NCBI GenBank assembly: GCA_024226555.1
Contig: JAAELO010000842.1
Coordinates: 1-36,503 of the forward strand
Direction: 5' to 3'
Length of the DNA stretch: 36,503 nucleotides
From: Desulfobacterales bacterium
GTDB taxonomy: Bacteria > Desulfobacterota > Desulfobacteria > Desulfobacterales > JAAELO01
The notes under the pieces were generated by a model. That model was not told the origin of the DNA. It saw nothing but the letters and a program-made list of their open reading frames with translations, and searched no databases. A program made the translations under genes and the position numbers. Each line of letters starts with the position of its first letter. Position 1 is the stretch's first letter. Shown here one piece after another: positions 1 through 36,503 of the stretch.

Positions 1-34
1 GAATTTTGAGCTATTGAGTAACAAATTATTATAA

Positions 35-239
35 GGGAACCTAATAACTGCTTTTTGACCGAATTACTTTTAGTTGTTTAAAAATCAAAACAACTGAGTT
101 ATTAGAAAAAAAACTGTAAACTTTATAAAATAATTTTTTTATAAACGAATCAGCTCGTTATTTTTTCTAATGCCTTGTATCTTATAAAATTGGAAATTTT
201 ATAAGAGTTTCAATCAAAATTCTAATTATTAGTGATTCC
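35..239 (+). repeat. MITE-like element, copy A
   Basis: Non-coding element bounded by inverted ends: GGGAACCTAATAACTG on the left and CTAATTATTAGTGATTCC on the right. It is flanked on both sides by ATAA (31-34 and 240-243), which looks like a 4-bp target duplication. Inside are three AT-rich inverted repeats: AGTTGTTT/AAACAACT near 72-94, a TTTATAAAAT/TTTTATAAA pair near 121-145, and CTTATAAAATT/AATTTTATAAG at 181-205. The core GTTATTTTTTC...GCCTTGTAT is shared with the other copies. It ends directly before the ribosome binding site of the potassium channel gene. Confidence 0.85.
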
Positions 240-253
240 ATAAGGTTTTGAAT

Positions 254-1720
254 ATGTCCCGTTTAGTAGAATTTTACAAATCATTAAGTTACTTTATAAC
301 GGTGATATTCCTGCCAAAAATAAGATTAATTCTTATTAGTTCAATAAAAAGATTATTTTTTTTGAAAAAACTTTTTTTGTTATCTGTAAAATCTCCAGCT
401 CGTATTTCAGTGTATGGTTTTATATCAGTGATTTTTATCGGAACATTGTTACTGATGCTTCCGATATCAAGTAAACAGAATTCCCTTGGTTTTATAGATG
501 CTCTTTTTACCGCAACTTCAGCTAGTTGCGTTACAGGCCTTTCAGTTATAGATGTTGCAAGTACGCTGACTGTATTTGGTCAAATTGTCTTATTACTCCT
601 TATCCAGGTTGGTGGACTTGGTATAATGACAATTTCTACACTTTTAATTATGGTTGCAGGTGGTAGAGCAAATATGGCAGAAAAAAATATAATCAAGGAT
701 ACTTTTTCATATACAGGTTTAAAACCCTTTGAAATATTAAAAAGTGTGGTTCTGTTAACTATATTTTTTGAGATATTGGGTGCAATAATTCTATTCATTA
801 GATTTCTTTTTATGATGCCTTTCTCTGAAGCTCTATATAAAGCAATTTTTCATTCAATAAGTGCTTTTTGTAATGCTGGATTTTCACTTTTTAATGGTAG
901 CTTGTCACAGTTTGTAAATGACCCTGTGGTTAGTTTAACTGTATCTGTTTTGATAATTGCAGGTGGTCTTGGTTTTCTTGTTGTTTTTGAATTAAAGGAT
1001 AACTTCCCAGGTAAAAAAAAGAGGTGGGAAAAATTAAGTATCCATACTAAACTAGTTCTAATTACCTCTATTGTTTTAATTCTCTCTGGCACAATTCTTA
1101 TAATGGCCTTTGAATGGAATAATACTTTGAAAGAACTTAGTTTTGGTGGAAAAATTCTCGCATCTATTTTTCAATCCATAACACTTAGAACCGCAGGTTT
1201 TAACACTATCCCAATAGGGAGTTTGACTAACCAGATTCTTTTTGTTGGTATGATTTTTATGATTGTTGGTGCATCCCCTGGTTCTTGTGGGGGAGGAATT
1301 AAAACAACAACCCTGGCAACTCTTTTTCTTTTAGGATACAACAGAATTAAAGGGAATATGTCCACATCCTTTGCATACAGGAAAATACCTGATGAGAGCG
1401 TAACAAAAGCTGTAAATATTTTAATAATAAGTACCTTTATAATCATGACAGGATTTGTTCTGATTTTAATGACTGAATTAAAGGGAAATCCATCTGAAAG
1501 TCGTGGAATGTTTATTGAACTTATGTTTGAAGTTACAAGTGCTTTTGGTACAACAGGCCTTTCCATGGGGATTACTGAATCTCTTTCAAACATGGGGAGG
1601 ATAATAATTACAACTCTGATGTTTATTGGACGGTTAGGACCTTTAATGATTGGTATTGCAATTAGCAGAGGATTATCGAATAAATATGAATACGCTGAAG
1701 AAAATGTAATGATAGGATAA
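254..1720 (+). CDS. ktrB: Potassium uptake channel subunit, TrkH/KtrB family
   Basis: Membrane-embedded potassium translocating subunit that works with the cytoplasmic RCK protein encoded just downstream. The four pore loops typical of the family are visible: CVTGL (about residue 92), CNAGF (206), RTAGF (312) and GTTGL (432), each with the conserved filter glycine. The flexible intramembrane loop SPGSCGGGIKTT follows pore loop three. Length (488 aa) is normal for TrkH/KtrB. An in-frame TTG at 248 is possible, but TAAGG at 241-245 is correctly spaced for the ATG at 254, which I chose. Only 3 nt separate it from the RCK gene, so the two form an operon. The single-RCK partner favours the Ktr over the Trk type. 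The promoter would have to lie in or upstream of repeat copy A. Confidence 0.93.
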   Translation: MSRLVEFYKSLSYFITVIFLPKIRLILISSIKRLFFLKKLFLLSVKSPARISVYGFISVIFIGTLLLMLPISSKQNSLGFIDALFTATSASCVTGLSVIDVASTLTVFGQIVLLLLIQVGGLGIMTISTLLIMVAGGRANMAEKNIIKDTFSYTGLKPFEILKSVVLLTIFFEILGAIILFIRFLFMMPFSEALYKAIFHSISAFCNAGFSLFNGSLSQFVNDPVVSLTVSVLIIAGGLGFLVVFELKDNFPGKKKRWEKLSIHTKLVLITSIVLILSGTILIMAFEWNNTLKELSFGGKILASIFQSITLRTAGFNTIPIGSLTNQILFVGMIFMIVGASPGSCGGGIKTTTLATLFLLGYNRIKGNMSTSFAYRKIPDESVTKAVNILIISTFIIMTGFVLILMTELKGNPSESRGMFIELMFEVTSAFGTTGLSMGITESLSNMGRIIITTLMFIGRLGPLMIGIAISRGLSNKYEYAEENVMIG

Positions 1721-1723
1721 ATT

Positions 1724-2380
1724 ATGAAACAATTTGCAGTTATAGGTATTGGAAATTTCGGGTATTATCTGGCAAGACATCTTTATAAAAAAGGTCATGA
1801 TGTTATCGCCATAGACCATAGTAAAAAACTAATACAAAAAATCAAAGATGATGTTACTCAGGCTGTTGTCGCAGATGCAACCGACCCTGAAGCTTTAAGA
1901 GCCCTTGGTCTTGATGAAATGGACTATGTTGTGGTTTGTATAGGCTCAATTTTAGGGAACTCAATTTTAACAACACAAAATTTGATTGAGCTTGGTGCCA
2001 GGAACATAATTGCAAAAGCTATTACAGAGCCCCATGGTAGGATTCTTGAAAGACTTGGAGTCAATGAAATCTTCTTTCCTGAAAAAGACCTGGCAATATC
2101 GTTAGCAGAGAAACTAAATTCACCAAATATGATAGATTATCTACCTTTTATTGAAGGATTTAGTATTACACAACTTGAAGTTGAAGAGAAGCTCTCTGGC
2201 AAAAGTTTGAAGGATCTGAATTTGAATAACAGGTATGGAGTACAGGTTGTTACAATTAAAGATTCACTAACATCTGAGAATAAAATACCTACTGGTGACT
2301 TTATTCTTAAAAGTAAGGATGTTATGATACTATTTGGTCCAAATGACGCTCTAAAAAAAGTGGAAAAAAGTCAGATTTAA
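1724..2380 (+). CDS. ktrA: Potassium channel regulatory subunit KtrA (RCK protein)
   Basis: Cytoplasmic gating subunit of the Ktr potassium uptake system. The N-terminal RCK_N Rossmann domain shows GIGNFG at residues 8-13 and an acidic residue (D31) at the end of the second strand, as in nucleotide-binding KTN domains that sense ATP/ADP or NAD(H). Residues from about 135 onward form an RCK_C (TrkA_C) domain. In some family members this domain binds c-di-AMP, but that cannot be judged here. The 218-aa length equals one RCK unit (Ktr type), not the double unit of enterobacterial TrkA. It follows ktrB after 3 nt and is certainly co-transcribed with it. Confidence 0.93.
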   Translation: MKQFAVIGIGNFGYYLARHLYKKGHDVIAIDHSKKLIQKIKDDVTQAVVADATDPEALRALGLDEMDYVVVCIGSILGNSILTTQNLIELGARNIIAKAITEPHGRILERLGVNEIFFPEKDLAISLAEKLNSPNMIDYLPFIEGFSITQLEVEEKLSGKSLKDLNLNNRYGVQVVTIKDSLTSENKIPTGDFILKSKDVMILFGPNDALKKVEKSQI

Positions 2381-2385
2381 ATATC

Positions 2386-2402
2386 GGGTACCTCTATAAC
2401 AG
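2386..2402 (+). repeat. Possible decayed end of the MITE-like family
   Basis: GGGTACCTCTATAACAG resembles the left terminus of the repeat family (GGGAATCTCTAATAACTG). No matching second end or core follows. It lies between ktrA and the diguanylate cyclase gene. It could be a relic or chance similarity. Confidence 0.3.
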
Positions 2403-2437
2403 TTAAATGGTCTTAAAATCGCTCATGGGAGGGTTTC

Positions 2438-4066
2438 ATGGCAGACAAATCAAAAATACTGGATCTTATTTCCAAGACAACCCTTGAAGTGATGAAGGAG
2501 TTAGCGAGCTCCGGGGAGAGATTGAACCCAACCACATTTAAAGAGAAACTTGGTGAAAAAACAGAAATTTCAAATTTTCTTACCAACTTAAGCCTGGCTG
2601 ACTCCTGGAAAAGTAAATATGAAAACCTTGAGACCGATTTTGAAAGCATATCAAAAGAAAATGAAAGAGTTAATAAACAGAAGGATCATCTGTTAAAAAA
2701 ACTTGAAAGATTTGATGATATTGATTCATCTTCTGATGCTTTTTTTAAACGTATTCTGATTCTTTTTTGTGAGTTGATAAAATATAGCGATAATAGAACT
2801 CTTGATCTTCAAATTAAAGAGTTCAAAGCTTTAATTAAGAAAAATGCTGATAAACAATTACTTGAAAAATCATTTAACCAATTAAAAGATACAATTCTCA
2901 CAGAAACTGATGATGAACGTGAAAGTTTAAAACCAAAGAAACAGAGCAAAAGTCTTGGTTTATTGGGTAAATGGACGAAATCAAACCAGGGGTTGGATCA
3001 GGATGGAATTGAATATGCATTACAACTTACTCAGATATTCCAGGAAATTATTGATGAGTTTAAACTGGTTTTTAGAGATAACTATCTTGAAAAGCTACTT
3101 GCCATAGAAAAAAAGATGCATAAAACTACTAAAATTGATAATTTTAGTGTCATTAGTAAATCACTTGTTGATCTTCTTCAGGAATATATTGCAAATGTAA
3201 ACTCAGATAGAGAACAAACCTCTCTTTTTATAAAAGAGATCGGACAAAAAGTAGTTGATATAGACAGCATTATAGTAGAATCATTCTCAAGTCTTAACGA
3301 ATCAGAAACCTCCCATGATAACTTTCATGAATTTCTTGAAAACAACATAACAGACCTTGAGAATTCCGTTAATATAGGCAAAACCATAGAGGAACTCAGA
3401 GGGACTGTTGTAAAGCGACTTTCAGGTATTAATGAAGCTATTAGAAAACAAAAGATGGATGCAATTGTAAGAAATAGAGATTCTGAAAAGCGATTTAGTA
3501 AGCTTGCAGGATACTTTGGTAAAATGAAGAAAAGTATGGAAGTTGCAAATTCGAAAGCTAAAGTACTTGAAAAAGAGATTAATATTGATCCATTAACAGG
3601 CGCTGCTAACAGAAGAGCCTACGAAAATCGTATGAAAGAGGAGATGGACCGATATTTAAGATATAAAAGTATGTTTGCTATTCTTATATTTGATATTGAT
3701 CATTTTAAGAAGATTAATGACACATATGGACATGCAATTGGAGATGTTTGTTTAAAAGAGATTATTAAAAGAGTTACAAAGTTGTTAAGAAAAAGCGATT
3801 TTTTAGCAAGGATTGGTGGTGAAGAGTTTGTTGCACTTTTACCGGAAACTGATAAAGAAGGCGCTCTTGATGCTGCTGAAAGATTTCGAAAAACAGTTGC
3901 GAAAATAGAGTTTATTCATAGAAAAGAAACAGTAACAATTACAATAAGTGCGGGGGTTACATGTGCAAGAGTATCAGATAAGAAGTTTGAGGATATATTT
4001 AAACGTATGGACAGTGCCCTTTACGATGCTAAAAACAGTGGACGGAACAGGGTAGCTTTTAAATAA
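2438..4066 (+). CDS. Diguanylate cyclase with long helical N-terminal region
   Basis: Synthesises cyclic di-GMP from two GTP. The C-terminal GGDEF domain (about residues 380-542) has an intact GGEEF active-site motif at 460-464. It also has RKSD at 451-454, five residues upstream, matching the RxxD product-inhibition site, so the enzyme should be active and feedback-regulated. The metal-binding FDIDHFKKINDTYGH stretch is also present. The first 370 residues are charged and predominantly helical with coiled-coil character and no membrane segment or recognisable sensor domain, so the input signal is unknown. GGGAGGG lies 5 nt before the ATG. It is 57 nt downstream of ktrA and could be a third gene of that transcript. 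Repeat copy B begins right at its stop codon. Confidence 0.9.
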   Translation: MADKSKILDLISKTTLEVMKELASSGERLNPTTFKEKLGEKTEISNFLTNLSLADSWKSKYENLETDFESISKENERVNKQKDHLLKKLERFDDIDSSSDAFFKRILILFCELIKYSDNRTLDLQIKEFKALIKKNADKQLLEKSFNQLKDTILTETDDERESLKPKKQSKSLGLLGKWTKSNQGLDQDGIEYALQLTQIFQEIIDEFKLVFRDNYLEKLLAIEKKMHKTTKIDNFSVISKSLVDLLQEYIANVNSDREQTSLFIKEIGQKVVDIDSIIVESFSSLNESETSHDNFHEFLENNITDLENSVNIGKTIEELRGTVVKRLSGINEAIRKQKMDAIVRNRDSEKRFSKLAGYFGKMKKSMEVANSKAKVLEKEINIDPLTGAANRRAYENRMKEEMDRYLRYKSMFAILIFDIDHFKKINDTYGHAIGDVCLKEIIKRVTKLLRKSDFLARIGGEEFVALLPETDKEGALDAAERFRKTVAKIEFIHRKETVTITISAGVTCARVSDKKFEDIFKRMDSALYDAKNSGRNRVAFK

Positions 4067-4068
4067 GA

Positions 4069-4225
4069 TGAATCTCTAATAACTGCCTATAAAACAAAAG
4101 GCTTTAGTTTTGTTTGTTTTGATCGAACTACAGCGTTATTTTTTTTCTCATGCAGAGATTTTATAAAACTTAAAGCTTTTATAAACGTTGAATTTCAATC
4201 ATAATTCTTATTATTAGAGGTACCG
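4069..4225 (+). repeat. MITE-like element, copy B
   Basis: Starts with GAATCTCTAATAACTG just after the diguanylate cyclase stop and ends with CTTATTATTAGAGGTACC. Both ends have drifted by a few bases, and no target duplication is clear. The interior holds AAAACAAAA...TTTTGTTTGTTTT and a TTATAAAA/TTTTATAA stem-loop near 4151-4174. The core is of the GCAGAGAT type, shared with copy E. It ends immediately before GAGAGG, the ribosome binding site of the endonuclease V gene. Confidence 0.8.
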
Positions 4226-4238
4226 AGAGGTTTTTTTT

Positions 4239-4748
4239 ATGATAGCAATATTTGATGTACAATATGGGGATAAGGTATCTAAAACAGGATGTGTTTTAAT
4301 TGATAACTGGAGTGATAAAACACCTGTAAAAGAGTATGTAACAGAACTTCCTGCTCAAAGTGATTATATTTCCGGTGAATTTTATAAAAGGGAGTTGCCT
4401 TGTCTTTTGGATTGTTTAAATAAAATGAGCGAAAATCCTGAAATTATAGTAGTTGATGGTCATGTTTGGCTTGAAGAAAACAGACCCGGACTCGGACATT
4501 ATCTCTATGAAGCTCTTGGTAAAAGTAAAAAGGTTATAGGTGTGGCTAAAAACTCATTTAAAGGTTCTTTTTTCGCTGAAAAAGTTTTAAGAGGAGATAG
4601 TAAAAAACCTTTATTTGTGACTTCAGATGGAGTCGATAATAAAAAATCAGCAATAAACGTAAAAGGTATGGCTGGAGAAAACAGACTTCCTGAGATGATA
4701 AAAAGAGCAGATCATCTTGCCAGAGGATTTTCTTTTCCTATTATTTAA
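4239..4748 (+). CDS. nfi: Endonuclease V family protein (short form)
   Basis: Endonuclease V nicks DNA (or RNA) one nucleotide 3' of deaminated bases such as inosine. Conserved elements are visible: the first catalytic Asp in FDVQY (D6), Glu in KRELP (E52), VVDGH (D73, H75), RPGLGHYL (82-89) and VIGVAKN (99-105). A C-terminal KRADHLAR (D158/H159) probably supplies the last metal ligand. At 169 aa it is about 50 residues shorter than E. coli Nfi and starts almost at the first catalytic Asp. Reading upstream meets an in-frame stop inside repeat copy B, so the ATG at 4239, preceded by GAGAGG, is the only reasonable start. It converges with the minor pilin gene, 5 nt away. Confidence 0.8.
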   Translation: MIAIFDVQYGDKVSKTGCVLIDNWSDKTPVKEYVTELPAQSDYISGEFYKRELPCLLDCLNKMSENPEIIVVDGHVWLEENRPGLGHYLYEALGKSKKVIGVAKNSFKGSFFAEKVLRGDSKKPLFVTSDGVDNKKSAINVKGMAGENRLPEMIKRADHLARGFSFPII

Positions 4749-4753
4749 TACGG

Positions 4754-5206
4754 TTAATTATAAGTGACTCTGAATGTTGCATTACCGAAATAGGTGGTAT
4801 CTGCCTGGTTTGACGCGATGTAGGCAGTAGCTCCAACGCCCACATTTTTGAGTTCACCTTCAGCTATATTGCCAGTACCAGTAGTACCACCCCCGGTAAC
4901 CTTAAAATCGCTAACTTTTATTGATTCTTTACCATTTGATAACTGGATGGATTCTTCAGTAACAGTATATGATACACTTGAGTTGCTTCCTTCTATTTTA
5001 AAAATCGCACTTCCTTTTTCTTCCGGTTCAACTGTAACATTAAATGATGCTCCGGTAAGTTCATGTGTGCCAAAATCAAATTCCTGTGTAACCAGGATAG
5101 TTATTGGTTTTCGTATTGTTATAGTGATGCTGAATGTTTGATCTGTTGCATAGCAATCCCCGTATATTAGGAAACAAAAAAGAATGTAATAGAACCGTTT
5201 ATTCAT
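4754..5206 (-). CDS. DUF4402-like secreted minor fimbrial subunit
   Basis: Small exported beta-rich protein of 150 aa. It has an N-terminal hydrophobic signal sequence (about residues 1-20, ending near CYA). The mature part reads TFSITITIRKPITI, then a FDFGTHELTG strand, and finishes with GNATFRVTYN. This pattern (export signal, ITIRxAITI, FG, terminal beta strand) is shared with the pilin-like gene at 10126-10566 and matches DUF4402-type proteins. It lies 3' of the usher gene on the same strand but is separated by about 440 bp that includes repeat copy C, so it may have its own promoter. Likely a minor pilin or tip subunit of the same fimbria; that role is inferred. Confidence 0.65.
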   Translation of the reverse strand: MNKRFYYILFCFLIYGDCYATDQTFSITITIRKPITILVTQEFDFGTHELTGASFNVTVEPEEKGSAIFKIEGSNSSVSYTVTEESIQLSNGKESIKVSDFKVTGGGTTGTGNIAEGELKNVGVGATAYIASNQADTTYFGNATFRVTYN

Positions 5207-5441
5207 CTTTTAAGGCCTGCTCAAGGTTAAAAGTAGTTAAATATTTCTAAAATTGACTGGAGAACTATTTCTTAATATTTCTTTAGTCATGTTAGTCTCA
5301 TAATTTCTTAAACAAAAACATTGATTTTATGTTTTTTGTAGATACGTCTAAAATGGAAACCAGATGATTAACTTATATTCAGAGATAAAATACTAAAACG
5401 TGGTTTTTAAATGAATAATAAAAACACATTATTTCTATTAT
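5207..5441. other. Gene-less stretch between minor pilin and repeat copy C
   Basis: Very AT-rich. I found no convincing coding sequence, RNA gene or terminator. It must contain the minor pilin leader and possibly its promoter (minus strand), but no clear -35/-10 pair could be chosen. Confidence 0.5.
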
Positions 5442-5570
5442 GGGAATCTCTAATAACTGTTCTTTTGGCAAAATACTTTGTTATTTCCAAAAAAAACTGT
5501 AATAAAATCGGCTCGTTATTTTTTGAAATGCCTTGTATTTTATCCAAAATTCTAATTATTAGAGGTTCCC
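5442..5570 (+). repeat. MITE-like element, copy C (short form, with target duplication)
   Basis: Cleanest short copy, 129 bp. Left end GGGAATCTCTAATAACTG, right end TAATTATTAGAGGTTCCC. It is flanked by identical TTAT at 5438-5441 and 5571-5574, consistent with a 4-bp target-site duplication. It lacks the TTATAAA stem-loops of the longer copies but keeps the GTTATTTTTTGAAATGCC / TTGTAT core. It sits between the usher and the distal minor pilin gene. Confidence 0.88.
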
Positions 5571-5647
5571 TTATATTAAATCCTATGTAAAAGATTACAA
5601 CTTAAAAACAGATAAATCAAGTTGTTTTATATTATAATAACAGTGAC

Positions 5648-8188
5648 TTAATGTGTTTTTACTTTGAATTTTAACTCAGAAATCCAATCTTCATCACCTT
5701 TAACTAAATATTCAAAGACCGCATCATCCTTTCTTATACCTTTTATTTCAAAGTTGTAAAGACCTGGAATTATTCCTTCAATTACAAAGAAACCATCAGG
5801 ATCAATTTCTCCAGTTGCGACAACTCTATCTGTTTCAATATGATGTGCATAAATTTCAGCACCTGCTGGAATTGTTCCGTCAAATAGTATTACACCATCA
5901 ATCCCAACTGTTTTTTGAAAAATAGGGTTATATTCAATAATTGTACCTGGTCTGAATTTAAATACATTGAACTCTTGTTTTGGTGTAAGACCAACATCAA
6001 GAGTACTGGGGAGAACACTAAAAACGACTCTCTGATCAACAGGTAAACCATGAATTATATAATTCCCATTTTTATCTGTTACAGCTCTTCTTGATCCGGC
6101 CATAACAGTTGCACCCTCTATGGCTATTGATGGGCTCTTATCATCACCTGGCGTTTTTACAACTCCATACAGAGTACCCATAGCATATTGATCAGATTTT
6201 TCAGGACCTTTGCTACCTGATATTATCCCTTCTAAGCTGTTCTCAATTTTTCTGTAATCATCAGACAGGCTAATCTGTGTGGTTAAAAAATCACCAAATT
6301 TATATGTAAAACTCAGAAAAGCATCATACTCATTGTTGGTTTCATATCTATTGTATGATGCGCTCCAATAGTATTTTGCATCTCTTCCTGGTTGATACCT
6401 GTAAGACAGACTCTGATATGTATCAATATTCCAGGATAGCCTGATATTATGTTTCCTGAGCATTATTTCTGCAATAATAATATTTGATTTAAAATCATCA
6501 GTTGTATTATCTTTAAACGTTTTGAGACTGTTTTCAGTTGATAGTGTAAGGTTTCTCATAACCTTTTTCTTAATTATACTCTCATATTTCATATGATCAG
6601 TAGAATCAGTATATTGGCATCTTAAGTACCATCCTGCACTATTAATGGAATATCTAAGAAAACTGTATTCAGGATACTTTTTTTCGCTTGATTGTATGTC
6701 TATAATGGGGCTGTTCTCATCAATGAAACGGGTTTCAAATCTAAATGAACTGGGTAGATATGTTCCTTCAATGGCAAATGCATTTCCCATCGTACCTTCT
6801 GAAAACATATGTTCTGATGTTAAATACAAACCAACCACTGGTTTCCATACAAATTCCAAACCACTGACATCTGTTTCAGGATATGTGTAAGAGTGTAAAC
6901 CCATGGACAGATTGTCAAATATTCCATACTTTAGATTAATAAATCCATATCGTTCCTCCTTATCATCGTCATCTTCCTGACCAGTAAAAAGTTGATAGTC
7001 CCAGGATCCCTCAGGTATTAGCTTTCCACCATCAGATGAGATCTGATACATTTTAATCTTTGAAGAACCATCTGAAAAATAAAATTTTAATATTACAACC
7101 TCACCACCAGATGCTTTAAAATTATTAATTTCATATTTGCCATCAATTGTTTTTAAGCTTTCAGATAAAAATCCGTTTACATAAATATCGATCTCTGTTC
7201 CTGGTTGGGTATAGCCCTCAAAATTAAACCCTGATATTCCCTCAATTTTTGGGAGTCTCTTAATATTTATACCGTTTTTAACTATTACAGTAGGATTTAA
7301 GAGTGCAGTTGTTGTGTTAAAAATATTGCCTGCTTCGAAAAGATGAAAATATTTTTGTTCCTCTCTTTTGTATTTCCATCGAACACTTGATTCCGGATCA
7401 CTTCCTGTAGCTTTTGTGTAAAGCCCATTAATTTTAAAGGTTCCCTCGTAGATATCACTGTTCAGGTCATAAGCAAAATATGAGATTGACCTATCATCAA
7501 TACTGTTATTATCAGTATAAGAGTTGTTCAGCTTTAATCTTAATTCAGTATTAAAGTTTCCGGATGGTTTAATTGCTTTTATATTGTTAATTTTTTTTCT
7601 GTTAAGAACATTTTCTCTATCAGTTCTTCTGGTTCTCTCTCTGTTTTTAATAATCTCTTTTATCAGAGGAAACTGAGGGATAAAACGCATGTAATATCTA
7701 TCAAGTTCCCAGTTTATTTTGACAGGAAGCCATTGCGAGAGTAAAACGTATTGAATCCATAGCTTTCCTTCATGAACAATGATCTGAGCTTTTTTAAAAG
7801 ATTGCTTTATATTCTTTTTTGAGGATTTAATTTCATATTCACCTTTGATACCATCTATCCGAAAAACTGATTTTTCTATAACGATATCCACAGAGCAGGT
7901 TATTTTACTAACATCAATCTTTGGTGTCAGACCTAAATGATCTTTCAAAATGTTTTCTAAATCAAGGTAAGGACATTCAAAGTCATCAACCATGATCCTG
8001 TAAAATTTATCACCGGATTTTTTAGAGGTCTGAAAAGCTATAAAAGATTCTATGAGTTCTGGTTTGTTTTCCTGGGCAATTGACAGTTCAAAAGGTGCAA
8101 ATAAAAGGAATATAATGAATAATTTAATAAATCTGGGATATGAATTTATAAAAAAATTACTATTTATATGCAGAGTATTATTATCCAT
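5648..8188 (-). CDS. Outer-membrane fimbrial usher
   Basis: Outer-membrane assembly and secretion pore for a chaperone-usher fimbria. The 846-aa protein has a signal-peptide-like hydrophobic segment (about residues 19-38). An N-terminal periplasmic region reaches about residue 200, and a beta-barrel-like stretch with alternating hydrophobic residues follows. A recognisable plug domain lies near 322-392 (PGTEIDIYVNG, then YEINNF, then FSDGSS). Near residues 670-740 is a domain resembling carboxypeptidase-regulatory/Cna-B folds (GATVMAGSRRAVTDKNGNY). The end resembles an usher C-terminal domain (PAGAEIYAHH ... DPDGFFVIEGI). It lies downstream of the chaperone gene on the same strand. The ATG has no strong ribosome binding site. 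Sequence similarity to classical FimD/PapC looks low, so this is a divergent usher. Confidence 0.85.
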   Translation of the reverse strand: MDNNTLHINSNFFINSYPRFIKLFIIFLLFAPFELSIAQENKPELIESFIAFQTSKKSGDKFYRIMVDDFECPYLDLENILKDHLGLTPKIDVSKITCSVDIVIEKSVFRIDGIKGEYEIKSSKKNIKQSFKKAQIIVHEGKLWIQYVLLSQWLPVKINWELDRYYMRFIPQFPLIKEIIKNRERTRRTDRENVLNRKKINNIKAIKPSGNFNTELRLKLNNSYTDNNSIDDRSISYFAYDLNSDIYEGTFKINGLYTKATGSDPESSVRWKYKREEQKYFHLFEAGNIFNTTTALLNPTVIVKNGINIKRLPKIEGISGFNFEGYTQPGTEIDIYVNGFLSESLKTIDGKYEINNFKASGGEVVILKFYFSDGSSKIKMYQISSDGGKLIPEGSWDYQLFTGQEDDDDKEERYGFINLKYGIFDNLSMGLHSYTYPETDVSGLEFVWKPVVGLYLTSEHMFSEGTMGNAFAIEGTYLPSSFRFETRFIDENSPIIDIQSSEKKYPEYSFLRYSINSAGWYLRCQYTDSTDHMKYESIIKKKVMRNLTLSTENSLKTFKDNTTDDFKSNIIIAEIMLRKHNIRLSWNIDTYQSLSYRYQPGRDAKYYWSASYNRYETNNEYDAFLSFTYKFGDFLTTQISLSDDYRKIENSLEGIISGSKGPEKSDQYAMGTLYGVVKTPGDDKSPSIAIEGATVMAGSRRAVTDKNGNYIIHGLPVDQRVVFSVLPSTLDVGLTPKQEFNVFKFRPGTIIEYNPIFQKTVGIDGVILFDGTIPAGAEIYAHHIETDRVVATGEIDPDGFFVIEGIIPGLYNFEIKGIRKDDAVFEYLVKGDEDWISELKFKVKTH

Positions 8189-8287
8189 TTAGTTTCTATT
8201 TCACTGATTAAGCTGAAATTTTATCTACTGTGTTTTAGGAAATATATTTGCAATTATAATTAGTAATTTAAATTATAATATTCTGTA

Positions 8288-9052
8288 TTATTTGAATTTG
8301 AAATTTTTTTCAAAATCGAGACTATCATTTTTATAGCCCCATTTTACTGTTAAACTTTTTTGGTTATTATCATTAATATAAAAATTACGTTTGCTTTCAC
8401 GAAAAACCATAAAACGTTCAACTTTGCTCTTGTTTGTACCCTGAACTATCTGAAACCAGCCATCATATTTGAATTTTGTATTATTTATAGAAGTAATGAC
8501 GATATTACCTTTTTTATCTTTTGAGGATACAAAATCAAGAGATGCATTTGATTTTCCTGAATGAACATATACTGCTATGGCTGTTTGAAGTTTTATATTA
8601 AGGTTAAGGCTAACCCCTTTAGTTTCGGTACTAGGTTTAAATTTTTGTTTAACAGGATTGACGGATTTGATTAAGACATGGGCTCTGTAATCACCCGCTT
8701 CAAGTTTTCTGGTTTTTCGAAATGCAACCCTTACAGTTCTTCTCTGGCCGGGCTTTAAAGAAACTATCTTTGGACTTATAATCAGATTTTTGGATATATC
8801 ATCCACAACTTCTTTATTTAAGGGTTCTCCCATCTTCATTGATTTGGAATTGATTGGGAAGTAGATAGGAGTGAGTCTCAAACGAATTTTTTCATCTCCG
8901 GTGTTTCTTACAATAAATGATTCAATGGATCTTTTGTTTTTGAGATTAAGATGTAATACACCTGGTGCCACAAGGAAAAGAGATTTTCCAAATGTTGTTG
9001 TTGTAAAAATGATTAGTACAAAAAGCATTATTAATTTTATTCTATTAAGCAT
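8288..9052 (-). CDS. Periplasmic fimbrial chaperone, PapD-like
   Basis: Periplasmic chaperone that would cap pilin subunits and deliver them to the usher. It is 254 aa with a signal peptide (about residues 1-22, ending TFG). The first immunoglobulin-like domain contains IISPKIVSLKPGQRRTVRVAF, the conserved region preceding and including the subunit-binding G1 strand. It then runs AGDYRAHVLIKS and, after a linker, the second domain begins near LNIKLQTAIAVYVHSG. AAGGAG lies about 9 nt before the ATG. It follows the two-domain pilin gene by 100 nt and precedes the usher by 99 nt, the usual chaperone-usher order. Confidence 0.85.
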   Translation of the reverse strand: MLNRIKLIMLFVLIIFTTTTFGKSLFLVAPGVLHLNLKNKRSIESFIVRNTGDEKIRLRLTPIYFPINSKSMKMGEPLNKEVVDDISKNLIISPKIVSLKPGQRRTVRVAFRKTRKLEAGDYRAHVLIKSVNPVKQKFKPSTETKGVSLNLNIKLQTAIAVYVHSGKSNASLDFVSSKDKKGNIVITSINNTKFKYDGWFQIVQGTNKSKVERFMVFRESKRNFYINDNNQKSLTVKWGYKNDSLDFEKNFKFK

Positions 9053-9152
9053 CAGCTAACTCCTTGAGTTTTAGACAATATAAAATATAACTATATCGTG
9101 CATTATTTCGATATTCAAGGGGATATGTAACTAATGGCAACATCTTTTATAG

Positions 9153-10040
9153 TTAGTTCCTAACGACTGTTAAAGTTATCGTGCCTGTATAAGTCCCGGC
9201 TGAAGGGTTAGCAGGTACATTTGCAGTTGCTCCGATATATCCTGTAATATTTCCTTCATTATCCAAAGTTCCATTACCTGATGTATTAAATCCACCACCA
9301 AATAAAAAAGTGTTAAGAGTTATTACGTTGCTTCCGTTTGTAATACTAGCACTTGATGGAAGAGAGGCTGTGATTGAATCATAAGGGTCACCAATTACAT
9401 GAAACACTGCAGCCCCAGGATCAGATGCAGATACTACTATATTTTGAGAACTTGGTAGTTGCTCTGTTATTGGAAACTCAATACCTTTTGCAATTGTTAT
9501 GGATAAATTTGAAGATGAAATTATTCTTGCTAAAAATGATATTGTTTCATTAATTCCAGAGCCCGTGACCCGAAGGGTTAGATTATCCTGAAACTCTCCG
9601 CTTAAAGCTCCTCCAGGAATATCGGCAGTACCACCTATTTTAATATTAAGACGGCCAAGTATGGAGTCTGTAGTTCCTGTACCATTGGTGTTTAAATCAC
9701 CACCAAAAGTGAAATCTCTAAATGTTATTCCAGTATTATTCCACTCACACATCAAATTTGAAAACCAATCACTTAGCCATCCACCACCTGTAATAATTTC
9801 ACAGGTAGGCACACCTCCCCCTTCTACTGTTACGGTCACAGCTGTTGATGGGTCGCTTTGAAATTCAAACTCCGCAGCAAAGCCATTCATTGAAGGAGTA
9901 ACGACTATAATAGTATTGGAATCAGATATAACACCAGGAAAAGTCAGATCACTGTCTTTGGTGATAGTTTGTGAATAAGAGATTGTTGAAGATAGTACAA
10001 GAATTAACAGAAATTTTAATAATTTAATAGAATTCATCAT
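9153..10040 (-). CDS. Two-domain DUF4402-like fimbrial subunit or adhesin
   Basis: Exported 295-aa beta-rich protein with a signal peptide (about residues 1-23, ending SYS). It contains two similar halves. Each has a strand near FPGVI or EFPITE, then VSASDPGAAVF-type strands, a Gly/Asn-rich GGxxNTxGxGT motif and an IGGTA/IGATANVP motif. The second half ends GTYTGTITLTVVRN like the single-domain pilin. The first half carries an insert with two cysteines (C75 and C93 by count, around GGWLSDWF), possibly disulfide-bonded. It lies directly after the major pilin and its stem-loop and before the chaperone, so it may be a tip or linker subunit with adhesive function. That role is inferred from position and duplication. 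Confidence 0.65.
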   Translation of the reverse strand: MMNSIKLLKFLLILVLSSTISYSQTITKDSDLTFPGVISDSNTIIVVTPSMNGFAAEFEFQSDPSTAVTVTVEGGGVPTCEIITGGGWLSDWFSNLMCEWNNTGITFRDFTFGGDLNTNGTGTTDSILGRLNIKIGGTADIPGGALSGEFQDNLTLRVTGSGINETISFLARIISSSNLSITIAKGIEFPITEQLPSSQNIVVSASDPGAAVFHVIGDPYDSITASLPSSASITNGSNVITLNTFLFGGGFNTSGNGTLDNEGNITGYIGATANVPANPSAGTYTGTITLTVVRN

Positions 10041-10054
10041 TAAAGTTTTAATTT

Positions 10055-10094
10055 CTTATAAAAAAATAATAGCTGCAATTTAGCAGCTATTATT
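10055..10094 (-). terminator. Stem-loop terminator after the major pilin gene
   Basis: A 12-bp perfect stem AATAATAGCTGC (10065-10076) pairs with GCAGCTATTATT (10083-10094) around a 6-nt loop. On the minus strand it is followed by TTTTTTATAAG. It sits between the single-domain pilin and the next gene of the locus and would reduce downstream transcription, giving an excess of major pilin mRNA. Confidence 0.75.
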
Positions 10095-10125
10095 CTCTTA
10101 ATCAATTTAGTTTTAGATATAAAGA

Positions 10126-10566
10126 TTAATTGTATACGGCATTAAATGTAGCAGAACCAGTATAAATACCAGCTGCCTGATTAGCATTAACATTCGCTGT
10201 TGCACCAACTGTTACATCTACTTGAGGTAAATTTCCAGTACCACCACCTGATACTGTGAAAGCATTAACTACTATATCATCACCAGCTCCAGTCATATTT
10301 ATTGTTGCTTCGACAACACTCCACGTAACAGCAACCCCAACATCACCAGTTATATCAAATTGAGCAGCACCTGCATCACCAGTAGCTACAGTAACAGTTT
10401 GAATTGCTCCAGTTGTTTCCAGGTCGCCAAATCTCAATGTAAGATCTTCATCTATTGTTATAGCTGATCTAATTGTAATAGTTGCATCAAATGATTCATC
10501 AGCTGCAAAAGAGTTAACAGAAATTAGTAGTGTTAGGATTGTTGTTAAAAGAATAATTTTTTTCAT
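10126..10566 (-). CDS. DUF4402-like major fimbrial subunit
   Basis: Exported 146-aa protein with a clear signal peptide (MKKIILLTTILTLLISVNSFAA). The mature sequence begins DESFDATITIRSAITI and contains LRFGDLETTG, repeated beta strands with TVATGDAGAAQFDI, and the end strand YTGSATFNAVYN. It is very similar in layout to the 4754-5206 protein. The reading frame extends 14 codons further upstream, but AGGAGG lies 7 nt before the ATG at 10566, so that start is preferred. First gene of the minus-strand fimbrial locus and followed by a terminator hairpin, as expected for the most abundant subunit. DUF4402 membership is by pattern recognition, not a search. Confidence 0.75.
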   Translation of the reverse strand: MKKIILLTTILTLLISVNSFAADESFDATITIRSAITIDEDLTLRFGDLETTGAIQTVTVATGDAGAAQFDITGDVGVAVTWSVVEATINMTGAGDDIVVNAFTVSGGGTGNLPQVDVTVGATANVNANQAAGIYTGSATFNAVYN

Positions 10567-11199
10567 GAACGTTCCTCCTGATTCATGAAAACTGGATTTG
10601 TTTTGCAATTTTCATAATTTCGAAAATATACTAAATAAACTCAATTTCCACTTTTTATGTTTTGGTTAAATTTTTTTGTTAAATGGTTAATTTTTTGTCT
10701 GTTTTGCTTAAAAAAAATGTTTTTTTGTACTTTTAAGTCACAATTTAATGAAATAAAAATCTCCTGTCAAATAAATAAATCAAAAAAGATTAATTATTTC
10801 TATCGGTTACAATTCTATTCGCAGTAATATATTTTTTCGCGAAGAGTGTATCGACCTAAAAATAAATGCTTTACACTATTTTTAATGCAATGCGGAATGA
10901 GAATTATTGCGAAATATTTTTTTTCATTTCGATATAGTCGAACAGTTTATTTTAAACATAATTATAAAAAAAACACATTTTTCTAACCCATAAACAAGGA
11001 AAATAGCTTAATTGTATATATTAAATATACATTTAATATATTTATATCATATCAGTTGTTTATAAATATCCAATAAATTAATATGGATGAATAGTAGATA
11101 TGTCAAAATAGTGGCGAAATGCCTTGAGTGCAAGCTACAATGTTTTGTAAATAACAACTGGACTATTAAGTTTATAATAAATTATCAACTTTCCGAAAC
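10567..11199. other. AT-rich intergenic region between fimbrial locus and AEC transporter
   Basis: About 630 bp without a convincing gene. It holds the candidate fimbrial promoter, a TTCGCGAA palindrome near 10838, and a perfect inverted repeat TATATTAAAT/ATTTAATATA with a 4-nt spacer at 11017-11040. No coding potential beyond short random frames was seen. Confidence 0.5.
10742..10770 (-). promoter_or_regulatory. Candidate sigma-70 promoter of the fimbrial locus
   Basis: On the minus strand TTGACA (10770-10765) is followed after 17 nt by TAAATT (10747-10742). This would give a leader of about 170 nt before the major pilin start. The -35 is perfect and the -10 moderate. In such AT-rich DNA other -10-like boxes nearer the gene are possible. 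Confidence 0.35.
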
Positions 11200-12105
11200 C
11201 TATATATTTAAAAGATTGTATATTAGTGGAAGTGTAATAAAACTTAGAAGGATGCCTATTCCAACCAGAGCAGCAGTTAGTTTTGGTGAAAGGTTGGCAA
11301 GTATGGCAAGGGCTCCGGCCGAAATCATTGGTGGCATACCTGATTCAAAGATCGATACGTTTACTGCTAATCCATTTAATCCAACAAGTTTACAAAATAC
11401 CAAAGCTGCAACAGGGGATATGATAAGTTTAATGAAAAGACCAATTGAAAGTTGTGATATGGTTTCTCTGCTTAATCTTAATGTGAGTTGAAAGCCAACA
11501 GCTATCATTACAACGGGAACAAGAGTTGATGAAAGAAGCTTTAGAAGATTAACGGCTATATCCGGATAGGTAAAAAACCTTAAACACAATGCAATTATAA
11601 TTGTTATAAAAGGAGGAAAGGAGATTATCTTTTTTAGTACACCACCAAATGTTGGATTGTTTTCATCTGATCCGTAAAAAGCAATTATAACAGATCCATA
11701 TGTAACTAATGCCAGAAATGATCCTAACTGATCATATAAAACAGCATAGGATACTGCATGGTTACCAAAAAAAACTTTTACCATAGGCACACCTAAAAAA
11801 GATGTATTGCCAAGAGGGATCAAGAGAAGCAGACATCCAGTCGTTGATCTGTTCCATTTGAAAACCTTAGATAATAGGAGGATAATTATTACTGAAAATA
11901 CCAGCATACACCATGGCATTAGTGCAGGAATAAAAATGTTTTTAGAAAATGGAAGTTCTGGTATTTTTAGTAAAATAAGCGCTGGAAGAGAGATGTAAAT
12001 AACAAAAAGATTTAAAATATTTCCAGTTTCTTTTGGGAAGTCAGGAACCTTTCTTATGATCATTCCAATTAAAAGACATGTGACAGTTACTGTAAAATTT
12101 TCCAT
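11200..12105 (-). CDS. AEC (auxin efflux carrier) family transporter
   Basis: Polytopic inner-membrane protein of 301 aa made almost entirely of hydrophobic segments. It has the two-half layout of the AEC/bile-acid-transporter fold. N-terminal ISLPALILLKIPEL and mid-protein GNTSFLGVPMVKVFFG are typical of bacterial AEC permeases. The C-terminal half contains FESGMPPMISAGALA, the equivalent conserved segment. Members export or import small organic acids such as malate or malonate; the substrate here is unknown. Divergently oriented from the MerR-type regulator at 12320, with a shared 214-bp intergenic region, so regulation by that protein is plausible but unproven. Confidence 0.82.
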   Translation of the reverse strand: MENFTVTVTCLLIGMIIRKVPDFPKETGNILNLFVIYISLPALILLKIPELPFSKNIFIPALMPWCMLVFSVIIILLLSKVFKWNRSTTGCLLLLIPLGNTSFLGVPMVKVFFGNHAVSYAVLYDQLGSFLALVTYGSVIIAFYGSDENNPTFGGVLKKIISFPPFITIIIALCLRFFTYPDIAVNLLKLLSSTLVPVVMIAVGFQLTLRLSRETISQLSIGLFIKLIISPVAALVFCKLVGLNGLAVNVSIFESGMPPMISAGALAILANLSPKLTAALVGIGILLSFITLPLIYNLLNI

Positions 12106-12266
12106 TGATACTCAATTAAAGTAAAATGTTAAAAATCAAAAATTTATAACAGATAAATCCATTAATATGAAATAATAATCTATAAAAATAAAATAGATGA
12201 CATGACACTTAAATTGAAGGTGATGAAAACCTATAAGTAGGAAAAATCTATTATTCATTATATATA

Positions 12267-12300
12267 GGGAACCTCTAATAATAAGAAATTATAAAAGCTT
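12267..12300 (-). repeat. Single end of the MITE-like family (fragment D)
   Basis: GGGAACCTCTAATAATAAG matches the reverse complement of the right terminus of the family and is followed by AAATTATAAAAGCTT, similar to the internal TTATAAAA repeats. No second terminus is present before the merR start, so this is a truncated copy. It lies in the merR leader, about 50 nt before its start. Confidence 0.65.
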
Positions 12301-12319
12301 ACATAAAATAGGATGGTTT

Positions 12320-12844
12320 ATGTATACAATTGGTCAAATATCAAAAAAATATAATATTTCAAGGTCGACACTTATCTATTATGACAAGATAGGCCTTTTG
12401 TCACCGTCAGAAAGATCATTTGCAAATTATAGAATATATACAGATGCTGATAATCTAAGGATGGAAAAAATTGATACATACAAGAAAGCAGGCGTACCTT
12501 TAAAAGATATAGGTATGATATTGGATTCTAAAAACAATATAATGGTTCCTGCCCTTGAAAAAAGATTAGTTGTTCTCAACAAAGAGATTTCTAATTTAAG
12601 AGGACAGCAGAGAAAAATAACTGATATGCTGAAAAACACTTCAAGCTCTGCAAAGATAAATACCTTTGATAAGAAGAGTTGGATAAAAATCCTAAAAGCT
12701 TCAGGGATGAGCGACAAAGATCTTAATAAATGGCATGTTGAATTTGAAAAAGTATCACCTGAGGCACATCAGGATTTTCTGGAATCCCTTGGTATGAATA
12801 ACAAAGAGATCAAAAAGATTAGAAAAGAATCTATAGATAAATAA
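12320..12844 (+). CDS. MerR-family transcriptional regulator
   Basis: 174-aa DNA-binding regulator. The N-terminus is a winged helix of the MerR type: MYTIGQISKKYNISRSTLIYYD (residues 1-22), then KIGLLSP and ANYRIYTDADNLRM. A dimerisation helix with KKAGVPLKDIGMIL follows. There are no clustered cysteines, so it is not a metal sensor of the MerR/CueR kind. The C-terminal 50 residues, containing WHVEFEKVSPEAHQDFLESLGM, look like a separate conserved helical effector module of unknown ligand. Divergent from the AEC transporter and convergent with the FKBP gene; the shared terminator hairpin begins at the stop codon. A possible promoter is TTAAAT (12209-12214), 17 nt, TATAAG (12232-12237). Confidence 0.85.
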   Translation: MYTIGQISKKYNISRSTLIYYDKIGLLSPSERSFANYRIYTDADNLRMEKIDTYKKAGVPLKDIGMILDSKNNIMVPALEKRLVVLNKEISNLRGQQRKITDMLKNTSSSAKINTFDKKSWIKILKASGMSDKDLNKWHVEFEKVSPEAHQDFLESLGMNNKEIKKIRKESIDK

Positions 12845-12864
12845 GGGCTGGATGAACCCAGCCC
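12845..12864. terminator. Hairpin between convergent merR and FKBP genes
   Basis: GGGCTGG (12845-12851) pairs with CCAGCCC (12858-12864) around a 6-nt loop. On the minus strand it is followed by TTATTTAT, a weak T-rich tail; the plus strand has no T run. Best read as the terminator of the FKBP gene that may also stop merR transcripts. Confidence 0.6.
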
Positions 12865-12872
12865 AAATGTAT

Positions 12873-13532
12873 CTATTGTACAGATATAAGCTCTATATCA
12901 AAAAGAAGCATCTCTCCCGGACCAATGGATCGTCCAGCTCCTCTTTTTCCATAAGCAAGTCTTGAGGGAATGAAAAGCTGCCATTTTGCTCCCTCCCTCA
13001 TTAGAAGAAGAGCTTCCTGCCAACCTTTAACAACTCCTGTTACCTGAAATGTAATTGGTTTTCCTCTATTGTATGAACTGTCAAAGGTCTGTCCAGAAAG
13101 TTTTGTACCTTTATAATGAACTGTAACTTTATTTGTCTGTGTAGGAGTTTTCCCGGTTCCTTTCTTTATCACTTTGTACTGGAGGCCGCTTTGTGTTTCC
13201 TTAATGCCTTCTTTCAGTAAGTTGGCTGTTAAAAATTGCTCTTCTTTTGCTTTATTTTTATTGAATTTTGCATCCATTAAACTTTTCTGAAAACGAATCA
13301 TAATCTCTTTTGATTCCGCCTGGGAAAACATGGATTTTTTTCCTGAAAGACCTGCTTTCATGCCCTTGATGAAGTTTTCAATATCAACTTCAATATTGCC
13401 TTTATTCATGTTTGCGCCAACATTATGGCCAAAGGCATAGCTTGATTTTTCCATATCTGTTTTAGGTTTCGTGTCAGCAAGTGCTGAACTGGTAAGTAGC
13501 GCGATACATATCATTAAAAAAAATTTTTTCAT
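12873..13532 (-). CDS. Exported FKBP-type peptidyl-prolyl cis-trans isomerase
   Basis: Periplasmic folding catalyst of the FkpA/Mip type, 219 aa. A signal peptide (about residues 1-20, ending SALA) is followed by a helical FKBP_N dimerisation domain (SYAFGHNVGANM ... FIKGMKAGLSGK). The C-terminal FKBP domain (about residues 115-219) has the active-site pattern VTVHYKGTKLSGQTFDSS, GVVKGWQEALLLM, IPSRLAYGKRGAG and a final FDIEL strand. The frame can start at a TTG four codons upstream, but GGAG lies about 7 nt before the ATG at 13532, so that start is used. Monocistronic, ending in the hairpin shared with merR. Confidence 0.9.
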   Translation of the reverse strand: MKKFFLMICIALLTSSALADTKPKTDMEKSSYAFGHNVGANMNKGNIEVDIENFIKGMKAGLSGKKSMFSQAESKEIMIRFQKSLMDAKFNKNKAKEEQFLTANLLKEGIKETQSGLQYKVIKKGTGKTPTQTNKVTVHYKGTKLSGQTFDSSYNRGKPITFQVTGVVKGWQEALLLMREGAKWQLFIPSRLAYGKRGAGRSIGPGEMLLFDIELISVQ

Positions 13533-13588
13533 CAAGTTCTCCAAATAGTTTTTTAAGTTTATATTTTCCGGAAAAATCTATAAAATCA

Positions 13589-13613
13589 GGAAATCTCTAA
13601 TTATTGGTTCCCC
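13589..13613. repeat. Minimal end-to-end remnant of the MITE-like family
   Basis: Twenty-five bases in which a left-type end (GGAAATCTCTAAT) runs straight into a right-type end (TTATTGGTTCCCC) with no interior. It lies 3 bp before full copy E. It looks like an internally deleted element or a scar of recombination between neighbouring copies. Confidence 0.5.
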
Positions 13614-13616
13614 TTA

Positions 13617-13807
13617 GGGAATCACAAATAAACTGCCTTTTGATTGAACTAATGCGTTGTTTTGAAAAAAAAACTGTAAACTTTATAAAATAAAAGCATT
13701 TTTATAAACGAATCGCCTCGTTATTTTTTCTCACGCAGAGATTTTATAAAACTAAAGCTTTTATAAACACTATATTTCAACCATAATTCTAATTATTAGA
13801 GGTTCCC
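13617..13807 (+). repeat. MITE-like element, copy E
   Basis: Starts GGGAATCACAAATAAACTG and ends TAATTATTAGAGGTTCCC, 191 bp. The interior carries two TTATAAA-type inverted repeats (near 13681-13708 and 13742-13766) and the GTTATTTTTTCTCACGCAGAGAT core shared with copy B. It ends 2 bp before the speE stop codon, so it occupies the space between the FKBP promoter region and the 3' end of the polyamine operon. No clear target duplication. Confidence 0.82.
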
Positions 13808-13809
13808 TT

Positions 13810-14679
13810 TTAATTATCGATAATTCCAGACAAATTCTCTTTTATAAAATCAGGAAGTACAAATGATGCCAAATGAACATCCGGATTATAATATTTTGTT
13901 TTAATACCTGAATCTTTGAACTTTTCAGTTGTATCTGTTTTAAAGCTTATATCCCCTTTTGATGCAAATCCAAAGCTCCATAAACCACCAGGATATGTCA
14001 GATTTGAAAGAAGAAAGATATTGAGAGTTTTAAAGAAATCCCTTTGTGCTTTCATCATGGATAATTGAATATCCTGATTGTAGAAGGGTGATTCAGCCTG
14101 GGATATTAGAATTCCATCATCATTAAGTATCTTTGACGCGCTTTCATAAAATTCTCTGTTAAAAAGTGGTGTTGCTGGTCCAACCGGATCTGTTGAATCA
14201 ATCAGAATTATATCAAACTTATCTTTTGTTTCATTTACAAATTTAACACCATCATCAATCAAAAGATTCATTTTAGGATCGTCAAAGGATTTACTAAGCT
14301 TAGGAAGATGTTTTTTGCAAGCATTTACAACCAATTTATCAATCTCAACAAGAGTAACTTTTTTTACATTTTTATGTTTTAAAACCTCCCTTGCAGTACC
14401 ACCATCTCCTCCCCCAATAATTAAAATATTGTCAGGATTGGGGTGGGAAAAGAGTGGAACATGGGCTATCATCTCATGATAAACAAATTCATCTTTTTCA
14501 GACAGCATTACCATACCATCATTTAACAGCATCTTTCCGTGTCCGGTTGTTTTAACGATATCGACCTGCTGATATTTGCTTCTTTCTGAAAACAAAACCT
14601 TATCTACTCTGAAACCAAGTGATACGTTATCCTGAAAAACCTCTTTAACCCATAGGTCAAGCTTATTTTTATTTTGCAT
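13810..14679 (-). CDS. speE: Spermidine synthase (putrescine aminopropyltransferase)
   Basis: Transfers the aminopropyl group of decarboxylated S-adenosylmethionine to putrescine, giving spermidine and methylthioadenosine. At 289 aa it has the normal length. The N-terminal beta domain reads LDLWVKEVF, then LLNDGMVMLSEKDEFVYHEM. The Rossmann core has IIGGGDGGTAREVL (GGGDGG at 89-94), the VEIDKLV acidic loop, and the catalytic DSTDPVGPA segment (from residue 161). All are canonical for spermidine synthases. Its ATG overlaps the stop codon of the upstream AdoMet decarboxylase gene (TAATG), so the pair is translationally coupled. This gives the two enzymes of spermidine formation from putrescine; no putrescine-forming gene is in the window. 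Confidence 0.93.
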   Translation of the reverse strand: MQNKNKLDLWVKEVFQDNVSLGFRVDKVLFSERSKYQQVDIVKTTGHGKMLLNDGMVMLSEKDEFVYHEMIAHVPLFSHPNPDNILIIGGGDGGTAREVLKHKNVKKVTLVEIDKLVVNACKKHLPKLSKSFDDPKMNLLIDDGVKFVNETKDKFDIILIDSTDPVGPATPLFNREFYESASKILNDDGILISQAESPFYNQDIQLSMMKAQRDFFKTLNIFLLSNLTYPGGLWSFGFASKGDISFKTDTTEKFKDSGIKTKYYNPDVHLASFVLPDFIKENLSGIIDN

Positions 14680-15611
14680 TATTTTATTTCTTTCCTGTAG
14701 TTTCTAAAGACTACTTTATATCCACTATTAAGAGTGGAGTGCTCATTTTCTGTTATTTTGTATCCTTCATTTACAGAGTACATTTTGTCATCGGTACTGT
14801 TTTGGTTAGTGGTAAGAATAACAGAAAAATGTTCAGGCTTAAAGATAGAAACAACTTTCTTAATAGTTTCGGTATAATTATCTTCAATAAAGTTTGTTTC
14901 AAAACTCACATATGAAAATTTTGATTGTGGTGTTACATGAATTGTAAAATAGCTTTTATTTAAGATTCCGTTTATTGAGAAGCCATGGGGTGAAAATAGA
15001 TAAGCATCCAGTTTCATTCCATCATAAATATCTGCTATCCCGGTTTTAGTAATAATGTTGTTAACATTATTGCCATTGCCGTTAGAAAACTTATCAAGGA
15101 GTGAAGGATCAAAATCATCCATCAGAATCTGAAGTGTTTCATCAGCACTCTGATTGGTTTGTGAAACCTCAGAACTAAAAACATTGATATGGTTAGATGA
15201 AGAAGGGCCAAGTCTGCAGAACGAACCATCAATATGTTTTTTTATTTTTTCAATATCTTTATCGAAATCAGAAGGTTGCAGCTTTGGGAAGTTAAAGTTT
15301 CTACATTCATAAAAAAGTACAGGCTTCGCATCACCAATAATTTCTAATATATCAGGTATTGCATCAACTAATGTTGTATCTCCGCAGGTAATCATTAAAA
15401 TTCTGTCATCCCACACGAAAAGACTGGATTCAGAAAGAAGATATGCATCTAATGTTCCATTTGATATGTAGCTTATTATTTTAGCATGGCTCTTCTTAAC
15501 TACTCTATCCCATTTTTTGCAACTATTATCCTTTAAATCAGGTAGTTTCTTATTGAGAAGGATTTCAAGCTTCTTTTCAGGGCCTTCAAATTTTGATTTA
15601 TGTTTAACCAC
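14679..15611 (-). CDS. Eukaryotic-type S-adenosylmethionine decarboxylase
   Basis: Pyruvoyl enzyme that decarboxylates AdoMet to the aminopropyl donor for SpeE. The 310-aa sequence follows the animal/plant proenzyme, not bacterial SpeD. FEGPEK (8-13) corresponds to FEGTEK of the human enzyme. YLLSESSLFV (57-66) contains the self-cleavage site between E61 and S62. TCGDTTL holds C76 (human C82). DETLQILMDDFDP (157-169), LFSPHGFSING with F206 and S212 (human F223, S229), and TIHVTP with H225 (human H243) are all recognisable, followed by FSYVSFETN. Autocleavage would give a 61-residue beta and a 249-residue alpha chain. A GTG start is used because the family N-terminus begins here. Residue 229 is Gln where the human enzyme has Glu247. 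It lies downstream of the metallo-hydrolase and overlaps speE. Confidence 0.92.
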   Translation of the reverse strand: MVKHKSKFEGPEKKLEILLNKKLPDLKDNSCKKWDRVVKKSHAKIISYISNGTLDAYLLSESSLFVWDDRILMITCGDTTLVDAIPDILEIIGDAKPVLFYECRNFNFPKLQPSDFDKDIEKIKKHIDGSFCRLGPSSSNHINVFSSEVSQTNQSADETLQILMDDFDPSLLDKFSNGNGNNVNNIITKTGIADIYDGMKLDAYLFSPHGFSINGILNKSYFTIHVTPQSKFSYVSFETNFIEDNYTETIKKVVSIFKPEHFSVILTTNQNSTDDKMYSVNEGYKITENEHSTLNSGYKVVFRNYRKEIK

Positions 15612-15683
15612 TTATTTCCCAGTATTTTATTAAAAAAAGGAACAATAATCACAATGGGTTTTATTATTCAAGCTTAAACTTTA

Positions 15684-16397
15684 CTAATACACATGCATTA
15701 TGGAGTTCCATCTATCTGTTTCAGATTCAACGGGTAAATTCCTCTTATTCATAATTTCAATCATAGCAGGATCATTAAATCTAAGATATGGATTTACCTT
15801 AAGTTCATCACCTAAGGATGATGTTACATGTGACTCGTCATGCTTATTCAGGTATTTGTCAAAGTTGTTATTTTCAGGATCTATAGTTTTTGCAAAAGCA
15901 ATATTGGCTCTGACATAATCATGCCCTGAATATATGAGAGTGTCTTCTGAAAACTTTAAGATGAGATTTACAGATTTCAAAAAACCTTCTAAATCCCCTG
16001 TAAAACAAGTCCCAACAGTACCATTAAAAAGAGTATCTCCTGTTATTAATGCGTTCTTTTTATTTTCAAGCATGATGTGAAATGTTATAGAATCTTCTGT
16101 ATGGCCTGGTGTGCTCAAAATATCAATATTTTCAGTCCCTAACATAAAAGATTTTTGTTCTGCAAGCTTCTCACATGTTATAAATTTTGATTCAGTCTCA
16201 TTTAGGAGTTTACTGTTTCCTGGGGTATGATCCGGGTGTGCGTGGGTGTTAAGAACATACTTGAGTTTTATGTTTTTATTGTTAATAAAATCAAGTATTT
16301 CATCAGCGGCTCCCCCATCAATAGCTGCACACTCATCTCCATTGTAAATAATGTATGAAAGATTGTCTGCTGAATATCTGAACTGTTTTATTTCCAT
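15684..16397 (-). CDS. Metallo-beta-lactamase fold hydrolase, glyoxalase II-like
   Basis: 237-aa cytoplasmic dinuclear-metal hydrolase. The signature THAHPDH (H52, H54, D56, H57), STPGHTEDS (H99), GDTLF (D121) and YSGHDYV (H159) supply all expected metal ligands. The arrangement and the C-terminal KVNPYLRFNDP segment resemble hydroxyacylglutathione hydrolase (glyoxalase II), which cleaves S-lactoylglutathione or a similar thioester. The physiological thiol cannot be read from sequence. AGGAGGAG precedes the ATG by about 10 nt. First of three minus-strand genes, 72 nt before the AdoMet decarboxylase, so possibly the head of that operon; a metabolic link to polyamines is not obvious. Confidence 0.85.
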   Translation of the reverse strand: MEIKQFRYSADNLSYIIYNGDECAAIDGGAADEILDFINNKNIKLKYVLNTHAHPDHTPGNSKLLNETESKFITCEKLAEQKSFMLGTENIDILSTPGHTEDSITFHIMLENKKNALITGDTLFNGTVGTCFTGDLEGFLKSVNLILKFSEDTLIYSGHDYVRANIAFAKTIDPENNNFDKYLNKHDESHVTSSLGDELKVNPYLRFNDPAMIEIMNKRNLPVESETDRWNSIMHVY

Positions 16398-16443
16398 AAA
16401 TTAAAACTCCTCCTGACTAAGAAGTTATTCTTTGTCTTTTCCA

Positions 16444-16629
16444 GGAATCTCTAATAACTGCCCTTTTGTCAGAATTACTGTGTTACGAGAAAAAAATAAC
16501 TGTAAACTTTATAAAATAAAATCTTTTTATAAACGAATCTGCTCGTTACATTTTTCTCAAGCCTTGTATCTTATAAAATTGGAAATATTATAAGAGTTTC
16601 AACCAAAATTCTAATTTTTAGAGGTTCCC
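16444..16629 (+). repeat. MITE-like element, copy F
   Basis: GGAATCTCTAATAACTG at the left and CTAATTTTTAGAGGTTCCC at the right, 186 bp. Internally nearly the same as copy A: a TTTATAAAAT/TTTTATAAA pair, a CTCGTTACATTTTTCTCAAGCC core, and the stem CTTATAAAATT/(A)ATATTATAAG near 16569-16593. Flanking tetramers TCCA and TCTA differ by one base, so a target duplication is only possible. It lies between the start of the hydrolase gene and the dcw promoter region. Confidence 0.83.
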
Positions 16630-17005
16630 TCTAATTATTTTTCAAAAATATTCTCATTTATTCACTTGAATGTCCAATTTAAAAGTAAAGAGTGGCATAA
16701 AAATGTCAGATTGGGAATATCCTCCACATTTGGATAAAGGCATGGGGTCATTAAATTCGAATCAACTCTGTTTTCTGGCAAAATTGAAGTGGTGAAGATC
16801 AAAAACAATCGTGTTTTTTTATAGCTCCACGATGCTCCACTTTATAAAAACGAACCAAGATTGAAAAATAAATCATAAAACCAAGAGAATAGAAGATCCA
16901 GAGGTTTTACTGTTGGATTGATTGTTTATAGGGATTTGTGAAATTGGTAAGCTGGTCAGTATTGCATTATAAGGCTTTTATTATAATTAAGATGCTGTTT
17001 TACAC
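16630..17005. other. Gene-less region upstream of the dcw promoter
   Basis: About 375 bp between repeat copy F and the dcw promoter. I see only a weak 30-codon frame (16703-16795) without a good ribosome binding site and a MraZ-box-like inverted repeat unit at 16824-16843. No RNA gene or terminator was recognised. Confidence 0.5.
16824..16843 (-). promoter_or_regulatory. mraZ: Possible distal MraZ-type box, inverted
   Basis: Read on the minus strand the sequence is AAAGTGGAGC followed by ATCGTGGAGC: two GTGG units with exactly 10-bp period, like the proximal operator at 17041-17060 but in opposite orientation. It lies about 200 bp upstream. It may be a second MraZ binding site, or chance. 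Confidence 0.35.
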
Positions 17006-17033
17006 TTGACACTTCTGTAAAACACTTTAAAAT
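17006..17033 (+). promoter_or_regulatory. Promoter of the dcw cluster
   Basis: Perfect -35 TTGACA (17006-17011), 16-nt spacer, -10 TAAAAT (17028-17033). The predicted start falls near 17040, directly before the tandem GTGG repeats. It is the only strong promoter-like sequence seen ahead of mraZ. Confidence 0.6.
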
Positions 17034-17040
17034 TGTATAA

Positions 17041-17060
17041 AAAGTGGATTAAAGTGGTTT
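17041..17060 (+). promoter_or_regulatory. mraZ: MraZ operator (tandem AAAGTGG repeats)
   Basis: Two direct 10-bp repeats, AAAGTGGATT and AAAGTGGTTT, lie between the predicted transcription start and the mraZ ribosome binding site. MraZ proteins are known to bind short GTGG/TGGGA repeats with 10-bp period in front of their own gene, so this is probably the autoregulatory site. Confidence 0.65.
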
Positions 17061-17081
17061 GCTTTTAAAAGGAGTGAGAAA

Positions 17082-17528
17082 ATGTTCAGGGGAGTTTCGT
17101 TTCATACTATAGATCAAAAAGGGCGGGTTATTATCCCTGCGAGATTCCGTGGTCTCATCAAAGATGGCGGTGGTGACGGGATTATGCTTGCGACTATGGA
17201 TAAATGTCTTTTTGGTTATACCTATGATTACTGGAACATTATTGAACAAAATGTCCTTTCCATAAGTAATAAAGATGAAAGATACAGAAGGCTCAGGCGT
17301 GTTTTTATAGGCGGGGCTTTTGATTGTTCCTGCGATAAGCAGTACAGAATATTAATACCGCCCTCACTAAGGGATTATGCTGAACTTGAAAAAGAGATTG
17401 TTCTTGTAGGTGTCCTGAAATCCTTTGAGGTCTGGTCCCGGGAAAAATGGGATATGGAAAATGATAAAATGAAGGATGATTTGATTGATGAGGATGTTTT
17501 AAAAGAGATATCCAAGTTAGGATTGTAA
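17082..17528 (+). CDS. mraZ: Transcriptional regulator MraZ
   Basis: First gene of the division and cell-wall cluster. MraZ is a ring-forming DNA-binding protein built from two SpoVT/AbrB-like halves. Both half-motifs are present: DQKGRVIIPARFR (residues 10-22) and DKQYRILIPPSLR in the second half. At 148 aa it is typical in length. AAGGAG at 69-74 of the 17000 block precedes the ATG by 7 nt. The upstream GTGG repeats suggest that it controls its own operon, usually as a repressor. rsmH starts 1 nt after its stop codon, indicating tight co-translation. Confidence 0.96.
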   Translation: MFRGVSFHTIDQKGRVIIPARFRGLIKDGGGDGIMLATMDKCLFGYTYDYWNIIEQNVLSISNKDERYRRLRRVFIGGAFDCSCDKQYRILIPPSLRDYAELEKEIVLVGVLKSFEVWSREKWDMENDKMKDDLIDEDVLKEISKLGL

Positions 17529-17529
17529 A

Positions 17530-18468
17530 ATGGGATACAAACATATATCTGCGATGCCGGATGAAGTACTTCATTATCTGGATCTACGACCTGGGAAAAT
17601 ATACGTTGATGGAACATTGGGTGGCTGTGGACATTCAAAAGCAATATTAGAAAAGATTGGTCCTGATGGAAGACTTATTGGAATTGATCAGGATATCGAT
17701 TCTATTGAAAATGCAAAAGATGTTCTAAGTGCGTATAAAGAACGAGTAACTCTTGTTCACGATAATTTTGCTAATTTACCAGATATTCTTTCGGGTTTGA
17801 ATATTGAAGCTGTGGATGGAATTCTTATAGATATTGGACTTTCACAGCACCAGCTTTCTGGAAGTGGACGAGGTTTTAGCTTCCAAAAAGATGAGCCATT
17901 AGACATGAGGATGGACATAAAAGCTGAGCATACAGCTGAATATCTTGTTAATGTTTTAAGTGAAAAAGAACTTGTTGAAATTTTTTTCAAATATGGGGAA
18001 GAAAAATTCTCAAGACGAATTGCAAAAAATATAGTTATAAGGAGAAAAGAGAAGGCAATTAAAACAAGTATCGATCTTGCTGAAATTGTAACTGCATCTA
18101 TTCCTGTTAAAAATAGAATGAAACAGAAAATTCATCCTGCAACCAGAATATTTCAAGCGATTAGAATTGCTGTAAATAAAGAACTTGAAAGGCTTGAAAC
18201 TTTTATGGATAGCTTTCATGAACTCTTAAATACTGATGGCAGACTATGTGTTTTAACTTTTCACTCACTTGAAGACAGAATTGTTAAAAAGAAGATCAAA
18301 GAACTTGAGATTGATTGTATCTGCCCAAAAGATTTTCCAAAGTGTGTTTGTGATGAAAAGAGAATCGTTAAATCGTTAACCAGAAGAGTTGTAATACCAG
18401 GCAAAAAGGAAATTAACGATAACCCTATGGCAAGAAGTACAAAACTAAGAGCAGCTGTCAAACTGTGA
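17530..18468 (+). CDS. rsmH: 16S rRNA (cytosine-1402-N4)-methyltransferase RsmH (MraW)
   Basis: Uses S-adenosylmethionine to methylate N4 of C1402 in the ribosomal P site. The AdoMet-binding loop YVDGTLGGCGHSKAIL (about residues 25-40), the D-containing IGIDQDIDSI strand, and IDIGLSQHQLSGSGRGFSFQ are all conserved. So are the substrate-side motifs HPATRIFQAIRIAVNKEL and LTFHSLEDRIVK. Cysteines in CICPKDFPKCVCD near the C-terminus are typical of the family. 312 aa, normal length. It follows mraZ by 1 nt, the standard order. Confidence 0.97.
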   Translation: MGYKHISAMPDEVLHYLDLRPGKIYVDGTLGGCGHSKAILEKIGPDGRLIGIDQDIDSIENAKDVLSAYKERVTLVHDNFANLPDILSGLNIEAVDGILIDIGLSQHQLSGSGRGFSFQKDEPLDMRMDIKAEHTAEYLVNVLSEKELVEIFFKYGEEKFSRRIAKNIVIRRKEKAIKTSIDLAEIVTASIPVKNRMKQKIHPATRIFQAIRIAVNKELERLETFMDSFHELLNTDGRLCVLTFHSLEDRIVKKKIKELEIDCICPKDFPKCVCDEKRIVKSLTRRVVIPGKKEINDNPMARSTKLRAAVKL

Positions 18469-18486
18469 AGCTAATGAGGAAGTGAT

Positions 18487-18786
18487 TTGTATTCAAAAGT
18501 TATTAAAAAATCTGAATTAAGCAGTAAACAGATAAAAATACTGTTTATTTTTCTTGTTTTTTTTATAGCTGAACTTTTCATATTTACATGGGTTCGAACA
18601 CAATGCATCGAAACAGGGTACAAAATATCAAGGTTAAATGCAGAAAATAAAAAAATAACAGATTTAAGAGATTCTCTTCAGGTTAAGAAAAATCAATATA
18701 AATCACCTGAAAGAATTGCATTAATTGCAGAAAAATATGGCGATATGGTTATGCCAAGTCAGGAACAAATAATCTTATTAGAGTAG
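18487..18786 (+). CDS. ftsL: Cell division protein FtsL
   Basis: Small bitopic division protein, 99 aa. It has a short cytoplasmic lysine-rich N-terminus, one transmembrane helix (about residues 17-35) and a periplasmic coiled coil starting YKISRLNAENKKITDLRDSLQ. The tail (AEKYGDMVMPSQEQIILLE) fits the FtsL/FtsB class, which links to FtsQ and FtsB and recruits FtsW/FtsI. The start is TTG, with GAGGAAG just upstream at 18476-18482; no ATG exists nearby. Identification rests on topology and on its place between rsmH and ftsI, since primary sequence is poorly conserved in this family. Confidence 0.85.
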   Translation: MYSKVIKKSELSSKQIKILFIFLVFFIAELFIFTWVRTQCIETGYKISRLNAENKKITDLRDSLQVKKNQYKSPERIALIAEKYGDMVMPSQEQIILLE

Positions 18787-18790
18787 GAAG

Positions 18791-20527
18791 ATGTTTAAAA
18801 ACAGAGATAAAAGCAGTGATACAGATCGTTTTATAAAGTTTAGAATAACCCTTATTGGTATTCTTTTTACTTTCTGTTTTTTTATTGTTGCGATCAAGGC
18901 AATTGATGTTCAGTGCTTTAAAGGAGAGTGGTTAACAAAGAGAGCTATTAAGCAATTTAAAAAATCGTTTACTGTAAAAGGTAAAAGAGGAGCTATTTTA
19001 GACTCAAGTGGGATGGAATTAGCAGTAAGTCTGGAGTCTCAATCTGTAGCCATAAACCCTACTAAAATTGAAAATAAACAGGAAATAACAAAACTACTTT
19101 CAAAAATTTTAAAATTAAACAGAAAGTCACTGTTTAAAAAAATCTCTTCTGATAGCTCTTTCGTGTGGGTTAAAAGAAAAGTCACCCCTGAAGAGGAAGA
19201 AAAGGTAAAAAAAATAGATCACAAAGGTGTATTTTTTATTCCGGAATACAAAAGGTTTTATCCTAACAGAACCCTTGCTGCACAGTTGATAGGTTTTTCA
19301 GGTTTAGATGGTACTGGTCTGGAGGGGCTTGAATACAAGTATAATACTTTGCTTAATGGTGCTGATACCAGTGTAACAGTGATAAAGGATGCCCTTGGTA
19401 GAAGGCTACACACTTTTGATAATAAAAAAATAGAGAATCATGGGAACAGTATTAAGCTAACTCTTGATAGTAGAGTTCAGTATGTAGCTGAAAAAGCACT
19501 AAAGGAGAGTGCTGAAAAATTTGATGCTGAATCTGGTATGGCAATAGCTATGAATCCTTCAACAGGTGAAATCTTAGCTCTTGCTCATTTTCCTGAGTTT
19601 GATCCAAACAGGCCGGTTAAAAGGTCTAAAAGGTTTATGCTTAGAAACAGGGCTGTTACAGATCCCTTTGAACCTGGTTCAACCATGAAAGTTTTTTTGG
19701 CATCTACAGCTATAGATACAGGTATAAGTACATCTGAAAGTAAGTATTATTGTGAAAATGGTTCTTATAAAATAGGAAAAAATACTGTAACTGATACGCA
19801 TCCCCATGAATGGCTGACACTTCAGCAGGTAGTCCAGTCTTCAAGTAACATTGGTGCTGTTAAAATCTCAGAAGAAACAGGTAAGGAAGTGTTATACAAA
19901 TCACTGAGAAAATTTGGATTTGGTTATAAAACAAGAGTGGATTTTCCAGGTGAGACATCTGGAATATTATCGAATTATAGGAGATGGGCAGATATAGATG
20001 CCGGTAATATAGCTTTTGGTCAGGGTGTTGCAGTATCAGCAATTCAATTAATTACTGCTGTGAGCGCAATTGCAAATGGTGGAAAGCTTATGAAGCCATA
20101 TATCGTTTCAGAAGTATTGAATGCCGAAGGTAAGGTTATTAGAAAAACAAAGCCAACTGTTGTAAGAGAAAGTATTTCTAAAAAAACGGCTGATGATATT
20201 AAAGATATAATGGCAACAGTCGTTGCAGATGGTGGAACCGGTAAAAAAGCCGCTTTGAGAGGCTATACCGTTTGTGGGAAAACCGGTACCGCACAGAAAC
20301 TTGAAAGTGATGGAACTTATTCAAAAAAGAAATATATAGCATCTTTTCTTGGATTTGCTCCTCTTGAAAATCCAAAAATAGCAGTGCTTGTTGTAATTGA
20401 TGAACCAAAACTGCAATATTACGGGAGTCAGGTTGCAGCACCAGCTTTTAAAAGAATAACACTGGCAACTTTAAATTATCTTAAAGTGTTGCCAACAAAT
20501 GAAATAAATGTTGCAGGGAGAAAATAG
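18791..20527 (+). CDS. ftsI: Septal peptidoglycan transpeptidase FtsI (PBP3, class B PBP)
   Basis: Cross-links septal peptidoglycan as the partner of FtsW. The 578-aa protein has a single N-terminal membrane anchor (about residues 16-36) and a PBP dimerisation region (RGAILDSSGMELAVS from about 66). The transpeptidase domain has all three catalytic motifs: STMK (S297, K300), SSN (351-353) and KTGT (497-500). There is no C-terminal PASTA domain, unlike Spo-type PBPs of Gram-positives. The stop codon overlaps the GTG start of murE (TAGTG), so the two genes are translationally coupled. Confidence 0.96.
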   Translation: MFKNRDKSSDTDRFIKFRITLIGILFTFCFFIVAIKAIDVQCFKGEWLTKRAIKQFKKSFTVKGKRGAILDSSGMELAVSLESQSVAINPTKIENKQEITKLLSKILKLNRKSLFKKISSDSSFVWVKRKVTPEEEEKVKKIDHKGVFFIPEYKRFYPNRTLAAQLIGFSGLDGTGLEGLEYKYNTLLNGADTSVTVIKDALGRRLHTFDNKKIENHGNSIKLTLDSRVQYVAEKALKESAEKFDAESGMAIAMNPSTGEILALAHFPEFDPNRPVKRSKRFMLRNRAVTDPFEPGSTMKVFLASTAIDTGISTSESKYYCENGSYKIGKNTVTDTHPHEWLTLQQVVQSSSNIGAVKISEETGKEVLYKSLRKFGFGYKTRVDFPGETSGILSNYRRWADIDAGNIAFGQGVAVSAIQLITAVSAIANGGKLMKPYIVSEVLNAEGKVIRKTKPTVVRESISKKTADDIKDIMATVVADGGTGKKAALRGYTVCGKTGTAQKLESDGTYSKKKYIASFLGFAPLENPKIAVLVVIDEPKLQYYGSQVAAPAFKRITLATLNYLKVLPTNEINVAGRK

Positions 20528-22047
20528 TGAAACTTTCCCATATCCTTAAAGAACTTACATTTGAAAAGATCATCGAACCTATTGGTTTTGATCCGGATAT
20601 GGAAGTCAAGTCAATCCATTTTGATACAAGGGATGTAGAAAATGGTGGTCTTTTTGTTGCTGTGAAGGGGCTTATTGCAGATGGTCATGATTATATAGAA
20701 GCTGCTGTTGAAAAAGGAGCTTCTGTTATAATTTCTGAAAAAGAGATCAAAAAAGAGATTTTAAAAGATTCTGTACTAATACTTTCTAAAAATACAAGGA
20801 AGTCATTATCTAAGGTTTCAGATCTTTTTTATGGAAAACCTTCAGAAAAGTTATGTTTAATAGGAATTACAGGTACAAATGGAAAAACAACTGTCACCTA
20901 TATGATTGAAAGTATTTTAGACAGAGCAGGAATTAAATCAGGAGTAATTGGAACCGTAAATTACAGATATAATGGTAAAATATTTTCAAATCCCAGAACA
21001 ACTCCAGAGTCCTGTGATCTTCAAAGGATACTTTCTGAAATGAAAGATGATGGAGTTACACATGTGATTATGGAGGTATCATCTCACGCATTGGACCTGA
21101 ACAGAGTTGACGATGCAAGGTTCGATATCGCTGTATTTACAAATTTAAGTCAGGATCATCTTGATTTTCATAGTGATATGAAATCTTATTTTCAAAGTAA
21201 AAAAAGATTATTTAATGACCTTTTGCAAAAAAGCGGAAAAAAAACAGGCGCAGTGATTAATTGCATATTTGATGAAGGTAAGGAGATTTATAAAGAACTT
21301 TCTGAATATGATACATTTTTAATATCAACAGGTACTACAGATGGATTAAAACTTTATGCGGAATCTGTTGAGATGAATATTGATGGCATAGTGTGTAAAA
21401 TCAGATCTGAAAAAGGTGATTTTGATCTGAAAACATCAGCAGTTGGAAAGCATAACCTTGAAAATCTGTTAGGTGCTGCAGGTGTAGGAATTATGCTTAA
21501 TTTACCACTTAAAGATATTCAAAAAGGTATGGAAGAGTTTGTGGTTCCGGGCAGGCTTCAAAGAGTAAAGGAGGGTAGGAATGTGTTTGTGGATTATGCC
21601 CATACTCCAGATGCTCTTGAAAACGTTCTTCTCACTCTTAAAAATTTATGTGAAGGTCGTCTGATAACAATTTTTGGTTGCGGTGGAGATAGAGACAAAT
21701 CTAAAAGACCAATAATGGGAAAAATTGCATGTAAATACAGTGATATTTCACTTATTACATCTGATAACCCGAGAACTGAAGACCCTGATGCTATAATTGC
21801 TGATATTGTTGAAGGTGTAAAAGAAAGTGATGCCAGGAAAATTGATATTGATATAGATGAAATCAATTCATTAGATAAAGTTTATTATATTGACGCTGAT
21901 AGAAAAAGATCCATTGAAAAAGGTATAAAAGTATCAAAACAAACAGATATTGTCCTTATAGCTGGAAAAGGGCATGAAAATTATCAGGAGATAGGAAAAG
22001 AAAGATTCCCGTTTGATGATAGTATAATTGCAAAGGATCTAATGTAA
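20527..22047 (+). CDS. murE: UDP-MurNAc-L-Ala-D-Glu:meso-diaminopimelate ligase MurE
   Basis: Cytoplasmic ATP-dependent ligase that adds the third residue to the peptidoglycan stem peptide. 506 aa with the three Mur-ligase domains: N-terminal uridine-binding (SIHFDTRDVENGGLFVAVKG), central ATPase with GTNGKTT at 116-122, and C-terminal domain. DNPR at 413-416 is the motif that selects meso-diaminopimelate over lysine, so the wall is of the mDAP type. GTG start overlapping the ftsI stop; murF begins 1 nt after its own stop. Confidence 0.96.
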   Translation: MKLSHILKELTFEKIIEPIGFDPDMEVKSIHFDTRDVENGGLFVAVKGLIADGHDYIEAAVEKGASVIISEKEIKKEILKDSVLILSKNTRKSLSKVSDLFYGKPSEKLCLIGITGTNGKTTVTYMIESILDRAGIKSGVIGTVNYRYNGKIFSNPRTTPESCDLQRILSEMKDDGVTHVIMEVSSHALDLNRVDDARFDIAVFTNLSQDHLDFHSDMKSYFQSKKRLFNDLLQKSGKKTGAVINCIFDEGKEIYKELSEYDTFLISTGTTDGLKLYAESVEMNIDGIVCKIRSEKGDFDLKTSAVGKHNLENLLGAAGVGIMLNLPLKDIQKGMEEFVVPGRLQRVKEGRNVFVDYAHTPDALENVLLTLKNLCEGRLITIFGCGGDRDKSKRPIMGKIACKYSDISLITSDNPRTEDPDAIIADIVEGVKESDARKIDIDIDEINSLDKVYYIDADRKRSIEKGIKVSKQTDIVLIAGKGHENYQEIGKERFPFDDSIIAKDLM

Positions 22048-22048
22048 A

Positions 22049-23482
22049 ATGAAAAAAAGGTACGAACCAATTGGCTGGAAATACAGCACTATTCTTGAAG
22101 CAACAGAAGGTGTACTTATTTGCGGAAAGGATGATAGCAATTATAAAGGTATATCAATTGACACGAGAACAATAGAAAAGGGTGAGGTTTTTTTAGCAAT
22201 AAAAGGTGAAAATTTTGATGGTCACAATTTTATAAATAAAGCCATTGAGAGTGGAGTAAAGTGCATCCTGATAAATTCAGACAGAATAAATGAGGTAATC
22301 AAAACTGATTTTGCAAAATATGGTACTTGCATTGCTGTTAATAATACAGTTGAAGCATTGGGGAAATTAGCACATTTTAAAAGATTAAGGTCTAAAGCTG
22401 ATGTTTTAGCGATTACTGGTTCTAATGGGAAAACCACAACAAAGGAATTGACCAAAGCAGTATTCAGTGAAGATTTTAAAACACATTATACAACTGGTAA
22501 TCTTAATAATGAGATAGGTCTTCCGTTAACACTTCTTGATTTAAGTCCACAACATGAATGGGCCGTAGTTGAGATGGGTATGAATCATTCTGGTGAAATT
22601 CATAATCTTTCAATGATTGCAAAGCCGGATATTGGAATAATAACTAACGTTGGACCAGCTCATATTGAAGGTCTTGGTTCCTTAAGAAATATATTAAATG
22701 CAAAAGCTGAGATCATTGATGGAATTAAAAGAAAAGGTAAACTCATACTAAACGCCGACGATGAAAAAGTAATACGTTTAAGAAAAAAGGCGGAAGATAA
22801 TGATATTGAAGTAATCACATTTGGTAGATCCAAAAATGCAGATATAAGAGCCAAAGGTCTTCAGCTTGGTAAAAATGGAATGAACTTTTCTGTATTATTT
22901 AAAGGTGAAGAAATTTTAATGGAACTTCCGATATATGGAAAACATATGGTTTCAAATGTCCTTGCAGCATGTGCAGCAGGTTATTGTGCAGGGATGTCAC
23001 CAACAGCCATCAGAAAAGGTCTTAAAAAATTTAAACCAGCTGTTGGCAGATTTAATATTGAAGAGACAGATATTGGTTTCAATGTAATTAACGATACTTA
23101 TAATGCAAATCCTGCATCAATGGAGGCAGCATTAAACACATTAAAGCTTTTGAAAAAAAAGGAAAGAGGAATTGCAATTCTTGCTGATATGCTTGAACTC
23201 GGTGATTCATCTGAAGATCTACACAAAAGTGTTGGTGAGATGGTAGCTAACAAAGGAATTGAAAAACTATATGTTACCGGAACCTTTGCTAAAAGCATTA
23301 TAAAAGGGGCAGTATCTAACGGATTGCCTGATAGCGATATTTTTGAAGGAACAAAAGAAGAAATTATCGAAAATTTAAAAGAAATTGTTGATCGGGACGA
23401 CTGGTTACTTGTAAAAGGTTCAAGATCCATGAAAATGGAAGAGGTCACAAAAGCGATTATGAACCATGGAAACAGTGATTGA
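22049..23482 (+). CDS. murF: UDP-MurNAc-tripeptide:D-Ala-D-Ala ligase MurF
   Basis: Adds D-alanyl-D-alanine to complete the UDP-MurNAc pentapeptide. 477 aa; N-terminal domain with SIDTRTIEKGEVFLAIKGENFDGH, ATP-binding loop ITGSNGKTTTKEL, the NNEIGLPLTLL segment typical of MurF, EMGMNHSGEI, and the C-terminal NDTYNANPASMEAAL motif. All are canonical. It is separated by 1 nt from murE and 51 nt from mraY. No frame disruption. Confidence 0.96.
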   Translation: MKKRYEPIGWKYSTILEATEGVLICGKDDSNYKGISIDTRTIEKGEVFLAIKGENFDGHNFINKAIESGVKCILINSDRINEVIKTDFAKYGTCIAVNNTVEALGKLAHFKRLRSKADVLAITGSNGKTTTKELTKAVFSEDFKTHYTTGNLNNEIGLPLTLLDLSPQHEWAVVEMGMNHSGEIHNLSMIAKPDIGIITNVGPAHIEGLGSLRNILNAKAEIIDGIKRKGKLILNADDEKVIRLRKKAEDNDIEVITFGRSKNADIRAKGLQLGKNGMNFSVLFKGEEILMELPIYGKHMVSNVLAACAAGYCAGMSPTAIRKGLKKFKPAVGRFNIEETDIGFNVINDTYNANPASMEAALNTLKLLKKKERGIAILADMLELGDSSEDLHKSVGEMVANKGIEKLYVTGTFAKSIIKGAVSNGLPDSDIFEGTKEEIIENLKEIVDRDDWLLVKGSRSMKMEEVTKAIMNHGNSD

Positions 23483-23533
23483 GTTGACCTTTGAAAACAC
23501 TGTATTTCATACATTTAAGGATTTTATAGTTTT

Positions 23534-24613
23534 ATGTTTAAAAATTTAATTTATCCATTACATGAGTATTTAACGTTTCTGAATATATTTCAATACATAA
23601 CTTTCAGAACGATTTATGCAACTCTTACAGCATTTTTAATCTGTCTTTTACTTGGACCAAAAGTAATAAAGATGCTCAGCAAAATGCAGGTTGGACAATA
23701 TATCAGAGATGATGGGCCGGAATCTCATTTTAATAAAGCAGGTACACCCACAATGGGTGGTGTAATGATTATATTTTCAATTGTTGTAACCATTTTGATC
23801 TGGGCAGATCTCACTAATCCAAATATCTGGATTTCGATTTGGGTAACATTAAGTTTTGGATTAGTCGGTTTTATTGATGATTATATGATGCAGGTTAAAA
23901 AGAAGAGTAAAGGTTTAAGTGCCGTAGGAAAATTTATCCTTCTTTTTGTAATAGCATTAATAACAGGTATTATGGTTTATAATACTCCTGGGTTTTCTAC
24001 AGAGGTAATAGTTCCGTTTTTTAAAAATGTAAAACCTGATTTTGGGATTTTTTATATTCTTTTTGCAGCTGTCGTTATTACCGGAACTTCAAACGCAGTA
24101 AATTTAACAGATGGTTTGGATGGTCTTGCAATAGGACCTGTTGTGATAGTAGCAGTTACATATATGGTTTTTTCATATGTTACCGGGCATTTAGAAATGG
24201 CGAAACATCTTGATATCACACATATTAAGCTATGTGGAGAAATGACTGTTGTGTGCGGAGCGCTGGCCGGAGCCGGAATGGGATTTTTATGGTTTAACTC
24301 TTATCCTGCACAGGTATTTATGGGAGATGTGGGGTCTCTATCACTGGGTGGACTCATTGGTACAATAGCTGTGATAACAAAACAGGAAATTCTTCTTGTT
24401 ATTGCAGGTGGATTATTTGTGATGGAGGCTCTTTCAGTTATTTTTCAGGTTGGTTATTTTAAGATCACTAAAGGTAAGAGAATTTTCAGAATGGCACCAC
24501 TCCATCATCACTTTGAACTAAAGGGGTGGCCTGAACCAAAAGTAATAATCAGGTTTTGGATTGTTGCGATTACTTTAGCTCTGATTTCATTGAGTACTTT
24601 AAAAATTAGGTAG
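23534..24613 (+). CDS. mraY: Phospho-MurNAc-pentapeptide translocase MraY
   Basis: Integral membrane enzyme that transfers phospho-MurNAc-pentapeptide to undecaprenyl phosphate, forming lipid I. 359 aa, about ten transmembrane helices. Diagnostic motifs are GTPTMGGVMI, the aspartate-rich FIDDYMMQVKKKSKGL, NAVNLTDGLDGLA and the C-terminal APLHHHFELKGWPE histidine loop. Length and all catalytic aspartates are as expected. It lies 51 nt after murF and 5 nt before murD. Confidence 0.97.
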   Translation: MFKNLIYPLHEYLTFLNIFQYITFRTIYATLTAFLICLLLGPKVIKMLSKMQVGQYIRDDGPESHFNKAGTPTMGGVMIIFSIVVTILIWADLTNPNIWISIWVTLSFGLVGFIDDYMMQVKKKSKGLSAVGKFILLFVIALITGIMVYNTPGFSTEVIVPFFKNVKPDFGIFYILFAAVVITGTSNAVNLTDGLDGLAIGPVVIVAVTYMVFSYVTGHLEMAKHLDITHIKLCGEMTVVCGALAGAGMGFLWFNSYPAQVFMGDVGSLSLGGLIGTIAVITKQEILLVIAGGLFVMEALSVIFQVGYFKITKGKRIFRMAPLHHHFELKGWPEPKVIIRFWIVAITLALISLSTLKIR

Positions 24614-24618
24614 AAACA

Positions 24619-25971
24619 TTGGAAATTAAAGGTAAAAAAATTCTTGTTATTGGTCTTGGAAAATCCGGTGAGGGTTGTGCAAGATTTCTGAACAAAAGAG
24701 GAGCAAAAGTAACTATAACAGATAACAGAACCACTGATGATCTTAATGAAATATCAGAAACTCTGAGGTCTGAAGGAATCAATGTTGAGCTTGGTGAACA
24801 CAGATTAGAATCATTTTATGGATCGGACCTAATGGTAATAAGTCCAGGAGTCCCACATAAACTACAGCCTGTTAAGTTAGCTTTTGAAAGTGGTGTTCCA
24901 TTAATTGGGGAGATTGAATTAGCATTTCAGTTTATTAAAGAACCAATAGCTGCAATTACAGGAACTAATGGCAAAACAACAGCAGTAACTATCTTAGGAG
25001 AGATGTTCAGAGAATCCGGTAAAAAGGTTTTTGTTGGTGGAAATATTGGAACACCATTAATTAATTATATCGATATGGATGAAAAAGTTGATGTTGTTGT
25101 ACTTGAATTAAGTAGTTTCCAACTTGATACTATTAAAAACTTTAGAGCCAATGCTTCAGCTATTATAAATATTACTGATGACCATTTGGACAGATATGAT
25201 GATTTTCAGGCTTATGCCAGGTCTAAAGGAAGAATTTATGAGAATCAGACCAGTGATGATGTTTCTGTTGTTAATTTAGATGATTCAGGTATTACAAAAT
25301 TAAGTAAAGTTCTTAAAAGCAGGAAGTATTATATAAATGGTGATGAAAATGAATTTGGTGCTCAAATAAATGAGGATTCTATAAAATTTAATACAATTGA
25401 GACAGGTGTATTTGAGATCAAATGTAAAGATATAAATATTTTTGGTAAGCATAATTATGAAAATATTGCATCAGCTGCACTAATCTCGGCATCTATGGGT
25501 GCTACAGTTGATGGCATTAAAAAAGCAGTTATGAATTTCAAAGGTCTGCCTCACAGAATAGAGTTTGTGAAAGACATTAAAGGTGTAAAATATTTTAATG
25601 ACTCAAAGGCTACAAATACAGATGCAGTTATAAGAGCTTTGGAGTCTTTTACTACACCAGTAATTTTAATCCTTGGCGGTAGATCAAAGAATAGTGATTT
25701 TAGAATATTAAGAGATTCGATCGAAAAGCATGCAAAGAAAGTAATAGTTCTTGGTGAAGCTAAGGATGAAATAAAGAGAGCTATTGGAGATCTGGCAGAA
25801 ACAACAGGAGTAGAAACTCTTGAAAAAGCTGTAGTTATGTCAGGAAGAATGGCAGTTCCAGGAGATATTGTGTTATTTTCTCCAGCATGTGCAAGTTTTG
25901 ATATGTTTAATAGTTATATCCACAGAGGAGAAGAATTTACCAAACTGGTTACAGGTTCCTTAAAGAGATAG
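24619..25971 (+). CDS. murD: UDP-MurNAc-L-alanine:D-glutamate ligase MurD
   Basis: Adds D-glutamate to UDP-MurNAc-L-alanine. 450 aa. The N-terminal Rossmann-like domain has ILVIGLGKSGEGCARFL and VISPGVP. The ATPase domain has AITGTNGKTTAVT, VELSSFQLD and the NITDDHLDRY segment. The C-terminal domain has FNDSKATNTDAVIRAL and FSPACASFDMFNSYIHRGEEF. It uses a TTG start at 24619, just after mraY; no ATG or GTG lies nearby in frame. The cluster uses several TTG and GTG starts. Confidence 0.96.
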   Translation: MEIKGKKILVIGLGKSGEGCARFLNKRGAKVTITDNRTTDDLNEISETLRSEGINVELGEHRLESFYGSDLMVISPGVPHKLQPVKLAFESGVPLIGEIELAFQFIKEPIAAITGTNGKTTAVTILGEMFRESGKKVFVGGNIGTPLINYIDMDEKVDVVVLELSSFQLDTIKNFRANASAIINITDDHLDRYDDFQAYARSKGRIYENQTSDDVSVVNLDDSGITKLSKVLKSRKYYINGDENEFGAQINEDSIKFNTIETGVFEIKCKDINIFGKHNYENIASAALISASMGATVDGIKKAVMNFKGLPHRIEFVKDIKGVKYFNDSKATNTDAVIRALESFTTPVILILGGRSKNSDFRILRDSIEKHAKKVIVLGEAKDEIKRAIGDLAETTGVETLEKAVVMSGRMAVPGDIVLFSPACASFDMFNSYIHRGEEFTKLVTGSLKR

Positions 25972-25977
25972 AGGCAA

Positions 25978-27102
25978 TTGTTGAATAGTAATAATACACA
26001 TACAAATGAACTACCTATATACGATATAAAACTTTTATTTCCAGTACTGTTTCTTGTGGGAATTGGGATTGTAATGGTATATAGCGCAAGTTCTGCTCTC
26101 GCGCTTAAAAAGTTCGGATCTGGTTACTTCTTTCTTAAGAAGCAATCTGTTTTTTCACTTTTAGGATTGGCAGGGCTTTATTGCGGTTACAAATTGCCCT
26201 ATAGATTTCTAAAAAAGCTAACATATCCAGCTCTTTTATGTGCATTTATTCTTTTGGTTCTTGTGGTTATTCCTGGAATCGGTTTTAAAGCTGGTGGAGC
26301 AACAAGATGGATAAGATTGGGAGTAATATCTTTTCAACCTTCCGAATTTGCAAGGTTTGCTATGATTCTTTATCTTGCTTACTCATTAACAAAAAAACAG
26401 AATCTTATTAAAGATCTGTCAATTGGTTTTGTTCCACATGTTATTGTACTATTTGTTTTTACATTGTTAATAGCAATTCAGCCTGATTTTGGATCAATAG
26501 TTATCCTTATTTTAATTACCTGGATTATGATGTTTGTGGGTGGTGTAAAAATTGCTCATTTAACGATTACTACTCTACCAGTAATACCAATATTGATCTG
26601 GTATATGATGAAAGCAGAATATAGAGTCAAAAGGATTATGACATTTTTAGATCCTTTTAAATATTCATCGGATGAAGGATATCAGATTGTACATTCACTT
26701 ATGGCATTTGGAACAGGTGGAATTGGAGGAACAGGTGTTGGAAGCGGTTATCAAAAGCTTTTCTATCTGCCGGAACCACATACTGATTTTATCTTTTCAG
26801 TAATTGGTGAAGAGTTTGGATTAATTGGTGTGCTATTTATCATTATGCTTTTTTTAGTAATTATCTGGAGAGGAATATCTATAGCACGAAGTGCAAAAGA
26901 GAACTTTGGAACTTTTCTTGCTATTGGAATTGTAACATCACTTTCGGTTCAGGTTTTAATTAATATGGGAGTAGTACTTGGATTGCTTCCTGCAAAAGGT
27001 CTTGCATTACCTTTTCTAAGTTATGGTGGTACATCTCTTTTAATTAATATGACATCGATTGGAATATTAATGAATATTGGTGAGGATAAAAAAAGTGAAT
27101 AA
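25978..27102 (+). CDS. ftsW: Septal peptidoglycan glycosyltransferase FtsW (SEDS family)
   Basis: Polymerises lipid II at the septum together with FtsI. About 374 aa with roughly ten membrane helices. SEDS signatures are visible: VMVYSASSALAL, WIRLGVISFQPSEFARFAMILYLAY, AIQPDFGSIVILIL, the periplasmic-loop region LPEPHTDFIFSVIGEEFGLIG, and the end LPFLSYGGTSLLINM. Two adjacent TTG codons (25978 and 25981) could start it; GAGG at 25971-25974 is better spaced for the second. The 3' end overlaps the murG start. Confidence 0.95.
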   Translation: MLNSNNTHTNELPIYDIKLLFPVLFLVGIGIVMVYSASSALALKKFGSGYFFLKKQSVFSLLGLAGLYCGYKLPYRFLKKLTYPALLCAFILLVLVVIPGIGFKAGGATRWIRLGVISFQPSEFARFAMILYLAYSLTKKQNLIKDLSIGFVPHVIVLFVFTLLIAIQPDFGSIVILILITWIMMFVGGVKIAHLTITTLPVIPILIWYMMKAEYRVKRIMTFLDPFKYSSDEGYQIVHSLMAFGTGGIGGTGVGSGYQKLFYLPEPHTDFIFSVIGEEFGLIGVLFIIMLFLVIIWRGISIARSAKENFGTFLAIGIVTSLSVQVLINMGVVLGLLPAKGLALPFLSYGGTSLLINMTSIGILMNIGEDKKSE

Positions 27103-28183
27103 AAGATCATTAAACATAATGCTGACAGGTGGCGGAACAGGAGGTCATCTTTTTCCAGGAATTGCTATAGCACAAACATTTATGAAGGTTGACAGTAATA
27201 ATGAAATTATGTTTGCAGGCACAGGTAAGGAATTTGAGATCAGAATAGTTAAAAATGAAGGATTTCAATATAAAGTAGTAAAATCTGAAGGAATTAAAGG
27301 GTTCGGTTTATTTGGAAAGCTAAAATCACTTGGAATGATTCCACTAGGGGTTTTAAAAGCGATATCAATAATAAGAAAATTTAACCCTGATATAGTTATA
27401 GGTTTAGGAGGTTATTCATCAGCACCTTTTGCAATTGGAGCTTTTATTCTAAGGAAAAAAATTGTTCTTTGTGAACAAAATGCAATACCAGGAATTACAA
27501 CAAGAGCACTTAGTAAAATTGCAAAAAGAATATATGTAACCTTTGAAAATACAAAACTTAAAGTAAAAAAAGAGAAGCTTGTATTAACAGGTAATCCTGT
27601 ACGCTCAGAGATGAAAATTAGTAAAAATACAGATGAGGAAGATGGTCTTTTTACTGTTTTTATTACAGGAGGTAGCCAGGGAGCTCATAGCATAAACATG
27701 GCAATGAAGGATTCTCTTAAAATACTTTCAAAGATAGAAAATATTAAAATTATCCATCAAACAGGTGCTAACGATGAAAAGGAACTGCAAAGCGCATATA
27801 TGGCGCATAACATAGAATCAGATGTAAGCGCTTTTTTTAACAATATGCATGAACATTATGAGAATGCGGATTTGATAATATCAAGAGCAGGAGCTACAAC
27901 TATTGCAGAACTTACAATAATGGGTAAAGCATCAATTTATGTTCCTTATCCATATGCCGCAGATAATCATCAGGAACATAATGCAATGTCTCTGGTAAGA
28001 AAAAATGCCGGATTATTGATGAAAAACAGTGAATTATCAGGCGAGTTTATTGCTGAGAAAATATCATATTTTATAAAGAACAGAGATGAGATTAATAAGA
28101 TGGGTGAAAATGCCCTTAAATTAGGTAAACCAAATGCAGCAAGTGATATTGTTGAAGATTGTTACAAGGTTTTAGGAGTATAA
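27095..28183 (+). CDS. murG: Lipid II synthase MurG (GlcNAc transferase)
   Basis: Peripheral membrane glycosyltransferase that adds GlcNAc to lipid I to give lipid II. GT-B fold with the N-terminal glycine-rich loop MLTGGGTGGHLFPGIAIA, the GLGGYSSAPFAIGA loop, CEQNAIPG, the second glycine-rich loop TGGSQGAHSIN, and the UDP-GlcNAc region SRAGATTIAELTIMGKASIYVPYPYAADNHQEHNA. I chose the GTG at 27095 (GAGG 9 nt upstream, overlapping the end of ftsW), which gives 362 aa. A TTG six codons earlier is in frame but poorly placed. The stop is immediately followed by the murC ATG. Confidence 0.95.
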   Translation: MNKRSLNIMLTGGGTGGHLFPGIAIAQTFMKVDSNNEIMFAGTGKEFEIRIVKNEGFQYKVVKSEGIKGFGLFGKLKSLGMIPLGVLKAISIIRKFNPDIVIGLGGYSSAPFAIGAFILRKKIVLCEQNAIPGITTRALSKIAKRIYVTFENTKLKVKKEKLVLTGNPVRSEMKISKNTDEEDGLFTVFITGGSQGAHSINMAMKDSLKILSKIENIKIIHQTGANDEKELQSAYMAHNIESDVSAFFNNMHEHYENADLIISRAGATTIAELTIMGKASIYVPYPYAADNHQEHNAMSLVRKNAGLLMKNSELSGEFIAEKISYFIKNRDEINKMGENALKLGKPNAASDIVEDCYKVLGV

Positions 28184-29557
28184 ATGTTTAGTAAAGACTA
28201 TCACATATTTTTTTCCGGAATTGGTGGAATAGGGATGAGTGGAATCGCTGAAATTCTTCTCATAGATGGCTACAGAATATCCGGGTCAGACCTGAAAACA
28301 TCAGACATTACTGATAGATTAAAAAGCCTTGGAGCTAATATTTTTGAAGGGCATGGAAGAGATAACATTAAAAATGCAAATGTTTTAGTTATTTCATCAG
28401 CTATAAGACAAGACAATCCTGAAGTTATTGAAGCAAAAAAAGTTGGCATACCGGTAATTTTAAGAGCAGATATGTTGAAAGAGATAATGAGAACAAGACA
28501 TACTGTTGCTGTATCAGGAGCACATGGGAAAACAACAACTACTTCTTTAACCGGAGAAGTCTTAATAGGAGGAAACCTTTCACCAACAGTTGTTGTTGGC
28601 GGTAAAATGATAGGAAGGGGAACAAATGCTCTTAAAGGGAAAGGCCAATATATAGTTGCTGAAGCTGATGAAAGTGATGGTTCTTTTTTAAAATATAATC
28701 CTGCTATATCTATTGTTACAAATTTAGACAGGGAACATCTTGATTATTATGACGGAATTGATGACATAAAAAATGCTTTCATAAGTTTTATTAATAAAAC
28801 ACATTTTTACGGACTTGCTATCTTATGTGTTGATGATCCATATGTTCAGGAAATCATACCCCATATTAATGTAAGGTATTTAACATATGGATTTTCAAAG
28901 GAAGCAGATTTAAGGGCTGATAATATAGGCACCAGGGGAGATGGAAGTACTTTTGATGTACTTTTAAAGGACAAAAAGCTTGGAACTATTGAGCTTGGAG
29001 TTCCGGGTATACATAATGTACTTAATTCACTTGCTGCTATATCAACAGGGCTTGAGCTAAAAATAGATTTTGAAGATATAAAAAAGACTCTTTCAAATGT
29101 TAAGGGTGTAAAAAGAAGGCTTGAGCAAAAAGGATTTAAAAATGGAGTTACAGTGGTTGATGATTATGGACATCACCCAACTGAGATTCTGACAACATTG
29201 AATGCAGTGAAAAAGAGCTGGCCTGAAAACAGAGTTGTCGTGATGTTTCAGCCGCACAGATTTACAAGAACAAAGGCTTTGTTTAAAGAATTTTCAGAGG
29301 CTTTTGTTGATGCTGATGTACTTATAATGCTTCCAATATATGCTGCAAGTGAAGATGAAATAGAAGGTATTAGTGGTGAATCATTGTGTAATGAAGTTAT
29401 TGCAAATGGCCATGATAACGTAAAATATATAGAAAGAGAAAGTGCAGTTGAGTATCTGGAAACTTTCCTTAAGAAGGGAGATCTTCTGTTAACACTTGGT
29501 GCAGGAGATGTTGTTAAACTTGGAGAGGCGTTTTTAAAACGTGGAATTTCAAAATAA
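28184..29557 (+). CDS. murC: UDP-N-acetylmuramate:L-alanine ligase MurC
   Basis: First amino-acid ligase of stem peptide synthesis. 457 aa; N-terminal FSGIGGIGMSGIAEIL, ATP loop VSGAHGKTTTTSLTGEV, AEADESDGSFLKYNP, DREHLDYYD, and C-terminal DDYGHHPTEILTTL and FQPHRFTRTKALF, all typical. The ATG abuts the murG stop. The last codons (GISK and stop) fall inside the left terminus of repeat copy G: the family sequence GGAACCTCTAATAATTAG lines up with the bases encoding the tail. The extreme C-terminus was therefore probably supplied by the element; the conserved protein core ends before it. Confidence 0.96.
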   Translation: MFSKDYHIFFSGIGGIGMSGIAEILLIDGYRISGSDLKTSDITDRLKSLGANIFEGHGRDNIKNANVLVISSAIRQDNPEVIEAKKVGIPVILRADMLKEIMRTRHTVAVSGAHGKTTTTSLTGEVLIGGNLSPTVVVGGKMIGRGTNALKGKGQYIVAEADESDGSFLKYNPAISIVTNLDREHLDYYDGIDDIKNAFISFINKTHFYGLAILCVDDPYVQEIIPHINVRYLTYGFSKEADLRADNIGTRGDGSTFDVLLKDKKLGTIELGVPGIHNVLNSLAAISTGLELKIDFEDIKKTLSNVKGVKRRLEQKGFKNGVTVVDDYGHHPTEILTTLNAVKKSWPENRVVVMFQPHRFTRTKALFKEFSEAFVDADVLIMLPIYAASEDEIEGISGESLCNEVIANGHDNVKYIERESAVEYLETFLKKGDLLLTLGAGDVVKLGEAFLKRGISK

Positions 29558-29705
29558 TTAGAATTTTTATTGAAATACAAGGCTGAGAAAAAAATAATGA
29601 GTTGATTTTACTACAGCTATTTTTTTTAAAAACGTGAAGCAAACAAAATTAAAACGTTTTTGTTTTATAAGTAGTTCGATAAAAAGGCAATTGTTAGGAA
29701 TTCCC
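29543..29705 (-). repeat. MITE-like element, copy G, inside the dcw operon
   Basis: Reverse-oriented copy between murC and murB, 163 bp. The left side GGAATTTCAAAATAATTAGAATTT is a drifted right-type terminus (it includes the murC stop). The right side AATTGTTAGGAATTCCC is the reverse complement of a left-type terminus. It keeps the ATACAAGGC ... GAGAAAAAAATAA core and the AAACAAAATTAAAACG block related to copy B. No target duplication is evident, and the ends are the most diverged of the set, which suggests an older insertion. Confidence 0.75.
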
Positions 29706-29719
29706 AAAGGTTAAGTAAG

Positions 29720-30652
29720 ATGATGAATGATACTACAAAAAATGAGCTTAAAGAAAAATTCAGTGATGTTCATTTTAATGAGCCGTTGAAAAAGCATACC
29801 AGTTTTCGTACTGGTGGAGATGCTGAGGTATTCATCAAACCAACTTCTATTAAAGAGTTTGCAGAGATTATTAGTTATATAAATATAAAAAACATTCCTT
29901 TACTTGTAATTGGTAGTGGAACAAATCTACTTGTAAAAGATAATGGAGTAAAAGGTGTTGTTCTTTCAACAAAGGATTTAAAAGAGAAAAAAATAGTAAA
30001 AAGTGAAGGAGTTAACACATATATTTTAGCTACAGCGGGTATAAGAACACAGACGATGTGTAACTTTGCAATAGAAAATTCTCTTAAAGGTATGAATTTT
30101 GCGGTTGGAATTCCTGGAACCATTGGTGGAGCGGTCTGGATGAATGCAGGAACTCAAATGGGCTCGATGGAAGATGTGATTCATTCGGTTAAATTTATAA
30201 CCGATAAAGGTGATCTTATTGAGATGAAAAAAGAGGAATTAAAGTTTTTTTATAGAAAACTATCTCTTACTCATTTAAATAAAACTTATGAAAATCTCAT
30301 AATAGCTGATGTTAGCTTAAAACTAAAAGCTGGCGACAGTAAAAGTTTGAAGAAGGAATCACAAGAGCTTTTTAAGAAAAGAAAAGAGAATCAACCTCTT
30401 TCATATCCGAATGGTGGTAGTTTTTTTAAAAACCCTAGTGAAAAACCAGCAGGCATGCTAATAGATTTATGTGGGTTAAAGGGTTTAAAAGTCGGTGGCG
30501 CAATGGTTTCTAATAAGCATGCAAATTTTATAATAAATAGTTCTGATGCAACAACAAATGATATTTTAGATCTTGCATCCATTATAAAAGAAAAAGTATA
30601 TGAACGCTTTCAAATAAATCTTAAAGAAGAGGTGCAAATTGTCGGTTCCTAA
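29720..30652 (+). CDS. murB: UDP-N-acetylenolpyruvoylglucosamine reductase MurB
   Basis: FAD- and NADPH-dependent reductase making UDP-MurNAc from UDP-GlcNAc-enolpyruvate. 310 aa with HTSFRTGGDAEVFIKP, the FAD-binding VIGSGTNLLVKDNG and GIPGTIGGAVWMNAG segments, FYRKLSL, and the catalytic serine region YPNGGSFFKNP followed by AGMLIDLCGLKGLKVGGAMVS. AAAGG (29706-29710) lies directly after repeat copy G and 9 nt before the first of two in-frame ATGs. The 162-bp gap to murC is the largest inside the cluster and is almost entirely the repeat. Its end overlaps ftsQ by 14 bp. Confidence 0.96.
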   Translation: MMNDTTKNELKEKFSDVHFNEPLKKHTSFRTGGDAEVFIKPTSIKEFAEIISYINIKNIPLLVIGSGTNLLVKDNGVKGVVLSTKDLKEKKIVKSEGVNTYILATAGIRTQTMCNFAIENSLKGMNFAVGIPGTIGGAVWMNAGTQMGSMEDVIHSVKFITDKGDLIEMKKEELKFFYRKLSLTHLNKTYENLIIADVSLKLKAGDSKSLKKESQELFKKRKENQPLSYPNGGSFFKNPSEKPAGMLIDLCGLKGLKVGGAMVSNKHANFIINSSDATTNDILDLASIIKEKVYERFQINLKEEVQIVGS

Positions 30653-31451
30653 AAGAATTGAAAAAAGTTTCTCTTATTTTGGTGAAAGTAAAAAGAAGCG
30701 AAAACCATTTTTTATGATTATAAGCTCTCTTTTGTGGCTAATTTGCACAGTAACTATAACGTGTATTTTAGGTTTTGTTTTCATATACGCTCACGATTCT
30801 GTGAATCAAAGTAGTTATTTTACTACTGAAAAAATTAAAGTTACAGGACATAGATATCTTTCAAAAAAAGAGATAGTTGAATATGGAAATCTAAAGACAG
30901 GTATGAATCTTTTTTCAATTAATACTTTTATTTTAGAAAGAAGATTAAAAAATCATCCATGGATTAAAAATGTATATGTGGAAAGAGATCTTCCTGGATG
31001 TCTTAAAATAGATATAACCGAGTATAAGGAAGTAGCAGTTGTTGACCTTGGAAAAAAATATCTAATAGATCAGGAAGGAGTACCTTTTAAAAGATTTGAT
31101 AAAAGCGAATCTCTTAAAATCCCCTTAATTAAGGGTTTAAAAAAAGAAGACATTCTTTCAGGTGATAATAAAATATACATGTCTGTACTTGATATACTTA
31201 AAACCATAAAAAGTGAAGTAGTTCATAAATATGGCATTAAAGAGGTTGTTGCAGATAATGAAACAGGATTAGTAATTAAAACTGCAAAAGTTGAGAAACT
31301 AAAAATCTGCTTTGATGATTTTGAACAAAAATTTATCAGGGCACTTAAAATACTAAATTTTATGGAAGATAAGGGAAAAAAAATCACTTCCATGGATTTG
31401 TGTAATTTAAATAGAATAGTTGTTAAACAAGCGTTGCCCGCTGTAAAATAA
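30639..31451 (+). CDS. ftsQ: Cell division protein FtsQ (POTRA domain)
   Basis: Bitopic divisome protein bridging FtsL/FtsB with early division proteins. 270 aa: a basic cytoplasmic tail, one transmembrane helix (about residues 28-52), then a POTRA domain (TEKIKVTGHRYLSKKEIVEYGNL, then ERRLKNHPWIKNVYVERDLPGCLKIDITEYKEVA) and a C-terminal FtsQ beta domain. TTG start inside the end of murB, with AAGAGG 6 nt upstream. Followed by ftsA after 10 nt. Confidence 0.92.
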   Translation: MSVPKRIEKSFSYFGESKKKRKPFFMIISSLLWLICTVTITCILGFVFIYAHDSVNQSSYFTTEKIKVTGHRYLSKKEIVEYGNLKTGMNLFSINTFILERRLKNHPWIKNVYVERDLPGCLKIDITEYKEVAVVDLGKKYLIDQEGVPFKRFDKSESLKIPLIKGLKKEDILSGDNKIYMSVLDILKTIKSEVVHKYGIKEVVADNETGLVIKTAKVEKLKICFDDFEQKFIRALKILNFMEDKGKKITSMDLCNLNRIVVKQALPAVK

Positions 31452-31461
31452 AGGAGGCATT

Positions 31462-32685
31462 ATGCAGGTACAGGAAGAGATAATTGTAGGTCTTGATATT
31501 GGGACAACCAAAATCTGTGCCGTGGTCGGTGTAAGATCAGGTGATGATATTAATATTATCGGAATTGGTACACATCCGTCAGTCGGGCTCAGAAAAGGTG
31601 TAGTTGTTAATATAGAATCAACTGTTGAATCAATCAAAAAAGCTGTTGAAGAAGCAGAACTAATGGCAGGGTGTGAAATAACATCTGTTTATGCAGGAAT
31701 TGCAGGTGGCCATATTACAGGTTTTAACAGCCAGGGGATTATTGCTGTAAAGGGTGGAGAAGTTTCCCAATCTGATGTTGATAGAGTTATTGAGGCTGCA
31801 AGAGCTGTTGCAATACCAATGGATAGGGAAGTAATCCACGTACTTCCCCAGGAATTTATTGTAGATGGTGAAAAAGGGATTCAAAATCCGATTGGTATGG
31901 CTGGTGTAAGACTTGAGGCTAAAATCCATATTGTAACCGGAGCCGTTACATCAGCTCATAACATCGTAAAATGTGCTAATAAAGCTGGACTTGATGTATA
32001 TGATATAGTTCTTGAATCACTTGCTTCATGTGAAGCGGTTCTAACAGCAGAAGAAAAAGAACTTGGAACTGCACTCCTTGATTTAGGAGGTGGAACTACT
32101 GACCTTGCGATTTTTTCCGGAAACAATATCAGGCATACATGGGTTCTTGCCTTGGGTGGTCAGAACCTGACCAATGATATAGCTGTTGGATTATGTGCGC
32201 CAATAGCAGAAGCTGAGAAAATAAAAATAAATAGCGGCACATGTGTAAATGTAAAAAACAGCAAAGAAATAATTGAAGTTCCTGGAATGGGTGGAAGAGA
32301 ATCAAGAAAGCTGCATAGGCAGGTTTTAAGTGAGATTCTGGAACCCCGGGTTGAAGAGGTCTTTACTCTTGTAAAAAGAGAGATTATTAGTGCCGGACTT
32401 CAAAATGTTATTACATCAGGAGTTGTTGTTACAGGCGGCTCATCCATGCTGGATGGTTTAACTGAGGTTGCTGAAAATGTATTCAATCTTCCAACAAGGT
32501 TAGGTAAACCAGTTGGAATTGGAGGCCTTGTGGATGTTGTAAGTAATCCAAGATTTGCTACCGGTGTGGGGCTTGTCATTCATGGGGCAAAAAACCAGAC
32601 ATCTAAAAAATTCAGAATTAGAGATGGTAATATTTTTAACAGAGTAATGGGAAGGATGAAAAAATGGTTTACCGAAGTAATTTAA
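31462..32685 (+). CDS. ftsA: Cell division protein FtsA
   Basis: Actin-like ATPase that tethers FtsZ to the membrane and recruits later division proteins. 407 aa; phosphate-1 loop VGLDIGTTKICAVVG, a 1C subdomain region characteristic of FtsA, phosphate-2 LLDLGGGTTDLAIF, and adenosine motif TSGVVVTGGSSMLDGL. The end FNRVMGRMKKWFTEVI is an amphipathic helix for membrane binding. A strong AAAGGAGG precedes the ATG, the best ribosome binding site in the cluster together with that of ftsZ. Confidence 0.97.
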   Translation: MQVQEEIIVGLDIGTTKICAVVGVRSGDDINIIGIGTHPSVGLRKGVVVNIESTVESIKKAVEEAELMAGCEITSVYAGIAGGHITGFNSQGIIAVKGGEVSQSDVDRVIEAARAVAIPMDREVIHVLPQEFIVDGEKGIQNPIGMAGVRLEAKIHIVTGAVTSAHNIVKCANKAGLDVYDIVLESLASCEAVLTAEEKELGTALLDLGGGTTDLAIFSGNNIRHTWVLALGGQNLTNDIAVGLCAPIAEAEKIKINSGTCVNVKNSKEIIEVPGMGGRESRKLHRQVLSEILEPRVEEVFTLVKREIISAGLQNVITSGVVVTGGSSMLDGLTEVAENVFNLPTRLGKPVGIGGLVDVVSNPRFATGVGLVIHGAKNQTSKKFRIRDGNIFNRVMGRMKKWFTEVI

Positions 32686-32740
32686 TAAATAAAAAAACAA
32701 AAAATATAATTATAATCAATAAACCCCGGAGGGTAAAAAA

Positions 32741-33886
32741 ATGACTTTTTCTTACGTTGAAAGTGACAAATCAGCAAAAATTAAAGTAATAGGTGTTGGA
32801 GGAGCTGGTGGAAATGCTATTAACAATATGATCTCTGCAAACCTCCAGGGTGTAAAGTTTATTGCTGCAAATACTGATGCTCAGGCACTTGAAATTTCAC
32901 AGGCTAACCTTAAGATACAGCTTGGAAACCAATTAACAGAAGGACTTGGCGCAGGAGCAAATCCTGATGTTGGTAGAGATGCAGCTCTTGAGAACAAAGA
33001 TGAGATTAGAGAAGCTTTAGCAGGCAGCCACATGGTTTTTATTACCGCAGGTTTTGGTGGTGGAACAGGTACAGGGGCAGCTCCCGTGGTTGCAGATATT
33101 TGTAAAGAGATGGGTGCCTTAACAGTTGCGGTAGTTTCAAAGCCATTTTCTTTCGAAGGAAAGAAAAGAATGAATCAGGCTGAAAAAGGTATTGAAAACC
33201 TGAAAGGTTTTGCTGATACTGTTATCACAATTCCTAACGACAGACTTAGAGGAATTGCATCTAAAAATGCAACCATGCTTGATATGTTTCTAAAAGCTGA
33301 TGAGATTTTACATCATTCTGTGAAAGGTATTACAGATTTAATCATGGTACCAGGTCTTGTTAACCTTGACTTTGCGGATGTTAAAACAACAATGTCAAAG
33401 GCAGGTATGGCTCTTATGGGTATTGGTGTTGCAAAAGGTGAGAACAGAGCAAGAGAAGCTGCCGAAATGGCAATCTCTCACCCACTTCTTGAAGATATTT
33501 CGATTGGTGGCGCAAAAGGTGTTCTTATGAATATCACCTGTACAAGTGATCTTACATTAGACGAAATGACCGAAGCTTCTGACAGAATCTACGAAGAGGT
33601 TGGTGATGAAGCTGAGATTATCTGGGGCCAGGCAATTGATGAATCCCTTGGTGATGAACTAAGAGTTACAGTTATAGCAACTGGTATTGATAAGGAAGAT
33701 GATAAACCTGCTATTGAGCCAGTAGAGATAAACCTAAGAGATGTTTCTGTTAAGCAAGAGGAGGAGGAGGAAGTGAAAGAGGAGGCTGTATCTTCAATCA
33801 AAGAATCTGTGAGAGGGTTTAGTGACATTGTTTTAGATAATGAAGATCTTGATATACCAACATTTCTAAGAAGAAAAGCTGATTAA
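32741..33886 (+). CDS. ftsZ: Cell division GTPase FtsZ
   Basis: Tubulin-like GTPase forming the Z ring. 381 aa; VIGVGGAGGNAINNM near the N-terminus, the GTP loop GGGTGTG at 106-112, NAADTDA-like AANTDAQAL, and NLDFADVKTTM with the T7 catalytic aspartate. A charged, Glu-rich linker (about 325-365) ends in the conserved C-terminal peptide DIPTFLRRKAD that binds FtsA. GGAGG is 8 nt before the ATG. The 55-bp gap to ftsA is AT-rich. It is the last gene of the cluster and is followed by an intrinsic terminator. Confidence 0.98.
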   Translation: MTFSYVESDKSAKIKVIGVGGAGGNAINNMISANLQGVKFIAANTDAQALEISQANLKIQLGNQLTEGLGAGANPDVGRDAALENKDEIREALAGSHMVFITAGFGGGTGTGAAPVVADICKEMGALTVAVVSKPFSFEGKKRMNQAEKGIENLKGFADTVITIPNDRLRGIASKNATMLDMFLKADEILHHSVKGITDLIMVPGLVNLDFADVKTTMSKAGMALMGIGVAKGENRAREAAEMAISHPLLEDISIGGAKGVLMNITCTSDLTLDEMTEASDRIYEEVGDEAEIIWGQAIDESLGDELRVTVIATGIDKEDDKPAIEPVEINLRDVSVKQEEEEEVKEEAVSSIKESVRGFSDIVLDNEDLDIPTFLRRKAD

Positions 33887-33954
33887 GTATTTATGAATTC
33901 AAGAAATTTGACTTATTAGTCTGAAACTCTGAAATTGTGAGTATTGAATAAAAT

Positions 33955-33985
33955 AAAAAAGGCAGGTTTATAACCTGCCTTTTTA
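33955..33985 (+). terminator. Intrinsic terminator after ftsZ
   Basis: Perfect 8-bp stem GGCAGGTT (33961-33968) with AACCTGCC (33972-33979) and a TAT loop, followed by TTTTT and preceded by AAAAAA. It can therefore work in both directions. It marks the end of the dcw operon about 75 nt after ftsZ. Confidence 0.92.
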
Positions 33986-34225
33986 TTTGATTAAATATTA
34001 GGTTATTTTAATCAGATCATTATTATGATCTCAATAGGAGAAGTGTGGAAAACAGGCCCTTTAAAAATAAATATTTTAACATAAAAAAAGGGTGCATTTT
34101 ATGCACATTGAAGCGATGTAGAAATTCAATTTTAAAAAAAGGCAACCGAGATTTTATCTTATTGTCTTTATTAATCCTTGTTAATGTGCGTTTATATAAT
34201 GCAAAAAATAAAAACCTGACATTGG

Positions 34226-34424
34226 CTATCTTCCTGATTTTAGTTTTCTATAAATAAATCCGGGATCTTTTCTTTCCTGACAATTTTGGTGTAGCATCTG
34301 AATTGCAGCATCAAAAGTTGGTTCATTCATTTGCTTTGCCTTTTCCGGACAGGTTTTAACACATGCAAAGCATCAAAACTGATAATAGAATTATAAATTT
34401 AAAAAAAACATTTCCAAAATTCAT
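34226..34424 (-). pseudogene. Remnant of a 4Fe-4S ferredoxin-type protein
   Basis: Minus-strand frame 34372-34226 reads CFACVKTCPEKAKQ followed by NEPTFDAAIQMLHQNCQERK and a stop. CxxCxxxCP is a [4Fe-4S] cluster motif and the rest looks like the end of an EFR1-type ferredoxin. An in-frame stop lies right before the first cysteine. In another frame just upstream is a good ribosome binding site (GGAG) with ATG at 34424 that encodes only a 22-residue hydrophobic peptide. The pattern fits an internally deleted, frameshifted gene. The family assignment rests on about 45 codons. Confidence 0.55.
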
Positions 34425-34778
34425 TATTAATTCTCCAGGTTAAACGTAAAATAAAATATTGAACCTGTTTCCATAGCCAAAAAGCCGAAATATCATATTG
34501 AACATCAATCACTAACCTGGACAACTAAATAAAATAGTCTTAATCTACTGAAGAAATCGGTATATTTTTGTTAACCAAAATAAATGTAATGCCATTGTCA
34601 TAGAACATGTGGTAGAATGACAAGTGATTCCTATTTAACTCCGTTATAATATAAGAAATGCAAAATACCTAAGTATAGTATGATTCGTAAAAACGTAAAG
34701 TATTCAAATTCAGACAATACCTGGGTCATTTTATGACAAAATAAATTTGTTAGAACATTCAACAAAAAAGGAGTTATC
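34425..34778. other. Gene-less region upstream of the solute-binding protein
   Basis: AT-rich, no coding signal recognised. An inverted repeat TTGTCAT (34595-34601) / ATGACAA (34617-34623) with a 15-nt spacer might be an operator or a weak hairpin. The promoter of the following gene should be here but was not pinpointed. Confidence 0.45.
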
Positions 34779-35573
34779 ATGAAAAAATTATTACTGGCTT
34801 TTTTAATTCTTTTGCTTACAACATTTAATGTTCATGGAGCAGACACTCTTAAATGGAGTGCATATTTAAATTGGAGCCCTTGGATCTATCCAATTGATAA
34901 CAGTTATGATGGAATTCTTATTGAAGAGTTAAAACAATTTGAAAAAGACCATGGTGTTAAAACAGAAATGCAAGTTATTCAAAATTGGAAAAGATGTCAA
35001 AAACTTCTGGAAGTGGGTAAATTAGATATGATTCTTGGAGCTAACAAGACTGAAGCAAGAGAGAAGGTATTTTATTATACTGACGAACCTGCATTTGTTA
35101 ACAAGTCAACTATTAGTGCTTATGCTCTAAAAGCGAAAAAATCTGTGACTGCTGTTGAAAGTATTGATGGACTTAAGAAATATCTTTTTCAGATGACAAG
35201 AGGCAACAGTTTTGGTAACAAGATCGATGCATTTATAAATACCATACCAAAAAACAGAAAAGAAATTGTTAATAAGCATGAAATTCTTTTAAAAAAAATG
35301 TTGAAAAAACGGGGGGATTACTTCTTTTCTGCTGATTCAAGCTTTGAATCTTTGATTAAAAAAAATAAAGATAAAATTCCAGATTTAAAAGTGAATCTTT
35401 TTCACAAAATTTTTAGAACGAAGAGAGAAGTGCCTGTATATATAGTGTTTTCTAAAAGAGGTACATTTTTCAAAAAATATGGTCCTCTTTGGGTCAAGAC
35501 TATAAAGAAATATTATTCAAAAATCAAAATAGAAGAGCGAATTAAATATCATAAGCAAAGATCAAAAAAATAG
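34779..35573 (+). CDS. Periplasmic solute-binding protein, family 3 type
   Basis: Exported protein of 264 aa with a signal peptide (MKKLLLAFLILLLTTFNVHG). The mature part resembles amino-acid-type extracellular solute-binding proteins (SBP family 3): WSAYLNWSPWIYP, then YDGILIEELKQFEKDHG, the interdomain segment LEVGKLDMILGANKTEAREKVFYYTDEPAF, and the second lobe around FSADSSFESLIKK. No permease or ATPase gene lies beside it, so it may serve a distant transporter or act as a sensor. The ligand is unknown. AAAAGGAG lies 5 nt before the ATG. The C-terminus is strongly basic (KYHKQRSKK). Confidence 0.8.
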   Translation: MKKLLLAFLILLLTTFNVHGADTLKWSAYLNWSPWIYPIDNSYDGILIEELKQFEKDHGVKTEMQVIQNWKRCQKLLEVGKLDMILGANKTEAREKVFYYTDEPAFVNKSTISAYALKAKKSVTAVESIDGLKKYLFQMTRGNSFGNKIDAFINTIPKNRKEIVNKHEILLKKMLKKRGDYFFSADSSFESLIKKNKDKIPDLKVNLFHKIFRTKREVPVYIVFSKRGTFFKKYGPLWVKTIKKYYSKIKIEERIKYHKQRSKK

Positions 35574-35913
35574 AGCGAAGTAAAATGGATGAGGATCTTT
35601 TTTAGCGTTCTCAGCGTAATGGATATGCAGCAAGGAATCTGAATAAATGCATGGTCATGAAAATGCGACCCCTTGTCATTATTTTTGTCTTTAATGAAAA
35701 GAAGTAAAATTGTCAGGTTTCGCTTCGCTCTACCCGACCTACGCCACTGTTGTCCAGTTGCCATTAATTAGCCTTACGGTTCCTTTCCTCAGAAACGTAG
35801 GTGACAGCTTGCGAGAGAAAAACCCCGCCATACGACTCAAGCATTTCAAAAGAAAAAATGGTGTCAAGCCCTTCATATTAAGGAGTTGGTCAACAACCAT
35901 ATGGGTGACTCCA
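35574..35913. other. Gene-less patch of different base composition
   Basis: Between the solute-binding protein and the Coa1-like gene. Roughly 35710-35870 is clearly richer in G+C than its surroundings and contains a REP-like palindrome. Short frames exist on both strands but none has a convincing start or recognisable domain. It may be a relic of transferred DNA. Confidence 0.5.
35711..35744 (-). repeat. REP-like palindrome (GTAGGTCGGGT...ACCTGACA type)
   Basis: On the minus strand CGTAGGTCGGGTAGAGCG is followed by AAGCGAAACCTGACA. GTCGGGT and ACCTGAC can pair with one G-T wobble around AGAGCGAAGCGA. This resembles a palindromic intergenic repeat type common in many bacterial genomes, recognisable because its conceptual translation reads VGRVERSET. 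Only one copy is in the window. Confidence 0.5.
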
Positions 35914-36315
35914 TTATCTATTTTGCAAATCAATTTGCTTATTACTACCAACGAGTTGAACAATAAGATGTGAATAATTCCATCTTCCATCTATTTTATT
36001 ACCTACAACGAAGATAATTCCTTCACCTTTAGGTCCTGCAATAGGAATCGACATATTCGCAGAACCGTAATCATTCGTGACCTGGATATTTCCAGAGACA
36101 ATTAACCCAACAGTAATAGGCTCACCTAGAGCTTCCTGAACTTCTTTGTTAGCCAATGCACTGGAAACACCTTTTTGGTATGCATCTGTTGATTTTAATA
36201 TACCCATTACAATCATAAAAAAACTGAATATTAGAACAATAAAACAGGCGATAAGTGAAGGTACAAACCATTTCCAGTTACGACCTATCCAACTGTCATT
36301 TGTAGAGTTACTCAT
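35914..36315 (-). CDS. Coa1-like single-pass membrane protein
   Basis: 133 aa. It has a short polar N-terminus (SNSTNDSWIGRNWKW), one transmembrane helix (about residues 16-40), then an exported or periplasmic domain: VQEALGEPITVGLIVSGNIQVT, ANMSIPIAGPKGEGIIFVVG and RWNYSHLIVQL. This G-x-P-I ... G-x-x-x-I pattern and the IPIxGPKGxG turn resemble the cytochrome oxidase assembly factor Coa1 family, which has bacterial members of unknown role. GGGAG precedes the ATG by 6-7 nt. No oxidase genes are nearby, so a role in respiration cannot be claimed from context. Confidence 0.65.
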   Translation of the reverse strand: MSNSTNDSWIGRNWKWFVPSLIACFIVLIFSFFMIVMGILKSTDAYQKGVSSALANKEVQEALGEPITVGLIVSGNIQVTNDYGSANMSIPIAGPKGEGIIFVVGNKIDGRWNYSHLIVQLVGSNKQIDLQNR

Positions 36316-36432
36316 AATTTCTCCCGCTTGATTAGTATTTTTAATAGAAAATAAATAATGAAACTTATTTTATATGACTAATATTATTTAAGCAAATCCC
36401 TTAAATAATGAAATTGAGAAATTTTATTTAAA

Positions 36433-36503
36433 GGGAACCTCTAATAATTAAAATTTTGGATGAAATACAAGGCATTTCAAAAAATAACAAAGTATTTCGC
36501 CAA
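36433..36503 (-). repeat. MITE-like element, copy H (cut by the window end)
   Basis: Reverse-oriented. GGGAACCTCTAATAATTA begins at 36433, followed by GAAATACAAGGCATTTC and AAAAAATAACAAAG. This mirrors copy C closely (the TTGGC.AAATACTTTGTTATTT stretch is shared), so it belongs to the short subfamily. Its other end lies beyond the window. Confidence 0.8.

Follow-up and report, generated by a model that had tools for sequence, protein, structure and literature searches.

The window, by which we mean the whole stretch of DNA analysed, is one entire contig (C841) of 36,503 bp from a Desulfobacterales bacterium. It carries six full copies of a short repeat and a seventh that is cut by the contig end, as well as smaller fragments of the same sequence, and the neighbouring genes include a GGDEF gene, an endonuclease V gene and a Mur ligase gene. 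The features are as follows:

31-243, + strand: copy A (element 35-239) with its flanking duplications, ATAA at 31-34 and 240-243
35-239, + strand: modules of copy A as read from the sequence, the first site holding a hairpin module and the second a variant hairpin
4069-4225, + strand: copy B, 157 bp, with a module at the second site and no exact duplication
5438-5574, + strand: copy C (element 5442-5570), the minimal 129-bp form, with TTAT at 5438-5441 and 5571-5574
12267-12290, - strand: solitary right-end fragment, a match to the end sequence
13589-13613, no strand: remnant of about 25 bp that reads as two joined element ends and adjoins copy D
13617-13807, + strand: copy D, 191 bp, with both modules, the first at about 13677-13709 and the second at about 13735-13768
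16444-16629, + strand: copy E, 186 bp, with a first-site module and, at the second site, a variant hairpin
about 29543-29705, - strand: copy F, diverged, 3' of the Mur ligase gene
36433-36503, - strand: copy G, truncated by the contig end

All seven copy locations named in an earlier sequence-only reading of this DNA were recovered by our profile search, and the tetramers it had described around copies A and C are exact on both sides; the window's other four full copies have no exact tetramer at the tested ends. It had also listed three fragments, two of which (12267 and 13589) were borne out by end matches with at most 2 mismatches. The third, at 2386, could not be confirmed, as it was missed both by the profile and by the end pattern allowing up to 2 mismatches. 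Three 27-bp elements of the same joined-ends type as 13589-13613 are present elsewhere in the genome sample. Copy B takes up the space that separates the GGDEF stop (4066) from the endonuclease V ATG (4239), and the stop codon of the Mur ligase gene (29555-29557), which by its place in a cell-wall gene cluster is murC, falls within copy F. None of the window copies contains an ORF of at least 90 aa.

A pattern search of the 7.69-Mb genome with the 15-bp end GGRAAYCTCTAATAA gave 1,277 exact matches (633 and 644 on the two strands), and a profile search of 1.17 Mb gave 380 hits, among which one copy may be counted twice via both strands. Since the reversed end pattern (genome-wide) and the reversed sequence (profile) each gave 0 matches, the repeat family is not a product of chance. 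We estimate about 1,100-1,400 copies per genome, and copies make up 2.7% of the sampled bases. Paired ends lie 27-366 bp apart (n = 194), with 150 of the 194 pairs at 127-198 bp. The element is a non-coding foldback, mostly 121-270 bp long, with inverted ends GGGAAYCTCTAATAA of about 15 bp; it stays below the roughly 500 bp typical of a MITE, lacks a transposase, and is multicopy, AT-rich (median GC 29.4%) and mostly intergenic.

Insertion takes place mostly between genes, into AT-rich 4-bp targets that are duplicated. An exact 4-bp flanking duplication is present in 76 of 115 clean-ended copies (drawn from the 194 paired-end elements), compared with a mean of 6.97 and a maximum of 16 in 200 shuffles; duplications of 3 bp and 5 bp were counted in 6 and 0 of these copies, respectively. 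Age or rearrangement is offered as the explanation for the 39 clean copies that have no exact duplication. The targets follow the consensus TWWA, the commonest among the 76 being TTAA (14), TATA (11), TTTA (9) and TTAT (7). IS5-type elements have the 4-bp target YTAR, with which this set is only partly compatible.

Target-site duplication in younger copies, as expected of MITEs, is also evident from an empty site within the genome. A PHP-domain gene carries TATA on both sides of a 128-bp insertion, and its paralog has TATA once, so that this empty site, the sole non-nested one read and a single case, is precise. Some copies are nested inside other copies, as at C821:117932-118061, where TAGA stands on each side of the inserted element. 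The element ends do match insertion breakpoints, one of the points on which the sequence-only reading had considered itself open to refutation. Together with the inverted termini, the AT-rich targets and the lack of coding capacity, the 4-bp duplication supports its proposal of a MITE, and we conclude with high confidence that the window repeats are a MITE family in a Desulfobacterales bacterium.

The family is modular. Copies form a length ladder: beside the 129-bp foldback there are forms of about 158, 163 and 191 bp, which carry an extra hairpin at one of two fixed sites, at the other, or at both. Copies with no module, a first-site module, a second-site module and both modules number 133, 18, 32 and 25, with median lengths of 129, 158, 163 and 191 bp, and each state includes copies with target duplications. 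Foldback potential, scored on a sample of 38 copies, reached a median z of -5.5 over the whole element and of -2.5 once the ends were removed. Each inner half resembles the reverse complement of the other, with a median z of 4.7 against mononucleotide shuffles, z exceeding 2 in 53 of the 60 copies taken. We rejected independent mobility of the hairpin modules, given that six module patterns matched at 90 places, of which 86 lay inside masked element copies; the other four look, by our reading, like degraded copies.

Among 162 copies of 120-280 bp, 143 have no overlap of more than 30 bp with a called ORF and 11 do overlap, in sequence of which called ORFs cover 83%; the remaining 8 were dropped because one side had no called ORF. 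The long hairpin might also be expected of a structured RNA or regulatory family, a 3' or 5' UTR element that owes its spread and retention to selection acting on the hairpin and is no parasite. Stop-codon-facing sides lie within 30 bp of that codon or overlap it in 51 of 135 cases, compared with 29 of 151 start-codon-facing sides, and copies between tandem gene pairs are more often antisense (60) than sense (35; binomial p = 0.013, uncorrected). However, the window has no Rfam match at the gathering score, and among the 61 of 97 copies less than 95% alike compensatory changes affected only 6 pairs, compared with 2-9 in slid controls (consensus pairs were 89.5% paired), so that selection on RNA structure is not supported by compensatory changes. 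As the target duplications and the empty site show transposition, we consider an RNA family improbable.

The parent transposase with matching ends that the sequence-only reading had suggested as confirmation was not found, either through seven Pfam families across the whole genome (PF01609, PF13751, PF13546, PF13701, PF13359, PF05598 and PF13586) or among end pairs in 2.08 Mb. PF01609 matched at 7 places and PF13751 weakly at 2; the single PF13546 match and both weak PF13701 matches fell on contigs already matched by PF01609. PF13359, PF05598 and PF13586 have no match in this genome, though they do match some control genomes. Six of nine scanned proteins passed an NCBIfam cut-off, three as IS4, two as IS1634 and one as ISNCY, and the three below it had IS701, IS1182 and IS630 as their best weak matches. 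Six candidates (L079, L081, L082, L083, L085 and L107) have inverted repeats unlike the MITE ends; the others have a nearby end pattern at 3-4 mismatches only, without a partner, and one of them (L084/L108) is truncated by its contig end. In the 2.08 Mb, no element of 700-2,600 bp combined a transposase with MITE ends and a 4-bp duplication. Where two ends 0.7-2.6 kb from each other carried such a duplication, they bracketed seven ORF-filled stretches in all, in which no transposase was seen when the ORFs were read by eye. A sample of 16 small contigs (543-2,372 bp) read as N throughout, and the transposase may therefore be hidden there; it may otherwise have been lost or belong to a family beyond those seven. 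The earlier impression of IS5-type termini finds no support, as the readable genome yielded no IS5-family transposase with matching ends, PF13359, PF13586 and PF05598 being without a match and the small contigs unreadable.

The missing autonomous partner in the families and 2.08 Mb searched, and the scarcity of duplications in large forms (2 of 18 copies above 198 bp), could mean that the insertion sequence behind the copies died out long ago and that they are its old remains, no longer mobile. Near-identical 129-bp copies, and exact duplications around 77 of the 131 copies that measure 127-135 bp, point instead to fairly recent activity, and we think this alternative unlikely, if slightly less so than an RNA family. 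Movement as a REP/REPIN-type repeat by a RAYT (single-strand, tyrosine) transposase would fit a foldback with two inverted halves, and also the REP-like interiors of the related elements described below. Both element families nevertheless have terminal inverted repeats and exact 4-bp target duplications, where a REPIN/RAYT origin predicts no duplication; IS200/IS605-type transposases are not known to make one. We give this origin very little credence.

A search of 388 further genomes of the order, none of the same family, gave just 2 matches to the end, inside ORFs; the reversed control gave a single match in each of 9 other genomes of the same order listing. IMG/VR had no match to the element patterns and phages had none, and the sole plasmid match was an AT-rich stretch of 40 bases, present in three Borreliella records and judged to be chance. 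Other families of the phylum do contain elements with the same ends, GGGAACCTCTAATAAT and GGCAACCTCTAAAAAT (as many as 39 matches to them in a single genome, G747), 4-bp duplications (exact in 34 of 44 distinct elements) and a GC-rich interior, in which two palindromes of REP-like appearance stand inverted to each other; these elements gave no match in plasmids. They form a parallel ladder of 110/132/133/155 bp, so that four-state ladders stand behind common ends in both cases. The two well-sampled interiors seem unrelated in sequence and have the same design, inverted arms that may be extended by a hairpin at each of two fixed places.

Literature searches with the end sequences returned unrelated papers only, and for MITEs with Desulfobacter or Desulfobacterota no title among the matches listed was relevant; among those listed for the palindromes of the GC-rich relatives was one on Neisseria gonorrhoeae. 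We tentatively raise, as a possibility somewhat short of even, that GGGAACCTCTAATAAT ends and TWWA-type 4-bp duplications define a superfamily across the phylum in which interiors have been swapped and the two-hairpin design selected, perhaps because hairpins aid transposition or host tolerance.

Geobacter uraniireducens, host of the MITE Chunjie, is deltaproteobacterial. Chunjie resembles the present family, by description rather than by end sequences, in its variable size (178-235 bp), conserved ends and direct repeats, according to the passages of a review drawn on here (PMC10969869). The same review describes ERIC, with 711 copies in Photorhabdus luminescens, as an intergenic high-copy MITE like this one (PMC10969869); compared with ERIC as described there, our family is set apart by hairpin modules that are optional and internal, and by the 4-bp duplication. 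BOX of Streptococcus pneumoniae is likewise a modular MITE-like repeat whose length is set by internal modules, but in the account used here it varies in the number of tandem boxB units (PMC3049150), whereas in our family each of two fixed sites holds either one module or none, and no tandem array of a central module was seen. REPIN/BIME-1 consists of two palindromes in inverted orientation (PMC2817692), a pair also seen in the GC-rich relatives; unlike REPIN/BIME-1, the elements here are bounded by 15-bp transposon ends and a 4-bp target duplication.

For the MITE family we envisage a trans-acting DDE transposase that would cut at the ends and join them to the target with a 4-bp stagger, and new copies would build up where genes stay unbroken. 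Modules would come and go as hairpin loops, with slippage or template switching as possible routes, and each resulting variant would then transpose as a unit. The repeats of this family may partly explain why the genome is in 904 contigs. At an estimated 1,100-1,400 copies it exceeds the 711 of ERIC, the top prokaryotic figure in the review's copy-number section (PMC10969869), which makes this genome a good natural test of how bacterial MITEs grow very abundant. The four-state ladder, found twice behind the same ends, makes the role of internal hairpins in MITE transposition testable.

The dispersed repeats of the window are a genuine and large MITE family. Profile searching recovered all seven copies described in the sequence-only reading, of which six are full and one is cut. 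Two of its three fragments match the end pattern; the fragment placed at 2386 matched neither the profile nor the end pattern. The exact flanking duplications reported for copy A (35-239, ATAA) and copy C (5442-5570, TTAT) were also borne out, and an exact tetramer duplication is absent from the other four full window copies. The assembly (GCA_024226555.1) comprises 7.69 Mb in 904 contigs, of which the window is one complete contig, so that both window ends stop at or near repeat copies.

Genome-wide, the end pattern GGRAAYCTCTAATAA has 1,277 exact matches and its reversed form, a control for chance, has 0. Three rounds of profile searching (E <= 1e-5) of a sample of 1,167,206 bases from 16 contigs or contig parts gave 214, 260 and 380 matches, where one palindromic copy may count on both strands; the last-round profile gave 0 matches on reversed sequence at E <= 1e-3. 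Merged, the last-round matches form 212 loci and occupy 2.71% of the sample, which holds 237 exact end matches. Extrapolation to the genome gives 1,142 copies when scaled by end matches and 1,397 when scaled by length, although the latter may be high because the sampled contigs were picked for having matches. Yet in a match-blind draw of 19 contigs, the 3 that were readable (48.1 kb) carried 16 loci at E <= 1e-3 (manual count), the other 16 contigs reading as N.

The evidence for transposition comes from flanks and from empty sites. In the 1,167,206-base sample, 115 of the 194 paired-end elements have no more than one mismatch per end; identical 4-bp flanks occur in 76 of this clean-end set (shuffled mean 6.97, maximum 16), identical 3-bp flanks in 6 and identical 5-bp flanks in 0. 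The 4-bp duplications are AT-rich, beginning with T (62/76) or A (13/76) and ending with A (57/76) or T (16/76). Across a larger set of 1,543,711 bases, poor ends included, 116 of 265 elements have an exact duplication. Element flanks were then joined minus one tetramer and matched to sequence of the same genome. A filled site on contig C847 (37675-37802), with TATA on both sides, has an empty paralog on the same contig (29760-29837, with TATA once), a PHP-domain gene of 264 aa; the two are 93.6% identical across 78 bases. Several further insertions are nested, their flanks matching uninterrupted copies of the same MITE family, and the one examined closely has TAGA on both sides. The family has probably been active recently.

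The commonest form is 129 bp long and folds on itself as a whole, the inner halves being inverted copies of each other. An optional hairpin of about 30 bp lies before or after the core CTCGTTATTTTTT. The 1,543,711-base set contains 225 copies of 120-280 bp; 17 without a recognisable core were set aside and 208 were classed.

Table. Hairpin states of the classed copies (number; median length; number with exact duplication)
No hairpin: 133/208; 129 bp; 79
First hairpin only: 18/208; 158 bp; 8
Second hairpin only: 32/208; 163 bp; 8
Both hairpins: 25/208; 191 bp; 9

Extra modules near the left end give copies of up to 270 bp. Six module patterns matched 90 times; 86 of these matches fall inside masked copies, and the sites of the other 4 resemble degraded copies. 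At the other extreme are elements of 25-27 bp that consist of two joined ends, and these are either extreme deletion products or else the smallest mobile form:
C11, 98266-98292
C11, 89859-89885
C39, 29727-29753
window, 13589-13613

Consensus pairs are 89.5% paired, against 39-55% in slid controls. Compensatory changes (6, against 2-9 in slid controls) show no excess, and selection on RNA structure is thus not shown. By a crude ORF call, 143 of 162 copies of 120-280 bp are intergenic and 11 share more than 30 bp with an ORF; 8 were dropped from the context count, having no ORF on one side. Within tandem gene pairs, 60 copies lie antisense and 35 sense (p 0.013, uncorrected). In a cell-wall cluster of the window, copy F (29543-29705) separates a Mur ligase gene, murC by position, from the gene that follows it. 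As the stop codon of the Mur ligase gene falls inside copy F, this insertion apparently altered the C-terminal end of that protein and left the cluster unbroken.

Other genes of the window were also noted. At 14679-15611 and 13810-14679 (both minus strand), an adenosylmethionine decarboxylase gene overlaps a spermidine synthase gene by one base; the decarboxylase matches Pfam PF01536 (E 1.4e-76), which we take to be the eukaryotic type. Three DUF4402 proteins are encoded in a cluster at 4754-10608 (minus strand), along with a chaperone whose PapD-like match is below cut-off. The cluster also encodes an 846-aa protein, usher-like by reading, for which Pfam gives only CarboxypepD_reg, just below cut-off. 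This is perhaps a surface fibre system.

Searching the genome with seven Pfam transposase families found six genes that pass NCBIfam cut-offs (IS4, IS1634 or ISNCY) and three only weak matches, with no MITE ends around them as far as the flanks were readable. Nor did any transposase lie between MITE ends in 2.08 Mb of sequence from this genome and the phylum, with ORFs judged by eye. A parent transposase may exist in the genome, since 16 sampled small contigs (543-2,372 bp) read as N and several transposase families lie outside the search. Locus L085 on contig C120 encodes a protein of 845 aa that is weakly similar to DDE transposases and has inverted repeats at its flanks; it is not clearly of any known IS family.

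The window FtsZ is nearest mostly to Desulfobacterales or Desulfobacteraceae records, at no more than 79% identity in the best segment (among the best 80 matches listed, own records perhaps excluded). The relatives search covered 58 genomes, this one and 57 from other families of the order. Among 389 genomes drawn from the order, GGGAAYCTCTAATAA has 1,217 matches in this genome and one in each of two others, both inside ORFs; the reversed control has one in each of nine other genomes (manual count). In a draw of 395 genomes from the phylum, 12 others have end matches: 8 in one family (13 of its genomes drawn, manual count), where G747 alone has 39, 2 in a second family and 1 in each of two more, in one of which the end lies inside an ORF with no partner end (L222). 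The reversed control matched in five genomes (manual count).

The fetched phylum loci (507,174 bases) contain 47 short elements, 44 of them distinct, and 13 unpaired ends. The elements carry the same end as the MITEs of this genome, GGGAACCTCTAATAAT, with a second end near GG(C/T)(A/T)ACCTCTAAAAAT. Exact duplications of 4 bp flank 34 of the 44, and 19 of these duplications read TTAA. The interior of 43 (among loci L213-L271) is GC-rich and holds two inverted palindromes of type GTCATTCCTGCGAAAGCAGGAATCCA, presumably resembling dRS3 or REP repeats, each with a short or a long loop. The 44th, of 100 bp with TAAA on both sides, has an AT-rich interior and comes from a genome of a further family.

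Table. Loop states of the GC-rich phylum elements (automatic split)
Two short loops: 14; 109-113 bp
Left loop long: 18; 123-134 bp
Right loop long: 6; 110-134 bp, at least one (the 110-bp copy) misplaced
Both loops long: 5; 155-157 bp and one 312-bp composite

By inspection, the interiors of these elements and of those in our genome appear unrelated. The MITE family was not found in print among the papers listed for the end sequences or for MITEs in Desulfobacter or Desulfobacterota. It belongs to a known kind of element, and its unusual point is the four-state module ladder, seen again in elements that have these ends but another interior.

Follow-up and report, generated by a model that had tools for sequence, protein, structure and literature searches.

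Bacteria are already known to encode class 2 (eukaryotic-type) S-adenosylmethionine (AdoMet) decarboxylases, and PMC10407285 reads these bacterial enzymes as acquired from a eukaryote, with reference to Li et al. 2019 (its ref. 46; Biochem J 476:2579). The same article describes SpeD-SpeDC fusions in Desulfobacterales and Lentisphaerota, which carry two SpeD-fold halves per chain and lie beside speE, and it derives the eukaryotic class 2 enzyme from such a fusion; a SpeE phylogeny used to test this fusion-origin model was not found in the passages searched. The locus described here lies in a window of 36,503 nucleotides (the whole stretch of DNA analysed, contig JAAELO010000842.1) from a member of the same order, Desulfobacterales, and its decarboxylase is a further member of the class already known in bacteria. 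Added here are distribution counts, the mutual exclusivity with class 1 SpeD, the separate clade of SpeE partners and the synteny with mraZ-rsmH. We consider it very probable that the gene encodes an active class 2 AdoMet decarboxylase feeding SpeE. It would belong to a cassette with a single bacterial origin, most likely the union of a eukaryotic class 2 gene with a bacterial speE.

The decarboxylase gene occupies positions 14679..15611 on the reverse strand and encodes a proenzyme of 310 aa, with a GTG start codon and 0 internal stops. The protein matched PF01536 with 258.2 bits (cut-off 22.2; E 1.5e-76), covering profile positions 2-342 of 343, and human AMD1 matched residues 8-307 with an E value of 2.3e-45. 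The motifs FEGPEK (residues 8-13), LSESSLFV (59-66), TCGDTTL, DETLQILMDDFDP, TIHVTP and FSYVSFETN are all present. The initial annotation had recognised a full-length proenzyme of the animal/plant type by such motifs and had set it apart from bacterial SpeD; both statements were borne out, the second by the lack of any match between the protein and PF02675, the class 1 SpeD family. In SpeD-SpeDC fusions, PF02675 is matched by both halves and the N half contains a cleavage site of class 1 type, whereas neither of the two PF02675 domains sought in this ORF was matched, and the protein is thus not a SpeD-SpeDC fusion. In profile comparisons with SpeD, the link to the decarboxylase was confined to the C half. 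Against TIGR00535, the NCBIfam equivalog for the eukaryotic enzyme, the score was 186.6 bits, below the cut-off of 233.15 though the whole length was matched, as expected of a bacterial class 2 branch that stands outside the eukaryotic set. Identity was 35% to the human enzyme, compared with 40-48% to those of other Desulfobacterales.

An AlphaFold (AF2) model of the decarboxylase, built from 67 bacterial sequences (pLDDT 92.6, pTM 0.92), was superposed on the human AMD1 proenzyme (1jl0), with 300 residues fitting at 1.9 Å (Z 40.5). Residues 8-110 of the model (N half) matched T. maritima SpeD (Z 9.8) and residues 153-272 (C half) matched A. aeolicus SpeD (Z 9.1); as modelled, the protein has a duplicated fold of two fused class 1b-like halves. 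The likeness to human AMD1 (1jl0, 1msv) extends from the whole fold to the cleavage site and to the catalytic and processing residues. Glu61 and Ser62, encoded at 15426..15431 (reverse strand) and aligned with human E67/S68, make up the predicted autocleavage site, and the Glu-Ser pair is kept in 67/67 bacterial class 2 homologues. Across the same 67 sequences, E9, E12, E61, S62, C76, F206, S212, H225 and E238 (decarboxylase numbering) are invariant, as are the equivalents of human F7, E8, E11, K12, C82, F223, S229, H243 and E256. Given the established chemistry of these enzymes, we infer that the proenzyme would cleave itself between Glu61 and Ser62, that Ser62 would become the pyruvoyl cofactor and that the resulting enzyme would produce decarboxylated AdoMet.

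Compared with human AMD1, the window protein is shorter and carries the substitutions (window/human) Lys14/Leu13, Gln161/Glu178, Gln229/Glu247, Thr267/Phe285, Glu102/Ser113 and Ile74/Lys80. At the putrescine site (human D174, E178 and E256), D157 and E238 are retained and E178 is replaced by Gln161, and the position of human Leu13 is basic (Lys or Arg) in every bacterial class 2 sequence. Because of these two replacements, putrescine stimulation is expected to be weak or absent. The putrescine-independent potato enzyme (1mhm) and that of T. brucei have Arg at the Leu13 position; in plants a basic residue there helps replace putrescine, and Lys14 may act like plant Arg18. The potato enzyme also differs, as identity is 28% and, where plants have His (human Phe285) and Arg (human Phe111), the window protein has Thr and Phe, respectively. 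Glu247, which contacts the ribose in the human enzyme, corresponds to Gln229 here and is Gln in many bacterial copies too. The changes at Glu178 and Glu247 speak against the reading as a working enzyme.

Downstream of the decarboxylase gene, and overlapping it by one base (TAATG), lies speE (13810..14679, reverse strand), whose product scored 365 bits against PRK00811 (cut-off 260) and is thus a canonical polyamine aminopropyltransferase; it falls in the class-2-linked SpeE clade considered below. Coupling to a standard bacterial spermidine synthase, as had been proposed initially, is confirmed by this score and overlap, and the co-expressed SpeE would use decarboxylated AdoMet to convert putrescine to spermidine. 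By direct reading, a leader (15612..15625, reverse strand) carries GGGA, a weak Shine-Dalgarno sequence, just 5′ of the GTG start. A gloB-like metallo-hydrolase gene of the HAGH family (15684..16397, reverse strand) is found directly upstream and probably belongs to the same operon; it is the same-strand upstream neighbour of class 2 in seven families (f1, f7, f12, f15, f22, f25 and f45), a recurrence that could reflect either a link from polyamine to glyoxal/thiol metabolism or merely an old operon. Outside the pathway, mraZ-rsmH (17082..18468, forward strand), a conserved divergent landmark, starts the dcw cell-wall/division cluster, which the contig holds from rsmH to ftsZ. The GC content of the decarboxylase gene is 0.319, against 0.329 for the window. 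Elsewhere in the window, positions 5648-10608 (reverse strand) contain weak usher-like and PapD-like matches together with two DUF4402 proteins, and look like a divergent chaperone-usher pilus locus.

In profile searches across the source genome, PF01536 matched a single gene and PF02675 matched none, so class 1 SpeD is missing. Among 291 Desulfobacterales genomes, class 2 is present in 39 and PF02675 is matched in 90, with a strong SpeD-like match in 52 (strong class 1 SpeD being defined as PF02675 at 100 bits or more). Canonical SpeE (at least 190 bits) is encoded by 73 of the genomes; among these, strong class 1 SpeD was found in 39, class 2 in 32, both in 0 and neither in 2 (Fisher p 1e-18, relatedness ignored). 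This mutual exclusivity spans many families of the order, which is the pattern expected of two interchangeable versions of one step, and it points to a clean functional replacement in which the class 2 enzyme would stand in for the class 1 SpeD missing from the source genome. Canonical SpeE is present in 32 of the 39 class 2 genomes, and speE was found at 62 of 73 class 2 loci, mostly directly downstream on the same strand; it lies on the opposite strand at two of those 62, both of which represent one Ferrimonas locus. The initial annotation had held that class 2 replaced the normal enzyme: this stands in that class 2 fills the place of class 1 SpeD, and fails in that the gene did not simply displace speD beside a native speE, the partner SpeE belonging to a clade of its own shared with Bdellovibrionota. 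A putrescine source was sought in the source genome with the PF02784 profile only and was not found, the sole PF02784 decarboxylase (L082:1072-2334, G000:C323) being LysA-like, which is a point against the proposed pathway.

In the SpeE tree, the class-2-linked SpeE of Desulfobacterales and Bdellovibrionota form one clade (support 98, and 100/98 in a second tree), apart from the SpeE that accompany class 1 in that order; the separation holds within single families too (f11 and f22). Because the partner enzymes form this separate, shared clade, class 2 and speE are taken to be inherited as a pair, an old two-gene unit common to Desulfobacterales and the predatory Bdellovibrio group. The Ferrimonas SpeE is the exception: its place in the tree is among ordinary SpeE, and its gene is on the opposite strand, next to an arginine decarboxylase gene; at this locus (L022:2997-6927), class 2 is divergent from the pair of ordinary SpeE and arginine decarboxylase, so that the same pathway seems to have been assembled differently. 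Class 2 lies divergently beside mraZ-rsmH in seven Desulfobacterales families (f1, f5, f15, f55, f59, f65 and f71), and families of the order cluster in the class 2 tree; the locus in Desulfobacterales is therefore old and mainly vertical in its inheritance, and losses or exchanges against class 1 would account for its present pattern. Two copies from Spirochaetaceae metagenome-assembled genomes (L017 and L020) share DNA similarity with Desulfobacterales loci (L018 and L030) across class 2-speE and nowhere else, which suggests that the two genes moved by themselves. We read these copies as rare lateral passage of the cassette to Spirochaetaceae, with a small remaining chance of mis-binning.

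Beyond the order, class 2 was detected in 55 of 241 Bdellovibrionota genomes. Within the same phylum, the sole matches in a sample of 247 genomes were two Desulfobacterales members, and class 2 was found in none of the ~238 genomes outside the order. The broad vertical presence across the phylum that the initial annotation had raised as evidence against its reading was thus observed inside the order, where the locus is widespread and syntenic, and was not observed elsewhere in the phylum. Single occurrences were recorded in Spirochaetota (1 of 247 genomes) and in Gammaproteobacteria (1 of 321), each in the genome on which the sample was centred, the latter being Ferrimonas. No class 2 homologue was found among phages, plasmids and IMG/VR viral contigs, and no viral carrier was found; PMC9992855 likewise reports none from viruses.

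The AdoMet decarboxylase tree is an unrooted three-way split in which Desulfobacterales and Bdellovibrionota each form a clade and the eukaryotes make up the third part, so that a single origin of the bacterial copies rests on the SpeE tree. Its eukaryotic sequences, taken from PDB, are three only (human, potato and T. brucei) and long-branched; with these three, bacteria and eukaryotes form separate groups, no nesting is seen, T. brucei is already adjacent to the bacteria, and AU tests reject the joining of the bacteria neither to human (p 0.42) nor to potato (p 0.68). The phylogeny proposed in the initial annotation yields two deep bacterial clades, and its alternative of a little-explored bacterial branch is right as a description; with three eukaryotes, the tree is compatible with bacteria nested among eukaryotes and with bacteria apart from them. 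The partner gene provides independent evidence. In the SpeE tree (a small sample with four eukaryotes and without Lentisphaerota, Omnitrophota or Asgard sequences), grouping of class-2-linked SpeE with eukaryotic spermidine synthase (SpdSyn) was rejected (AU p 0.01); eukaryotic SpdSyn groups instead with the SpeE adjoining SpeD-SpeDC fusions of Desulfobacterales (100/97; loci L098, L099, L109, L110 and L117), and next out is the SpeE from genome G277, where speD and speD′ stand unfused in a tandem operon (100/98; speD-speD′-speE at L043). When fusion-linked SpeE was compared with PDB, every eukaryotic spermidine synthase among the matches listed outranked any bacterial one (human 318 bits, B. 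subtilis 222). The SpeE partner is thus of eukaryotic type beside SpeD-SpeDC fusions and not in the window. These groupings support the view that the eukaryotic spermidine pathway arose from a fused operon, in line with the model in PMC10407285. Because class-2-linked SpeE is not of eukaryotic type, this cassette would not be the source of both eukaryotic enzymes; most likely it was founded by the union of a bacterial speE with a class 2 gene from a eukaryote, early or unsampled.

The eukaryotic donor proposed in the initial annotation accords with the published view in PMC10407285 and fits the partner-gene evidence, while the decarboxylase tree does not place the bacteria; an ancient transfer of class 2 from a eukaryote is likely. 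A recent event is a different matter. Nothing other than the eukaryotic sequence type itself speaks for recent gene transfer or contamination, whereas the gene overlaps speE, recurs at the same locus in seven families and is closer to Desulfobacterales than to human sequences. Contamination is ruled out by the bacterial dcw cluster on the contig and by the GC content of the gene, which is that of its surroundings. Recent transfer is refuted, the composition matching the surroundings and the mraZ-rsmH synteny extending over the seven families, and together the two explanations retain a vanishingly small probability. The direction of the old transfer could also be reversed, class 2 having been invented by bacteria, in the lineage ancestral to the Desulfobacterales/Bdellovibrionota cassette, and passed from there to eukaryotes. 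Such an invention would suit the two deep bacterial clades, the broad presence and the separate, non-nested grouping of eukaryotes and bacteria; moreover, of the class 2 profiles, that of Desulfobacterales comes nearest to class 1 SpeD (hhalign probability 62%, C half), and random triples score 33.0 +/- 3.3 in similarity to SpeD against 24.8 for the eukaryotic triple. However, this difference may merely reflect slower evolution in Desulfobacterales, rooting by SpeD similarity being confounded by rate, and the direction published in PMC10407285 is from eukaryote to bacteria. Had eukaryotes received the cassette, their SpdSyn would group with class-2-linked SpeE, which is rejected (AU p 0.01), rather than with fusion-linked SpeE, and we regard a bacterial invention as rather unlikely.

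A further question is what the enzyme supplies. The main role of class 2 might lie elsewhere than in making spermidine: it could supply a SpdSyn-like aminopropyltransferase, anchored in the membrane and accompanied by DUF350, whose substrate is a different one. Class 2 occurs without canonical SpeE in G106 and G195, both near-complete genomes; G106 has DUF350 adjoining a PRK03612 membrane SpdSyn fusion (the PRK03612 assignment was tested for G106), and G195 has a like fusion ORF. Positions of the SpdSyn-fusion and DUF350 sequences in these two genomes are L119:7-2221, L121:1333-2886 and L122:388-1962. Li and colleagues are said to have found bacterial class 2 enzymatically functional and sometimes accompanied by MFS/SpdSyn and DUF350 genes, which agrees with this role. 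Against it, the partner in the window is a canonical SpeE in one-base overlap, and most class 2 genomes of the order have canonical SpeE, so that such a main role appears unlikely. The few class 2 genomes without canonical SpeE nevertheless suggest that class 2 can serve another aminopropyltransferase, and since the source genome also has membrane SpdSyn fusion ORFs (contigs C821 and C847), the window enzyme may feed two consumers.

Returning to the favoured reading of a class 2-speE cassette founded once with a eukaryotic gene, we tentatively consider a round trip, to which we attach a limited probability. Eukaryotes would have taken a bacterial speD-speDC-speE operon, of a kind still found in Desulfobacterales (tandem in G277, fused in G280, G128 and others); its SpeE would have become SpdSyn and its fused decarboxylase the class 2 enzyme, and an early eukaryotic class 2 gene would later have made its way back into bacteria, where it was combined with an unrelated speE and inherited as a cassette from then on. 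In a variant of this course, class 2 may already have been made in bacteria. The locus represents a natural case in which a pathway enzyme was swapped, completely and across a clade, for its eukaryotic counterpart and the partner enzyme came with it. Class 1, fused SpeD-SpeDC and class 2 versions coexist in one bacterial order, and the origin of the eukaryotic spermidine pathway thereby becomes testable by phylogenies of partner genes, beyond the hard-to-align decarboxylases themselves.
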